The translations under genes and the position numbers were made by a program. A model generated the notes under the pieces. That model was not told the DNA's origin, made no database searches, and worked only from the letters and a program-made list of their open reading frames with translations. Shown piece by piece: positions 1 through 55,823 of a stretch of 55,823 bases of DNA (positions within the stretch are counted from its first letter, which is position 1; every line of letters begins with the position of its first letter). The DNA is from an uncultured Lachnospiraceae bacterium (lineage in GTDB: Bacteria > Bacillota > Clostridia > Lachnospirales > Lachnospiraceae), in NCBI GenBank assembly GCA_948470755.1, contig CAOKPU010000011.1:1-55823 (forward strand), read 5' to 3'.

Positions 1-936
1 GCAGGGATGATTTTGTATATGATGCTGCGGATTGGCCAGGGAACGGCGGTGACGGAGATCATGCCTCAGCTTCTGACGCTTGGCGTGGCGGCAATGAGGC
101 TGATTCCCAGCGCCAATCGCATTAATAATTATTTGACGTCTATCTCTTATTTCGAGCCATTCTTTATGGGCGTTACCGATAACCTGCAAGAGGAGATCCG
201 GGATGAAAGCGTAAATTATGATGAGGAAGCTTACCGGAAGAAAAAGGATATAGAGAAGCTTCCTGTGAAAAAAGAAATCCTGTTGAAAGAAATTACTTAT
301 AAATACCCTAATTCGGAAGCGCTGATTTTCGATAAGGCAACGATGCGCATCCCGGTAGGGAAATCCGTGGGCATCGTAGGGACTTCCGGCGCCGGAAAGA
401 CGACCGTGGTAGATATTATGCTTGGGCTTTTACGGCTGCAGTCCGGCCGGATCCTGGCGGATGGGGTGGAAGTAAGGGATCATTATGAGTCCTGGCTGAA
501 GAATATCGGCTATATACCCCAGACGATCTTTATGATTGATTCCACCATACGGAAAAACGTGGCTTTTGGTTGTGCGGATGAAGACATTGATGACGGGAAA
601 GTGTGGCAGGCCTTGAAGGAAGCCCAATTGGATGAGTTTGTGAAGGGGCTGCCGGAAGGGCTGGATACGGGCATTGGGGAAAGAGGGATCCGGTTGTCCG
701 GAGGGCAGCGGCAAAGGATCGGCATTGCCAGGGCGTTGTTTGAAGATCCGGAAGTGCTTGTATTGGATGAGGCCACCTCGGCCCTGGATAACGATACGGA
801 GGCGGCGATCATGGAGTCGATCAATCATCTGCATGGGCGGAAGACATTGATTATTATTGCCCACAGGCTGCAGACGATAGAAAAATGCGATATCGTCTAT
901 CGTGTGGAAGAAGGACGTGTATCTAAGATGCGGTAA
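1..936 (+). CDS. ABC transporter, permease-ATPase (3' part), lipid-linked glycan flippase type
   Basis: The reading frame is open from the first base of the window, so the 5' part of the gene (most of the membrane domain) is missing. The visible part has the last membrane segment, then a complete nucleotide-binding domain. Counting from the Met at base 7 it shows Walker A GTSGAGKT (about 125-132), Q-loop PQ (171), signature LSGGQ (230-234), Walker B VLVLDE (250-255), D-loop SALD and switch His 286. The fused permease-ATPase layout and the position at the head of a glycan locus fit a PglK/MsbA-like half-transporter that would flip a polyprenyl-linked glycan outward, using ATP. The substrate is inferred from context only; a lipid or peptide exporter is possible. 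GtrA follows after 15 bases, so they are probably co-transcribed. Confidence 0.85.
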   Translation, partial: AGMILYMMLRIGQGTAVTEIMPQLLTLGVAAMRLIPSANRINNYLTSISYFEPFFMGVTDNLQEEIRDESVNYDEEAYRKKKDIEKLPVKKEILLKEITYKYPNSEALIFDKATMRIPVGKSVGIVGTSGAGKTTVVDIMLGLLRLQSGRILADGVEVRDHYESWLKNIGYIPQTIFMIDSTIRKNVAFGCADEDIDDGKVWQALKEAQLDEFVKGLPEGLDTGIGERGIRLSGGQRQRIGIARALFEDPEVLVLDEATSALDNDTEAAIMESINHLHGRKTLIIIAHRLQTIEKCDIVYRVEEGRVSKMR

Positions 937-951
937 GAAGGGATAAGGGAA

Positions 952-1392
952 ATGGTAAAGTTTGTATGGGATATGTATAAGAAGTATGAGGAGGCTGTCA
1001 GCTATCTGTTTTTCGGCTTTCTCGCTTTTGTGGTCAATATGGCGGCATACGCTTTGGCGGCATGGATGCTGGGGGCCGATGACGATAAAGTAGCACTTGT
1101 CCTGGCGGCAACCGTGTTTGCATGGGTGGCGGCGGTATTGTTTGCTTATTGGACGAACCGTACATTTGTATTTAAGAGCAAGGTAAAGGACAGGAAGGCA
1201 GTCTGGAAGGAATTCTCAGCCTTTGTAGGGGCAAGGATCGTTACAGGGGTGATGGAGCTGGTAATTATGTATGTCATGGTGGATTTGGCCGGGATCGGGA
1301 ATATGATTGCAAAATTCGTATGTAATGTAGTGGTTATCGTTTCTAATTACATATTCAGCAAGCTTTTGGTATTTAAGAGAAAAGAAGGTTAA
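952..1392 (+). CDS. GtrA-like membrane protein (putative polyprenyl-phosphate-sugar flippase)
   Basis: A 146-residue, four-helix membrane protein with the GtrA/GtcA layout: an early hydrophobic segment starting FFGFLAFVVNM, a second and third around the YWTNRTFVFKSK loop, and a final helix ending in a basic tail (LLVFKRKEG). The FxxNRxxVF-type loop is typical of the family. GtrA proteins are thought to move polyprenyl-phosphate monosaccharides across the membrane for use by extracytoplasmic GT-C enzymes. The partners expected for such a system are nearby: an ArnC/CsbB-like GT2 (7325) and several large GT-C-like membrane proteins (2546, 5433, 8775). The start is the ATG after AAGGG; the gene is 7 bases from the next one. 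Confidence 0.85.
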   Translation: MVKFVWDMYKKYEEAVSYLFFGFLAFVVNMAAYALAAWMLGADDDKVALVLAATVFAWVAAVLFAYWTNRTFVFKSKVKDRKAVWKEFSAFVGARIVTGVMELVIMYVMVDLAGIGNMIAKFVCNVVVIVSNYIFSKLLVFKRKEG

Positions 1393-1399
1393 GGGTTGG

Positions 1400-2536
1400 G
1401 TGGAGTATATGGGGAAGGGCGGATATACGGCGAAACGTCAGGCGAATTATGAACTGCTTCGTATCATTGCTATGTTTATGGTAGTTGCTTTGCATTATTT
1501 AAGCCATACGGGAATGCTTCTTAGCGCGGGAAGCGGCGGAAGCGTCAATCAGTTTTTGGGGATGTTGGTGGAGTCTTTTTGCATTGTGGCTGTCAATGTA
1601 TATGTGCTGATCAGCGGGTATTTCCTGGTGGAAGCAGGTTTTAAGATAAAACGGATCCTTATTTTGGTTTGCCAGGTGCTTTTTTATGCGATGCTGGTTC
1701 CCCTGATCATGATGGGGACAGGGATATTTGCAGGGGAAGGGGAAGGCATATACCGGATACTGCAATATATGTTCCCCTTACAGACAGAGCATTACTGGTT
1801 TGCCGTTTCCTATGTTTTTTTGTATTTATTCAGCCCTGTGCTAAATGCGGCGGCAAAGTCCATGAGCAGGCGGCAGCTTCAGATTACGATAGCGGGCCTG
1901 TTGTTTCTTTTTTGCGGTTGGAAAAGCGTGATGCCGGTGCAGTTTGCTATAGACAGGTTCGGGTATGATTTTGGATGGTTTTTGTGCGTATATCTTGTGG
2001 CGGCTTATATACGGCTGCATGGGTGCCGGCTGATCGGGAATGCAAGACGGGCGTGGGGAATATATGCCGGCTGCGCTTTGGCAATTTTTGCAATAGGGGC
2101 AGGAGCCTATCTGGTAAATGGAAAGACGGGGCTTTTTACGTATTATATGGAAGTGCCTTATCACTATAACTTTATCCTCTGCCTGTTTGGCGCGGTAGGT
2201 TTGTTTGGCGCTTTCCGATTTGTGAGGGTTCCGAAAGGGAAGGTGCAGGAGTGGGTCTGCAGACTCTCATCTCTTACGTTTGGCGTATATTTGTTCCATG
2301 AACATATTGATATCAGGAATGAATGGGTTCGATGGATAGAAGATTTTACAGGGCCGGCGGCGGAGGCCGGCCCCGGGGGATTTATCCTTCATCTGTTTTT
2401 ATCGGTCTTTCTTATTTATATGGCAGGGAGTTTTATCGATGCGGTGAGGCAGAATATCTTCCGTTTTGCGGGAAGATATCTGGCGGGACGGAAAATAAAT
2501 GCGTGGGTGGATGCGCTGGATAAAGAGTTCCGGTAA
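1400..2536 (+). CDS. Acyltransferase family 3 membrane protein (surface glycan O-acyltransferase)
   Basis: About 378 residues with roughly ten hydrophobic segments. The N-terminus has the acyltransferase-3 hallmark, a polar stretch (NYELLRII) running into a helix that ends in a His (VVALHY); this His is the expected catalytic residue. Such proteins transfer acetyl or succinyl groups from the cytoplasm to surface sugars. A GTG at 1400 or an ATG at 1409 could start it; neither has an ideally spaced ribosome site (GGAG lies only 3 bases before the ATG), so the start is uncertain by three residues. It sits between GtrA and a large GT-C-like protein, with gaps of 7 and 9 bases, and probably decorates the same product. 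The exact acyl group and acceptor cannot be read from the sequence. Confidence 0.82.
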   Translation: MEYMGKGGYTAKRQANYELLRIIAMFMVVALHYLSHTGMLLSAGSGGSVNQFLGMLVESFCIVAVNVYVLISGYFLVEAGFKIKRILILVCQVLFYAMLVPLIMMGTGIFAGEGEGIYRILQYMFPLQTEHYWFAVSYVFLYLFSPVLNAAAKSMSRRQLQITIAGLLFLFCGWKSVMPVQFAIDRFGYDFGWFLCVYLVAAYIRLHGCRLIGNARRAWGIYAGCALAIFAIGAGAYLVNGKTGLFTYYMEVPYHYNFILCLFGAVGLFGAFRFVRVPKGKVQEWVCRLSSLTFGVYLFHEHIDIRNEWVRWIEDFTGPAAEAGPGGFILHLFLSVFLIYMAGSFIDAVRQNIFRFAGRYLAGRKINAWVDALDKEFR

Positions 2537-2545
2537 GAGGAGTTT

Positions 2546-4279
2546 GTGGATATGGGAATTGTTGCGGCGGAGGAAAAGAAAATAAATAGGGGAAGGGTGA
2601 TTCTGGAAAAGGCGGTTTTCCCGGCGGTTCTCCTGATTTATCCCTTGCTGCTTATCAATCAGGGAATTGATATTACCGATACGACGTATTCTCTTGGCTA
2701 TTACCGTTTTATGGACGAGATGGATCTGACATGGGTATTGGCTACTTATCTGGCCAATGTGATTGGCGCGTTTTTTATGAGCCTGCCTATGGGGGATACG
2801 CTTTTGGGGATGAATATGTATACCGGGCTGCTGGCGGCGGCCATCGCGTTGATCGGTTATTACGGGATGAAGAAATGGATGCCGGCATGGACGGCGTTTG
2901 TTGGGGAAGTAATAGCCCTTAGTTTATGTTGGTGTCCTACTACGATCCTGTATAATTATCTGACGTATTTTTTCTTTGCAGCCGGATCCCTTCTCTTGTG
3001 TAAAGGGCTTCTGGAAAATAAAAACAGATACTTTGTGTCAGCCGGCGTCTGCCTGGGGTTGAATGTCATGGTGAGATTCCCCAATCTGGCGGAGGCGGCG
3101 CTGATCGTAGTGGTCTGGTATGCAGGTTGGCAGAACAAGGATGCCGTTGCGGTGACTGTAAAAAGGACAGGGTTGTGCCTGGCGGGATATCTGGCGGGGC
3201 TTGGCAGCATACTGCTTGTCATTATTTTAAAATATGGCGCCGGGGCGTTTACCGGTATGATTGCAGGATTGTTCGGGATGACAGGGGAGGCTTCTGATTA
3301 TACTTTAGCCGGTATGGTATGGTCTACCGCTTCCGCATATCTTGCAGGGCTGAAATGGATGGGGTATATGCTTCCATGCATCGGGGCGGGCATTGTACTG
3401 TTCCGCATCCGCAAAGGGCAATATGAAAAGTTGAAAAAATTCCTTTTTTGCGCGGGAATCCTTGTCCTGCTGCGCTTTTATTGGGGGCGGGGAATGTTTT
3501 CCCTGCGGTATTATAACGAGGGCTGTATTTTCCAATGGATGATGCTCTTCCTCATTCTTTCCCTTGTCTGCTGTGCGGCGGGGATAGGGGGATTTGTTGT
3601 GGAAGACAGGAAAAAGGGGCAGGCGCTTGGGATGACGGCTTTGATCATCCTGTTGATTACTCCTTTGGGAAGCAATAATTATACTTACCAGAACATGAAT
3701 AACCTGTTTTTCCTTGCACCGTATACCTTATGGATGTGTCACGGCATATGGGCGAAAACGAAGGATAATAGTATCCACTTCCCATGGCGGGCATTTGTAC
3801 TGGTCATTCTTGTTATGACGCTCGTGCAGGGGATTGGATTTGGGTGCAATTATGTATTCCGGGATGGGATATATGGGGAGAAACGGGATGCCATGGTGGA
3901 TAACAGCCCGGCATTAAAGGGGATGTATACTACCGGGGAAAATGCAGAAAGCCTTACAGGGTTGATTGATTTTTGCAAGGAAAGCGGGGTGGGAAGCGAA
4001 CCCGTCCTGTTATGGGGGGATGCGCCGGGGCTTAGTTATATTCTGGATGTCCCGTCCGCCATTTTTACCACCTGGCCGGAAATCCCAAGCAATACGTATG
4101 ACGCCCTGGATCTGGCGCTTATGGAATTGGATTGGAATCCGGATATCATCTTGCACAATGAACCGGGGAAGGGTATAGTGGAAGGGGAGAAAACGGATCT
4201 GATCCTGGATTATATTGCAAAGAATCATTATATATGTATTTTCGAGAATAGCAGCTATAAGATATATCGGGCATCCTGA
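2546..4279 (+). CDS. Large multi-spanning membrane protein, GT-C-like
   Basis: A 577-residue protein with about ten or more hydrophobic segments and a C-terminal soluble part of roughly 130 residues. The first outside loop carries acidic residues (GIDITDTTYS, then MDEMDLT), which is where GT-C transferases place their catalytic Asp/Glu. A GT-C role, using a polyprenyl-phosphate sugar outside the cell, is inferred from topology and from the neighbouring GtrA and GT2 genes. I do not recognise the exact family. The GTG at 2546 is chosen because AGAGGAG lies directly upstream. The gene ends 33 bases before wecE. Confidence 0.6.
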   Translation: MDMGIVAAEEKKINRGRVILEKAVFPAVLLIYPLLLINQGIDITDTTYSLGYYRFMDEMDLTWVLATYLANVIGAFFMSLPMGDTLLGMNMYTGLLAAAIALIGYYGMKKWMPAWTAFVGEVIALSLCWCPTTILYNYLTYFFFAAGSLLLCKGLLENKNRYFVSAGVCLGLNVMVRFPNLAEAALIVVVWYAGWQNKDAVAVTVKRTGLCLAGYLAGLGSILLVIILKYGAGAFTGMIAGLFGMTGEASDYTLAGMVWSTASAYLAGLKWMGYMLPCIGAGIVLFRIRKGQYEKLKKFLFCAGILVLLRFYWGRGMFSLRYYNEGCIFQWMMLFLILSLVCCAAGIGGFVVEDRKKGQALGMTALIILLITPLGSNNYTYQNMNNLFFLAPYTLWMCHGIWAKTKDNSIHFPWRAFVLVILVMTLVQGIGFGCNYVFRDGIYGEKRDAMVDNSPALKGMYTTGENAESLTGLIDFCKESGVGSEPVLLWGDAPGLSYILDVPSAIFTTWPEIPSNTYDALDLALMELDWNPDIILHNEPGKGIVEGEKTDLILDYIAKNHYICIFENSSYKIYRAS

Positions 4280-4312
4280 CATAGGCAGCAGCGGGAAAAT
4301 AGGAGGAAGGAT

Positions 4313-5443
4313 ATGATTAACTTTAATGTACCCCCTTTTACGGGAAAAGAAATGGAATATATGAAACAGGCGGTGGATGAACAGAAAATTTGCGGGGATG
4401 GTACATTTACCAGAAAGTGCAGCAAGTGGATAGAGGAAAAGACACGGACGGCAAAATGCCTGTTGACGACTTCCTGCACCCATGCTCTGGAAATGGCGGC
4501 ATTGCTTGCGGATATCCGGCCAGGGGATGAGGTGATCATGCCGTCCTATACCTTTGTTTCCACGGCGGATGCTTTTGTGCTGCGGGGGGCAAAGGCTGTT
4601 TTCGTGGATATACGGCCGGATACGATGAATATGGATGAGGAGTTGATCGAACCGGCCATTACAGATAAGACAAGGGCGATTGCGGTAGTGCATTATGCAG
4701 GCGTAAGCTGTGAGATGGACAAGATCATGGATATTGCAAAGAGGCATGGGCTGCTCGTAGTGGAAGACGCGGCGCAGGGCATGATGGCGGATTATAAAGG
4801 GAAAGCGCTGGGGACCATAGGGGATTTCGGATGCTTTAGCTTTCATGAAACAAAGAATTACAGCATGGGCGAAGGCGGCGCTTTGCTGATCAAGGATAAA
4901 AATTGCGTGGAAGATGCGGAGATATTCAGGGAAAAGGGTACGGACAGGAGCAAGTTCTACAGAGGCGAAGTAGATAAATACCGCTGGATCAATTATGGCT
5001 CTTCCTATCTGCCGAGCGATATGAATGCGGCTTATTTATATGCACAGTTGGAATTGGCGGATGAAATTAACGATATCCGTTTGTCCAGATGGAATTGTTA
5101 TTATCAGCAGTTAAAGCCTTTGGAAGAATGCGGGAAGGTGAGCCTTCCGGCCGTCCCTGAAGGCTGCGTCCATAACGGGCATATGTTCTATATTAAGACA
5201 AAGGATTTAGAGGAAAGGACGGAACTAATCGGTTTCCTGAAGGAGAACGGGATTATGGCGGTGTCCCATTATGTGCCTCTCCATTCAGCCCCGGCGGGAA
5301 GGAAGTTCGGGCGGTTTCATGGGGAAGACAGATATACAACAAAAGAAAGCGAAAGGCTTTTGCGTCTTCCTATGTTCTATAGGCTGACAGAAGAAGAAGT
5401 GTTGCATATCAGCGGCAAAGTAAAGGAATTCTATGGTGTTTAG
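4313..5443 (+). CDS. wecE: dTDP-4-amino-4,6-dideoxygalactose transaminase (WecE/RffA)
   Basis: A 376-residue PLP aminotransferase of the DegT/DnrJ/EryC1/StrS family that matches enterobacterial WecE along its length from memory: the CGDG(T)FTR start, PSYTFVSTADAFVLRGAK (about 77-94), VEDAAQG (150-156), PLP lysine in FHETKNY (Lys181) and the HGEDRYTTKESERLLRLP tail. WecE moves an amino group from glutamate to dTDP-4-keto-6-deoxyglucose, giving dTDP-Fuc4N (thomosamine). The RmlA/RmlB enzymes that make its substrate are not in the window. The start ATG follows AGGAGG with good spacing. Its 3' end overlaps the next gene by 11 bases. A GNAT domain that could acetylate the product lies at 7325. Confidence 0.9.
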   Translation: MINFNVPPFTGKEMEYMKQAVDEQKICGDGTFTRKCSKWIEEKTRTAKCLLTTSCTHALEMAALLADIRPGDEVIMPSYTFVSTADAFVLRGAKAVFVDIRPDTMNMDEELIEPAITDKTRAIAVVHYAGVSCEMDKIMDIAKRHGLLVVEDAAQGMMADYKGKALGTIGDFGCFSFHETKNYSMGEGGALLIKDKNCVEDAEIFREKGTDRSKFYRGEVDKYRWINYGSSYLPSDMNAAYLYAQLELADEINDIRLSRWNCYYQQLKPLEECGKVSLPAVPEGCVHNGHMFYIKTKDLEERTELIGFLKENGIMAVSHYVPLHSAPAGRKFGRFHGEDRYTTKESERLLRLPMFYRLTEEEVLHISGKVKEFYGV

Positions 5444-7307
5444 GGACTTCTGTAAAAAGCATGGGAATTGCATATTGGCTTGGGCGTGGCTTTTGCTTCT
5501 CCTGTTGTTTATCGGCGTCCGTTATGATTATTATTACGATCTGAATGACGATGTGTTGATAAAAGATTTGATGGCAGGAGTATATACCGGGGAGCCGGAA
5601 GGGCATAATATACAGGTTCTGTATCCTCTTAGCCTTGCCATTAGTTTCGTCTACCGGATCCTGCCAGGGATGCCGGTGTATGGGATGTTTTTATGTCTTT
5701 GCCAGTTTGGCTGTCTGTACCTTCTGGTAAAAAGGAGCTTGTCCTTTTGCAGGGGAACGGGGGCGAAAATATGTCTGGCAGGGGCCGGGGGATGCATAGT
5801 TGCCGGGCTTTTTTTAGAACATCTTGTTTTTGTGCAATATACGGTGGTTTCCGGGCTGCTTTCCGCAACGGCAGCGTTTTTATTTATAACGGCAAAGAAG
5901 GAGGCTCTTGCCGGGGGGTTTATCAGAAGGAATATGCCAAGCGTTCTTTTGGCAGTTTTGGCGTTCCAGCTTCGGACGGAAATGATGGAACTGCTGCTTC
6001 CTCTCATGTGCGTAGCGGGAGTATATCGCTGGTGCATGGAAGAGAAGATTTTCACGAAAGAAAATTATAAAAAGTATTTTGCGGTGTTTGGCATGATACT
6101 GACGGGGATGGGGGTTTCGTGGGCATGGGACCGGGCGGCCTTTTCCGGGAGCTGGCAGCCCTATGTGGATTTTTTTAACAGCAGGACGGAGCTGTATGAC
6201 TTTCAGGGCATCCCGCCGTATGAAGGGAATGAAGAATTGTACGATAGGCTGGGGATGACGAAGAGCGGGCAGGCCATGCTGCTGGAACAATATAACTTTG
6301 GACTGGACGACGGCCTGGATGCGGCAACGCTGGATGAGTTGGTAAAGTATCAGGATCAGGCAGGAAAAGCATCCCTGCAGATGGGCGACAGGATAAAAGA
6401 AAGCATCAGATCGTACCGGTACCGGATATTCCATAAAGAACCTTTTGGCTCCGGCCGGCCGGATGATTATCCATGGAATTATATGATGATCTTGGCATAT
6501 GCGGCCGTATTGGCCGCAGGGGCGGTAAAAACTGCGGGGAAAGGCCGGACGGCATATGGCTCTTTTATCAGGACTGCCGGTATCCTGTTTTTTTTGTTTG
6601 CGGTAAGGACGGCCCTTTGGATGTTTATCCTGATAAGAGGAAGGGATCCGGTACGGGTTACCCACTCTTTATATTTGATGGAATTATGCGTTTTAATCGC
6701 GATGCTTTTTATGGAATGCGCAAGGGACGGTTTTGATACGGGAAGGGAAGAGGCGCTACGGCATCCGTCCGGGGCAGGAAGGATGTTCATCCGCTATCCG
6801 GCATTGATTACCGTTATTTTTGCCATGGCCGGAGGACTCGCCGTGCCTTATGGGATATGGGGGGCTGATGAGGAGTCCGGGAACCGGGCGGCGGCGAACA
6901 TCGTATATGAAGGTATGAAAGAGTACGGGAAGGCCCATAGCGGATGCTTTTATTTTCAGGATGTCTATTCGGCGGTATCCTATCCTTTTGAGCCGTATGC
7001 GGGGACTGTTTATTCGGAAAAAATATTTGCAGGAGTAGATAATAGCCTTGCCAATTATGACATTATGGGAGGATGGCTGGTAAAAAGCCCTTCTCAGAGG
7101 AAAAAGCTTAAAAATTTCGGGATAAGCTCCATGAGGGATGGGCTGCTCTATCAGGAGAACGTATATTTAATGGCGGAGCTGGAAAAGGGTACGGAAGATT
7201 TCCTTGCGTATTTTGAAGAACAGGGCATAGGGGTGGAAATGGAATTAACCGATGAAATATGCGGGGTGATCGGCGTATACCGGATAGGGGCAAGGCAGCC
7301 GGAGTAG
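5433..7307 (+). CDS. Large membrane protein, probable GT-C-like, function unknown
   Basis: A 624-residue protein with an N-terminal signal-anchor helix, then an outside loop with acidic residues (YDLNDDVLIKD, about 28-38), further membrane segments, a polar loop of roughly 130 residues in the middle (about 240-350), and a C-terminal soluble region. The early DD pair followed by an array of helices resembles GT-C enzymes or mannosyltransferase-like proteins. I cannot name a family. The ATG at 5433 overlaps the last 11 bases of wecE, so the two are translationally coupled. The gene ends 17 bases before the GNAT-GT2 fusion, which supports a role in using the sugar those enzymes make. Function is inferred from context only. 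Confidence 0.55.
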   Translation: MVFRDFCKKHGNCILAWAWLLLLLLFIGVRYDYYYDLNDDVLIKDLMAGVYTGEPEGHNIQVLYPLSLAISFVYRILPGMPVYGMFLCLCQFGCLYLLVKRSLSFCRGTGAKICLAGAGGCIVAGLFLEHLVFVQYTVVSGLLSATAAFLFITAKKEALAGGFIRRNMPSVLLAVLAFQLRTEMMELLLPLMCVAGVYRWCMEEKIFTKENYKKYFAVFGMILTGMGVSWAWDRAAFSGSWQPYVDFFNSRTELYDFQGIPPYEGNEELYDRLGMTKSGQAMLLEQYNFGLDDGLDAATLDELVKYQDQAGKASLQMGDRIKESIRSYRYRIFHKEPFGSGRPDDYPWNYMMILAYAAVLAAGAVKTAGKGRTAYGSFIRTAGILFFLFAVRTALWMFILIRGRDPVRVTHSLYLMELCVLIAMLFMECARDGFDTGREEALRHPSGAGRMFIRYPALITVIFAMAGGLAVPYGIWGADEESGNRAAANIVYEGMKEYGKAHSGCFYFQDVYSAVSYPFEPYAGTVYSEKIFAGVDNSLANYDIMGGWLVKSPSQRKKLKNFGISSMRDGLLYQENVYLMAELEKGTEDFLAYFEEQGIGVEMELTDEICGVIGVYRIGARQPE

Positions 7308-7324
7308 CGGATATGGAGGCGTTT

Positions 7325-8788
7325 ATGGGGAAGATTAAGATAGAGGGGGAAAGGATCGTCCTAAGACGGATGGAATACGAAGACACGGATTCTATTGTAA
7401 GATGGCGCAACAACGAAAGGGTGAGGAGCCATTTTATCTATCGGGAGAGATTTACCTCGGAAGGGCATCGTCACTGGATAGATGCCATGGTCGGCACAGG
7501 AAAGGCAGTCCAGTTCATAATCTGTGAAAAAGACAGTATGCGCCCGGTGGGCAGCGTATATTTCCGGGATATCGACAGGGAGGGAAAAGAGGCGGAATAT
7601 GGCATTTTCCTGGGAGAAGACGATGCGGTGGGAAAAGGCTACGGTACGGAGGCTGCAAAATTAGCTGTGGGATATGCTTTTTCAAAGCTGGGCCTGCGGC
7701 GGCTGATCCTCCGTGTATTTACAGATAACGGGGCGGCTGTGAAAAGTTATGAGAATGCCGGCTTTGTAAAGAAGGATATTTTAAAAGATGTGGAGTGTTC
7801 GGATGGGGAAAGGAAGGATATGTTTCTGATGTCCATAGAGAAAAAAAAGTTGATCAGCTTTGTTATTCCATGTTACTGTTCGGAACTGACGCTGCCTAAG
7901 GTGGTAGAGGAAATCAGGGAAACGGTGCAGGGCTTGCAAAATCAGGGGAAGGCCTATGATTATGAGATCATCCTGGTCAATGACTGTTCGCCGGATGATA
8001 CTTTTGCCGTCATCAGGAGACTATGCGGAGAGGATCAAAAGATAAAAGGAGTGGATTTGGCGAAGAATTTTGGGCAGCATGCAGCGCTTATGGCGGGCTT
8101 TCATCAGGTAAAAGGGGAAGTGGTAATCTGTCTGGATGATGACGGGCAGACGCCGGCGGATGAGGCGGGCAAATTGCTGGAGCAGATAGAAAAGGGTTCC
8201 GATGTGGTATATGCCAGATATGAGCATAAGAAACACTCTCTTTTCCGCAATTTCGGGAGCCGGGTCAATGAGGAGATGGCGCGGATCATGCTGGGAAAGC
8301 CGAAGGATTTGTATGTTTCCAGTTATTTTGCGGCAAGGCGTTTTGTAGTGGAAGAAATGAAAAGGTATACCAATGCTTTTCCGTATGTAATTGGCCTTGT
8401 ACTGCGCACGACAAAAAGGATCAGCAATGTGACAATCTGCCATAGGGAAAGGGAAATAGGGAGTTCCGGTTACACATTCGGGAAGTTGTTCGCTTTATGG
8501 TTTAACGGGTTTACGGCTTTTAGCGTAAAGCCGCTGCGGATGGCGACCGCTGTAGGCTGTTTGTTTTCGATGGTTGGTTTCCTGTACGGTTTTTATACGG
8601 TTATCAAAAAGTTTGTCAACCCGGATGTGCCGATGGGATTCAGTTCCCTTATGGCGGCAATTGTTTTTATGGGCGGGATGACGATGATGATGCTGGGGTT
8701 GGTAGGGGAATACATTGGGAGGATGTATATTTCCATGAATAATTCCCCTCAGTTTGTGGTTAAGGAAACGGTAAATGAAGATGGATGA
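7325..8788 (+). CDS. Fusion: GNAT N-acetyltransferase + ArnC/CsbB-like polyprenyl-phosphate sugar transferase
   Basis: Two enzymes in one 487-residue chain. Residues 1-170 form a RimL-like GNAT domain (ERIVLRR start, acetyl-CoA loop GKGYGTEA at 103-110, SYENAGF near 141). From about 175 a family-2 glycosyltransferase follows: FVIPCY, LVNDCSPDDT, metal site LDDDGQTP (270-277), then two C-terminal membrane helices (about 405-425 and 440-465) and the GEYIGRMY signature, as in ArnC, GtrB and CsbB. Inferred role: acetylate the 4-amino sugar made by WecE, then load it onto undecaprenyl phosphate on the inner face. An in-frame ATG at 7259 would overlap the preceding gene by 49 bases; the ATG at 7325, five bases after GGAGG, is preferred. 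The 3' end overlaps the next gene by 14 bases. Confidence 0.88.
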   Translation: MGKIKIEGERIVLRRMEYEDTDSIVRWRNNERVRSHFIYRERFTSEGHRHWIDAMVGTGKAVQFIICEKDSMRPVGSVYFRDIDREGKEAEYGIFLGEDDAVGKGYGTEAAKLAVGYAFSKLGLRRLILRVFTDNGAAVKSYENAGFVKKDILKDVECSDGERKDMFLMSIEKKKLISFVIPCYCSELTLPKVVEEIRETVQGLQNQGKAYDYEIILVNDCSPDDTFAVIRRLCGEDQKIKGVDLAKNFGQHAALMAGFHQVKGEVVICLDDDGQTPADEAGKLLEQIEKGSDVVYARYEHKKHSLFRNFGSRVNEEMARIMLGKPKDLYVSSYFAARRFVVEEMKRYTNAFPYVIGLVLRTTKRISNVTICHREREIGSSGYTFGKLFALWFNGFTAFSVKPLRMATAVGCLFSMVGFLYGFYTVIKKFVNPDVPMGFSSLMAAIVFMGGMTMMMLGLVGEYIGRMYISMNNSPQFVVKETVNEDG

Positions 8789-10619
8789 TAGAAGAAGCAA
8801 TCGGATAAAGGCATGGTTTGTTCCCTTTTTGGCTTTTTTGGGAACATGGTGCCTGCCTTACATGCTGAATTTAAAAGGGGAAGCTCTTGTCGTCAGCAAT
8901 AGCTGGTTTGGCGTTTTTATATGGGCTGTCTTATGGTTTTTGACGGATAAAGCATCGGAGGCGGGAAAAGCAAGGGATAGAAGGGAAAAAGCGGCGGCTT
9001 ACGTGCTGGGATTCTTATTCTCTTTATGCCTTGCTTTTGGCGTATCGCTGGAACGGGCGGAAAATGTGGATTTCGGCAATGGTATGATGTGGCTTTCCAT
9101 AGCGGTGTGGGCCGGGATTTTTGGTTTGTGGACGAGTAAAGGATGGGAAATCCTGGAAAACAGGGCGGACGGAAAGAAAGAGGCGGTAGAAAACCGGCTC
9201 TTGCAGGTAAGTGGATGGAAGAGGAAAGGATTGGATTGGATCGGAAAATGGGAAAGGCTGTCAGGAAAAAAACGGGCCGGGATTTTGTTTGTTTTTTTCC
9301 TCTTATGCTGGCTTCCCGTATTTCTTGCCGTGTATCCGGGGTTTTTTGTATATGACGCCCAGGATGAACTGATACAGGTACAGACAAGAAACTTTACGAC
9401 CCATCATCCGTTGCTTCACGTGATCGGGTTGGGCGGGGTGATACTTGGGATAAATAAACTGACGGGTTCTTATAATGCAGGCATTGGGGTTTATACTTTT
9501 TTGCAGATGTGCCTGTTGGCGGGGGTTTTTACTTATGTAATAGGTTATATGAAAAAGTGTGGGATAAAGCGTATGATCCGGGTAATTACGGCTTTTTATT
9601 TCGGCCTTTTCCCGGTGATTGTCATGTTTGTGCTTTGTTCTGCAAAAGACGGGATCTTTACCGGGGCGATGCTCCTTCTCTTGACGGCCTTGGATGAAAT
9701 GGCAAAAGAGAAAAAAAACTTTTTTGCCGGCTGGAAAAAAACCCTGTTTTTTGCCTGCAGCGCCGTAGTCATGATGTGCTTCCGGCATAATGGAATGTAT
9801 GCCTTTCTCGCGCTTTCCCCATTTCTTCTTTTTTATATGAAAGGATGCCGTAAAAAGGCCGGCGTCTTGCTGGGAGCAATATTTGCCGTATATTTTTTGA
9901 TATCCGCAGGACTTGCGGGAGTTCTTGGGGCAAAAGGCTCAGGAAGGCAGGAGATGCTCACTGTGCCGATCCAGCAATTGGCAAGGGTATACCGCTATGA
10001 CAGGGAAAGCCTCAGTGAGGAAGAGGAAGAAATTTTATATGAGATATTGCCCGAAGAGGCTTTTCGGTTTTATGCGCCAAAGGTTTCGGACGGGGTGAAG
10101 ATATGGTTTCAGAACGACGCCTTTGCGGCTGATCCGGTAAAATATGGGAAATTATGGATGGGAATAGGGATGAAACATCCGTTTACTTATCTGAATGCAT
10201 GGCTTATGACGTCATATGGGTTCTGGTACCCGGATACGGTGATTGATGTATATCGGGGGAACAGCGTCTTTACGTTTACTTATGAAGACAGCTCTTATTT
10301 CGGTTATGAAGTGGAGCAGCCCGGGACGCGGGAAAGCAGGCTGCCTTGGCTGGACGAATGTTACCGGAAACTGTCGCTGGAGATTACCCAGCAGAAGGTT
10401 CCGCTTATTTCCATGTTGTTTTCGCCGGGCTTTCTTTTTTGGATATTTGCTTTTGCGGCTGGGTATGCTTTTTGTAGAAAAGAAGACAGGCTGTTTTTAC
10501 CTTTTGCCATGATATTCCTTGTCTGGCTGACGGTTATCTTAGGCCCGACTTATCTGCCGAGATATGTATTGATTTTATGGTTCGCCCTGCCCGGGGCTTT
10601 GTCTGTCCTGGGGGATTGA
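8775..10619 (+). CDS. DUF6020-like membrane protein, probable GT-C transferase
   Basis: A 614-residue membrane protein with about twelve hydrophobic segments. An outside loop has the pattern YPGFFVYDAQDE followed by THHPLLH (about 190-215). An acidic residue followed by an HHP-type motif is what I recall for DUF6020-like proteins and resembles the active-site loop of GT-C enzymes. Its ATG overlaps the GNAT-GT2 fusion gene by 14 bases, so it is translationally coupled to the enzyme that should supply the polyprenyl-phosphate sugar. The likely job is to transfer that sugar to a surface polymer outside the membrane; this is inference. It is the last gene before a non-coding stretch of about 200 bases. 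Confidence 0.65.
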   Translation: MKMDDRRSNRIKAWFVPFLAFLGTWCLPYMLNLKGEALVVSNSWFGVFIWAVLWFLTDKASEAGKARDRREKAAAYVLGFLFSLCLAFGVSLERAENVDFGNGMMWLSIAVWAGIFGLWTSKGWEILENRADGKKEAVENRLLQVSGWKRKGLDWIGKWERLSGKKRAGILFVFFLLCWLPVFLAVYPGFFVYDAQDELIQVQTRNFTTHHPLLHVIGLGGVILGINKLTGSYNAGIGVYTFLQMCLLAGVFTYVIGYMKKCGIKRMIRVITAFYFGLFPVIVMFVLCSAKDGIFTGAMLLLLTALDEMAKEKKNFFAGWKKTLFFACSAVVMMCFRHNGMYAFLALSPFLLFYMKGCRKKAGVLLGAIFAVYFLISAGLAGVLGAKGSGRQEMLTVPIQQLARVYRYDRESLSEEEEEILYEILPEEAFRFYAPKVSDGVKIWFQNDAFAADPVKYGKLWMGIGMKHPFTYLNAWLMTSYGFWYPDTVIDVYRGNSVFTFTYEDSSYFGYEVEQPGTRESRLPWLDECYRKLSLEITQQKVPLISMLFSPGFLFWIFAFAAGYAFCRKEDRLFLPFAMIFLVWLTVILGPTYLPRYVLILWFALPGALSVLGD

Positions 10620-10683
10620 GCGAGGCGGCATATTATTTGCTTCAACGGTTATGGCGGTTTGCATACGGCAGACAGCAATATTC

Positions 10684-10712
10684 TTGTAAACTTTTGGCAA
10701 CTGTGCTATACT
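10684..10712 (+). promoter_or_regulatory. Sigma-A type promoter for the 10.8-27.3 kb operon
   Basis: A -35 box TTGTAA (10684-10689) and a -10 box TATACT (10707-10712) are separated by exactly 17 bases. This lies in the largest gap of the first half of the window and 120 bases before the next gene, so it is a good candidate for the start of a second transcription unit. Found by eye only. Confidence 0.6.
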
Positions 10713-10790
10713 TACCCAAGTATAGCCAAAATACGGCATTTCCTGCGGCTTGTTTATGCCGCCGTAAGAAAGGGTGAAGGAACCCTTCCT
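10707..10790 (+). promoter_or_regulatory. Inverted repeats in the operon leader
   Basis: Three short dyads follow one another: TATACTT-ACCC-AAGTATA (10707-10724, overlapping the -10 box), GCGGC...GCCGC (about 10745-10763) and AAGGGT...ACCCTT (about 10769-10787). The first could be an operator or the very start of the transcript. The other two would form small hairpins in the leader RNA. None is followed by a T-tract, so they are not plain terminators. A processive-antitermination signal is possible but not shown. Confidence 0.4.
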
Positions 10791-10833
10791 GTAGATAGAA
10801 ATAGAAGAAAAGATGACGAATGGAGAAACCGGG

Positions 10834-13611
10834 ATGTATAGAGTTGTGAAAAAGAGCCGTGCAATACAAAGTGTAATTATATTATTTACTTTGTTTATCA
10901 TGTTTACGATATATCCTTTACGGCTGTGGGAGGAAAATATCCCATCGGTGAGCAATCAGAGGCTTGCCGGGTCTTCCGACAGCGTGAGCGAAGATTATAT
11001 GCTGCAGCGTTTTATTGCCCAGTATGATCATTTGGGTACGATTAATTTGTATGTGGTGGATTTTGAAAATGGGTGGAACAGGGATCAAAGGGTTGATTTC
11101 TTCATTTTCCGTATGTTGGATTCCAATATGGAGATTATGTTTGAAGAAAAAATCAACGTGAATTTTAACGAGGTTCCCGGTTTTTGTTCCGTATATATAA
11201 ATGAAGATTTGGAGGTGGGGAAGGATTACTATTATTTCCTGCAGGGCATGGACGGAAGCCGGGTATGGTTTGGGTTGGAAGAAACCGGGACGGCGGGGAC
11301 CCCTTATGTCAGCCGCCTGATTTATAACTACGATGAACTGGAAGGATACAATATTATAGGGGAATATAATTATACCGTGCCTTTGCGCAAGGATAAGGTT
11401 TTTAAGTATGACGCTGCCCTGCTTGCGGCAGCCGTTATTCTTGTGGCGGCGGTAGAGCTTTATTATAGAAGTACGAAAAAGGACAAGCTGATTACTATAG
11501 AAAAAACAGTGCGCTGTACAGGGAACCTTCTCGTTGGGGCGGGGACGCTTTATGCCGTATGGAATATAACGATACGGCAGTTTTTCAGCGGCAACCGGCT
11601 GGATAATGTATTTTACACGGCCGGCGCGCTTATGGGAAGCGCAACTTTGCTGTATATGATTAACTATAAAAGGGACAGGGCGTCGTATATCCCTTTGGGA
11701 AAAAGATTTACGGATAACTGGCAGGATATCTTACAGACGATCTTCCTGGCGGCCGGGGTATGGGCCTGCTGCAATTATATGAATGGATTGTATGAAATCC
11801 ATCATAGGGTGGCGGAACGTCAGTTTATTGTCTTTTTATCTCTGGCGGCTATCGTCATGTGCGCAAAAAAGGATATTTTTAATAAGTTTACGGTTATTTA
11901 CGGGATCATCGCAGCAGGCATTGTGTTATGGTACCGTAGTATTTATGTGGACTACATTGCTATGGATGAATGGGATCTTAGGATCCTCCGGTGGGGCATC
12001 GCGGCAGCGGTATTGGCCGGTTTCCTGCTGGTAAATATTATCATGCAGTTTTTGAAAAGAGAGAAGATGTCCCGCCTTTGCCGATGGTATGGCGTTCTTC
12101 TGGCGGCGTTTTTTATCATGATCATTGTGCTGCGCAATACGAGATGGTGGACGGTAGTCCTGGTTGTGTCGTATACGCTGTTTTATATCCGCTATGCTTT
12201 TTGGGATAAAAAAGGGCATTTGCTGCAAAATATATGTAATGGATTGTTGCTGAATTTTGTCTGCTCTATGATATTTTCTTTTGCAAGAAGACCGTTTTTA
12301 TCCTGGATTTATCCAAGGTTCCCGTTTATCTTCCATACCGTGACGGTAACGGCGGTGTATATGACGTTTATTATGTGTGCGGCTTTGGTAAAATTCATGG
12401 ATAAATACAAGGAGGCGTATTGCAGGGAGGAAGATGCGCCGAAAGGGATGGAAGGGCTTGGGTATCTGTGGAAAGAACTTCTTTTGCTCGGTTTATCTTC
12501 GGCATATATGCTGTTTACAGCGTCCAGGACAGGTTTTTTGGCGGTGGCGGTAATGCTTCTTGTGGCAGCCGTCTTCCTTGTAACGGATATAAGGCGGCAG
12601 AAGGTAAAAAAAATAGCCGTTTGGATTGGGATGATGGTTTGCTGTGTTGTCTGGTGTTTTCCGGTTGTATTTACATTCCAGAGGATCATGCCTGCAATCT
12701 GCAGCAATATATTCAAATATGAGGTGGAAGAATTCCCGGATGCGATTACCAGGGGGGATGAATGGGATTCCATGTATTATATTACGGTTGCCCGGTTTGC
12801 CGAGGTATTTAATAATAAGATTTTCGGCATTCCGGAAAGCGGGAGCAATTCTTATGAGAGAAGTGAAGAATATCAAAGATATAGGGCGAAACGTTTTAAC
12901 AATAAAGGGGAAGTGGTCTGGGAAGGCGGCGTGGATGAGCTGGACGAGGACATAAACGCGGAAAACAAGGCGGAAGATGCACCGGTTAAGGAAGAAAATA
13001 AGGAAAATACGCCGGATGGGCAAGAAGAGAGAAAATTGGACATTATTGGCATTAAGACAGAGGAAGAGAGGTCGGCTGAGGAAGAAGAGGCTGCAAAGAG
13101 GGAAGAAGAGGCAAAGAGCGGGAATTTTGAAGAAGTGCAGGAGGAAGTGGAGGAAGAGGCTGAGGATGATTTGAGCGTATACGAGAAGACGGAAGAATAC
13201 GCCAACGGAAGGATGGATATCTTCCGTGCGTATCTTGAACAGCTCAATCTGGCGGGCCATGATGATATGGGGGCGGTCATGCCTGATGGGACTTTGTCGG
13301 TACATGCCCATAATATCTATCTGCAGATGGCCTATGACCATGGCATTGCGGCAGGGGTATTGTTTATCCTTGTGGGGGCGGCAGCTTTTGTACAAGGATG
13401 TATTTATTATAGAAGGAAGAAAGACCGGGTCCCCGGTGCGGCGTTGCCGGCAGCGGCAATTGCAGCATTTGCTATGGCGGGGCTGGTAGAGTGGATTTTC
13501 CATCTTTGCCATCCGGCCGGGTTCGTGTTAATGCTCGTATTGGCCCCTTTGCTTTTTGATATGGAGGATAAAAAGGATAAGGCAAATGAAAAAAGAAAGA
13601 AAACCTTTTAA
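10834..13611 (+). CDS. O-antigen ligase/polymerase-like membrane protein with acidic insert
   Basis: About 925 residues: an N-terminal membrane anchor, an outside domain of about 130 residues rich in beta-type sequence, then many membrane helices. Near the C-terminus is the Wzy_C/WaaL-type region: NGRMDIFRAYLEQ followed by HAHNIYLQMAYDHG, whose His is the usual key residue. In the large outside loop before it (about residues 700-785, bases 12940-13190) is a stretch dominated by Glu and Lys. The family joins lipid-linked glycan to a repeat unit, lipid or protein. The length is roughly twice that of a normal ligase. The ATG at 10834 has GGAG eight bases upstream; an in-frame ATG at 10813 is the alternative. 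The 3' end overlaps the next gene by 26 bases. Confidence 0.8.
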   Translation: MYRVVKKSRAIQSVIILFTLFIMFTIYPLRLWEENIPSVSNQRLAGSSDSVSEDYMLQRFIAQYDHLGTINLYVVDFENGWNRDQRVDFFIFRMLDSNMEIMFEEKINVNFNEVPGFCSVYINEDLEVGKDYYYFLQGMDGSRVWFGLEETGTAGTPYVSRLIYNYDELEGYNIIGEYNYTVPLRKDKVFKYDAALLAAAVILVAAVELYYRSTKKDKLITIEKTVRCTGNLLVGAGTLYAVWNITIRQFFSGNRLDNVFYTAGALMGSATLLYMINYKRDRASYIPLGKRFTDNWQDILQTIFLAAGVWACCNYMNGLYEIHHRVAERQFIVFLSLAAIVMCAKKDIFNKFTVIYGIIAAGIVLWYRSIYVDYIAMDEWDLRILRWGIAAAVLAGFLLVNIIMQFLKREKMSRLCRWYGVLLAAFFIMIIVLRNTRWWTVVLVVSYTLFYIRYAFWDKKGHLLQNICNGLLLNFVCSMIFSFARRPFLSWIYPRFPFIFHTVTVTAVYMTFIMCAALVKFMDKYKEAYCREEDAPKGMEGLGYLWKELLLLGLSSAYMLFTASRTGFLAVAVMLLVAAVFLVTDIRRQKVKKIAVWIGMMVCCVVWCFPVVFTFQRIMPAICSNIFKYEVEEFPDAITRGDEWDSMYYITVARFAEVFNNKIFGIPESGSNSYERSEEYQRYRAKRFNNKGEVVWEGGVDELDEDINAENKAEDAPVKEENKENTPDGQEERKLDIIGIKTEEERSAEEEEAAKREEEAKSGNFEEVQEEVEEEAEDDLSVYEKTEEYANGRMDIFRAYLEQLNLAGHDDMGAVMPDGTLSVHAHNIYLQMAYDHGIAAGVLFILVGAAAFVQGCIYYRRKKDRVPGAALPAAAIAAFAMAGLVEWIFHLCHPAGFVLMLVLAPLLFDMEDKKDKANEKRKKTF

Positions 13612-15451
13612 TGTAAAGTTATTTTACCGGAGGACATGTCTGATTATCTATGATATTATCAGCGTGATCTTTGCCAGCTATATGGCTTTGCTGATCCGTT
13701 ATGAATTTCATCTGGATGCGGTGCCGGAGGATTTCCTGGCCCCGGTCACCCGGTTTTTGCCGGTAAATATAATTTTGACGCTTTTTATTTTTTATTTATT
13801 CCGGTTGTATCATAGCTTATGGGCTTTTGCAGGGGAAACGGAACTTCAGAATGTAGTGATGTCCTGTGTGATTTCCGCGGTGTTAAACAGCGTAGGGCTG
13901 CAGTTTTTTAAGACGGCAGGGCAGCCGGCGCCCAAGAGCTATTATTTCCTGTATATGTTTGTGCTGATCAGCATGATGTTTGTGAGCCGGTTTTCTTACC
14001 GTTTTTTAAGGAGCCAGAAGCATAAGCAGCAAAATAAGAAAAATGGGATTTCCGTTATGGTGATTGGGGCCGGGGAAGCGGCAAATGTAATCATCAAAGA
14101 GATTGTCAACAGCAATTTCAGTACAATGGTAATCCGCTGTATTATTGATGATGATAAGGGAAAATGGGGACGATATATCCAAGGGATCAAAGTGGCCGGT
14201 GGAAGGGACAGGATTATCGAGTGCGCTGACATTTATGATATTGACGAAATTATTGTGGCGATGCCGTCCATATCCCGTTCGGAATTGCGCAAGATATTGG
14301 AAATATGCAAGGAGACAAACTGCAAGCTGCGTTCCCTGCCCGGCATGTACCAGCTTGTAAATGGGGAAGTAAATGTAAGCAAGCTGCGGGATGTGGAAGT
14401 GGAGGATTTGCTTGGCAGGGACCCGATCAGTGTGGATCTGGATTCCATCTTAGGGTATGTGCAGAATAAAGCGGTATTGGTAACCGGGGGCGGAGGTTCC
14501 ATCGGCAGTGAATTGTGCCGCCAGATTGCCAGCCACAGGCCGAAACATCTGATTATTGTAGATATCTATGAAAACAGTGTATATGATATACAACAGGAAC
14601 TGAAAGCAAGATATCCAAAACTGAAAATGACCGTATTGATTGCTTCGGTACGGAACACGAACCGGATGAATTGGATTTTTGAAAAATATAAGCCGGAAAT
14701 CGTATATCACGCCGCAGCGCACAAACATGTCCCTCTTATGGAGGACAGCCCTAACGAGGCGGTGAAAAATAATGTGTTTGGGACCTGGAAAACAGCGCAG
14801 GCGGCTGCTTTTTACGGGGTAAGGAAATTTGTACTGATCTCCACCGATAAGGCGGTAAATCCGACCAATATTATGGGGGCGAGCAAACGTATCTGTGAAA
14901 TGATTATCCAGACATTCAATAATCATTATGATACGGAATTCGTGGCAGTGCGGTTTGGGAATGTGCTTGGGAGCAACGGCAGCGTCATCCCGCTGTTCCG
15001 CAAACAGATTATGGCCGGAGGGCCGGTTACGGTGACCCATCCCGAGATTATAAGATATTTCATGACGATCCCGGAGGCTGTTTCTCTGGTGCTGCAGGCA
15101 GGGGTTTATGCAAAGGGGGGAGAAATCTTCGTATTGGATATGGGAGAGCCGGTGAAAATACTGGATCTGGCGGAGAATTTGATACGTCTGTCCGGCTATC
15201 GGGTAGGCGAGGATATAAAGATAGAATTTACGGGATTGCGGCCCGGTGAGAAGCTTTATGAAGAGCTGCTGATGGAGGAAGAAGGGCTGAAGGAGACGGC
15301 GAATAAGCTGATCCATGTAGGAAAGCCGATAGAGATTGATGAGATGCAATTCTTTATGCAGTTAAAGAAACTAAAAGAGGAATCCAAAAATGAAAGCGGG
15401 GATATCCGTCCGTTGATTCAGGAGATCGTACCTACTTATCATTATAAATAA
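13586..15451 (+). CDS. Membrane-bound UDP-GlcNAc 4,6-dehydratase (PglF/WbpM/CapD family)
   Basis: A 621-residue protein with about four N-terminal membrane helices, a first Rossmann domain (GAGEAA near 151-156) and a second, catalytic SDR domain (VTGGGGSIGSE, 289-299). The catalytic stretch is STDKAVNPTNIMGASKR (409-425), where Met420 and Lys424 take the place of the usual Tyr-xxx-Lys; this is the known pattern of large PglF/WbpM-type dehydratases. It converts UDP-GlcNAc to UDP-2-acetamido-4-keto-2,6-dideoxy-hexose at the membrane. The ATG at 13586 is chosen over an in-frame TTG at 13556. It starts 26 bases inside the ligase gene and is followed by the aminotransferase expected next in the pathway. 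Confidence 0.9.
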   Translation: MKKERKPFNVKLFYRRTCLIIYDIISVIFASYMALLIRYEFHLDAVPEDFLAPVTRFLPVNIILTLFIFYLFRLYHSLWAFAGETELQNVVMSCVISAVLNSVGLQFFKTAGQPAPKSYYFLYMFVLISMMFVSRFSYRFLRSQKHKQQNKKNGISVMVIGAGEAANVIIKEIVNSNFSTMVIRCIIDDDKGKWGRYIQGIKVAGGRDRIIECADIYDIDEIIVAMPSISRSELRKILEICKETNCKLRSLPGMYQLVNGEVNVSKLRDVEVEDLLGRDPISVDLDSILGYVQNKAVLVTGGGGSIGSELCRQIASHRPKHLIIVDIYENSVYDIQQELKARYPKLKMTVLIASVRNTNRMNWIFEKYKPEIVYHAAAHKHVPLMEDSPNEAVKNNVFGTWKTAQAAAFYGVRKFVLISTDKAVNPTNIMGASKRICEMIIQTFNNHYDTEFVAVRFGNVLGSNGSVIPLFRKQIMAGGPVTVTHPEIIRYFMTIPEAVSLVLQAGVYAKGGEIFVLDMGEPVKILDLAENLIRLSGYRVGEDIKIEFTGLRPGEKLYEELLMEEEGLKETANKLIHVGKPIEIDEMQFFMQLKKLKEESKNESGDIRPLIQEIVPTYHYK

Positions 15452-15483
15452 AATATTTTTACATGGAAAGAAGGGCATTGTTT

Positions 15484-16614
15484 ATGGAAAGAAAAAGGAT
15501 TTATCTTTCCTCCCCTACGATGCACGGGAAGGAACAGGAATTTGTAAAGGAAGCGTTTGATACAAACTGGGTAGCGCCTCTTGGCCCGAATGTCAATGAG
15601 TTTGAAAAAGAGCTGGCGGGATATGTGGGGATTGCCCATGCAGCGGCGCTGGATTCCGGCACGGCTGCCATTCATCTGGCATTGAAACTGGCAGGGGTGA
15701 AAGAAGGGGATGTCGTTTTTGTTCCTACTTTAACGTTTTCGGCTACTTGCAATCCGGTGGTTTATGAAAAGGCGGTCCCTGTTTTTATTGACTCCGAGAC
15801 GGATACATGGAATATGTCGCCGGAAGCTTTGGAGCGCGCATTTGAGAAATATCCACATCCCAGGGCGGTAATTGTAGTACACTTGTACGGAACCCCGGCA
15901 AAATTGGATGAAATAATGGACATCTGTAAAGCGCATGATACGGTTCTGATCGAGGATGCTGCGGAATCCTTAAGCAGCACTTATAAGGGGAAGCAGACGG
16001 GGACTTTTGGAAAATTTGGGATTTACTCCTTTAACGGGAACAAGATAATTACCACGTCCGGCGGAGGTATGCTGGTATCGGAAGACGGCGATCTGATACA
16101 AAAGGCAAGATTCCTTTCCACGCAGGCAAGGGATCCGGCAAGGCATTACCAGCATTCCCAGATAGGATATAATTACCGTATGAGCAATGTAACTGCGGGA
16201 ATCGGGCGTGGGCAGTTGTTATCCTTAGAAGGGCATAAGAGAAAAAAGAAGGAAATCTATCAAAGATATAAGGCGGCTTTTTCGGATATAGAGGAAATTA
16301 CAATGAACCCGCTGCATCCCGAAGGGGATGCTAACTGCTGGCTCTCCTGTATGACGATGGCGCAGGGATGTAAGGTGACGAAGGATATGATATTGGACGC
16401 CCTGGAAGCGGAAAATATCGAATGCCGGCCCATCTGGAAACCCATGCATTTGCAGCCGGTATTTGAAAGCTGCGATTTTATCGCATTATGCGGGAATGGA
16501 AAAAGCGTGGCGGAAGATATCTTCGACAGGGGAGTATGCCTGCCCAGCGATATTAAGAATACGGATGAAGATATGGAACGGATCATTGGGATCATAAGGG
16601 AGCTGTATGTATAA
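15484..16614 (+). CDS. UDP-4-amino-4,6-dideoxy-HexNAc aminotransferase (PglE-like)
   Basis: A 376-residue DegT/DnrJ/EryC1/StrS aminotransferase. Visible landmarks are LDSGTAAIHLAL (57-68), IEDAAES with Asp158, and the PLP lysine in SFNGNK (Lys187) followed by TTSGGGM. The closest described types are PglE and LegC-like enzymes, which aminate the 4-keto sugar made by the preceding PglF-type dehydratase to give UDP-2-acetamido-4-amino-2,4,6-trideoxy-glucose. The ATG at 15484 has AAGAAGGG upstream; an in-frame ATG at 15463 lacks a ribosome site. The gene overlaps the following phosphoglycosyl transferase by 8 bases, tying the sugar to the enzyme that uses it. Confidence 0.87.
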   Translation: MERKRIYLSSPTMHGKEQEFVKEAFDTNWVAPLGPNVNEFEKELAGYVGIAHAAALDSGTAAIHLALKLAGVKEGDVVFVPTLTFSATCNPVVYEKAVPVFIDSETDTWNMSPEALERAFEKYPHPRAVIVVHLYGTPAKLDEIMDICKAHDTVLIEDAAESLSSTYKGKQTGTFGKFGIYSFNGNKIITTSGGGMLVSEDGDLIQKARFLSTQARDPARHYQHSQIGYNYRMSNVTAGIGRGQLLSLEGHKRKKKEIYQRYKAAFSDIEEITMNPLHPEGDANCWLSCMTMAQGCKVTKDMILDALEAENIECRPIWKPMHLQPVFESCDFIALCGNGKSVAEDIFDRGVCLPSDIKNTDEDMERIIGIIRELYV

Positions 16615-17269
16615 AAGATTTGTAAAAAGGGCGTTGGATATTATCCTGTCTTTAGCGGCGATCATCTTTTTAAGCCCTGTGCTTCTGGCGCTGGCTTTGC
16701 TGGTACGTTGCAAGCTGGGCAGCCCGGTATTTTTTAAACAGGAAAGGCCGGGGAAAGATGAGAAAATATTTACCTTATGCAAATTCCGTACGATGACGGA
16801 TAAAAAGGATAAGGAAGGGAAGCTTCTGCCGGATAGTAAGAGGCTGACGAAGTTTGGAAAGGCGATGCGGGCTGCCAGCCTGGATGAACTGCCTGAACTG
16901 TTTAATATTTTAAAGGGGGATATGAGTATTATAGGCCCCCGCCCTTTGCTCGTTTCTTATCTGCCTTATTATACGGAAGAAGAAAGGATGCGCCATCACG
17001 TAAGGCCGGGCTTGACCGGGCTTGCCCAAGTGAGCGGAAGAAATTATATAGACTGGGACAGAAGGATGGAAAAGGATGTAGAGTATGTGAAAAACCTTTC
17101 TTTTGCCATGGATGTAAGGGTATTGTGGATGACTGTGAAAACGGTTTTGGGCCGCAGCGGGGAAGTGGCTGAGGACACACATGCGGTGGAGGGAAATTTT
17201 GCCCAGATCAGGCAGAAACGCCTGGAGGAAACGGGAAGTTTGAAAAAGCCTGAAAGAACCGGAAAATAG
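16607..17269 (+). CDS. Monotopic phosphoglycosyl transferase (PglC-like), initiating enzyme
   Basis: A 220-residue small sugar transferase of the PglC type: one N-terminal re-entrant hydrophobic segment (DIILSLAAIIFLSP), GSPVFFKQERPGKDEKIF (about 38-55), the KFRTM motif, and SLDELPELFNILKGDMSIIGPRPL with the catalytic Asp-Glu dyad, then RPGLTGLAQVSGRN. It transfers phospho-sugar from a UDP-sugar to undecaprenyl phosphate, the first membrane step of glycan assembly. The preceding dehydratase and aminotransferase suggest that a UDP-4-amino (or N-acylated) trideoxy sugar is its donor. The C-terminal tail past about residue 185 is longer than in PglC. It is followed after 12 bases by an ATP-grasp gene. 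Confidence 0.9.
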   Translation: MYKRFVKRALDIILSLAAIIFLSPVLLALALLVRCKLGSPVFFKQERPGKDEKIFTLCKFRTMTDKKDKEGKLLPDSKRLTKFGKAMRAASLDELPELFNILKGDMSIIGPRPLLVSYLPYYTEEERMRHHVRPGLTGLAQVSGRNYIDWDRRMEKDVEYVKNLSFAMDVRVLWMTVKTVLGRSGEVAEDTHAVEGNFAQIRQKRLEETGSLKKPERTGK

Positions 17270-17281
17270 GAGGTGCGGCGG

Positions 17282-18265
17282 ATGAATATTTTGATCTTAA
17301 GCGCGGGGACGAGAAACAAAGTCGTGCAGTATTTTAAAGAAGGACTTCGGGGAAACGGGAAAGTGATCGCAACGGACTGCTCGAATCTGGCGCCGGCTGT
17401 ATATGAGGCGGACAAGTTTTACCTTGTGCCACGGATTACGGAACCGGGATATTTGGAAGTCATTCTCGATATCTGTAAGAAAGAAGAAATTACAGGAGTG
17501 TTTTCCCTGATTGATCCGGAACTTAGCCTGCTGTCCAAAGAAAAAGAGAGGTTCCTCGCGATAGGGGCGCAGCCCGTTGTTTCCCCGTATGAACTGGTAG
17601 AAACTTGTTTTGACAAATATAAAATGTACCGTCTGCTTTGTGAGATGGGGATACCGACCGGGAGATGCTATGTCGAGAAGGAGGGATTCTACCGGGCGCA
17701 AGAGAAAGGGGAGGTCAGCTTCCCGGTCTTTGTAAAACCGGTGAAGGGGAGCGCAAGCATCAATATCAATAAGGTATATGGGAAGAAAGAGATAGAAGTC
17801 TTATTTGATTTGTACGATGATCTGATGATACAGGAATATATGGACGGTACGGAATACGGCGCAGATGTTTATGTGGATATGATATCCGGAAAATGTACTT
17901 CTATCTTCATAAAAAAGAAAATAAAAATGCGTGCGGGAGAAACGGACAAATCGGTATCGGTAAAAGAGGAAGGGCTTTTTCATATGATACGTAAGTTCGT
18001 AGAAAAGTGCGGGTTTTGCGGCATGATAGATATTGATATTTTTAAGATAGGGGATAAATATTATATCTCCGAAGTCAATCCACGGTTTGGGGGCGGTTAT
18101 CCCCATGCCCATGAGTGCGGGGTGAATATGCCTTCCCAGGTGATCAGGAACCTGGAAGGAAGGGCCAATGAAGCTGTCATCGGCGAGTATAAAACGGGTG
18201 TCTGCATGATGAAATACAATGAAATTATGATAAAAGAGATAAAAGATACGGAGATTATCGGATAA
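17282..18265 (+). CDS. ATP-grasp enzyme, carbamoyl-phosphate-synthase-like
   Basis: About 327 residues. The N-terminal part is a Rossmann-like pre-ATP-grasp domain (MNILILSAGTRNK), followed by an ATP-grasp fold: FDKYKMYRLL, PVFVKPVKGSAS (the nucleotide-binding Lys), IQEYMDGTEYGADVY, then IDIDIFK and the metal-binding stretch SEVNPRFGGGYPHA. Such enzymes join a carboxylate to an amine or thiol using ATP. Position between PglC and the first glycosyltransferase suggests it acts on the amino sugar of the same pathway, for example attaching an amino acid to the free 4-amino group, but the substrate is unknown. The start is the ATG at 17282, after AGGAGGTG; an in-frame GTG at 17273 lies within that ribosome site. 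Confidence 0.8.
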   Translation: MNILILSAGTRNKVVQYFKEGLRGNGKVIATDCSNLAPAVYEADKFYLVPRITEPGYLEVILDICKKEEITGVFSLIDPELSLLSKEKERFLAIGAQPVVSPYELVETCFDKYKMYRLLCEMGIPTGRCYVEKEGFYRAQEKGEVSFPVFVKPVKGSASININKVYGKKEIEVLFDLYDDLMIQEYMDGTEYGADVYVDMISGKCTSIFIKKKIKMRAGETDKSVSVKEEGLFHMIRKFVEKCGFCGMIDIDIFKIGDKYYISEVNPRFGGGYPHAHECGVNMPSQVIRNLEGRANEAVIGEYKTGVCMMKYNEIMIKEIKDTEIIG

Positions 18266-19345
18266 ATGAGTACAATACTGATATTGACAAATTCTTCCGG
18301 CGGTTTGTATGATTTCAGGAATGAGCTGCTGGTGAGGCTGCTGAAGGATCATAAAGTGATAATCAGCCTTCCCGATACGACGAAAGTAAGAGAACTGGAA
18401 GAGGAAGGGTGTGAGATCATCACTACCCCGATCAACAGGCGGGGAGTGGATCCAAAAGAGGATTTGAAATTATTTTGGGAATATAGAAGGTTGTTGAGGC
18501 AAATAAAACCGGACTTAGTGATTACCTATACGATAAAGCCGAATATATACGGCGGTTTTGCATGTCGAGTGCTGCGCATCCCCTATATAGGTACGATCAC
18601 CGGGCTGGGAGGGGCGTTTGACAGAAAAGGCCTTTTCCTGAAAATGATTATTGTGATGTACCGTATGGGCCTAAAAAAGGCGGAATGCGTTTTTTTCCAG
18701 AATACGGAAAATATGGGCATTTTTAAAGGATATCATATAGAAGGGAAAAAGGGCCGGCTTGTGAACGGGTCAGGCGTAAATCTGGCAAGACATTGTTATG
18801 AGGAATACCCGGAAGAAGGGAAAACAATCTTCCTTTTCGTGGGCCGGGTGATGAAAGAACGGGGGATATTGGAATATCTGGAAGCGTCGGTCAGGCTGCA
18901 TCGGGAGGATGTGGAATTTGCCATTTTAGGTTATTGTGATGAAAACTATCAGGATCTGCTGAATGAATATGAGGAAAAAGGGATTATCAGCCAGTGGGGG
19001 TTCCATACGGAGGTGCATCCGTTTCTTACCAAAGCAAGCGCCGTTGTAGTGGCTTCCTTTCATGAAGGGATGTCGAATGCATTGATAGAGGCGGCGGCGA
19101 CGGGACGTCCGGTTATCGCTTCCAACATCAGCGGATGTCAGGAAGCTTTTGAAGAAGGAAAGACGGGATTTGGGTTTACGCCGGGAAATGCGGATGATTT
19201 AATACGTGCGATGGAAAATTTTCTTGAGCTTTCCAGGGAAAAGCAGGCGGCCATGGGGGAAGCGGCAAGAAAAAAAATGGAGCGGGAATTTGACCGGAAT
19301 CTGGTGATAGACGCTTATATGGATGAGATAAATAAAATAGTTTAA
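18266..19345 (+). CDS. Family-4 glycosyltransferase (PglA-like)
   Basis: A 359-residue GT-B enzyme. The N-terminal half has the NSSGGLYDFR loop and TKPNIYGGFACR, and the C-terminal half has FVGRVMKERGILEYLEA and the donor-binding motif SFHEGMSNALIEAAATGRPVIAS. This is the arrangement of PglA and related enzymes that add the second sugar, often HexNAc, to a lipid-linked 4-amino-trideoxy sugar. The ATG directly follows the stop codon of the ATP-grasp gene (TAAATG), so translation is coupled. It therefore probably acts on the PglC product. Donor specificity cannot be read here. Confidence 0.85.
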   Translation: MSTILILTNSSGGLYDFRNELLVRLLKDHKVIISLPDTTKVRELEEEGCEIITTPINRRGVDPKEDLKLFWEYRRLLRQIKPDLVITYTIKPNIYGGFACRVLRIPYIGTITGLGGAFDRKGLFLKMIIVMYRMGLKKAECVFFQNTENMGIFKGYHIEGKKGRLVNGSGVNLARHCYEEYPEEGKTIFLFVGRVMKERGILEYLEASVRLHREDVEFAILGYCDENYQDLLNEYEEKGIISQWGFHTEVHPFLTKASAVVVASFHEGMSNALIEAAATGRPVIASNISGCQEAFEEGKTGFGFTPGNADDLIRAMENFLELSREKQAAMGEAARKKMEREFDRNLVIDAYMDEINKIV

Positions 19346-19380
19346 GCCGGCAGTTTAGGATCTGCAGGAAATGGAAAGGC

Positions 19381-20706
19381 ATGGTGGGTAAGATGGATTT
19401 GTATGAAAAATTGTTAAGCGGGGAAGAAAAACTTTCTTTGGTAGGGCTTGGATATGTGGGAATGCCTATTGCAGTGGCTTTTGCCAGAAAAGTGAAAGTA
19501 ATCGGTTTTGATTTAAATGAGCGGAAGATCGCATTGTATAAAGAAGGCATAGATCCTACCAATGAGGTTGGCGGGGAAGTGATTAAAAATACGAAAGTGG
19601 AGTTTACAGCGGATGCTTCCAGGTTGAGGGAAGCAAAGTTCCATATTGTAGCAGTGCCTACCCCTGTAAATGACGATCATACGCCGGATTTGTCGCCGGT
19701 GGAAGGGGCCAGCCGCTTATTGGGACAGAATTTGTCAAAAGGCTCCGTCATTGTTTTTGAATCTACGGTGTATCCGGGGGTGACGGAAGAAATCTGCGTT
19801 CCCATTTTGGAGAAGGAATCGGGATTAAAATGCGGGGTGGATTTTAAGATCGGTTATTCACCGGAACGTATCAACCCGGGCGACAAGATCCACAGGCTGG
19901 AGACGATCACAAAAATCGTGTCGGGTATGGATGAAGAAACGCTGGATACGGTGGCGAAGGTGTATGAACTTGTAGTGGAGGCCGGGGTATACCGGGCGGA
20001 ATCCATTAAGGTGGCTGAAGCGGCTAAAGTAATTGAGAATAGCCAAAGGGATATTAATATAGCATTTATGAATGAGCTGTCCATTATTTTCCATAAAATG
20101 GGAATCGACACGAAGGCTGTACTGGAAGCGGCCGGGACAAAATGGAATTTCTTAAAATTTTTCCCCGGTTTGGTGGGCGGCCATTGCATCGGAGTGGATC
20201 CGTACTATCTGACTTATAAAGCGGAGGAGCTTGGCTATCACTCGCAGATTATCCTGTCGGGCCGACGGATTAACGATGATATGGGCAGGTATGTGGCGGA
20301 GAGCCTGGTTAAGAACCTGATTAAGACGGATATACCGGTAAAGGGGGCGAAAGTAGCCATCTTAGGGTTCACATTTAAGGAGAATTGCCCGGATACAAGA
20401 AATACAAAAGTAATTGATATTTATAAGGAACTTGGGGAATATGGGATAAAACCGGCAGTGATCGATCCGGCTGCAGATGCGGAAGAAGCGGAAAGGCTGT
20501 ATGGGATCACCTTTAAAAGTTTAGAAGAAATACAGGGGATGGATGCCGTCGTGATAGCGGTAGCCCATGACCGGTTCTTAGAGCTGTCTAAGGAAGAGAT
20601 TGCGGCATTCTTCCGCCCGGAACATAAAACCAAAGTGTTGATGGATATTAAAGGATTATTGGATAAGAACGATTATCAGGATGGTTATTTATATTGGAGA
20701 CTATGA
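19381..20706 (+). CDS. tviB: UDP-N-acetylhexosamine 6-dehydrogenase (TviB/WbpO type)
   Basis: A 441-residue nucleotide-sugar dehydrogenase with NAD site VGLGYVGMP (21-29), VAVPTPVN, the central STVYPG, and the catalytic loop GLVGGHCIGVDPYYL with Cys269. The length and the GGHCIGVDPYYLT loop fit the UDP-HexNAc branch (TviB, WbpO, WbpA) rather than UDP-glucose dehydrogenase. It would oxidise UDP-GlcNAc or UDP-GalNAc to the uronic acid using two NAD. A WbpP/TviC-type 4-epimerase lies at 22213, so UDP-GalNAcA is the likely product. The ATG at 19381 or the one at 19393 could be the start. It overlaps the next gene at its stop codon. Confidence 0.88.
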   Translation: MVGKMDLYEKLLSGEEKLSLVGLGYVGMPIAVAFARKVKVIGFDLNERKIALYKEGIDPTNEVGGEVIKNTKVEFTADASRLREAKFHIVAVPTPVNDDHTPDLSPVEGASRLLGQNLSKGSVIVFESTVYPGVTEEICVPILEKESGLKCGVDFKIGYSPERINPGDKIHRLETITKIVSGMDEETLDTVAKVYELVVEAGVYRAESIKVAEAAKVIENSQRDINIAFMNELSIIFHKMGIDTKAVLEAAGTKWNFLKFFPGLVGGHCIGVDPYYLTYKAEELGYHSQIILSGRRINDDMGRYVAESLVKNLIKTDIPVKGAKVAILGFTFKENCPDTRNTKVIDIYKELGEYGIKPAVIDPAADAEEAERLYGITFKSLEEIQGMDAVVIAVAHDRFLELSKEEIAAFFRPEHKTKVLMDIKGLLDKNDYQDGYLYWRL

Positions 20707-22112
20707 TGGCAAAAAGGGTAAAGTCAGGGGTGCTGCTGTTTTTGCTTTTGGCGGTATTCTTAGGGATGTTCGCTGTTTTTGGCCCGGGCGTTTACAATGA
20801 CTCGGATCAATATTTAAAAATGCATATTCACAGGGAACCTTTATACCCTTTATTTTTAGCCGCCTTGAGACTGGTATTCCGGGAGGGGTGGCTGATTGCC
20901 ATGGGGATCATACAGAATGCCTTGGCGGCGGTAAGCATATGGCTGTTTGCCGGATATATGGGCAAAAGATTCCGGCTTCGCCTATGGCAGGAAGGAATCG
21001 TTGTCATTCTCTGCCTGATGCCCCATATCATTACGAAGTTCTATTCTTCCCTGCATCTTTTTATGACCAATTCGGTAATGAGCGAGGCGCTTTGCCTGCC
21101 GTTGTTTACTTTGTTTGTACTGGAATGTTTTAAAATATTTACGCAGGAGAAAGAAAGGGATTTTAAAAAGGCTGCGGCCTGGTCGTTGGTTCTGGCGTTT
21201 TTGCTGTCTTTGATAAGGGCGCAGATGATGGTGACTATTCTCATATGGCTGGTTGTCTTTGGCGCGAGGATCATTTTATGGCCGATGGAACGTTGGGAAC
21301 GCAGGACATGGCAAAGGCCCAGGGATGGAAAATGGAAGGCGGCCCGCCTGCTTATGGCGGCAGCCGTAGTGGCTGGCGTATTTCTGGCGCGCCTGCTTGC
21401 GGTAAAAAGCTATAACCTTGTTTTTAATGGACATTTTATCAACAATACATACGGAACCGTAAATACGCTGACCAATATTCTATATGCGTCAGACCGGGAG
21501 GACGGCGTAAGGATTAAGGAGGAGGAAGCCAGGAAGTTTTTTTTCCGTATGTATGATCTGGCAGAGGCCCGCCAGGCCAATTATAAATATGCCGGTCCCT
21601 CATGGAAGGAGAAAGCAGAGCATATTGAAGCATGGCATGATACGATAAAATACGAAATGATAGAGGATGTTTTTTATCAAACCTATGATAAAACAGTTAC
21701 CACTGATTATATTGTCCAGAATCTGATGGCGGATAAGACGGCGGGGAAAATCATCCGGGGCATTCTTCCGGGCTGTTTTCTGCGCTGGGCGGGCGATTAT
21801 CTGCTGATTGCCGGTTATGGGGCGGTCCGCAGCATTGCAATCGTCCATCCGGTGATCAACTGGATTGCAGTTTTCCTGTATGTGTCTTCGCTTGCCCTTA
21901 TATTGGCCGTGTACCTGAAAGACCGCAAAAACCCGGCGGTCCCGGTGATGCTTATATCGCTTCTTGCCATTGCGGCGAATGTCGGGGCAGTATCCGTAAC
22001 CATTATGTGCCTTTCCAGATATATGATTTATGGCTTTGCGCCATTTTATACAGGTTATTTCTTATTGCTGTTGAGCCTGGGGAGGGATCTGTGGAAAAGA
22101 AGGCGCAGATAA
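20706..22112 (+). CDS. Multi-spanning membrane protein, probable GT-C-like transferase
   Basis: About 468 residues with about ten membrane segments. The first outside loop has NDSDQYLKMH followed by REPLYPLFLA (about residues 30-55), an acidic residue then an R-x-PLYP motif, as in GT39/ArnT-like GT-C enzymes that use polyprenyl-phosphate sugars. The start is read as the ATG at 20706, six bases after GGAG; an ATG at 20703 and a TTG at 20694 are also in frame. It overlaps the stop codon of the dehydrogenase gene (ATGATG across TGA), indicating coupling. Function beyond glycosyl transfer is not readable. Confidence 0.6.
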   Translation: MAKRVKSGVLLFLLLAVFLGMFAVFGPGVYNDSDQYLKMHIHREPLYPLFLAALRLVFREGWLIAMGIIQNALAAVSIWLFAGYMGKRFRLRLWQEGIVVILCLMPHIITKFYSSLHLFMTNSVMSEALCLPLFTLFVLECFKIFTQEKERDFKKAAAWSLVLAFLLSLIRAQMMVTILIWLVVFGARIILWPMERWERRTWQRPRDGKWKAARLLMAAAVVAGVFLARLLAVKSYNLVFNGHFINNTYGTVNTLTNILYASDREDGVRIKEEEARKFFFRMYDLAEARQANYKYAGPSWKEKAEHIEAWHDTIKYEMIEDVFYQTYDKTVTTDYIVQNLMADKTAGKIIRGILPGCFLRWAGDYLLIAGYGAVRSIAIVHPVINWIAVFLYVSSLALILAVYLKDRKNPAVPVMLISLLAIAANVGAVSVTIMCLSRYMIYGFAPFYTGYFLLLLSLGRDLWKRRRR

Positions 22113-22212
22113 AACAATATGGGTTTGTTTTGGAGGTTAGGGTTTATTTAAACACAATGATAAATTTATTAGATTAGGAAAGGAGATATGCGCTAAGGCG
22201 CAGGGAAAAAAG
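22113..22212 (+). promoter_or_regulatory. AT-rich leader with hairpin before the 4-epimerase gene
   Basis: This 100-base gap has a strong ribosome-site-like AAAGGAG (22179-22185) only two bases before ATG CGC TAA (22188-22196), a two-codon reading frame. That frame lies in a small hairpin TGCGC-TAAG-GCGCA (22189-22202). The real gene starts at 22213 after AGGGA. The hairpin could tune access to the start or bring the upstream AAAGGAG closer. No convincing promoter was found. Confidence 0.35.
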
Positions 22213-23187
22213 ATGGGATATAAAAATTTGAAATTTGATCCGGATAGTGTATTTTTAGTAACCGGCGGGGCTGGTTTTATTGGCTCCAATCTTTGTGAAG
22301 CGCTTCTTGAGATGGGGTATACCGTAAGATGCCTGGATAATCTGTCTACAGGGAAATATGAAAATATTGAGCCTTTCACCAGGCTGGATAAGTTTACATT
22401 CATAGAAGGCGATATCCGGGAGATGGAAACGTGCCTGAAAGCTACAAATGGGGTAGATTACGTGCTGAACCAGGCGGCGTGGGGAAGCGTACCGAGGAGT
22501 ATAGAGATGCCCCTTTTATATGAGGAGATTAATATCAGGGGTACCCTCCATATGATGGAGGCCAGCCGACAGAACGGGGTAAAGAAATTCGTTTACGCTT
22601 CCAGCTCCTCCGTATATGGTGATCATCCGCAGCTTCCGAAGAAGGAAGGGGTGGAAGGGAAAGTCCTTTCCCCATATGCCTTGACCAAAAAGGTGGATGA
22701 GGAGTATGGCAGATTATATAAGGAGCTGTATGGGCTGGACACCTATGGGCTGCGTTATTTTAATGTTTTTGGAAGAAGGCAGGATCCGGATGGGGCGTAT
22801 GCGGCAGTGATCCCTAAGTTCATCCGTCTGCTTTTAAACGGGGAAACCCCTACGATAAACGGGGATGGAAAGCAGTCCCGGGATTTTACCTATATTGATA
22901 ATGTAATAGAGGCCAATTTAAAGGCCTGCCTTGCTTCCGGCGAAGCGGGAGGGGAGGCTTTTAATATCGGTGCGGGAGGCCGGGAATTTTTGATCGATGT
23001 GTATTATGACCTTTGCAAGGCCCTGGGGAAAGAAGTGGAGCCGGCATTTGGGCCGCCGCGTTTAGGAGATGTCAGGGATTCCAATGCGGATATTTCCAAA
23101 GCAAGGGAATTGCTGGGTTATGACCCGGAGTATGATTTTGCGAAGGGGATCAGCTTAGCCATCGATTGGTATAAGGAGAATTTATGA
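22213..23187 (+). CDS. wbpP: UDP-N-acetylglucosamine 4-epimerase (WbpP/TviC type)
   Basis: A 324-residue extended SDR. It has the NAD motif TGGAGFIGSN, the AAWGSVPRSIE substrate loop that resembles the AALGSVPRS of WbpP, Ser in ASSSSVYGD, and the catalytic YALTK. These features fit the group that interconverts UDP-GlcNAc and UDP-GalNAc (or the corresponding uronic acids) rather than plain GalE. Together with the dehydrogenase at 19381 it gives UDP-GalNAcA. The gene's last bases overlap the formyltransferase start (ATGA). The leader before it is unusual and is listed separately. Confidence 0.86.
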   Translation: MGYKNLKFDPDSVFLVTGGAGFIGSNLCEALLEMGYTVRCLDNLSTGKYENIEPFTRLDKFTFIEGDIREMETCLKATNGVDYVLNQAAWGSVPRSIEMPLLYEEINIRGTLHMMEASRQNGVKKFVYASSSSVYGDHPQLPKKEGVEGKVLSPYALTKKVDEEYGRLYKELYGLDTYGLRYFNVFGRRQDPDGAYAAVIPKFIRLLLNGETPTINGDGKQSRDFTYIDNVIEANLKACLASGEAGGEAFNIGAGGREFLIDVYYDLCKALGKEVEPAFGPPRLGDVRDSNADISKARELLGYDPEYDFAKGISLAIDWYKENL

Positions 23188-24104
23188 AATATAAGGTAAC
23201 TGTATTTGGCGTAAAAGATACTTCGGAAAATGTCGTGGAGTTTATCCATAAAAATATCCGTCCCGTAGACCTGGTTATAACGATTAACAGGTCCGTACTG
23301 AATAAGAATCAGATTTCCGGCTTTAAAGGCCTGTCCGTACTGACGGATCGGTATGGGATCCCGGTATTTGAGGCGGACAGTTATTACCTGACGGATGAAA
23401 AGACCAGAAGCTTTATGGAAGAAAATGAATTTGAAATCGCCGTGTCCATGGGCTGGCAAAGGCTGATACCCAAGTATGTGCTGGATCGGTTTGAATATGG
23501 AGTTTATGGATTTCATGGGAATTGCGGCTATCTTCCGTTTGGGCGGGGGAGATCCCCGTTAAATTGGTCTATTATTTTAGGGGATACCAGATTTAATTTA
23601 AATCTGTTCCGCTATGATGAGAATGCGGACAGCCCCAATGTATTTGCAACGGAAATGTTTTCCCTTACGGCGCATGACGATATCCGGACGGCTCAATATA
23701 AAAACATGATCTGCTCTAAAAATCTGATCCGTAAGCTTTTAAAGGCTTATCAGGAGAAAAATATCGTAATCAAAAGGGGGTCGAAGGATTTTGATTCCTG
23801 GTATCATAAGCGCACGGCAGCCGATGGTAAGATTGATTTCAAAGGGCGGACGAGGGATATCTATAATCTGATCCGCGGAGTAGCGGCCCCGTTCCCCGGG
23901 GCATTCGCGTTATGCGGAGGGGAAAAGGTAACTATATGGGAAGCCCATCCTTTTGATGAAATAATTGATTTCTCCGAATTCAAGCCCGGGGAAGTGGTGG
24001 ATGTCTTCGACGGGAAACCTATTGTGCGGACGGTGGATGGTTCGCTGTTGATTGATAAATATGAATATTACCGGGGATTAACGGCCGGGGACATCCTGGA
24101 ATAG
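23184..24104 (+). CDS. Sugar N-formyltransferase-like protein
   Basis: A 306-residue protein of the formyltransferase (Fmt/ArnA N-terminal) fold. The active region reads YGFHGNCGYLPFGRGRSPLNW (split: YGFHGN, 108-113; then LP..RGR.PLNW to 128), with His111 matching ArnA His104, and Asp149 in NADSPNV matching ArnA Asp140. The Asn of the usual N-x-H motif reads Gly109 here, and there is a two-residue insertion after the His. Family members transfer a formyl group from N10-formyl-tetrahydrofolate to a 4-amino sugar nucleotide. The obvious substrate is the UDP-4-amino sugar from the PglF/PglE pair, since no PglD-type acetyltransferase is present. It overlaps the epimerase gene by 4 bases. Confidence 0.8.
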   Translation: MKYKVTVFGVKDTSENVVEFIHKNIRPVDLVITINRSVLNKNQISGFKGLSVLTDRYGIPVFEADSYYLTDEKTRSFMEENEFEIAVSMGWQRLIPKYVLDRFEYGVYGFHGNCGYLPFGRGRSPLNWSIILGDTRFNLNLFRYDENADSPNVFATEMFSLTAHDDIRTAQYKNMICSKNLIRKLLKAYQEKNIVIKRGSKDFDSWYHKRTAADGKIDFKGRTRDIYNLIRGVAAPFPGAFALCGGEKVTIWEAHPFDEIIDFSEFKPGEVVDVFDGKPIVRTVDGSLLIDKYEYYRGLTAGDILE

Positions 24105-24117
24105 GATTGAAGAGGGA

Positions 24118-24252
24118 GTGTGAGAAGAACTTCTAAAGCGCAACGGCAGAGGTTGTTTCGCTAAGAAGCGCTTCACACAAGAGAATGCCTGAATTGCAGC
24201 ATTCTCTGCACGGATTTGAGATTTTGCAAAGCGGGATCATGGGAGTTGGCGT
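24118..24252 (+). repeat. Structured dispersed repeat, copy A
   Basis: About 135 bases filling the gap between the formyltransferase and deacetylase genes. Outer arms GTGTGA and TCACAC pair; inside are a stem AACGGC-AGAG-GTTGTT, a stem GAGAATGC...GCATTCTC, and a stem GATTTTGC-AAA-GCGGGATC. The same scaffold occurs at five other places in the window, always on the + strand. This copy has changed outer arms (T:A where others have C:G) and G-T wobble pairs. Its last bases run straight into the ATG at 24253 and provide GGGAG as a ribosome site. Confidence 0.8.
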
Positions 24253-25008
24253 ATGAAGATAGCGGTTCGGATGGATGATATTGCGCCGGGAATGGATTGG
24301 GTAAAATTTGGACGGTTTAAGGCGCTTTTGGATGAGTATAAAATAAAACCCTTAATTGGGGTAGTGCCGGACAATCAGGATGAGAATCTTAAACGGACGC
24401 ATGAGGGCGGGACATCCTGCGACAATCCTGTTCCTGAAGACTTTTGGGGATATATAAAAAAGCTGCAGGACGATGGATGGGTGATTGCCATGCATGGGTA
24501 CCAGCATGTATATACCCGGAAAAAAGGGGGCTTATTCCCGTTAAATCATTTTTCTGAATTTGCCGGGCTGGATTACGACAGGCAGTTTGACATGCTGGTA
24601 AGGGGAAGGGAGATTATGGAATCCCATGGGATCGGAACGGATATTTTTATGCCTCCCGCCCACTCTTATGACAAAAATACATTAAAGGCGCTGCGAAAGG
24701 CAGGATTTTGTAAGATAACGGACGGGTTTGGGAAAGAGCCTTATTTTTGGAATGAAATGTGCTTTTATCCGATTTCATTCCGTTTGGATAGCGATTTAAA
24801 GAAGAAAAAAGGGATGACCACCATGGTTGTCCATACCAATACGGTAAGCGGGAAGGATATGGAAAAATACCGCCGGATTTTTAAGGAAAACGACATAATG
24901 CCATATGGGGAATATCTGAAAATGAAAGCGGTGAAAAGAGGTCTTTGCGGACGTGGGGCAGAATATCTGTCAGCTTGTGTAAAACATCTGTTGGTAAAGC
25001 TTTTGTAA
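24253..25008 (+). CDS. Polysaccharide deacetylase-like protein (DUF2334 type)
   Basis: A 251-residue NodB-fold protein: RMDDIAPG (6-13) has the Asp-Asp pair that starts the metal site, MHGYQHVY (near 80) supplies the metal His residues, and PPAHSYD (about 134-140) the later motif. It lacks a signal peptide, so it appears cytoplasmic. Relatives remove N-acetyl groups from sugars, here possibly from a lipid-linked intermediate; the true substrate is unknown. The start is unusual: the ATG abuts repeat copy A, whose end provides the GGGAG ribosome site seven bases upstream. The next gene begins 14 bases after the stop. Confidence 0.72.
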   Translation: MKIAVRMDDIAPGMDWVKFGRFKALLDEYKIKPLIGVVPDNQDENLKRTHEGGTSCDNPVPEDFWGYIKKLQDDGWVIAMHGYQHVYTRKKGGLFPLNHFSEFAGLDYDRQFDMLVRGREIMESHGIGTDIFMPPAHSYDKNTLKALRKAGFCKITDGFGKEPYFWNEMCFYPISFRLDSDLKKKKGMTTMVVHTNTVSGKDMEKYRRIFKENDIMPYGEYLKMKAVKRGLCGRGAEYLSACVKHLLVKLL

Positions 25009-25022
25009 GGGGAGGGATTCCG

Positions 25023-26219
25023 ATGGAAAAACCAGTCCGTGTGTTGCATGTGCTTGGAGGCTTAAGCCTGGGCGGGGCGGAGAGCCGGATTATGGATTTA
25101 TACCGCTGCATGGACAGGAGTAAAGTACAGTTTGATTTCCTGGTGCATCAGGACGGGGCGGAACGCGTTCCTGAGTTTTATGATAAAGAGGTAGAGGGAC
25201 TGGGCGGGAATATTTACAGGCTGCCGAAGTTTAAAGTATATAATTATGCTGCATATAAAAAGGCAATAAGGTCTTTTTTCAGGGAGCATCATGATTTTGC
25301 CGTGGTTCAGGGCCATATGACGAGTACGGCTTCTATTTATCTGCCGGAAGCGGCGAAAGCGGGAGTGCCGGTAAGGGTTGCCCATGCCAGGAGCGCGGGG
25401 GTGGATCAGGGGCTAAAGGGGATCATGACAAAGATATTGAGGATCCCGTTGTTAAAATGCGCGGATTATTGCTTTGCCTGTTCCGGGGAAGCAGGGCGGT
25501 CCGTATTCGGAAAAAAATGGATCGATTCACCAAAAGCTTTTATTATTCCCAATGCGGTTGATGTGCGGAAATTTGTATACCAGGAATCGGTAAGGAAGCA
25601 GATAAGGGAAGAACTTGGGATTGCGGATGGATATGCTCTGGGGCATGTGGGAAGGTTCCATTATGCAAAAAATCATGAATTCCTGTTGGAAGTCTTTGCA
25701 GTTTTTCATGACAGGATGAAGGAGAAGGGGATACGGGCGGCGCTGCTTTTGCTTGGGGAAGGGCCCGGCATGGAGGCGGCAGTGCGGCAGGCCTCGGATC
25801 TTGGCGTCCGTCAGGATGTGTTTTTTATGGGGAATCAAAAAGAAGTATGGAAGTATTATCAGGCCATGGATTATTTTGTTTTTCCCTCCCGGTTTGAAGG
25901 GCTGCCGGGAACGGTCATAGAGGCGCAGGCAGCCGGGTTAAGGTGCATGGTGTCCGACCGGGTTACACGTGAGGCAGGAATCAGCCGGTTAGTGCATTAC
26001 GAAGACATCGGGATTCCGGCTAAGGATTGGGCGGGATATATTATGGACAATATGTCTTATCAAAGGGAAAATATGTGCCAGGTAATAGAGGACGCCGGTT
26101 TTGATGTGAGGGAACAGGCATACAGGATGGAAAGATTTTATTTGACAGGGGAAATGTCAAAAATGCGGAGTCTTCCTTCTTCGTCTGTGGCGCCGCATCA
26201 TGGCGGCGTGAGGGGATAA
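25023..26219 (+). CDS. Family-4 glycosyltransferase (EpsF-like)
   Basis: A 398-residue GT-B enzyme. LGGLSLGGAESRIMDL near the N-terminus is the GGAE acceptor-side motif of EpsF-like transferases; the C-terminal half has LGHVGRFHYAKNH and FPSRFEGLPGTVIEAQAAGL, the donor-binding E-x7-E motif. The ATG at 25023 follows GGGGAGGG and is preferred over an in-frame ATG at 24945, which would overlap the deacetylase gene. It adds one sugar to the growing lipid-linked chain on the inner face of the membrane; which sugar is not readable. The C-terminal tail past about residue 375 is low in structure and unlike the rest of the family. Confidence 0.85.
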   Translation: MEKPVRVLHVLGGLSLGGAESRIMDLYRCMDRSKVQFDFLVHQDGAERVPEFYDKEVEGLGGNIYRLPKFKVYNYAAYKKAIRSFFREHHDFAVVQGHMTSTASIYLPEAAKAGVPVRVAHARSAGVDQGLKGIMTKILRIPLLKCADYCFACSGEAGRSVFGKKWIDSPKAFIIPNAVDVRKFVYQESVRKQIREELGIADGYALGHVGRFHYAKNHEFLLEVFAVFHDRMKEKGIRAALLLLGEGPGMEAAVRQASDLGVRQDVFFMGNQKEVWKYYQAMDYFVFPSRFEGLPGTVIEAQAAGLRCMVSDRVTREAGISRLVHYEDIGIPAKDWAGYIMDNMSYQRENMCQVIEDAGFDVREQAYRMERFYLTGEMSKMRSLPSSSVAPHHGGVRG

Positions 26220-26231
26220 GCGGAGGTAGAC

Positions 26232-27350
26232 ATGAAAAAGAGGATTATGTTAATTGTTCCAATGCTTCATCAGGGAGGGTTTGAGCGTGTCTGTGTAACA
26301 ACGGCCAGGCTGCTGGAGCCTTATTTTGATATATATATTGTATTATTTGATTCCAAAGATATCGCATATGACATTAAGGGGCTGAATGTGGCGGATCTCC
26401 ATCTGGGAGTAAGGGAAGGGAAAATAGGAAAGGCCCTGAATGTAGTGAAAAGAAGCCTTGCGGTCAGGAAGCTGAAAAAAGAATGGGAAATTGACATTGC
26501 CTACAGCTTCGGCCCTTCCGCCAATATGGTGAATGTTTTCTCAAGATCGGACGAAGAAGTATGGACGGGTATACGCAGTTATATGGACATGGGGAATAAG
26601 CGGCTGATAAAGCTTTTCGCAAGAAAAGCGGACAAGGTACTGTGCTGTTCCAGGCGGATTGAAGAAGAGGTGGCCACAAAATACCATTGTAAGAAGGCGG
26701 TAACTTTGTATAATCCGCTGGATGTGAAAGAACTGCAGGAGAATGCGTTGGAGGAAGAAATCAGGCTGCCTTGGGAGGATCGGGAAAACATTATTGTTTC
26801 CATGGGGCGGGAAGATGACGTAAAAGGATTCTGGCATCTGATCAAGAGTTTTTCCCTTGTAAAGAAAGAGGTTCCGGACGGAAAACTAATGATCATAGGG
26901 GATGGGGAATTTGAGGAATATAGGACCTTAGCCAAGGAGCTTGGGGTTGGGGATGACGTATATTTCACAGGAGTAAAGAAAAACCCGTTCCCTTATTTAA
27001 AAGCAGCGAAAGTTTATGTGTTGACCTCCTATCATGAAGGGTTCCCTAATGCGCTGATTGAAGCGATGGCTTTGGGACTTCCGGTGATTGCAACGGATTG
27101 TCTGACAGGGCCTAGGGAGATATTGCGGAAGGAAAATCTGTCTTATGGGATATTGATCCCAAATATGAGCCCGGAAAAGGATCTGGACCCGCTCCGGATT
27201 AGCGGGGAGGAAAAAAACTTGGCGGTGGAAATCAGCAAAATGCTGACGGATCGGGATTACCGTAAAAAATATGAAAAAGCTTCCGCCATCAGGGTGAGGG
27301 ATTTTTCTAATGAATATTATGTGGAATGTCTGATGGGATGGATGGGGTGA
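26232..27350 (+). CDS. Family-4 glycosyltransferase (PglJ/PglH-like)
   Basis: A 372-residue GT-B transferase with MLHQGGFERV near the N-terminus, SMGREDDVKGFWHLI at the start of the donor half, and SYHEGFPNALIEAMALGLPVIATD as donor site. It has the same overall pattern as the GT4 enzymes at 32494 and 39329, which share the G-G-x-E-R-V start and the ATDC tail motif; the three are probably paralogues adding similar sugars. This is the last gene before a strong terminator, so it closes the operon that starts near 10.7 kb. Confidence 0.86.
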   Translation: MKKRIMLIVPMLHQGGFERVCVTTARLLEPYFDIYIVLFDSKDIAYDIKGLNVADLHLGVREGKIGKALNVVKRSLAVRKLKKEWEIDIAYSFGPSANMVNVFSRSDEEVWTGIRSYMDMGNKRLIKLFARKADKVLCCSRRIEEEVATKYHCKKAVTLYNPLDVKELQENALEEEIRLPWEDRENIIVSMGREDDVKGFWHLIKSFSLVKKEVPDGKLMIIGDGEFEEYRTLAKELGVGDDVYFTGVKKNPFPYLKAAKVYVLTSYHEGFPNALIEAMALGLPVIATDCLTGPREILRKENLSYGILIPNMSPEKDLDPLRISGEEKNLAVEISKMLTDRDYRKKYEKASAIRVRDFSNEYYVECLMGWMG

Positions 27351-27425
27351 GAGAAATGTATGTATTCAGGAAAAGTATGTTTGGATAAAAAATAGTATTG
27401 CAAATGTAAGATGCAGACAAAAAAT

Positions 27426-27487
27426 ACCCTTAATGGAATTGTGAAAGTTGCGTAAATATTTCACAATTCCATTAAGGGTGTTTTTTT
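27426..27487. terminator. Strong intrinsic terminator, probably bidirectional
   Basis: A perfect 21-base-pair stem (27426-27446 with 27459-27479) and a 12-base loop, followed by G and seven T residues (27481-27487) and preceded by an A-rich stretch (27419-27424). T after and A before let it work in both directions. It ends the long operon and separates it from the recombinase gene. Confidence 0.88.
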
Positions 27488-27581
27488 GTTGTTCTATGTG
27501 CTTCCTGAACCGGCTCTACTGGTATTTTTTTAATCAGTTATAATAATATGGAATCTAGTTGTTATAGCGAAAGGAGAGAAT

Positions 27582-28694
27582 ATGCCGAGAAGAGGAGAGA
27601 ATATCTACAAAAGAAAAGATGGAAGATGGGAAGGCCGGGTAAAAGGGCCGCAGGAATCATGTAATCGGGGAAAATATAAATCAGTGTACGGAAAAACTTA
27701 TAAGGAAGTAAAGAGCAAAATGGATGAATACAAAAAGGATATGTCTATACGTAAAAATTCACATATGTACATTGTGAAAGAAGCTGCCGGTATCTGGCTG
27801 GAAGAAGGGAAAAAAAACTGGAAGCCGACAACCTACCGGACATACTGCCAGATTACAGACAAATATATTATCCCCTTTCTTGGATGCATGGATATCACTG
27901 CGGTTGATGCAAAGACTCTGGATAAATTCCATTCGCAGTTGGCTTGTAAAAGCGATATCCCTCTTTCCAATAATTACTGTTTCTATATTTGCTCTCTTGT
28001 CCTTCGGATCTTACGCTATAGCAGAAAAAAATACGATATAACACTGCCGCTTCCGGAGCTGTCATTTTGCAAAAATAAGATGCAAAAAATTAATCCGCCC
28101 GGGGAACGTGTTTTAGCCACGCTGGAAAGGTATCTGGTGGAACATGCGGAGGATGAAACTTGTCTTGGTATCAGCATCGCCCTGTATACAGGCATCCGTA
28201 TAGGGGAATTATGTGCATTGACTTGGAAGGATGTTGATCTGGAAGATAAGATAATTTATATTCGCAGGAATGTGCAAAGGGCAAAGGAAGAGGAGCGTGG
28301 GACGGGTAGGACAAAAATTATCATCCAATCTCCCAAAACGCCGGATTCCGTGAGGTTTATTCCTATCCCGCCGGTTTTATGCAAGCTACTACAGGGGAAA
28401 GAAAAGGAAGGGTTTCTTATTTCCGGGGTGAAACATGACTGGGTGGATCCACGCACCTTACAGTACCGTTTTAGAAGAATATTGGATCAATGCGGGATTG
28501 AATATTTTAATTTCCATATGCTCCGTCATGTTTTCGCAACCAGATGTGTTGCCATGGGGTTTGATATCAAAAGCCTGAGTGAAATACTTGGCCATAGCAG
28601 TATCCAGACAACCATGTCTTTATATGTCCATCCAACGGTGCAACATAAAAGGCAGTTGATGGAGCGTTTCCTTTCTTACGCGGATCCGGCCTGA
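27582..28694 (+). CDS. Tyrosine recombinase / phage-type integrase
   Basis: A 370-residue site-specific recombinase. An N-terminal AP2-like arm-binding region (GENIYKRKDGRWEGR), a SAM-like core-binding domain (about 60-150) and the catalytic domain are all present. Catalytic residues are Arg206 (GIRIGEL), Lys252, His312 and Arg315 (HMLRH), His338 (LGHSS) and Tyr348 (SLYVHP), so it looks active. The ATG follows AAAGGAGAG. It stands alone: no excisionase, relaxase, phage or attachment-site pair is seen. It meets the next gene tail to tail, with a 19-base overlap. It may be a relic of an insertion or may switch a nearby DNA segment; both are inference. Confidence 0.9.
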   Translation: MPRRGENIYKRKDGRWEGRVKGPQESCNRGKYKSVYGKTYKEVKSKMDEYKKDMSIRKNSHMYIVKEAAGIWLEEGKKNWKPTTYRTYCQITDKYIIPFLGCMDITAVDAKTLDKFHSQLACKSDIPLSNNYCFYICSLVLRILRYSRKKYDITLPLPELSFCKNKMQKINPPGERVLATLERYLVEHAEDETCLGISIALYTGIRIGELCALTWKDVDLEDKIIYIRRNVQRAKEEERGTGRTKIIIQSPKTPDSVRFIPIPPVLCKLLQGKEKEGFLISGVKHDWVDPRTLQYRFRRILDQCGIEYFNFHMLRHVFATRCVAMGFDIKSLSEILGHSSIQTTMSLYVHPTVQHKRQLMERFLSYADPA

Positions 28695-30478
28695 CCGGTT
28701 TTTGGATGCCAAAGATACATAATGGAATATTCATCATTCACTTTGGGGAAAACGGTAATTTCCCCGCCTTCTAAACCGCAGCGGCTGATAACGGCGTCCA
28801 GGATTACTTCCTGCTGATAGGAAGAAGAAATACAAATCAATACGGAGCCGTATTTTCCGGAGGGCAGCGGGATGGGATCCAGGCTGTTTATTTGTTCAGG
28901 ATAAAGCAGTGCGGTTTTTTGGCATGTCCCCATAATATCCAGACAGGATTTGTACATCCAGCCGTTAGGTTCCGCAACATAAATACAGACGGCGTCCCCG
29001 GCCTCCTTCATAAAGGCGGCACGTTCTTTTTTCTCGGGATAAGTGTAATCTACCTTGACGTTCATAAGGCTGTATAATGTAATGGCGGCGCCCAGAATGC
29101 ATAGCAATACATAGCGGTGTACGGCAATGGTATGTATAGCATTGCCATATATGGCATTACAATGTGGCGCATTGTTATGTACGGGACAAGAGCGGGGGAT
29201 GAGGGAGGATAGTATGATGCGGAATAACCCATACATCCCTAAGAAGATGAATGGGAAAATACACATAACATAACGGTTGGCAAGAAAAGGAGTACTGATA
29301 GCCACTAAAAGGATATACCCGGCGGAAGGGATCAGGATCAGAAGGCCTTTCAGTATGGAGAGGGAGGAGGGCATGGGCTTTTTTCCTGTTTTTATGAGGT
29401 AAATAAGCCAAAGAATGCCGGCCGCGGACAACAACAGCAAAAGGGCAAGAAGCAGAGGCTGTTGCGCAAAAAGGCTGGTTGCAATGATTTTGAAATATGC
29501 GGCCAGCCGGTGTAAAATATGGCCCGATGATGCATTGGAAAAAGTGCCGGCTCCAAAACTGTCAAAGAATATATGTTTAATGGAAAATGGCCAGAGGATA
29601 ACGCTGAGGATGGCCGCCGTCAGCGAAGCGGAAAGGTATGGTATCGCTTTAGGGCGTGTTTCTTTCTTCCGGGACAGATAAAGCAAGATAGTCCCTACGA
29701 GGAAAAAGGCATAGATGACAAAGTAATATTGTGTATAAAACCCAAAAAAAGCACAGAAAATATAAGCAAGCCGGCTTCTCTTTGTAAATGTAAACCCGTT
29801 CTCGGCAACGCGGAGGTTAATGGCGAAAAAGGCCAGTACAAAAAAAGTATACATAGCATACATCCGTATGATCAGCAATGTGGAAATACCGCCGATGCTC
29901 ATAGCGTAGCATAAAGTAATGAGAAAAGCATATTTTGTACCGCCAAAATACTTGTCCGCAAGATAATAGAGCAAGGCGCATACAGGCAGCAAAAAAAGGA
30001 CATTAATGATAAGCCCGTACCATAAAGAGAATGTGTCCGGGAATAAGGAGCAGATAAAATGTAGTAAAAGATAGTAAAGGGGAGGGGCCGAATCATAGGA
30101 TATATTGTAAAAAACGGAAAGAAAATCAAACCGGTCCCCTTGTGTTGTCATAAGATATTGGCCAAAATAGCCGGCGTCATGCCAGAGGGAAGGATCGTCC
30201 TTCTGTTTTTCAGATGCTTTGAAATCCTTGTAAATGCGGGAATTTTCCTTTCCGTTTTTCAGGATATCGTTGATATCCTCCATAATGGAAGAAAGGGAAG
30301 AAGAGCCTAAATAGGAACGGATGTATTCTACCCTTGATGATTGGCGGTTTGACAGATCGTAACTTAATAATTCATCAACAAATGTCCCTTCTTTGCGGGA
30401 ACACCAGAAAAGCATAAAAAAAACTGTAATAGCCATACAGATAAAAAAGGAGATGTATTTTTGATGTACGTTTTTCAT
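28676..30478 (-). CDS. GT-C / GT39-like membrane glycosyltransferase
   Basis: The only minus-strand gene. About 600 residues with ten or more membrane helices. The first outside loop has TFVDELLSYD, with the acidic residues expected of the active site, and SYDSAPPLYYLLLHF matches the PPLYY motif of ArnT/PMT-like enzymes. It would move a sugar from a polyprenyl-phosphate carrier outside the cell. The start is read at 30478; an in-frame ATG 20 codons upstream (30538) has no ribosome site. A loop between helices near residue 430-450 contains a palindromic insert. Its stop lies inside the end of the recombinase gene, so both may have arrived together. Confidence 0.75.
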   Translation of the reverse strand: MKNVHQKYISFFICMAITVFFMLFWCSRKEGTFVDELLSYDLSNRQSSRVEYIRSYLGSSSLSSIMEDINDILKNGKENSRIYKDFKASEKQKDDPSLWHDAGYFGQYLMTTQGDRFDFLSVFYNISYDSAPPLYYLLLHFICSLFPDTFSLWYGLIINVLFLLPVCALLYYLADKYFGGTKYAFLITLCYAMSIGGISTLLIIRMYAMYTFFVLAFFAINLRVAENGFTFTKRSRLAYIFCAFFGFYTQYYFVIYAFFLVGTILLYLSRKKETRPKAIPYLSASLTAAILSVILWPFSIKHIFFDSFGAGTFSNASSGHILHRLAAYFKIIATSLFAQQPLLLALLLLLSAAGILWLIYLIKTGKKPMPSSLSILKGLLILIPSAGYILLVAISTPFLANRYVMCIFPFIFLGMYGLFRIILSSLIPRSCPVHNNAPHCNAIYGNAIHTIAVHRYVLLCILGAAITLYSLMNVKVDYTYPEKKERAAFMKEAGDAVCIYVAEPNGWMYKSCLDIMGTCQKTALLYPEQINSLDPIPLPSGKYGSVLICISSSYQQEVILDAVISRCGLEGGEITVFPKVNDEYSIMYLWHPKTGQAGSA

Positions 30479-30618
30479 GAGCCTAAAAACCCCTATTTTA
30501 TAGCAATAAGATAAATTACAAAATAAATTATAATACATTTTTTGCGAATGAAAATACTTTTAATAAATTATTAATCTTTATCTTTTTGCCGGAATATCTG
30601 ATTAAGAAATCTACTGCC

Positions 30619-30647
30619 TTTACTGAAAGTATAGGAGGCTGTATAAT
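30619..30647 (+). promoter_or_regulatory. Promoter for the SDR gene
   Basis: TTTACT (30619-30624) and TATAAT (30642-30647) are 17 bases apart, in an AT-rich region between the divergent GT-C gene and the SDR gene. The -10 box is perfect and the -35 box matches four of six consensus bases. By eye only. Confidence 0.55.
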
Positions 30648-30679
30648 AATGAAAACAGGAGTAATGGAGGGACTGAAAA

Positions 30680-31582
30680 ATGGACATAACGGTAATTGGC
30701 GCAAACAGCTATATTGCGAGAAATGTTATCTATCTGGTAAAAAGACAATACAAGGATGTGAGATTATTTCTTTACGATGCGGGGCCGGAACAAATTGACG
30801 GTTATGAAGGTTATGAGCAGATTGATATCTTGTCGGGAGAATCTGTGCGGCGAATGAATCTTTGCAGCGATATCATTTTTATGTTTGTTGGGAAGACCGG
30901 AAGCGTAAACGGTTTTAAGGATTTTGAAATCTTTATTGATGTCAATGAAAAAGCGTTGCTGTATGTCTTGAATGAGTACCGGAGCCAGGGGTCTAAGGCG
31001 AAACTGGTCTTTCCTTCTACCAGATTGCTTTATGATGCAAATGGGAACGCTAAGGAAATGGAAACTGCGAAAGGATTAAGGACGATATATGCGGTAAATA
31101 AGTTTGCTTGTGAACAATATTTGCAGATGTATCATAGGGTTTACAATGTGCAGTATTGTATTCTCAGGATCTGCATCCCTTACGGAACGCTGATATCTGG
31201 CGCTTCTTCGTATGGCACGGCGGAGTTTATGTTGGGAAAGGCCGGTAAGGGAGAGGATATCACGCTTTTTGGCGGCGGAAACCAGCGCCGGACGCTGACT
31301 TATATGGGGGATCTGTGTCATATGCTGTTGCAGGGGGCATTCAACAGCAAATGTTTGAATGACGTCTATAATATTGGAGGGGAAGATTACAGCCTTGCAG
31401 AGATGGCGGCATTGATTGCAGATCGATATGGAGTAGGAGTGGCCGCAGTTCCATGGCCGGAGACTGAAAGTAAGATAGAATCCGGAGATACGGTTTTTAA
31501 TTCGGATAAACTGGATGCTGTCTTAGAGTACAAAAGGCAAATGACCTTTGCGGACTGGATCGGGAAACAGGGAGGGAAATAA
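30680..31582 (+). CDS. NAD-dependent epimerase/dehydratase-like (extended SDR) protein
   Basis: A 300-residue extended SDR with Ser in FPSTRLLYD and a YAVNK Tyr-xxx-Lys pair (near 135-140), plus RRTLTYMGDLCHM for the substrate end. The N-terminal nucleotide motif is degenerate: GANSYIARN in place of G-x-x-G-x-x-G, so cofactor binding may be altered. It probably modifies a nucleotide sugar (epimerase, reductase or dehydratase), but the substrate cannot be told. It has its own promoter and a terminator, so it is a single-gene unit, placed between the recombinase/GT-C pair and the next operon. The start follows GGAGGG. Confidence 0.72.
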   Translation: MDITVIGANSYIARNVIYLVKRQYKDVRLFLYDAGPEQIDGYEGYEQIDILSGESVRRMNLCSDIIFMFVGKTGSVNGFKDFEIFIDVNEKALLYVLNEYRSQGSKAKLVFPSTRLLYDANGNAKEMETAKGLRTIYAVNKFACEQYLQMYHRVYNVQYCILRICIPYGTLISGASSYGTAEFMLGKAGKGEDITLFGGGNQRRTLTYMGDLCHMLLQGAFNSKCLNDVYNIGGEDYSLAEMAALIADRYGVGVAAVPWPETESKIESGDTVFNSDKLDAVLEYKRQMTFADWIGKQGGK

Positions 31583-31600
31583 AATATCTATGAAAAGGAA

Positions 31601-31642
31601 TTGCTGCAGCGTGGTAAGTATAATTACCGTTGCAGCAGTTTT
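31601..31642 (+). terminator. Intrinsic terminator after the SDR gene
   Basis: A stem with arms at 31601-31617 and 31624-31638, containing GCTGCA/TGCAGC and GGTAA/TTACC with one small bulge and wobble pairs, followed by TTTT (31639-31642). It lies 18 bases after the stop codon. The short T-tract makes it weaker than the 27.4 kb terminator. Confidence 0.6.
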
Positions 31643-31698
31643 ATGTCATAGGGGAATTAATCTGCAGGGTTTTGCCCATTCCTCTGTTTTATTTGCGC

Positions 31699-31726
31699 TT
31701 GCACTGTTAATGTGTTAGACTATAGA
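31699..31726 (+). promoter_or_regulatory. Promoter for the 31.8-55.8 kb operon
   Basis: TTGCAC (31699-31704) and TATAGA (31721-31726), spacing 16 bases, about 50 bases before the GT2 start. Together with the terminator just upstream it marks the start of a new long transcription unit. Confidence 0.5.
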
Positions 31727-31774
31727 AAGTATTTAGAATATAGAAGAAACGGAAATACGGGTAAGGATTAAAAG

Positions 31775-32497
31775 ATGAAAAAAACAATTGTAGTTATGCC
31801 GGTGGCAAACGAAGAGAAGACAATGGGAGGGGTCCTTGATCAAGTTTTGGCCCTGCCATATGATAATCTATATATTTATGTGGTGATGGATAACTATTCC
31901 ACCGATGGGACAAGGGCGATCGTAGAAGAATATGAGAAAAAAAACCGGAAAGTAAAGCTCATTTTTTATAAAGAGTCCTATGGAGTCATCAGTTGTTATT
32001 TGGAGGGCTTCCGCCATGCGCTAAGGGATGGTGCGGAGCGCGTGATTGAAATGGACGGCGGGGGCAGCCATCTGCCGGAGGAGATCCCCCGGTTTATTGA
32101 AAAGCTGGATGAGGGATATGACTGCGTATGGGGTTCCCGCTTTGTGGAAGGCGGGGGCATCAGCAACCATCCGCTTTATAGAAGGGTTTTAAGCTCCGGG
32201 GGGACTATTCTGGCGAATCTTGTACTAGGCACCAGATTAAAGGATATGACCAGCGGATTCGAGGGTTTCCAGAGTTATGTGCTGGAAAACCTGAAGCTGG
32301 ATGAATTTCTATCCAAAGGCCATATGTATCAGACGGAGATGCGGTATTATTGCAGGGATTACCATACGATAGAAGTGCCGATCCATTATATCGGTTCAGA
32401 ATCAAGCCTCCGCCCGAAGGCGGTGCTGGAGGCGTTAAAGATATTATTCTGTTTAAAGAAATCGGGCAAAAGTATACAAAGAGGGGTTTCCGGATGA
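31775..32497 (+). CDS. Family-2 glycosyltransferase, polyprenyl-phosphate mannose synthase-like
   Basis: A 240-residue soluble GT2 domain of the DPM1 type: VVMPVANEEKTM, VVMDNYSTDGT, ending in a short tail without membrane helices. In DPM1 enzymes the metal site reads MDADxSHPP; here it is MDGGGSHLPEE (Asp94, Gly95, Gly96), so the second Asp is missing. The later WGSRFVEGGG and MTSGFEGF match the family. It may load a sugar onto polyprenyl phosphate for one of the GT-C enzymes, if the changed site still works. The last 4 bases overlap the next gene (ATGA), so the pair is coupled. Confidence 0.8.
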   Translation: MKKTIVVMPVANEEKTMGGVLDQVLALPYDNLYIYVVMDNYSTDGTRAIVEEYEKKNRKVKLIFYKESYGVISCYLEGFRHALRDGAERVIEMDGGGSHLPEEIPRFIEKLDEGYDCVWGSRFVEGGGISNHPLYRRVLSSGGTILANLVLGTRLKDMTSGFEGFQSYVLENLKLDEFLSKGHMYQTEMRYYCRDYHTIEVPIHYIGSESSLRPKAVLEALKILFCLKKSGKSIQRGVSG

Positions 32498-33612
32498 TGC
32501 GCAAAATAGCATTTCATTTGAATTGTTTGGAGCAGGGGGGAGCGGAACGGGTGGTGTCCAACCTGGCCAACCAGTTTGCCAAAGAGGGGTATGAAGTCCT
32601 GATCGCTACGGAATGGTATGGGGAAAATGAATTCCGGATCGATGAAAAGGTGCGGAGGATTCATGTAGGGCTTAGGGAAGGGGATAAGAAAAAACCCCGT
32701 ATGATACAGTTTTTGTTAAGGGTAAAATATTTAAGGGGATTCATGAAAAGGGAACGGCCGGATATCTTGATAGCCTTTGCCCAGAGGGCGAACTACCGGG
32801 CATTGATGGCGGCGGCCGGGACTAAGGTTCCGGTCTTGATATCCATACGGACGGACCCGGTAGGGCATTATGACGCTTTTACGGATAAGATACAGATACC
32901 GTTGCTCTTTCCGAAAGCGGCGGGGTGTGTTTTCCAGACAGAAGGGCAACGGGATTTTTTCGCCCCTTATCTGCAGAAGAATTCCAGGATTATATTGAAC
33001 CCCATTCATGATAAGTACATTGGCGTCCCGGAGCCTGAAAAAAGGAAAAAAGAGGTCGTCCAGTCCGGCAGATTGGTAGACTTTAAGAACCAGCCCATGC
33101 TTTTACGCGCTTTCCTGAAGGTACATGAAAAACATCCGGATTATGTATTGAAAATTTACGGAGGCGATTCTTTTGATGGGACAAAAGAAATATTGGAAGC
33201 CATCATAAAAGAAAATGATGCTGCCGGATATATCCGGTTAATGGGGGCCAGCGACAGCCTGGAAAAAGATCTGGCCGATGCTGCCGTATATGCGTTTTCG
33301 TCCGACTGGGAGGGGCTTCCCAATGCATTGTTGGAAGCTATGGCGTTGGGGCTTCCCATTGTGGCTACCGACTGTCCATGCGGGGGGCCGCGCACAGTGA
33401 TGGAGGACGGCGTAAACGGTTTGCTCGTGCGGATTAAGGATCCGGAAGCTTTGGAAAAAGGGATCAATAGACTGATCGAAGATCCCAAGCTGGGGGAGAG
33501 GCTTGGAAGAAATGCCAGAAAAATCAGCGAGACTGCCAACAGCGCTGCTGTTTTTGAACAATGGCGGGATTATATGGAAGAGATTATTTTGAAAAAAAAG
33601 GAGAGGCGGTAG
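32494..33612 (+). CDS. Family-4 glycosyltransferase
   Basis: A 372-residue GT-B enzyme with LEQGGAERVVSNLA near the start, SGRLVDFKNQPMLLRAF, and SSDWEGLPNALLEAMALGLPIVATDCPCGG as donor site. It closely resembles the transferase at 39329 (both carry TDCPCGGP). The start is the ATG at 32494, overlapping the stop of the DPM1-like gene, with GAGGGG upstream; a much longer in-frame ATG at 32350 is rejected because it lies deep inside the preceding gene. It probably adds a HexNAc or hexose to the lipid-linked chain. Confidence 0.86.
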   Translation: MMRKIAFHLNCLEQGGAERVVSNLANQFAKEGYEVLIATEWYGENEFRIDEKVRRIHVGLREGDKKKPRMIQFLLRVKYLRGFMKRERPDILIAFAQRANYRALMAAAGTKVPVLISIRTDPVGHYDAFTDKIQIPLLFPKAAGCVFQTEGQRDFFAPYLQKNSRIILNPIHDKYIGVPEPEKRKKEVVQSGRLVDFKNQPMLLRAFLKVHEKHPDYVLKIYGGDSFDGTKEILEAIIKENDAAGYIRLMGASDSLEKDLADAAVYAFSSDWEGLPNALLEAMALGLPIVATDCPCGGPRTVMEDGVNGLLVRIKDPEALEKGINRLIEDPKLGERLGRNARKISETANSAAVFEQWRDYMEEIILKKKERR

Positions 33613-33632
33613 GCCGCCGTTGGTAAGACAGG

Positions 33633-35150
33633 ATGGTTTTCAGTTCGAGTGTTTTTCTTTTTGCGTTTTTGCCTGTTTGTATTATCGGATATTATATCTT
33701 GAGAGGCAGGTGGGGGAATGAATGGCTGTTTCTTTTAAGCTTGTTGTTTTATGCTTGGGGAGGCCTGTCCTTTTTTCCGATCATATGTGTTTCCATACTC
33801 CTGAATTATGTGAGCGGCCTTGCATTGGACAAGTTCGGCTCCGCCGGCCGGGAAGGCGCCAGAGGGGCGGTTTTCTTAGCGGCTGTGGCGGCGAACCTTT
33901 TGATTTTGGGCTACTGGAAATATCTTAATTTTTTTGCGGAGTCTTTGGGATATGTGCTGGGGGTCGATTTTGGGCTGAAAAAGATCCTTTTGCCGATCGG
34001 TATTTCATTTTATACCTTTCAGGGGATATCCTACGTAATAGATGTGTACCGCAGGCAGGTCCCGGTGCAAAAAAAGCTTGTAAACCTTGGGCTTTATATT
34101 GCCCTGTTCCCACAGTTGATCGCGGGTCCTATTGTCAGATATTCGGATATTAACGAGCAGTTGGAAAAAAGGGAGCATTCTGTGGATCTGTTTGCGGCAG
34201 GCATCAGGAGGTTTTCGGTGGGTTTGGCCAAAAAAGCGGTTTTAGCCAATTCTTTGGCGGTGAATGCGGACGCCATCTTCGCAATGCCAAGCGCGCAGAA
34301 TACGCCGGACGTGGCATGGCTGGGGGCGGTTTCTTATATGCTGCAGATCTATTTTGACTTTTCCGGGTATTCGGATATGGCGATCGGCCTTGGAAAAATG
34401 TTTGGGTTTCATATTTTAGAGAACTTTGATTATCCTTATATTTCCAAATCCATTCCGGAATTCTGGAGAAGATGGCATATTTCGTTAGGGAGCTGGTTCC
34501 GGGATTATGTTTTTTATCCGGTTATCCGGACAAAATGGTGTTCCGGCTTGGGTAATATAAGGAATCGGTTTGTTGGGAAAAATCTGGCCAAAATGCTGCC
34601 TACAATAGCAGGGACTTTGATCATCTGGAGCCTGACGGGCCTTTGGCATGGGGCGAACTGGACTTTCGTCTGCTGGGGAGTCTTCCACGGGGTATTGATA
34701 ACGGCTTCTATGCTGGCTAAGAAAAAGGTAAAAAAATTCAATGACAAACATTATTTTACCAGGACGAAGTTTTTTGACGCGTTTCGGATATTGCGCACCG
34801 ATTTTCTTGTCTTGATTGGTTTGGTATTTTTTAAGGCGGATAGTATCCGGGCGGCCTTTTTATATGTAAAGTCTATGTTTGGTTTCTTAGATGTCCATCA
34901 GGCAGGGTATCGGCTGGAATGGTATCTGACGAAATATGACCTGTTTATTTTAGCGGTTTCTTTGGCCGCTATGCTGCCGGCGGGGAAATATGCCCTTAGC
35001 CGTATAGGGCAGAAAATAGGTGCAATATTGGAAGCTTGGTTTTGCTGGGGATTGCGGTCATGTATGTGGTCACATCGACTTATAATCCGTTTATTTACTT
35101 CCAGTTTTAAGGAAGGTGGAAGGAGGAAGCAGGATGGACAGGGTTTATAA
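33633..35150 (+). CDS. MBOAT O-acyltransferase (AlgI/DltB family), frameshifted near the 3' end
   Basis: About 505 residues as read, with many membrane helices. The MBOAT residues are present: the SIPEFWRRWHISLGSWFRDYVFYP block with His282 and the catalytic His339 in GLWHGANW. It would pass acetyl groups across the membrane to the AlgJ/AlgX-like partner that follows. The end is odd: from about base 35031 the expected family ending (VTSTYNPFIYFQF, then TAA at 35108) lies in another frame, as if one A were lost from GAAAGC at 35031-35035. The annotated frame instead runs 40 bases further to 35150. The corrected end would be 35110. This is either a real mutation or a sequencing error. Confidence 0.88.
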   Translation: MVFSSSVFLFAFLPVCIIGYYILRGRWGNEWLFLLSLLFYAWGGLSFFPIICVSILLNYVSGLALDKFGSAGREGARGAVFLAAVAANLLILGYWKYLNFFAESLGYVLGVDFGLKKILLPIGISFYTFQGISYVIDVYRRQVPVQKKLVNLGLYIALFPQLIAGPIVRYSDINEQLEKREHSVDLFAAGIRRFSVGLAKKAVLANSLAVNADAIFAMPSAQNTPDVAWLGAVSYMLQIYFDFSGYSDMAIGLGKMFGFHILENFDYPYISKSIPEFWRRWHISLGSWFRDYVFYPVIRTKWCSGLGNIRNRFVGKNLAKMLPTIAGTLIIWSLTGLWHGANWTFVCWGVFHGVLITASMLAKKKVKKFNDKHYFTRTKFFDAFRILRTDFLVLIGLVFFKADSIRAAFLYVKSMFGFLDVHQAGYRLEWYLTKYDLFILAVSLAAMLPAGKYALSRIGQKIGAILEAWFCWGLRSCMWSHRLIIRLFTSSFKEGGRRKQDGQGL

Positions 35151-36282
35151 CAAGATTTTCATTCTTGTTTTTATATTGGCGTTGGCGGTCCCGTTTGCTT
35201 TGGCGCATAGGGAAGAGGGGAGGGTTTCCGATATGGAGAACCGGACGCTCGCCGGCCTTCCCCATCTGAGGGACGAGGAAGGAAAATGGAATATAGGTTA
35301 TCCGGGGGATTTTGATGCATGGATCAATGATAACATAAGGTTCCGGGGAGTCTTGGTAAAGCTGAATTCTTCTTTGCAGTACCGGTTGTTTGGAAGAGTG
35401 ATGAAAGAAAGTATGAGGGAAGGGAAAGAAGGGCATTTATATTATGTGGATGAAGCCAAGGTCAGGGAATATCAGCATCTGAACTTGCTTTCCGAAGATG
35501 AACTGGACAGATATACGAAGTCAATGAAGGGGTTGAAAGATTATCTGGAGGAAAGAGGGATATCCTTTTACTATATGCAGTGTTATGAAAAGGATGCGGT
35601 GTACCCAGAGTATTTTGTGGATGGCGTCAACCAGTTTGGGGAAATATCCAGGGCAAGGCAGATTGTAAATGCTTTGGAGCAGGAAGCAGGGATTGTTGTG
35701 GCACCGGTGTATGAAGAACTGCTTTCCCATAAAGGGGAAGAACTACTGTATTTTAAAGTCAGCGACCCTGCGCACTGGAATGAATACGGGGCGCACTTAG
35801 GGTATGAGGCGCTTATGAGGACGGTGCAGGAAGATTATCCGGCATTAAGATATATGACAGAGGAAGATTATCATATTTCGAGATTTACAGATAAGGCAAG
35901 CCTGTATGGATTTACGTATCCTTATCCGGAAGACAGCCTGCGTTTTGAAATAAAAAACCCGCAGGCCGTGGAAATGGATTTAGACGGATTTGACCCGGAA
36001 GGGGTGGTGCGCTACCGGGAATACGGCCATTATTTTATCAATGAGGCATGTGAAAATGATTGGAAGATACTGGTCTTAGGCGATAGTTATATCCGTCAGT
36101 TCTTAAAGGAACATATTGCGGAAGGCTTTCGTGAAACTTTGAGCATAGATATGATCAATCTGCCGAATCTGGATAAAACGCTGGAAATATACGATCCTGA
36201 CATCGTGGTGTTTGAAAGCTCGGAGAACGGGCTGAACCAGTCGATCCCCTTGGTGGAAGAGATCGCGTATACCCGGAAATGA
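35134..36282 (+). CDS. AlgJ/AlgX-like SGNH-type O-acetyltransferase partner
   Basis: A 382-residue protein with an N-terminal signal anchor (FILVFILALAVPFALA) and an outside SGNH-like domain. The motif SDPAHWNEYGA (near residue 210) carries the Asp-x-x-His pair and LGDSYIRQF (near 315) the nucleophile block. AlgJ/AlgX proteins act outside the cell with an AlgI-type MBOAT to O-acetylate a polysaccharide. The ATG at 35134 follows GGAGG; an in-frame GTG at 35116 is weaker. With the MBOAT frame corrected the two genes do not overlap, which supports the frameshift view. Confidence 0.8.
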   Translation: MDRVYNKIFILVFILALAVPFALAHREEGRVSDMENRTLAGLPHLRDEEGKWNIGYPGDFDAWINDNIRFRGVLVKLNSSLQYRLFGRVMKESMREGKEGHLYYVDEAKVREYQHLNLLSEDELDRYTKSMKGLKDYLEERGISFYYMQCYEKDAVYPEYFVDGVNQFGEISRARQIVNALEQEAGIVVAPVYEELLSHKGEELLYFKVSDPAHWNEYGAHLGYEALMRTVQEDYPALRYMTEEDYHISRFTDKASLYGFTYPYPEDSLRFEIKNPQAVEMDLDGFDPEGVVRYREYGHYFINEACENDWKILVLGDSYIRQFLKEHIAEGFRETLSIDMINLPNLDKTLEIYDPDIVVFESSENGLNQSIPLVEEIAYTRK

Positions 36283-36313
36283 TGCGGATGTTTTCATAAA
36301 CGACGAAAAGGCA

Positions 36314-37099
36314 ATGGAGAGGAAGGAGCGTAAGGAGCGGATGTTTTCGTATGATGATTATAAGGAGATAATCAGGATTATCAAGTCTACAAAGCGGCAG
36401 GCGGATTATAGGGACGCCTTGCATAAGGATCAGTTCATCATTATGCGTCATGATGTGGAATATAGCGTGGAGAGGGCATATGCCCTGGCAAAAGTGGAAT
36501 CCAGCATGGATTTTGTTTCCACGTTCTTTTTTCAATGGACGAACAATTCTTATAATCTGCTGTCCAGGAAGAACAGGGACTTAATCTGCGATATGCATGA
36601 AAGAGGGCAGAATATAGGGCTTCATTTTGCCTTGAACGGGATGACGGATATGCAGGAGGTGCGCCGGCAGATCGTAAAAGAGATGCATATGCTCAGTGAA
36701 ATGCTTGGGTTTGAGATATCCGAGTTCTCGGTTCACCGCCCTTCTCCAACCGTCTTGGCGGAAAATATAAAGCTGCCGGGAATCATCAATGCTTATCAGG
36801 ATGAATTCTTCACATATGCGGAGAATGTGACGGAAGATACGCAGTTGGGGGTAAAATATATGTCCGACGCCAATCATATCTGGCGTTATGGCTATCCGGA
36901 CGAGAAGAATATCCTGGGACATGCGAAGGTGCAGATACTGACCCATCCGTTTGCATGGACGAAAAAGGGATATGATAACCAGGGGAATTATGAAAGCCTG
37001 ATCAAAGAAAAATATAAGGAATTGATTGACAGCATAGATAATGAGTGCAAGGATTTCGGCGAATATAAGGACAGTTTCCTGGAACGTTATCATGGATAA
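36314..37099 (+). CDS. Polysaccharide deacetylase-like protein (NodB fold)
   Basis: A 261-residue protein with MRHDVEYSVERA (about 44-55), which has the His-Asp pair of the NodB metal site, followed by the GLHFALNG and FSVHRPSPTV stretches that supply the other His residues. No signal peptide is seen. It is distinct from the DUF2334-like protein at 24253. It might deacetylate an intermediate of the pathway, but it could be a catalytically changed relative. Starts at 36314 and 36341 are both possible. Sixteen bases separate it from asnB. Confidence 0.62.
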   Translation: MERKERKERMFSYDDYKEIIRIIKSTKRQADYRDALHKDQFIIMRHDVEYSVERAYALAKVESSMDFVSTFFFQWTNNSYNLLSRKNRDLICDMHERGQNIGLHFALNGMTDMQEVRRQIVKEMHMLSEMLGFEISEFSVHRPSPTVLAENIKLPGIINAYQDEFFTYAENVTEDTQLGVKYMSDANHIWRYGYPDEKNILGHAKVQILTHPFAWTKKGYDNQGNYESLIKEKYKELIDSIDNECKDFGEYKDSFLERYHG

Positions 37100-37114
37100 A
37101 TAGGAGGTGCCGTT

Positions 37115-39001
37115 ATGTGCGGGATATGTGGTTTTGTATCCAGGAGGGATATCAGCCTGACGCAGTTAAAAGATATGAATGATACGATGTACCATAGGGG
37201 GCCGGATGATGGCGGGGAAGAAATCTATGAGATGCCCGGCGGGTATAAAGCCGGGTTTGCCCAAAGAAGGCTGGCGATCATGGACTTATCGGCTTTGGGA
37301 CATCAGCCCATGCATTCGGCCAATGGGAGGGTCAGCGTTGTTTTTAATGGGGAAATTTATAATTTCCAGGATATCCGCAAGGAACTTTCCGGCTATACGT
37401 TCCGTTCTAACTGCGATACGGAGGTAATCATTGCGGCATATTTAAAATGGGGGATTGGCTGTGTGGAACGTTTTGTGGGGATGTATGCCATTGCCCTGCT
37501 GGACCGGGAATGCGGAAAAGTCTACTTGGCACGGGATTGTATCGGAAAGAAACCGCTGTATTACTGGCTGGATGGTGAGAACCTTGTATTTGCTTCGGAA
37601 TTAAAACCAATCATGTCCTGTCCGGGTTTTCAGAAGGAAATCAGAAAAGATGTGCTGTCCCGTTATCTTTATCAACAGTACATTAACGCGCCGGAAACGA
37701 TATTTGAAAATGTATATAAACTGGAGCCGGGTTCTGTCCTTGTTTTTTCGGGCGGACGGGTAAAAACCCGGAAATATTGGGAAATAAAGGAAGTGTATCA
37801 CAGGCAGATAAAAAATCCGGTGCAGGATTATTCTCAGGCTAAGTCGGAACTAAAGGGACTGCTGAAAAAAGCGACGGCATACCGGATGATTTCCGACGTG
37901 CCGTTAGGCGCGTTCTTAAGCGGAGGATATGATTCTTCGCTTATTACGGCGATAGCGCAGGAGCATTCCAAAGAACCGGTTAAGACGTTTTCCATCGGTT
38001 TTCAGGAAGAAAAATATAACGAAGCGAAGTATGCGAAGCAGGTGGCAGATTATTTGGGGACTGACCATACGGAGCTGTATATCAATGAAAAGCAGATGTT
38101 TGATCTGGTGGATAGTATTCCGCAGTATTATGACGAACCGTTTGCGGACAGCTCCCAGATACCGTCCATGCTGGTATCTGCCTTGGCCAGGGAAAAAGTA
38201 ACGGTAGCGCTTTCCGGGGACGGCGGGGATGAATTCTACTGCGGTTATAATATTTATGAGAATGTGGCGCAGGCCCAGATACTGGACATTCCCGGCGGGC
38301 TGGTTCATGGCGTCTGTCATCTGCCGCTTGTAAGGAATACCGGGATCGGGGAAAAGCTGCCTTTCCGGGTAAAGGTGATCGCTCAAAACCGCAACAAAGA
38401 GACGAAGACCCAGTTCGGGGCAGGGAACTATATTGTCAGGGCCAGGAAAATGGTAAGGAATGACGGGAATGAGCTTCCTTGTCATTATGAGATAGAAAGC
38501 AGCTACGGGGAAGGAAGGTGGCAGGCGCGCCGGATGCTGTTGGATATGGATACGTATCTGCCGGGAGATATTCTTTGCAAAGTAGACAGGGCGTCTATGA
38601 AATATTCTTTGGAGGCGCGCTGTCCGATCCTGGATAAAAAGGTAATGGAATATTCTTTCCGTATCCCTCATAATTTCAAATTCCATAAGGGGGATAAAAA
38701 GCATATTTTAAAAGATATCGCTTATGATTATATTCCTAAGGAACTGCTGGACAGGCCCAAGGTAGGCTTTGGAGTGCCGCTGGATCAGTGGCTGCGCGGC
38801 CCGTTAAAGGAGCAGCTCCTAGATTATAGCGAAAAGGATTATCTGGAAAAACAAGGTATTTTTGATGCGGGATATGTATCAGGGATGATAAGGGATTATA
38901 TCAGGACGGGGGATGGCGGGCCGGCTACAGGGGCGAATTATTCCAAGCTGTCATGGTCGTTCTTTATCTTTGAACAGTGGTATCGGAAGTACTTAGCGTG
39001 A
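37115..39001 (+). CDS. asnB: Asparagine synthase (glutamine-hydrolysing) family amidotransferase, first copy
   Basis: A 628-residue AsnB-type protein. Cys2 of MCGICGF is the glutaminase nucleophile; HRGPDDGG is the usual glutamine-domain motif; the synthase domain has the PP-loop SGGYDSS and the ALSGDGGDE block. In glycan loci such enzymes (WbpS-like) often turn a uronic acid carboxylate into an amide, and UDP-GalNAcA made here is a plausible target. That is inference: true asparagine synthesis is the alternative. The last codons are TTA GCG TGA, which are also the first nine bases of repeat copy B, so the protein's end Leu-Ala is set by the repeat. The next asnB copy is at 41582. Confidence 0.9.
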   Translation: MCGICGFVSRRDISLTQLKDMNDTMYHRGPDDGGEEIYEMPGGYKAGFAQRRLAIMDLSALGHQPMHSANGRVSVVFNGEIYNFQDIRKELSGYTFRSNCDTEVIIAAYLKWGIGCVERFVGMYAIALLDRECGKVYLARDCIGKKPLYYWLDGENLVFASELKPIMSCPGFQKEIRKDVLSRYLYQQYINAPETIFENVYKLEPGSVLVFSGGRVKTRKYWEIKEVYHRQIKNPVQDYSQAKSELKGLLKKATAYRMISDVPLGAFLSGGYDSSLITAIAQEHSKEPVKTFSIGFQEEKYNEAKYAKQVADYLGTDHTELYINEKQMFDLVDSIPQYYDEPFADSSQIPSMLVSALAREKVTVALSGDGGDEFYCGYNIYENVAQAQILDIPGGLVHGVCHLPLVRNTGIGEKLPFRVKVIAQNRNKETKTQFGAGNYIVRARKMVRNDGNELPCHYEIESSYGEGRWQARRMLLDMDTYLPGDILCKVDRASMKYSLEARCPILDKKVMEYSFRIPHNFKFHKGDKKHILKDIAYDYIPKELLDRPKVGFGVPLDQWLRGPLKEQLLDYSEKDYLEKQGIFDAGYVSGMIRDYIRTGDGGPATGANYSKLSWSFFIFEQWYRKYLA

Positions 39002-39128
39002 GAAGAACTTCTAAAGCTCAACAGCAGTGGCTGTTTCGCTAAGAAGTTCTAAGTCTCACGCAGGAGAATGCCTGAAATGCGGCATTATCCGCACGGATTT
39101 GAGATTCCGCGAAGCGGAATCATGGGGG
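38993..39128 (+). repeat. Structured dispersed repeat, copy B
   Basis: 136 bases. Outer arms GCGTGAGA (38996-39003) and TCTCACGC (39054-39061) pair perfectly; a second stem AGAACTTCT (39004-39012) with AGAAGTTCT (39042-39050) extends it, capped by AACAGC-AGTG-GCTGTT. Then come GGAGAATGCC...GGCATTATCC and GATTCCGC-GAA-GCGGAATC. The first nine bases supply the stop codon of asnB. It is followed head to tail by copy C. Confidence 0.85.
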
Positions 39129-39305
39129 TTAGCGTGAAGAGAAGTTCTAAGGCTCAACAGCAGTGGCTGTTTCGCCAAGAACATCTAGGGTTCGCGCAGC
39201 GAACCGCCCTTCACGCAGGAGAATGCCCAAAATGCGGCATTCTCCCGGATAAGCGGGCTTATCCTGGGATTTGAGGTTCCGCGAAGCGGGATCATGGAAG
39301 TTTTA
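39129..39305 (+). repeat. Structured dispersed repeat, copy C
   Basis: 177 bases, in tandem with copy B. Outer arms GCGTGAAG (39132-39139) and CTTCACGC (39209-39216). Two extra hairpins are inserted relative to copy B: GGTTCGC-GCA-GCGAACC (39189-39205) and GGATAAG-CGGG-CTTATCC (39247-39264). Stem GGAGAATGCC/GGCATTCTCC (39218-39245) is perfect. Its first 90 bases are identical to copy D, 15.26 kb downstream. Copies B and C together fill the 39002-39328 gap; no gene is seen there. Confidence 0.85.
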
Positions 39306-39328
39306 ATGGAAAAAAGGGATATTCTTTT

Positions 39329-40426
39329 ATGGAAAAGAAACATATAGCGATGTTCATTAGTTCCCTGAACAAGGGAGGTTCGGAGCGTGTGCTTGTGAAC
39401 CTGGCCGGGTATTTTTATTCCAGGGGATATAGGGTGACGATCGTTACTCAATATCAAACAGAAAATGAATATGAAATAAACGGCGGGATCCGGAGGATTT
39501 TTTCGGAGATTACGCAGGAGGAAATGGGGAAAAGCAGGATTATTAATTTCCTCAAACGGTTTCTTAAGTTAAGGGGCATATGGAAGCGGGAAAAACCGGA
39601 TCTGATTCTTTCTTTTATCGGAAAGAATAATATGATGGCGATTATGACCTCGCGCTTTCTTCATATCCCGGTGGTGGCGTCCGTCCGGGGGGAACCGGCG
39701 CTGGAATATGATTCCCTGGTATTAAAAATAGCAGCGGATCTTTTGTTCCGGATGGCGGACGGCATTGTGCTCCCGGTGAAAAAGAGCGGGGATTTTTTTT
39801 CCAAAGCAGTGAGAAAGAAGATTGTCTGTCTGAAAAATTCTTTGCATCCGGCATTTATCCGTAAGGTATACGAGGGGGAAAGAGAGAAAGAAATCGTCGC
39901 GGTAGGCCGCATAGACGCCAATAAGAACCACGGTATGATTATCCGGGCCTTTGGAGGGCTGGCAGAAAAGTATCCGGACTATCGGCTTGTGATATACGGC
40001 GAAGGGGAGCTGCGCGGCCCGTTGATCCAGATGGCGGAGGAAATGGGGCTGGGGGATAGGGTTTTTTTGCCCGGCAGTATATCCGATGTGGCAGATCGGA
40101 TAGAGAAGGCTTCGGTTTTTGTGTTGTCTTCCTATTCGGAGGGGATGCCCAATACATTGATAGAGGCTATGGCACTTGGAATTCCTTCCATTTCCACGGA
40201 CTGTCCTTGCGGCGGCCCGGCAGAGCTGATTGTAAGCGGAGAGAACGGCTATTTAATAGAGCCGGGGGATTGGGAAAAATTGCAGGATATCTTGCAAAAA
40301 CTGTTGGACAACCCGGACTTGGCCAGGAAAGTGGGCAGAAATGCTGCAAAAATACAAGAGAAACTGAACCCTGATACCATAAACGGAATGTGGGAAGACT
40401 ATTTGAAGGAATGCATGAGGAAGTGA
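39329..40426 (+). CDS. Family-4 glycosyltransferase (PglJ-like)
   Basis: A 365-residue GT-B enzyme: SSLNKGGSERVLVNLAG at the N-terminus, VAVGRIDANKNHGMIIRAF, and SSYSEGMPNTLIEAMALGIPSISTDCPCGG at the donor site. The similarity in motif order and the shared TDCPCGGP block make it a likely paralogue of the gene at 32494. The start is the ATG at 39329 after AAGGG; the stretch before it is repeat copy C. It opens the gene cassette bounded by the repeats at 39.1 and 54.4 kb. Confidence 0.86.
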   Translation: MEKKHIAMFISSLNKGGSERVLVNLAGYFYSRGYRVTIVTQYQTENEYEINGGIRRIFSEITQEEMGKSRIINFLKRFLKLRGIWKREKPDLILSFIGKNNMMAIMTSRFLHIPVVASVRGEPALEYDSLVLKIAADLLFRMADGIVLPVKKSGDFFSKAVRKKIVCLKNSLHPAFIRKVYEGEREKEIVAVGRIDANKNHGMIIRAFGGLAEKYPDYRLVIYGEGELRGPLIQMAEEMGLGDRVFLPGSISDVADRIEKASVFVLSSYSEGMPNTLIEAMALGIPSISTDCPCGGPAELIVSGENGYLIEPGDWEKLQDILQKLLDNPDLARKVGRNAAKIQEKLNPDTINGMWEDYLKECMRK

Positions 40427-40430
40427 GACA

Positions 40431-41513
40431 ATGACCCGTAAGCAGGCAGTACAATCGGTTATTTTCATAGCGCTGTTTTTATACATTCTTATGACAGTGA
40501 CTTATATTATCAGGACGAATGGGGATGTGAAAGACCGGTTTACCGGATTTTATGCGGAAAAAGATAATACCATCGATGTGGCAATGATCGGCTCCAGCCC
40601 GGTATACCCTTATTATGCCGCACCAATGATGTGGGGGGAATATGGCTTTACGGCATATCCCATATCCACGAACCTTCAGCGTCCGGCAGCGGCGGTAGGG
40701 CTGATGGAGGAAATAAGGAAAACGCAGGATCCTTCCCTTTATATCTTTGAGATGCGGATGTATACCGCAAGGGAGATGGATCTTACCAATAATATGGCTT
40801 ATACCCGGGGAGTGACGGATAATATGAAGTATTCCCTGAACCGGATCAGGACGATCAACGATATGGTGGATGATGTATCCGAAAGATATACCTATTATTT
40901 CGATATATTCAAATATCATTCCAATTGGAAAACAATGGTGTTGCCGGAACAACTGGCCTGTTTCCGTTATGAAAAGTTAGATGACCAGAAAGGCTATGTC
41001 ATGACGGACGAGGTTGGGCCGTGCGAGGCGGTGGATACTTCACATATAACGGAACGGCTCCCGATGCCGGAATATCAGGAAGCGTGTTTAAAAAGGCTGT
41101 TGGATTATCTGGAGGAGAACGATCTGCAGGCGTTGTTCATTCTTTCTCCTACCGTAATGGAAGCGGAGAAACAGAAGATGTATAATTACATTGACGACAT
41201 CGTGAGCGCCAGAGGGTATGAATTCCTGAATATGAATGATCATCAGGAAGAAATTGGCCTGGATTACAGTATGGATTTCAGCGACTATGGCGGGCATGTA
41301 AATGCGGTGGGGGCGAAGAAATGCACCGCATTCCTGAGCAGATATCTGGCGGATCATTATGATATGGAGGATAAGCGGGGAACGGAAGGCTACGATAGCT
41401 GGGATGCGGCTTATGAGCAATGGCTGGAAGAGTATGCAAAAGCGGAAGAGACAATTGAAAGGCGGGTTGCGGAAGGGGATTTTGCGGATACGCCGGTAGA
41501 AGAACCGGAGTAA
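40431..41513 (+). CDS. SGNH/AlgX-like membrane-anchored protein
   Basis: A 360-residue protein with one N-terminal helix (IFIALFLYILMTVTYII) and the rest outside. MIGSSPVYPYY (about 53-63) resembles the nucleophile block of SGNH proteins (Gly-Ser-Ser in place of Gly-Asp-Ser), and DFSDYGGHVNAVGA (near 285) the Asp-x-x-His block. It may hydrolyse or transfer acetyl groups on the glycan. The C-terminus is rich in Glu. It starts four bases after a GT4 gene. A catalytically inactive scaffold is also possible. Confidence 0.6.
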   Translation: MTRKQAVQSVIFIALFLYILMTVTYIIRTNGDVKDRFTGFYAEKDNTIDVAMIGSSPVYPYYAAPMMWGEYGFTAYPISTNLQRPAAAVGLMEEIRKTQDPSLYIFEMRMYTAREMDLTNNMAYTRGVTDNMKYSLNRIRTINDMVDDVSERYTYYFDIFKYHSNWKTMVLPEQLACFRYEKLDDQKGYVMTDEVGPCEAVDTSHITERLPMPEYQEACLKRLLDYLEENDLQALFILSPTVMEAEKQKMYNYIDDIVSARGYEFLNMNDHQEEIGLDYSMDFSDYGGHVNAVGAKKCTAFLSRYLADHYDMEDKRGTEGYDSWDAAYEQWLEEYAKAEETIERRVAEGDFADTPVEEPE

Positions 41514-41581
41514 GAGAACCGTCAGAAGAGGCTTGCGGAAGTCTCGCCGGAACGGGAAATTAGACGGATAAGGAGGATGGG

Positions 41582-43501
41582 ATGTGCGGGATTGCAGGAT
41601 TTTGTAACCTAAAGGGCGACTGGAAGAAAAATATTGAGAATATGAACAGGAGAATGCATCACAGAGGGCCGGATGGGGATGGCGCCTTTGCATCCCCGGA
41701 CGGACGGGTAGTATTGGGGCATAAACGCCTCTCGATCGTCGATCTGTCGGAAAACGGGGCCCAGCCTATGGAATCCCACAGCGGCAGATATGTAATAGCT
41801 TATAACGGTGAAGTTTATAATTATAAAAAAATTGCCGCCAGGCTGATGGAAGAAAAAAAGGTGCGGGCTTTCCGGGGCAGTTCGGATACGGAAGTGTTGT
41901 TGGAAGCCATAGAGGCTTATGGCGTGGAAGCCGCCGTCTCCATGAGCAAAGGGATGTTTGCCATCGCTTTATATGATAAAAAAGAACAGGAGCTGTTTCT
42001 TATAAGGGACAGAGTGGGGGAAAAGCCTCTTTATTACGGTTTCCTTGGGAACGGGGTCTTTGCTTTTGCTTCGGAGATCGGTTCGATTGCGGTTTTGGAA
42101 GGGTTTCGCAATACGATCCATACGGATGTGCTGGACATTTATTTTACCCATGGTTATATCCCGGCCCCTTACTCCATCTATAAGGATATTTATAAACTGG
42201 AACCAGGGACGATGCTTAGGATTAAGCTTCCATATGGAAAAAAGGATGTTTCCATTTCCTCTTACTGGTCGATGAGAGAGGCGGCGAAAAGAGGGCAGGA
42301 GAACTTGTTTTTGGGCGGCAGGGAAGAAGCGGCGGATGAATTGGAGCGGCTTTTAAAAGCATCGATCCGGGAACAGATGGTGGCCGATGTGCCGGTAGGG
42401 GCCTTTTTGTCGGCAGGGATCGACAGCAGCACGATTGTAGCGTTGATGCAGTCTTTAAACAGCAGGAAGGTAAAGAGCTTTACCATAGGGATGAGCGAGC
42501 AGGGGTATAACGAAGCGGCGGCAGCCAAGGAGATTGCAAAGCATCTGGGTACGGAACACACGGAACTGTATATTACGGAAGAGGATGCCGTGGCGGTGAT
42601 CCCTAAGCTGTCCTATATGTTTGGCGAACCTTATGCGGATTCTTCCCAGATTCCCACTTATCTGGTAAGCAAGATGACAAGAGAGCATGTGACGGTATCT
42701 CTTTCCGGGGATGGAGGGGATGAACTGTTCTGCGGCTATACTTCTTATGAATCGGTGAGCAGGATATGGGGGAAAATAAAAGGGATTCCTTATATGGTCC
42801 GTAAACCCTGCAGCAGCCTTGTGCTGCATAGCCCGTTGGCAAAGAATCCCATTTACAGGATAAAAGGAACTTTGCTGGGGGCCAAAGGGCCGGGGCAGCT
42901 TTATGAGATTTCCTATGAAACCGACCCGCTGACAAAGCGGATCAGTAAAAACCATGTATTCTGTCCTTATAAATATAATCAGTTGGAAGAAGGGTATCTG
43001 GAAGAAACGAATCATCAAGTCATGTTGATGGATATGCTGATGTATCATCCCGACGATATCCTTGTGAAAGTTGACCGGGCGGCTATGGCGGTTTCGCTGG
43101 AAACCAGGGTGCCTATGCTGGATAAAGATGTTGTGGAATTCGCATGGTCGCTGCCGATTGAATATAAACGGGAAGGGAAAACGGGGAAGAAAGTGTTGCG
43201 CGATGTGCTTTACCGGTATGTGCCAAAGGAAATGATGGAGCGTCCCAAAAAAGGCTTTAGCATTCCGATTGATAAATGGCTTTTAAAGCCGGGACTTAAG
43301 TCCTGGGCGGAAAGCCTGATCGACAGGGAAACATTAATGCGGCAGGGCTTTCTGGATGCGGATGTGGTTTGGAAAATGTGGGAGGACTTTACCGGGAAAG
43401 GGATCTGGCGGATCCAGATATGGTTTGTGCTAATGTTCCAGAACTGGTTAGCGGACAGGGAGCGGGAATTGCGGGATATGGTCTTGGAAAGGGCATGGTG
43501 A
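41582..43501 (+). CDS. asnB: Asparagine synthase family amidotransferase, second copy
   Basis: A 639-residue AsnB-type protein with Cys2 (MCGIAGF), HHRGPDGDG, the synthase PP-loop LSAGIDSS (Ala in place of the second Gly seen in the first copy) and VSLSGDGGDE. It differs clearly from the copy at 37115, so it is not a recent duplicate. Two AsnB proteins in one glycan locus suggest that two different carboxyl groups, or two related polymers, are amidated. GalNAcA is the candidate substrate in the window. The ATG follows AAGGAGG. The 3' end runs into the GT11 gene. Confidence 0.9.
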   Translation: MCGIAGFCNLKGDWKKNIENMNRRMHHRGPDGDGAFASPDGRVVLGHKRLSIVDLSENGAQPMESHSGRYVIAYNGEVYNYKKIAARLMEEKKVRAFRGSSDTEVLLEAIEAYGVEAAVSMSKGMFAIALYDKKEQELFLIRDRVGEKPLYYGFLGNGVFAFASEIGSIAVLEGFRNTIHTDVLDIYFTHGYIPAPYSIYKDIYKLEPGTMLRIKLPYGKKDVSISSYWSMREAAKRGQENLFLGGREEAADELERLLKASIREQMVADVPVGAFLSAGIDSSTIVALMQSLNSRKVKSFTIGMSEQGYNEAAAAKEIAKHLGTEHTELYITEEDAVAVIPKLSYMFGEPYADSSQIPTYLVSKMTREHVTVSLSGDGGDELFCGYTSYESVSRIWGKIKGIPYMVRKPCSSLVLHSPLAKNPIYRIKGTLLGAKGPGQLYEISYETDPLTKRISKNHVFCPYKYNQLEEGYLEETNHQVMLMDMLMYHPDDILVKVDRAAMAVSLETRVPMLDKDVVEFAWSLPIEYKREGKTGKKVLRDVLYRYVPKEMMERPKKGFSIPIDKWLLKPGLKSWAESLIDRETLMRQGFLDADVVWKMWEDFTGKGIWRIQIWFVLMFQNWLADRERELRDMVLERAW

Positions 43502-43506
43502 TTGTT

Positions 43507-44406
43507 ATGAATATCATCCGGATGTCAGGGGGGATCGGGAATCAGATGTTTCAATATGCGCTGTACCTGAAACTGGTTTCCCTTGGGAAAGAAGTGAAAT
43601 TTGACGATGTAACGGAATATGAGTTGGATAACGCCAGGCCGATCATGCTTTCGGTATTCGGCATTGATTATCCTAAGGCTGGCAAAGAGGAATTGATCAG
43701 GATGACGGATGCATCTATGCATCCCTTGAGCCGGCTGCGTCGTAAAATATTTGGAAGGAAGAGCGGGGAGTACCATGAACGATCCGCGGATTATGACGGC
43801 GAGGTATTGGAAAAGGACAATGCCTACTTATGCGGATGCTTTCAAAGCGAGCGTTATTTTAAAGACATCGAACCCCGGGTAAGGGAAGCCTACCAGTTCA
43901 GGAATGTTAAGATCCCTGGACATATTGAGGAACGGATCCGGGAATACGGACGTCAGATAGAGGCATGCGCTTCCGTCAGCATACATATCCGGCGGGGGGA
44001 TTATCTGGATGCAGCCGATGTATATGGAGGGATCTGCACGGATGCTTATTATAATAGGGCGATCCGGTATATGATGGAAAAATATGAAGACCCGCATTTC
44101 TTTATTTTTACAAATGATGCCTTTTGGGCGGAAAAATGGTGTGAAGTAAGGGAGAGGGAAACGGGGCGGCCGTTCCGGGTTGTGACGGGGACTAACGAAG
44201 AAACAGGGTATATCGATTTAATGCTGATGAGCCAATGCAAAGCCCATATTATTGCCAACAGCAGTTTTAGCTGGTGGGGCGCGTGGCTGGACGCTTCCCC
44301 GGAAAAATGCGTGGTTGCTCCGGAAAAATGGCAAAACGGACGGGAATGCCGCGATATTTATACGGAAGATATGATAAGGATCAGCGCGTCGGGAAAGATA
44401 AGATAG
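43507..44406 (+). CDS. Family-11 alpha-1,2-fucosyltransferase-like protein
   Basis: A 299-residue protein with SGGIGNQMFQYAL at the N-terminus and HIRRGDYL at about residue 160, the two hallmarks of GT11; NSSFSWWGAWL near the C-terminus is also typical. The family transfers L-fucose from GDP-fucose in alpha-1,2 linkage. No GDP-fucose genes are in the window, so the donor would come from elsewhere, or another 6-deoxy sugar is used. An ATG at 43495 is also in frame and overlaps the asnB stop; 43507 gives the usual family N-terminus. Start uncertain by four residues. Confidence 0.86.
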   Translation: MNIIRMSGGIGNQMFQYALYLKLVSLGKEVKFDDVTEYELDNARPIMLSVFGIDYPKAGKEELIRMTDASMHPLSRLRRKIFGRKSGEYHERSADYDGEVLEKDNAYLCGCFQSERYFKDIEPRVREAYQFRNVKIPGHIEERIREYGRQIEACASVSIHIRRGDYLDAADVYGGICTDAYYNRAIRYMMEKYEDPHFFIFTNDAFWAEKWCEVRERETGRPFRVVTGTNEETGYIDLMLMSQCKAHIIANSSFSWWGAWLDASPEKCVVAPEKWQNGRECRDIYTEDMIRISASGKIR

Positions 44407-44429
44407 GACGTCGGTGCGGAAAGGACAGG

Positions 44430-45446
44430 ATGGTGGGAGAAAAACTGGTTTCTGTTATTGTGGCGGTATACAATATAGAAGGATATCTGCCAAGGTGCGT
44501 AGATTCTATCCTGGCGCAGACGTACCGCAACTTGGAGATTATTTTGGTGGATGATGGTTCGCAGGATGGTTCCGGCAGCATTTGCGACGCCTATGCAAAA
44601 AAAGATGGGCGGGTTATGGTGATCCATAAGGAAAACGGCGGTTTGTCCGATGCCAGGAATGCTGGCTTAGACAAGGCATCGGGGGATTATATTGGCTTTG
44701 TGGACGGGGATGATTGGATAGAGGCTGATATGTACCGGGCCATGTATGAAGCCTGCGAAAGGGAACACGCCCAGATTGCGGCCTGCCGCTACAAGCAGAT
44801 TACCAAGTCGGGGGTAATTGACGCTTCCGGCGGAAATAGTGTATCATTATCCAAAACCGATGCGCTGGAAGTATATATTTGCGGGGATGACAGATATTTA
44901 ATCTATAACTCTGTATGGAGCAAGCTTTTTTCCAGGGATCTGATTGATGGGATGCGTTTTCCGACGGGAAAGAATTCGGAAGATATCATGTTTACGACAA
45001 AGGCGTTTTGCAAGATGGAACGGTTGGCGTATTTGGACGAGGCCTACTATAATTATGTGCTGGACAGGGAAGGAAGTATTATGAACGAAAGGGCCGGGGA
45101 ACGGCGGATTCACGATGAAATCCCTTTTTGGCGGGAGCAGATTGCTTATATCCGTAAAGCCGGTATGGAAGAACTGTCGGATAAGGCGGCTTATCACTTT
45201 TATAGAAGGCTTTTGTTTTATTACATTGACTTTATGGAGAATAAAAAGACGAGGGTATATGCCGGGGAGATTGTCAGGCAGCTACGGGCGGACAGGGCTA
45301 TCATCCGCAGGATATACGGAAAAGAGTATGTGGCCATAGGGGATAAAATGAGGATGAGGTTGGCGTTGGCATGGCCGGGCGCGTATTATGCGGCGGTGAA
45401 AGGGTATGACAGATATGTGATCCCGTTAAGGGTCAGGAGGCGTTAG
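44430..45446 (+). CDS. Family-2 glycosyltransferase (EpsJ-like)
   Basis: A 338-residue GT2 enzyme: VSVIVAVYNIEGYLPRCVDSI, ILVDDGSQDGS, GGLSDARNAGLDKA, and the metal site FVDGDDWIE. This is the pattern of EpsJ-type transferases. The C-terminal third is not membrane spanning. The ATG at 44430 follows AAGGACAGG; an in-frame ATG at 44274 is rejected because it lies within the GT11 gene. It probably adds one hexose or HexNAc. It is followed by a DUF5672 gene after a gap of 43 bases. Confidence 0.87.
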   Translation: MVGEKLVSVIVAVYNIEGYLPRCVDSILAQTYRNLEIILVDDGSQDGSGSICDAYAKKDGRVMVIHKENGGLSDARNAGLDKASGDYIGFVDGDDWIEADMYRAMYEACEREHAQIAACRYKQITKSGVIDASGGNSVSLSKTDALEVYICGDDRYLIYNSVWSKLFSRDLIDGMRFPTGKNSEDIMFTTKAFCKMERLAYLDEAYYNYVLDREGSIMNERAGERRIHDEIPFWREQIAYIRKAGMEELSDKAAYHFYRRLLFYYIDFMENKKTRVYAGEIVRQLRADRAIIRRIYGKEYVAIGDKMRMRLALAWPGAYYAAVKGYDRYVIPLRVRRR

Positions 45447-45489
45447 AGTACACACTTTAAGCATCATCCGGAAAGGAATACAACATTAT

Positions 45490-46179
45490 ATGAGCGAGTA
45501 TAAAAACGGGAAACTGCAGCTTCCCAATGTTACGCTGGCGGCGATGGACAGCGTAAGAGTAAAAGCAACGGTAAAGGCTTTGGAATATAGCATGAGAGGC
45601 ATTGATTTTGGGGAAGTCCTGTTGATCACCCACAGAAAGCCGCTGTTCCTTCCGAAGGGGATTGAATATCGGCATATTGATAAGCTGAAAAATATTGATG
45701 CGTTTAATTATGATATGATTTATAGGATTCATGAATATATCCGTACGGATTATATGCTTCTTGTGCATTACGATGGGTTTGTGGTGAATCCGGATATGTG
45801 GCGGGACGAATTTTTAGATTATGATTATATCGGTTCCCCTTTCCCGCTGCCAAAGGACGATTTTTCTTATCGGGATGCGGACGGGAATATATGCAGGGTG
45901 GGCAATAGCGTGTCCATACGGAGCAAACGTCTTTTGGAATTCCCTTCAAAGGCGAGGATCCCTTTTGAGGCGGATCATGGGTACTTTAACGAGGATGGTT
46001 TCATTTGCTGTAAGAACAGGCACTTGTTTGAGGCGGCAGGCATGAAGTATGCGCCTTTGGATGTGGCAAAATATTTCGGGCATGAGTCTATGATACCGGA
46101 AGTGGCAGGGATACGGCCCTTTGTATTTCATAAATGGGCGGGGACGAATGCGGGATATCCTAAGTTTTATACCCGCTGA
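45490..46179 (+). CDS. DUF5672-like protein, probable glycosyltransferase
   Basis: A 229-residue soluble protein. LLVHYDGFVVNPDMW, DYDYIGSPFPLP, VGNSVSIRSKRLLEFP and EDGFICCKNR follow each other in the way I recall for DUF5672, a family found in glycan loci and thought to have a GT-A-like fold. No catalytic residues have been proven, so the role as a glycosyltransferase is inference. The ATG at 45490 has no strong ribosome site; AAAGGA lies about 15 bases upstream. Confidence 0.72.
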   Translation: MSEYKNGKLQLPNVTLAAMDSVRVKATVKALEYSMRGIDFGEVLLITHRKPLFLPKGIEYRHIDKLKNIDAFNYDMIYRIHEYIRTDYMLLVHYDGFVVNPDMWRDEFLDYDYIGSPFPLPKDDFSYRDADGNICRVGNSVSIRSKRLLEFPSKARIPFEADHGYFNEDGFICCKNRHLFEAAGMKYAPLDVAKYFGHESMIPEVAGIRPFVFHKWAGTNAGYPKFYTR

Positions 46180-46256
46180 TAGCTCTTATTTTAACAACAG
46201 GAACGGAAAAGGCGGCGGGCCGGGAAAGGCCGGACTGTCATGGGAAAGGGAAAGAT

Positions 46257-47120
46257 ATGGTATATGATAGTTTTCAGTTTTTTAATGAGTTGGATATCCT
46301 GCTGTTAAGGATGCATATTCTGGATGATGTTGTGGACCGGTTTGTAATCAGCGAGTCCACCGTAACGTTTTCGGGAGACGCCAAACCTCTTTATTATAAG
46401 GAAAATAAAGAGATGTTTAAGGAGTTTGAGCATAAGATCATTCATAATGTGGTGGATGATACGCCGATGGATGTCAATGCTTTTATGAGGGATCATCATC
46501 AAAAGTGCGCGGTGGCGAGAGGGCTGAAGGGATGCAAACCGGACGATATTATTATATTCAGCGATGTGGATGAGATTCCAAACCCGGAGACTTTGAAGAA
46601 GCTGCTGCCCAAAGTGGAGGACGGGAAGATTTATATGCTGGCGCAGAGGCTTTTTTATTGTTATCTGGATATGGAGGAAGTCTCAGGGAGGCTGCTTTCC
46701 GTAACAGGGGAATTCGACGGCGTAGAAAAACCGATGTGGCTGGGGACGAAAGTGTGTAAATATCATTTGCTGGATCAGTATACGACGGAAGAACTGCGTA
46801 ATAAAGAACAGAAGGCGATAGGGGTGCGCGTGCCGGACGGCGGCTGGCATTTCAGCTATATGGGGGGCGGCAAGAACCAGTCTGTAGAGGACAGGGTAAA
46901 ATATAAAATAAAAAGCGCCGCCCATCAGGAATACAATAACCGTTCCACGCTTTCCAAGGTCAGGAAGAACATTAAAAACCATCAGGACATTTTTGGCAGG
47001 GACGCCCATATGGTCCAGGTAAAAATAGATGAGACATTTCCCAGGTATTTGCAGGAGAATATTGACAAGTATCAATATCTGCTTTATAAGAAGCCCAAAT
47101 GGTACGAATTCTGGAAATAA
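46257..47120 (+). CDS. Family-17 glycosyltransferase-like protein
   Basis: A 287-residue protein with FQFFNELDILLLRMHIL, FVISESTVTFSG, DIIIFSDVDEIPNPE and GWHFSYMGG. These blocks are those of GT17, the family of the eukaryotic bisecting beta-1,4-GlcNAc transferase (MGAT3), which also has bacterial members. SDVDE provides the metal-binding acidic residues. It has no membrane segment, so it works in the cytoplasm on the lipid-linked chain. The sugar and linkage in bacteria cannot be assumed. The start follows GGGAAAG. Confidence 0.83.
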   Translation: MVYDSFQFFNELDILLLRMHILDDVVDRFVISESTVTFSGDAKPLYYKENKEMFKEFEHKIIHNVVDDTPMDVNAFMRDHHQKCAVARGLKGCKPDDIIIFSDVDEIPNPETLKKLLPKVEDGKIYMLAQRLFYCYLDMEEVSGRLLSVTGEFDGVEKPMWLGTKVCKYHLLDQYTTEELRNKEQKAIGVRVPDGGWHFSYMGGGKNQSVEDRVKYKIKSAAHQEYNNRSTLSKVRKNIKNHQDIFGRDAHMVQVKIDETFPRYLQENIDKYQYLLYKKPKWYEFWK

Positions 47121-47192
47121 CGATTTATGTTTTAGAAAGGCGGCGGAAAGCAAAAGGAAGAAAAAAGAAGGGGAACACGGAAGCGAGGGATT

Positions 47193-48203
47193 ATGGTCGG
47201 GACAGAATTTCTAAAAGGGCAGGGTTTAGGGAACCAATTATTCTGTTATGTGTCGGCAAGATGCATTGCCATGGACTTGGGTTATGAATTCGGCACCGCC
47301 GGGCAGGAGCAATTGGCCGTCAATATCCATAGTAAAAAGGGGATGTATTTTATGGATATGGATTTGGGGCTGCCAATCAGGGATAAAGAAAATTATAAGA
47401 TTTATAGAGAAAAAGAAAAAAGGCTGTATTTGAAGAACTGCGTCCATGATATGACCCATGGATGTTATGTGGCGGATGCGGACAAAGATATTTATGAAAT
47501 CGGCGACCGTACGCTGATTTATGGGAATCTGCAGGCGGAGAAATATTTCCTTTCACATAGGAAGGAAATCAAAGGATGGCTGAAAGTAAAAAAAGAGTAT
47601 GATTCTTATGAATTTACAAGGAAGAATCTCTGCGTGATCAATGTCAGAGGCGGGGAATATGCGGACAGCCGGTTTCTTTTCCTACGCAGGGAATATTGGC
47701 AGGATGCGATGAAGCATATGCGCAGGATCAGGCCGGATATGGAATTTGTGATTGTAACGGACGATGTGGCGGCGGCCCGCCGCGTGCTGCCGGGAATAGA
47801 GGCTTGTCATTCCGAGTTGGCAAAAGACTATGTTATGCTCAAAAATGCGGAATATCTGATTTTGTCCAATTCGTCTTTTGGATTTTTCCCGGCGTTTACC
47901 AGCGATACGGTGAAGCGGGTTATAGCCCCGAAATATTGGGCCAGGCACAACGTATCGGATGGATATTGGGCTTCCGGGCAGAATATATATGAAGGTTTTA
48001 TATATATGGACAGGCAGGGGAAGCTTTTTGATGCGGAGGAGTGTCGGAAGGAATGGGAAATTTATAAAGAAAGCAGAGATTTTTCCGTAAAGAGGGAATA
48101 TTCGGAAAAGCAGGTCAGGCAGCAGGCTGTGAAGGATCGGGCGTTTTATCTGTTGGATAAAGCGGGGGACCGGCTGCGGCATAGAAAACAAAGGAGATCA
48201 TGA
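47193..48203 (+). CDS. Divergent GT11/fucosyltransferase-like protein
   Basis: A 336-residue protein with KGQGLGNQLFCYVSARCIA near the N-terminus, like the GT11 GGLGNQLFQY motif, and NSSFGFFPAF near the C-terminus. The middle motif that should read HxRRGD is NVRGGEY here (about residue 150), so either the donor or the chemistry may differ. It probably transfers a sugar to the chain, but GT11 membership is only partial. A GAGGG ribosome site lies close to the ATG. The 3' end overlaps the next gene by 4 bases. Confidence 0.7.
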   Translation: MVGTEFLKGQGLGNQLFCYVSARCIAMDLGYEFGTAGQEQLAVNIHSKKGMYFMDMDLGLPIRDKENYKIYREKEKRLYLKNCVHDMTHGCYVADADKDIYEIGDRTLIYGNLQAEKYFLSHRKEIKGWLKVKKEYDSYEFTRKNLCVINVRGGEYADSRFLFLRREYWQDAMKHMRRIRPDMEFVIVTDDVAAARRVLPGIEACHSELAKDYVMLKNAEYLILSNSSFGFFPAFTSDTVKRVIAPKYWARHNVSDGYWASGQNIYEGFIYMDRQGKLFDAEECRKEWEIYKESRDFSVKREYSEKQVRQQAVKDRAFYLLDKAGDRLRHRKQRRS

Positions 48204-50587
48204 ACATTATGGTGAAAGTATCCATATGCATCCCGGCATTCAATAACGTCCAATCGGTGAGAAGGCTCCTTGCATCGGTGGAAGAGCAGGACTTTACGGA
48301 TTATGAAGTGGTAATCACGGATGATTCCGACGGGGATGGGATAAAACGGCTGGCGGAAGAAAAAGAGTATGTGAAATATTATAAAAATGACAAACCTCTC
48401 GGAGCGGCGGCAAACTGGAATGCGGCGATTGCAAAGGGAAACGGCGAATATGTGAAGATTATGCACCACGACGACTGGTTTACGCAAAAGGACGGCTTAA
48501 GGGGATTTGTGGATATGCTGGATCAGTGCCCGGAAGCGGATTTTGCCTTTTCAGGGAGCCGGCAGACGGAAGAGGGAAGAAGTTATGACCGGTGCATTGC
48601 GGATGAGGACGCGGCTCTTATCTCATCGGATTACCGCAATCTTTTTCTTGGAAATACCGTTGGGGCGCCCAGCGCGGTAATCGTAAGGCGCGCTGCGCTG
48701 GGCCTGGATGGAAAAGGGGATGAGATAAGAGACGCCGTTGTTTATGATGAAAAGCTGAAATGGCTGGTAGATATGGAATACTATATGAATCTGTTAAAGC
48801 ATAACCCCCGGTTTGTTTTTACAAAAAAGCCGCTGGTATCCATCGGGATTGGCGGTGGGCAACTGACGGAGGGCTGTCGTGACGATAAGGGGTTAAATGC
48901 TTTTGAATACGGATATATTTATGAAAAATACCAGCTTGGTTCGATGCAGGAATGCCGCAGGAAGCTGACCCATATATTGGCGGAGGCCGGAAAAAGCGCA
49001 GGGGAGGCGTCGGCTTTCGGGATTGGGGGAAGGGAATATGGGATGGAGATGGGGAAAAAGCTGCTTAGCAAGATCCAATGGAAGCTCACTCATTGGGTGG
49101 ATGCAAAAAAGATCTTTATAGCATTGCTTTTGTTATTCGCATTAAGTCTGATCCCGGTGTTGGCGCTTTCCGGTATCAATCATGCTACCGGGGATGATCT
49201 GGGATACGGCAGGCTGACCAGGGAGGCATGGGTGGCGTCCCATTCCTTTTGGGAAGTTTTAAAAGCGGCGGGGAAGACTGTGGAAGTTTATTATTACGGC
49301 TGGCAGGGGACATGGCTGACGATTTTTCTTTTTACGCTGCAGCCGGAGGTCTTTGCGCCGTGGGCTTATGTGATCGTTCCATTTTTAATGCTTGCCGTAT
49401 GGCTGGGGTCTACGTGGATTCTCCTGCATTACCTGCTCGTTAAGAAGGCAGGGGTTTCCAAGGTATATTTTGGGATGATATATCTGTTGTTTTCCATAGC
49501 CGCTATCCAATATGTACCCAGTACCAAATCGGCAATTTTCTGGTACAACGGAACGGTTCATTACGTGATACCATATGCCGTTGCCTTGCTGGGGATTTAT
49601 TTTTATCTGCGGGTGGTGGATGACGGACAAAAAGGGAGGGCGGGGAGTTATATAGGACTGACGTTATGCATGGCTATGCTGGGGGGAGTGAATTATCAGG
49701 CGGCCCTCCTTACCCCGATGGTTATGGCGCTTTTGGCTCTTTGCTTATGGAAATATAAAAAAGTAAGAAAAAGGGCGGCGGCGTGTTTATTGCCCCTGTT
49801 TCTGGAACTGGCGGGGTTGTTTGTCAGTATAAAAGCGCCGGGCAATAAAGTAAGGGGAGGGGAAGCCTTTGGGTTCAGTATCCCGGCTGCCGTAAGCACG
49901 ATCATATCCTGCTTTGTCCGGGGAGCGGTAAAAGCATGGCAATATGTCGAGGGGCATCCTTTGTTGATCCTTATCTTTGCGGCGGCGGCTTATGTATTTT
50001 GGCAGGCGCTAAAAAGGGATGGGGTGAAAAAGAGATATCCTTACCCGGTCATATTTGTCCTTTTCTCTTATTGCGTATATTGCGCGATGTTTGCGCCGGA
50101 GATTTACGCCGGCGTGGAAGTTTCCGGCGGCGTACACAATATGAATTATTATATGTTCCTATTTATGGTATTCGGTGATATGATGTATGTGGAAGGGGCT
50201 TTGGCAGGAAGGCGGGAAAAAGAAGGGGAAAAGAAGAAAAGCGCGGTTTATCTGCCCGTGGCGGTTGTATTGGCGTCGGGGTTCCTTCTGGCCTTCCGGG
50301 GGGATCTTAAACAGACGACCTCATTTTTGTGCATAGATTATATCAGCAGCGGGCAGGCGGCTGATTTTAAGGAGCAGATGGAATTCCAGTTATCCGTGCT
50401 GTTGGATGATGCGGTGAAGGACGTGGCGCTCCCGGCGGTCAATGACAGGCAGGGGCCTCTGATGCATATGCCGCTGACGGAGGATCCGGAGGCATGGACG
50501 AATAGTGTTACAAAGATGTTTTATGGGAAAAACAGTGTAGTTGCGGTTCCGCGCGAAGTGTGGAATGAGATGCAGGGAATAGAATGA
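48200..50587 (+). CDS. Fusion: family-2 glycosyltransferase + DUF6056-like GT-C membrane domain
   Basis: A 795-residue chain. Residues 1 to about 260 are a GT2 domain (ICIPAFNNVQSVRRLL, ITDDSDGDG, MHHDDWFT as metal site). From about 305 a membrane domain with ten or more helices follows, whose first outside loop has NHATGDDLGYG and YYYGWQGTW, like DUF6056/GT-C proteins with their acidic pair. It thus links an inside transferase to an apparent outside transferase. The ATG at 48200 has AAAGGAG upstream and overlaps the previous stop (ATGA). The last bases overlap the polymerase gene. One possibility is that the GT2 part charges a carrier lipid for the GT-C part. Confidence 0.82.
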   Translation: MNIMVKVSICIPAFNNVQSVRRLLASVEEQDFTDYEVVITDDSDGDGIKRLAEEKEYVKYYKNDKPLGAAANWNAAIAKGNGEYVKIMHHDDWFTQKDGLRGFVDMLDQCPEADFAFSGSRQTEEGRSYDRCIADEDAALISSDYRNLFLGNTVGAPSAVIVRRAALGLDGKGDEIRDAVVYDEKLKWLVDMEYYMNLLKHNPRFVFTKKPLVSIGIGGGQLTEGCRDDKGLNAFEYGYIYEKYQLGSMQECRRKLTHILAEAGKSAGEASAFGIGGREYGMEMGKKLLSKIQWKLTHWVDAKKIFIALLLLFALSLIPVLALSGINHATGDDLGYGRLTREAWVASHSFWEVLKAAGKTVEVYYYGWQGTWLTIFLFTLQPEVFAPWAYVIVPFLMLAVWLGSTWILLHYLLVKKAGVSKVYFGMIYLLFSIAAIQYVPSTKSAIFWYNGTVHYVIPYAVALLGIYFYLRVVDDGQKGRAGSYIGLTLCMAMLGGVNYQAALLTPMVMALLALCLWKYKKVRKRAAACLLPLFLELAGLFVSIKAPGNKVRGGEAFGFSIPAAVSTIISCFVRGAVKAWQYVEGHPLLILIFAAAAYVFWQALKRDGVKKRYPYPVIFVLFSYCVYCAMFAPEIYAGVEVSGGVHNMNYYMFLFMVFGDMMYVEGALAGRREKEGEKKKSAVYLPVAVVLASGFLLAFRGDLKQTTSFLCIDYISSGQAADFKEQMEFQLSVLLDDAVKDVALPAVNDRQGPLMHMPLTEDPEAWTNSVTKMFYGKNSVVAVPREVWNEMQGIE

Positions 50588-51819
50588 GCATGGATGGACG
50601 GATCTGGAAAGAAAAGGCGAAGATAGATAAAATAGGGATAATCCTGCTGTATTTGTATGTGACGTTGGAGGTTGTGATCGTTATTATTGATAAGAGCAAC
50701 TATACCAATCCATTGGAAGGGCAGCTTTTCCGGATTACTTTTTTGCTTGCGTCCGGCAAGGTGTTTTTTACCCGATATTCCGTAAAAGAGTGGGCTGCCT
50801 TGCTTTTATCGGGCATTCTGGGATTTGTGTCCTATAAACTGACGGGGAGGAATGAAATCCTGAGGATTGTTGTGTTTATTGGGGCATGTAAAAATGTGGA
50901 TATGGGCAAAGTATTAAAGTATGTGTTTTATACTTCGGCAGCGGGCTGCCTGCTGCTGGCGGCATTATCATTGACAGGGATTTACGGAGGCCTGGCGATG
51001 GAAGCGGATTTTGGAAGGGGCTATACGCAGATCAGATATTGTCTGGGCCTGGGGCATCCAAATTCTCTCCATTGCATGTTCATGATGCTGCTTCTTTTGG
51101 GTTTGTATCTGTACAATGAGCGGATGAAATGGTATGGTTATCTTATACTGTGCGCCCTGAATTATGGGCTGTTCGTCCTCACGGACTCCAATACAGGGAC
51201 GCTTATAAGCTTTTGCGGGATTTTTGGGGCGGCGGTCATACGCTATTGGAAGGGGCTAAAAGAAAAAAAATGGGCCTATATAGCAGGGACGTCGGTATTT
51301 TTATTTTGCGTGGTTTGTTCAGTGCTGGCGGCGGACAGCAGATTTGCCAAGCCAAAAGATTACTGGTTCCAGAATCCGCTGGTCGGCAAGGTGGAATCCC
51401 GTCTCAACGGACGGATTATGGATTTGTATTATGGTTCCGTAAACAGTGAAGGGACGACGGCAACCTGGTCGCTGTTTTCGCGCCCGGAGAACGATTATTA
51501 TTTCGATATGGGGTTTGTACGGTTGTTTTACTGGTATGGGATCATTCCTGGCGGGATTTATGTTTTGTTAAACGTGGCGCTTATATGGCAGTTTTATAAA
51601 AAGAAAGACGGCATGGGGCTTGTGATGATGACGGCATTGTCGGTTTATACGGTAGTGGAAGCGCACCTTGTCTCTGTGTATATTGGAAGGAATTATCTGT
51701 TATTTTTGATGGGAATGTATGGCAGCGGTATATTGGGATCGGATTCCGGTAAGGAAGAGTATCTATGGACGGCATACCGCCTGCTTGGAAAACGGAGCGG
51801 CTATGAAGCAGAAAAATAA
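50584..51819 (+). CDS. O-antigen/polysaccharide polymerase (Wzy-like)
   Basis: A 411-residue membrane protein with about ten helices. LGLGHPNSLHCMFMM and LTDSNTGTLIS in the middle and RLNGRIMDLYYGS in the long outside loop are the blocks I associate with Wzy-type polymerases of clostridial loci. It would polymerise lipid-linked repeat units outside the membrane. It is distinct from the ligase-like protein at 10834. It overlaps the preceding fusion gene by 4 bases and the following phosphoglycosyl transferase gene by 17 bases. Confidence 0.8.
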   Translation: MSMDGRIWKEKAKIDKIGIILLYLYVTLEVVIVIIDKSNYTNPLEGQLFRITFLLASGKVFFTRYSVKEWAALLLSGILGFVSYKLTGRNEILRIVVFIGACKNVDMGKVLKYVFYTSAAGCLLLAALSLTGIYGGLAMEADFGRGYTQIRYCLGLGHPNSLHCMFMMLLLLGLYLYNERMKWYGYLILCALNYGLFVLTDSNTGTLISFCGIFGAAVIRYWKGLKEKKWAYIAGTSVFLFCVVCSVLAADSRFAKPKDYWFQNPLVGKVESRLNGRIMDLYYGSVNSEGTTATWSLFSRPENDYYFDMGFVRLFYWYGIIPGGIYVLLNVALIWQFYKKKDGMGLVMMTALSVYTVVEAHLVSVYIGRNYLLFLMGMYGSGILGSDSGKEEYLWTAYRLLGKRSGYEAEK

Positions 51820-53215
51820 GATTATCGAAGTATATGGTTTATGGTTTGCGGATTTAGTAAGCCTTCTGGCGGCATTTATTGCCGCTACTTATATCCGGTT
51901 TGGGAATTTCAGGGATATGGGGGACAGGAATATCCATTTTCTTGTATGCTTATGCCTGATGCTTTTTTGTACGGTTTACAGTTTCTTCTTTGACTGGAAC
52001 AGGAACTTCTTAAGAAGGGGCATCCGGAAAGAAGTGATGGCTGTCATCCAATACAATGTTATTATGCTGCTGGTGGTAAATCTGATGATGACAATGATGA
52101 AATGGGCGGATGCATTTTCACGGCTGGTGTTGGCTTATTTTTTTATTCTGAATGTGTGTTTGTCGCTGCTCATTCACTTGATGATAAAAAAGGCAATGCG
52201 TACGTATTATTCATCAGGCCAGAATGCCGTAAAAGTGTTGGTTGTCACGCAAAGCAACCTGATCGACGAGACGTTGGACAGGCTGGAAAGGGATCTGGAT
52301 ATTTATTATCAGATTGTGGCCCTTGCCTGCGTTGATTATAATATGGAGGGAAAAGCCGTCAGGAATATCCCGGTGGTGGCCGGGAAAGAAGATGTTATCG
52401 AAGTGGCGACCCAGATGGCTTTGGATGAGGTATTTTTAAATCTTCCGGGCATATCCCAAAGCAATATGGAAGGTATGATCCATGGATTCGAGGATATGGG
52501 GGTGGATTGCCATTACAGCTTAGAGCTGCCCGGAGGGGACGCCAACCGCAGCAAGGTGGAGAGTTTTGGTAATTATACCGTGATCACATATACCAGGTTT
52601 CAAAGCAGCTATAAACGGATGATGATTAAGCGGGTGATGGATATTCTGGGGGGATTGGCGGGCATGCTGATTACTTTGTTTTTCCTGCCTTTTGTAGCGG
52701 CAGCCATTAAGCTGGATTCCAAGGGGCCGGTATTTTTTTCCCAGGTCAGGATTGGGAGAAATGGGAGACGGTTTAAAATCTATAAATTCCGTTCCATGTA
52801 TATAGATGCGGAAGAACGGAAAAAGGAACTGGAAGCCGAAAATGAGATGCAGGGCCTGATGTTTAAGATGGAAAACGACCCCAGGATCACCAAGGTGGGG
52901 GCATTTTTAAGGAAGACGAGCATTGACGAGCTGCCTCAGTTCTATAATGTGTTCAAAGGGGATATGAGCCTTGTGGGGACCAGGCCTCCTACGGCGGATG
53001 AATTTGAGAAATATAATCAGTATTACCGCAGAAGGATCAGTATGACTCCGGGCCTGACCGGTATGTGGCAGGTGAGCGGGAGAAGTGATATTGATAATTT
53101 CGATGATGTAGTGAAGTATGACTTGATGTATATAGATAACTGGTCTTTGCGCCTGGATATCAGGATATTGTTCCAGACGGTGGGAGTTGTATTATTCGGA
53201 AAGGGAGCAAAATAA
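51803..53215 (+). CDS. Polyprenyl glycosylphosphotransferase (WcaJ/WbaP/EpsE-type), second initiating enzyme
   Basis: A 470-residue protein with about four N-terminal helices, a central CoA-binding-like domain, and a C-terminal phosphoglycosyl transferase domain (from about 275): GPVFFSQVRIGRNGRRFKIYKFRSM, SIDELPQFYNVFKGDMSLVGTRPP with the Asp-Glu dyad, and MTPGLTGMWQVSGRS. It moves a phospho-hexose from UDP-sugar to undecaprenyl phosphate and so starts an exopolysaccharide. The ATG at 51803, five bases after GGAG, is preferred over an in-frame start at 51719. It is separate in type from the PglC-like enzyme at 16607. Confidence 0.92.
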   Translation: MKQKNKIIEVYGLWFADLVSLLAAFIAATYIRFGNFRDMGDRNIHFLVCLCLMLFCTVYSFFFDWNRNFLRRGIRKEVMAVIQYNVIMLLVVNLMMTMMKWADAFSRLVLAYFFILNVCLSLLIHLMIKKAMRTYYSSGQNAVKVLVVTQSNLIDETLDRLERDLDIYYQIVALACVDYNMEGKAVRNIPVVAGKEDVIEVATQMALDEVFLNLPGISQSNMEGMIHGFEDMGVDCHYSLELPGGDANRSKVESFGNYTVITYTRFQSSYKRMMIKRVMDILGGLAGMLITLFFLPFVAAAIKLDSKGPVFFSQVRIGRNGRRFKIYKFRSMYIDAEERKKELEAENEMQGLMFKMENDPRITKVGAFLRKTSIDELPQFYNVFKGDMSLVGTRPPTADEFEKYNQYYRRRISMTPGLTGMWQVSGRSDIDNFDDVVKYDLMYIDNWSLRLDIRILFQTVGVVLFGKGAK

Positions 53216-54396
53216 TGAATTTGGTGATTGACTGTTTTAAGCAGGTCAAAGGGGCGGGAAAAAGTATAGGTATTTATAACCTGGCTAAAAGCATTGTCGT
53301 GCATTTAGGGCAGCGGGCGTTAAAAAAGGCGGAAGAAAATGCGGACAGGGGCGGAAATAAGGCCGTCGATACGATTATTGTGCTGGGGAATGTTTATAAC
53401 AGGGAAGAGTTTGATGTACCTGGAGTGGTTTTTGTAGAAGTAAAAGGAAATCCGCTGAATAAATTATACTGTATTTTGTGGGAATTGATATTCGTAATAA
53501 AATATGCAAGAAAATATCAGGCGGACCGCATTCTTTTTCCACGCGGATACCGTCCTATAGGAAGAAAGGGATGGATCGGAAGGTGCAGAGGGGGAAGAAA
53601 GATAAGGGATACGATCCTGATTCATGACCTGATCCCATTTTATTACGATAAATATTATCCGGGGGTGTTCAACCGGCTGGAGAACGCCTATATCATGTAT
53701 CGGTTAAAAGTATCGATGAAAAAGGCAGACCGGATCATCACCATTTCGGAATATTCCAGAGAAGACATATTGGATAAGGTTCCCGGATGCGGCGGGAAGA
53801 TCAGGGTGATTTACAATGGGATGAACCCCGTTCCGCAGGAGCGGCAAAACAGCAATGCCGGGGCGGGCTGCGAAAAAGAGGGGTATATCGTGGCTATGAC
53901 TTCGATGCTTCCCCATAAGAACGCCAGGGGCGTGCTGCGGGCTTATGAAGCGTATTATAAAAAGGCGGATGAGCCTTTGCGCCTTTCCGTCATTGGGATA
54001 GGAGATACGTCGTGTTATAAGGAAATGGAAAAAGAAGCGGCGGCGCATGTGACATGTTATAAATTTATTAAGGATTTCGATGAGATGTGCCGGATTGCGG
54101 CAGGAGCGAGGGCCTATTTGTTTCTCTCTTATGTGGAAGGGTTTGGATTCCCTCCCTTAGAGGCTATGCAGATGGGGGTTCCGGTTGTTTGTTCCGATAG
54201 GAGTTCGCTGCCTGAAGTGGTAGGGGATGCCGGGATCCTGGTGGATCCGGATGATATGGGACAGATCGTACGCGCGTTGATCAAAGTGACGGAGGATGAA
54301 GCCGTCAGGGAAGGATTGATTCAAAAGGGATATGAGAATATCCGGCGCTTTTCCTGGGAAAGCAGGACGGATTTATATTGGGATGCATTAGCGTGA
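53215..54396 (+). CDS. Family-4 glycosyltransferase (mannosyltransferase-like)
   Basis: A 393-residue GT-B enzyme: HDLIPFYYDKYYPG, ADRIITISEYSREDIL, MTSMLPHKNARGVLRAY, and LSYVEGFGFPPLEAMQMGVPVVCSD. The HDLIP and EGFGFPPLEAM blocks are typical of mannosyl- and rhamnosyl-type GT4 enzymes. Its ATG shares a base with the stop of the phosphoglycosyl transferase gene (TAATG), so it may add the second sugar to that enzyme's product. The last codons, TTA GCG TGA, are also the start of repeat copy D, so the stop codon belongs to the repeat, as with asnB at 39001. Confidence 0.87.
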   Translation: MNLVIDCFKQVKGAGKSIGIYNLAKSIVVHLGQRALKKAEENADRGGNKAVDTIIVLGNVYNREEFDVPGVVFVEVKGNPLNKLYCILWELIFVIKYARKYQADRILFPRGYRPIGRKGWIGRCRGGRKIRDTILIHDLIPFYYDKYYPGVFNRLENAYIMYRLKVSMKKADRIITISEYSREDILDKVPGCGGKIRVIYNGMNPVPQERQNSNAGAGCEKEGYIVAMTSMLPHKNARGVLRAYEAYYKKADEPLRLSVIGIGDTSCYKEMEKEAAAHVTCYKFIKDFDEMCRIAAGARAYLFLSYVEGFGFPPLEAMQMGVPVVCSDRSSLPEVVGDAGILVDPDDMGQIVRALIKVTEDEAVREGLIQKGYENIRRFSWESRTDLYWDALA

Positions 54397-54543
54397 AGAG
54401 AAGTTCTAAGGCTCAACAGCAGTGGCTGTTTCGCCAAGAACATCTAGGGTTCGCGCAGCGAACCGCCCTTCACGCAGAAGAATGCCCAAAATACAGGCAT
54501 TCTTCATCAGGATTTGAGATTCCGCGAAGCGGAATCATGGCGG
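54388..54543 (+). repeat. Structured dispersed repeat, copy D
   Basis: 156 bases. The first 90 bases match copy C exactly, including the inserted GGTTCGC-GCA-GCGAACC hairpin. The next stem is GAAGAATGCC/GGCATTCTTC where copy C has GGAGAATGCC/GGCATTCTCC: a paired change. The last stem is GATTCCGC-GAA-GCGGAATC. The repeat supplies the stop of the GT4 gene before it. Confidence 0.85.
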
Positions 54544-54609
54544 TTAGCGTGAAGAGAAGTTCGGATTGCCTTTGGCAATTTTAGCTCAACGGCAGTGGCT
54601 GTTGGGGAA
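54544..54609 (+). repeat. Structured dispersed repeat, copy E (partial)
   Basis: A shortened copy in tandem with D: it has TTAGCGTGAAGAGAAGTTC, then an inserted hairpin ATTGCC-TTT-GGCAAT, then AGCTC and the AACGGC-AGTG-GCTGTT stem, and ends there. The 3' half of the unit is missing. The next gene's ribosome site GGAGG follows a few bases later. Confidence 0.75.
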
Positions 54610-54624
54610 GAATGGAGGATAATC

Positions 54625-55773
54625 ATGGGTAGGCTGCTGATATATGATAACTCTAATTTCATTGATTTCCCCATTGGGGGCCAGGTGACTAGCATCGGCA
54701 ACTTTCTCCGGTTTGTCTGCGAGGCATATCCGGAGCGTACGAAGGATATTGTATTGGCGGGAGTAACCATAGACCCGGAAGAGGTAGGAAAAATAAAAAA
54801 GGTCGAGCTTTATGGCAGGAAGATTGATTTTCTGCCCGTCGCGGCAGCGGAGAGGGATTTGGGGAATGTTTCCAAATCCCTCCGGCTGATGTACGCCAAA
54901 GGGCTTTTGAAGTATGGGAGGCAGTTAAAGATTACCAGGCACGATTGCAATTATGTCCATGCGCCGGAAGCTTATGGCATAATCAAATTCTTTCAAAGGC
55001 AGTCAAAATGCGTGATTTTTTCCCATGGCAGTTATTTTAATATGGAACGGGGGTTCCGCTTTTTCCAGAAGAATATCCTGGTAAAAAAGGGGTTTGTGGT
55101 TTATCTGAAATGGATTCTTAGAAATGCAGATCTTATTTTATTGCTGGATAAGGACAGCCTTAGGGATTATAAGCCTTATAATTCCAATCTGTTCCAGGTG
55201 GGCAATTCCATTGTCTGCCCGGAGATCCCGGAGGAGAGGCATATCTTAAAGGAGGGGAAAGTAAAGGAAATCCTTTTTGTAGGACGCCTATCCAAAGACA
55301 AACGGGTAGAGCCGGTGATTCAGGCAGTATTGGAGTCAAAACCTTATTTTGACGGATTGAACCTCACCGTGGTGGGGGATGGGGAAGAATACCATAACCT
55401 GATAAAATACGAAGGGGAAAATGTACGCTTTACGGGGGCTGTGACGCCAAAAGAAGTGAAAGGATATATGCAAAAAGCGGATATCCTGGTGATGAATTCG
55501 GTATTTGAGGGGATTCCCATGACGATTTTAGAAGCCATCAGCTATGCCCTTCCGGTGGTAAGTACGAATGTGGGCGGGATTGGCGGCGTGCTTCAGTTCG
55601 GCCAGGATTCGGAGGAAACGGACGGGACGGCTGAGAGCATTTTGGAGGCTATAAAACGGATCGACAGATATTATGATATATACTCAAAAAATGCATATTG
55701 GAATTCCAAGGCTTATGATTACCGCTGTATCAACCAGAAAGTGTATGATTTGCTTTGCGGTTATTGGAAGTAG
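54625..55773 (+). CDS. Family-4 glycosyltransferase
   Basis: A 382-residue GT-B enzyme. FSHGSYFNMERGF in the N-terminal half, FVGRLSKDKRVEPVIQAVLE, VVGDGEEYHNLI, and NSVFEGIPMTILEAISYALPVVSTNVGG at the donor site. It does not resemble the TDCPCGG group at 32494 and 39329. The ATG at 54625 follows GGAGG; an in-frame GTG at 54595 lies within repeat copy E and is rejected. The stop TAG at 55771-55773 coincides with the first bases of repeat copy F, so the gene is a single-gene cassette bounded by repeats on both sides. Confidence 0.85.
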   Translation: MGRLLIYDNSNFIDFPIGGQVTSIGNFLRFVCEAYPERTKDIVLAGVTIDPEEVGKIKKVELYGRKIDFLPVAAAERDLGNVSKSLRLMYAKGLLKYGRQLKITRHDCNYVHAPEAYGIIKFFQRQSKCVIFSHGSYFNMERGFRFFQKNILVKKGFVVYLKWILRNADLILLLDKDSLRDYKPYNSNLFQVGNSIVCPEIPEERHILKEGKVKEILFVGRLSKDKRVEPVIQAVLESKPYFDGLNLTVVGDGEEYHNLIKYEGENVRFTGAVTPKEVKGYMQKADILVMNSVFEGIPMTILEAISYALPVVSTNVGGIGGVLQFGQDSEETDGTAESILEAIKRIDRYYDIYSKNAYWNSKAYDYRCINQKVYDLLCGYWK

Positions 55774-55823
55774 CGTGAGAAGAACTTCTAATCACTCGCA
55801 GCAGAGGCTGCTTCGCGAAGAAG
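55771..55823 (+). repeat. Structured dispersed repeat, copy F (cut by window end)
   Basis: TAGCGTGAGAAGAACTTCTAA followed by a stem GCAGC-AGAG-GCTGC and TTCGCGAAGAAG; the rest lies outside the window. It belongs to the copy A/B subtype. Its TAG is the stop of the preceding GT4 gene. Confidence 0.75.

Follow-up and report, generated by a model that had tools for sequence, protein, structure and literature searches.

Bacterial genomes often contain small structured repeats, and for many of these it is unclear what moves them and by which rule they insert. The window analysed here (55,823 nucleotides) is an entire contig from a Lachnospiraceae draft genome of 3.0 Mb, and it raises the question of what a folded repeat that recurs between its genes might be. 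A sequence-only reading of the window had reported the repeat at six places and suggested either a mobile palindromic repeat or an RNA element. The evidence set out below indicates that it is probably a family of small repeats that are mobile but non-autonomous. It is best read as a new family, comparable to REP, BOX or bcr1.

Copies of the repeat in the window

All six reported places, which lie on the + strand, are real. Four of the copies are complete, the fifth is truncated and the sixth is cut by the contig end (Table 1). Each unit is a chain of 3 to 6 hairpins. The outer arm given for all copies, GCGTGA/TCACGC, occurs in copies 2-4 but is GTGTGA/TCACAC in copy 1 (P1), whose last stem is diverged and degraded. 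Copy 3 contains the extra hairpins P1b (GGTTCGC/GCGAACC) and P3b and follows copy 2 in tandem; such tandem units meet head to tail at TTAG. The copies had been placed exactly between genes, which has to be corrected for copies 2, 4 and 6, whose junction or first bases hold the upstream gene's stop codon. Copy 5 runs into the next gene, and the first module alone is visible in copy 6; neither appears in the list of covariance-model matches for their own genome.

Table 1. Copies of the repeat and associated features (lengths of complete units by covariance model)
Feature	Position	Strand	Length	Description
Copy 1	24117-24247	+	131 nt	diverged full unit; cmsearch 106.7 bits, E 2.2e-32; fold z -3.0
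Upstream ORF of copy 2	37115-39001			TGA stop at 38999-39001, inside copy 2
Copy 2	38995-39130	+	136 nt	full unit; 150.6 bits; MFE structure, z -6.9
Copy 2, P1/P2 hairpin	38996-39061
Copy 2, P3 hairpin	39063-39090
Copy 2, P4 hairpin	39103-39121
Copy 2, right end	39122-39130			ATGGGGGTT(AG)
Copy 3	39131-39302	+	172 nt	full unit; 153.1 bits; z -5.8
Copy 4	54390-54545	+	156 nt	full unit; 165.6 bits; z -6.7
Upstream TGA stop	54394-54396			inside copy 4
Copy 5	54546-54613	+		truncated: 5' third and ATTGCCTTTGGCAAT mini-hairpin, read from sequence; runs into next gene near 54613
GGAGG	54614-54618			after copy 5
ATG	54625			likely start codon
Junction TAG	55771-55773			stop codon of gene upstream of copy 6 (ORF end 55773)
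Copy 6	55772-55823	+		first 52 nt, rest cut by contig end; direct repeat family D2

The fold z-scores of the complete copies and at least 109 covariance-model matches in the genome set this repeat family far beyond chance. The stems keep their pairing through compensatory changes. Within the genome, 98.2% of cells are paired and double changes are found in 18 of 47 pairs; between species, in an alignment fitted to the model, the values are 97.0% and 42 of 47. No site resembling an intrinsic terminator (a GC hairpin followed by a T run) overlaps the units in the scanned interval 36500-55823, outside which copy 1 lies.

Distribution and insertion sites

The covariance-model search that had been proposed as a check has been run. 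The 15 congeners contain from 0 to 102 matches each (102 in G014, 34 in G004 and none in G011), and the unit is found in 10 further genera of the same family among 150 genomes searched, which refutes the condition that it might be unique to this assembly. Among the 37 full units extracted there are two identical pairs, of 120 pairs of 136-nt units 36 differ by at most 3 bases, and near-identical copies occupy unlinked sites. Repeats and assembly breaks go together, as 17 of the 88 clusters lie within 60 bases of a contig end. Phages and plasmids gave no match to the repeat, and among the viral contigs searched one carried two copies, at its end. The earlier statement that no named element was recognisable agrees with Rfam, which returned no match at gathering score in the window; at three loci searched with E up to 5 there were four matches (E 1.9-4.9), all under their gathering scores. 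Among the listed matches of open-access literature searches on bacterial intergenic and palindromic repeats, no description of the repeat was found.

The units mostly run in the sense of their neighbours, in 54 of 60 cases for upstream genes (p ~1e-10) and 52 of 59 for downstream genes (p ~1e-9); the opposite orientation accounts for 6/60 and 7/59. Copies occupy the gaps S5-L30, S8-L6, RecF-GyrB and IscS-NifU. A unit usually sits 3' of NTAG, which is often the upstream stop codon, and is followed by NRTGA. This insertion-site pattern is reproduced by the unit's two termini, YGTGA at its left end and GGNGGTTAG at its right. When 19 left flanks resembling another right end are set aside, TAG is present in 34/37, and the base preceding the TAG position is T in 22, G in 10, A in 4 and C in 1. 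In the right flanks, with 17 set aside as another unit or family 2, T is found at +3 in 12/13 and G at +4 in 13/13. The upstream ORF ends at the junction TAG in 13/39 cases and at the following TGA in 5/39. Family 2, a second family of hairpins, has the same termini as the unit. A 3-4 nt duplication of NTAG would be indistinguishable from a copied unit end. Exact end patterns at both sides delimited no unit longer than 276 nt. A Shine-Dalgarno role for the right end is not upheld as a general feature: a start codon lies directly 3' of it in 4/21 cases only, and in 17/63 right-end matches at the genome's own loci GGNGG has a pyrimidine at its middle position.

Five junctions were compared with their counterparts in relatives. 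The unit is present at 5/5 of the genome's own loci and at 0/47 of the relatives' loci searched. For each junction the aligned place holds a TAG stop in one relative or more (G001 and G002 for recF, G004 and G006 for tsaD, G013 for C3, G014 for C10 and G006 for malG). In most relatives, however, the tested stop codon is TAA or TGA, not TAG, and the downstream sequence has diverged, so the pre-insertion site of the genome itself can only be inferred. One further relative locus, that of G001 near the tsaD junction, has its own diverged tandem copies, which follow TAAG some 20 bases past its stop codon. Not all insertions are clean, since at one site in G014 about 75 nt of the sequence seen in the window, with the upstream gene's end among them, gave way to the insertion. 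Dispersed copies and empty orthologous sites place the repeat, by kind, among the mobile interspersed repeats. Together with the uneven match counts among congeners and the near-identical unlinked copies, they bear out the suggestion of a mobile palindromic repeat.

Possible origins and candidate movers

It has to be asked whether the repeat instead serves its host. A folded RNA between cistrons could direct RNase cleavage or protect the upstream message, and thereby tune operon expression. The sense bias of the units, the covariation of their stems and their position in operon gaps, where they carry no terminator tail, all speak for such an RNA element, as does an excess of wobble pairs on the + strand (33 column states of GU type to 18 of AC type; one-sided p 0.024, for states that are not independent). 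Yet congeners range from 0 to at least 109 matches per genome and orthologous sites are empty; so uneven a distribution speaks against a host function that is conserved. The flanking genes are also varied, and a host-serving RNA element seems unlikely.

If the repeat is mobile, a known enzyme might move it, and the check for a linked transposase found none in the loci examined. PF01797, RVT_1, IS110 and PF07282 have no match in the genome, which, being a draft, makes this weak evidence either way. Y1, reverse-transcriptase, IS110, Y2 and TnpB families are present in several relatives, while the genome itself has only Y2 fragments that look decayed. None of the families searched was found to share the ends of the unit; the comparison covered 20 Y1 and 13 Y2 loci by covariance model, six IS110 loci by end motif, and the ends of the Y2 element of G003. 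The 2573 stop-to-stop ORF segments of the flanks were clustered, and no mobile gene was recognised among the 25 clusters listed, which by eye look like ABC transporters, permeases and housekeeping genes.

The repeat could also be a REP-type or IS200-type element, in which case TAG-tagged palindromes would be moved as single strands by a Y1 transposase (RAYT or TnpA). Y1_Tnp is found in 13/16 genomes of the genus, and the [N]TAG tag beside a hairpin and the supply of TAG stop codons match what is reported for the GTAG REPs (PMC3733652). Furthermore, CATGGAGGTTTTTAT at the Y1 loci L076, L083 and L088 and CATGGAGGTTTTATT at L078 are two mismatches from the right end of the unit, on the strand opposite the gene. 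Against this stand the lack of a PF01797 match in the genome and the 16 inspected Y1 ORFs, which by length and layout look like the IS200 type. Moreover, the model scan of the 20 Y1 loci in relatives found one clear unit, about 1 kb from the gene (L081), and one 18-nt match (L085, E 0.043). A Y1 gene flanked by the repeat, as expected of a RAYT, was found neither in the genome nor at these 20 loci. The units are multi-hairpin and head to tail, 131-189 nt long, in contrast to inverted dimers of 20-40 nt, and the base before TAG is mostly T (22/37); membership of the GTAG REPs was rejected on these grounds. Movement by a Y1 enzyme is thus judged quite improbable.

It is more doubtful still that the repeat is the remnant of another known mobile element, be it a DDE-type MITE, an IS91-like Y2 element, IS110 or a group II intron. 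Y2_Tnp is found in the genome itself, G003, G006, G010 and G011, and hence in 4 of the 6 unit-richest genomes of the genus; some copies begin with GTGTG, as group II introns do. But the unit-rich G014 and G004 have no Y2 match, and G011 has a Y2 match and no unit. The IS91/Y2 derivation was rejected: the G003 element, the one Y2 element whose ends were compared (in three copies), has AATT-type boundaries and ends that differ from those of the unit, and 13 Y2 loci gave no covariance-model match. A DDE-type MITE was rejected too, as YGTGA and GGNGGTTAG are by inspection not inverted repeats. As to group II introns, RVT_1 has no match in the draft genome and the window gave no Rfam match. At the six IS110 loci the end motif has only scattered matches, each with one mismatch. 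The family may descend from some insertion sequence of another kind.

A proposed mechanism and comparison with known repeats

For the preferred reading, a small mobile repeat without its own enzyme, the following mechanism can be proposed. A putative enzyme acting in trans would recognise the folded single strand and join the unit to sites that resemble the junction of the unit's own two ends. As the termini reproduce the target site, an existing unit offers at its end a place for a new one, which leads to head-to-tail arrays. Target sites should occur on the sense strand where genes meet, since a stop codon, a purine-rich stretch and a start codon follow each other there; together with selection against disruption, this would account for the sense bias. 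A stop codon can come from the left end of the unit, and a purine-rich sequence, sometimes Shine-Dalgarno-like, from its right end, so an insertion between the genes of an operon may be nearly silent. Tentatively, and with the odds against it, we suggest a wider class of protein-less mobile elements, in which a folded single strand (RNA or DNA) would be moved by an undescribed enzyme into sites resembling the junction at which two of its units meet end to end. Such sites would coincide with the stop/start junctions of operons. The elements would spread inside essential operons while replacing the interrupted stop codon and ribosome-binding region, and the machinery would be common to two or more unrelated hairpin families. 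The insertion rule (NTAG followed by NRTGA, which copies the junction of the element itself) can be read from the sequence, as can the sense bias and the ends common to two hairpin families. With these, it becomes a concrete task to look for the enzyme and to examine what a folded insert does at ribosomal-protein and gyrase gene junctions.

Among known repeats, bcr1 is a structured repeat of about 150 nt with mobile-element traits in a Firmicute. It resembles the unit in size, structure and mobile traits; hosts and ends differ, and the two are set apart by description, not by sequence. This repeat of the Bacillus cereus group is named as a MITE in PMC3733652. The same paper describes the GTAG REPs as TAG-tagged palindromes in many copies, mostly between genes, which often give a TAG stop and were hypothesised to be miniature transposons (Di Nocera et al., 2013; PMC3733652). 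The unit shares with these REPs, and with the REP/RAYT system so described, the TAG tag, the many copies, the intergenic position and the TAG stop supplied; it differs in that it is 131-189 nt long with several hairpins, forms head-to-tail arrays, has TAG at each end and shows a strong sense bias, and no RAYT was found for it. BOX elements of Streptococcus pneumoniae are modular structured interspersed repeats that are transcribed in part and encode the upstream stop codon in 36/58 overlapping CDSs of one genome (PMC3049150). Compared by description, the unit is without a recognised boxA-boxB-boxC layout, has a TTAG/NRTGA site and lives outside the streptococcal host of BOX, but like BOX it is modular, structured and interspersed, and it encodes stop codons of upstream genes.

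Structure and copies of the unit

The repeat is present at all six places in the window where the sequence-only reading had located it, as four full units, one truncated unit and one cut by the contig end (see the table). The same reading took it for no recognised named element, and this holds as far as Rfam goes, since a scan of the window returned no family at gathering score. The window (C11) is one complete contig of a 3,013,109-base draft of 114 contigs, and it contains no tRNA. Two paralogous asparagine-synthase-like proteins are encoded in it, in a neighbourhood of glycosyltransferases and a bacterial sugar transferase that forms a polysaccharide-type cluster. A 620-codon ORF lies opposite to the mainly + strand gene run around it and has no Pfam match at E up to 1e-5.

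Units and other features of the window (R1, covariance model of the unit)
Feature	Position	Strand	Basis
Full unit (copy 1)	24117-24247	+	R1 match
Full unit (copy 2)	38995-39130	+	R1 match
Full unit (copy 3)	39131-39302	+	R1 match
Full unit (copy 4)	54390-54545	+	R1 match
Truncated unit (copy 5)	starts 54546, stops at about 54613	+	sequence
Unit cut by contig end (copy 6)	starts 55772	+	sequence
Asparagine-synthase-like gene	37115-39001		Pfam Asn_synthase plus GATase
Asparagine-synthase-like gene	41582-43501		Pfam Asn_synthase plus GATase
620-codon ORF	28676-30538	minus

In the unit, helix P1 (GYGTGAG/CTCACRC) runs on unbroken into the nine pairs of P2. The other elements are an inner hairpin (AACAGC/GCTGTT or GCAGC/GCTGC), the optional hairpin P1b, P3 (GGAGAATGCC/GGCATTCTCC), the optional P3b and P4 (GATTCCGC/GCGGAATC or GCCGCTGC/GCAGCGGC), after which the unit ends on the right with ATGGNGGTTAG. 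Standard pairs fill 98.2% of cells of a six-helix structure in an alignment of 32 own-genome copies (A1), against a mean of 89.5% in shuffled controls and 37-47% with slid partners, and 18 of the 47 pairs changed on both sides. Unguided RNAalifold gave 40 pairs in the same helices save P1b. Among 32 matches from relatives (A2), 97.0% of cells are paired and 42 of 47 pairs show double changes, figures that lean towards the structure because A2 was fitted to R1. Non-Watson-Crick cells favour the + strand: GU outnumbers AC by 18 to 11 in A1, by 28 to 12 in A2 and by 33 to 18 in distinct column states (one-sided p 0.024, although the states are not independent). RNA and single-stranded DNA are indistinguishable here because copy 2 folds strongly as both (z of -6.9 and -8.9, respectively).

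Empty sites, target and shared termini

Five own-genome junctions with units were sought in 15 congeners, in which both flanks were readable at 37 loci and a single flank at nine. By cmsearch at E up to 0.01, no unit lies in any of 47 relatives' loci (two overlap, some are readable on one side only, and L066 of G001 was left out), and the control found it in 5/5 own loci. In L066, diverged units of that genome's own stand in tandem close to the tsaD junction, where they follow TAAG about 20 bases beyond the stop codon. The own junctions read GGAATAG-unit-CTTGATG (recF), GATTAG-unit-TGGGAAAAGG (tsaD), GGGTTAG-units-TGTGAAAGG (C10), GGGTTAG-unit-AGAGAAAG (malG) and TGGTAG-unit (C3). An aligned TAG stop occurs in at least one relative at all five: G001 and G002 for recF, G004 and G006 for tsaD, G014 for C10, G006 for malG and G013 for C3. 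The relatives' stop is mostly TAA or TGA, so the pre-insertion state of the own junctions is one that we infer.

Left flanks carry TAG, with purines before it, in 34 of 37 cases (19 resembling another right end set aside). On the right, position +3 is T in 12/13 flanks and +4 is G in 13/13 (17 occupied by another unit or by family 2 set aside). Judged from these flanks, the target looks like the unit's right end joined to its left end, which would explain the head-to-tail arrays. G014 offers a less clean case: it has two units between homologues of window genes 50584-51819 and 51719-53215, a place with no unit in the window, and about 75 nt of window sequence are replaced there.

A second hairpin repeat, family 2 (TAG-NTTGAAAAATCAGC...ATGGNGGNTAG), lies beside and between units and comprises two subtypes (L015, L023, L029, L030, L105, L139 and other loci). 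Some copies resemble chimaeras of unit and family 2; none matched in the window. Because both families have the same ends and different hairpins, the termini, rather than the interior, are suggested to be the recognised part.

Distribution and genomic position

The covariance-model search of related genomes proposed in the sequence-only reading places the repeat beyond this assembly, as 13 of the 16 genomes examined from the genus, counting the own, have matches. The own genome has at least 109 R1 matches in 88 clusters, partial units included (E up to 0.001), a lower bound since 150 of 1115 first-look candidates were scored. Congeners have 102 (G014), 43 (G003), 42 (G010), 34 (G004), 23 (G006), 10 (G005), 9 (G013), 7 (G001), 6 (G009), 2 (G012), 1 (G002) and 1 weak match (G015); G007, G008 and G011 have none. 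Wider searches, with filters tightened and 20 candidates per genome scored, gave matches in 11 of 150 genomes at family level, one per genus, and in 5 of 146 at order level, all within Lachnospiraceae (own included in both). A degenerate pattern of the unit has at least 103 matches in public genomes; hosts among the 80 matches listed are Lachnospiraceae, Roseburia, Blautia, Acetatifactor, Parablautia, Lachnoclostridium or unclassified bacteria. No match was found in the phage and plasmid sequences searched. A 10.5 kb viral contig (L297) has two tandem units near its end (9436-9745), possibly the host flank of a prophage.

Neighbouring genes share the unit's direction in 54/60 cases upstream and 52/59 downstream; where both neighbours are known, 28/37 units have co-directional genes on both sides (mechanically called ORFs of at least 150 codons, at most 400 bases away). 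Upstream, 39 genes with 100 codons or more share the unit's direction and end either under 50 bases away from it or within its first 60 bases; 13 of them use the junction TAG as stop codon and 5 the TGA after it. Units lie between RecF and GyrB in the own genome and between an IscS-like protein and NifU in L305. In ribosomal-protein operons of three different genomes they follow S5 (L307, S5-L30 gap) or separate S8 and L6 (L308, L054); L30 and IscS were identified by eye only. Differing unit versions, one shrunk to little more than P4, stand in three genomes (L045, L048, L312) at apparently the same gene end, where insertion may have recurred; the encoded protein ends in YAFDVRA. The data give no support to a general Shine-Dalgarno role, a start codon lying within 4 bases of the right end in just 4/21 cases.

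Mobilisation and comparison with known repeats

The check for a linked transposase came out negative: no mobiliser was found among PF01797 (Y1), IS110, RVT_1, PF07282 and Y2_Tnp in the 16 genomes. The first four occur in 13, 14, 10 and 9 of these, respectively, and have no match in the own genome, an absence that is weak evidence because draft assembly often loses multicopy genes. In four IS200-like Y1 loci (L076, L078, L083, L088), the strand opposite the gene has CATGGAGGTTTTTAT or a close variant of it; this motif has two mismatches to the unit's right end, a near-match that is probably due to chance. Y2_Tnp, the sole tested family present in the own genome, also occurs in G003, G006, G010 and G011; four of the six genomes richest in units therefore have it. 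Two other unit-rich genomes, G014 and G004, have no Y2_Tnp match, and G011 has one but no units. The Y2 element of G003 has AATT-type boundaries in three copies, and R1 has no match on 13 Y2 loci. The own IS91-like Y2 genes (L326 at the end of C16, L327 on C33) appear decayed.

Together, these findings support a mobile repeat for which the folded sense strand is important and which inserts at copies of its own junction. The mobilising enzyme would act on single strands, and units may persist in operons through near-silence there. Stop-codon provision by the unit is not new, since passages in PMC3733652 and PMC3049150 describe REP and BOX repeats, respectively, as supplying stop codons too. In the literature searched, no description was found that combines a self-similar site, sense bias, a multi-hairpin body and shared ends.
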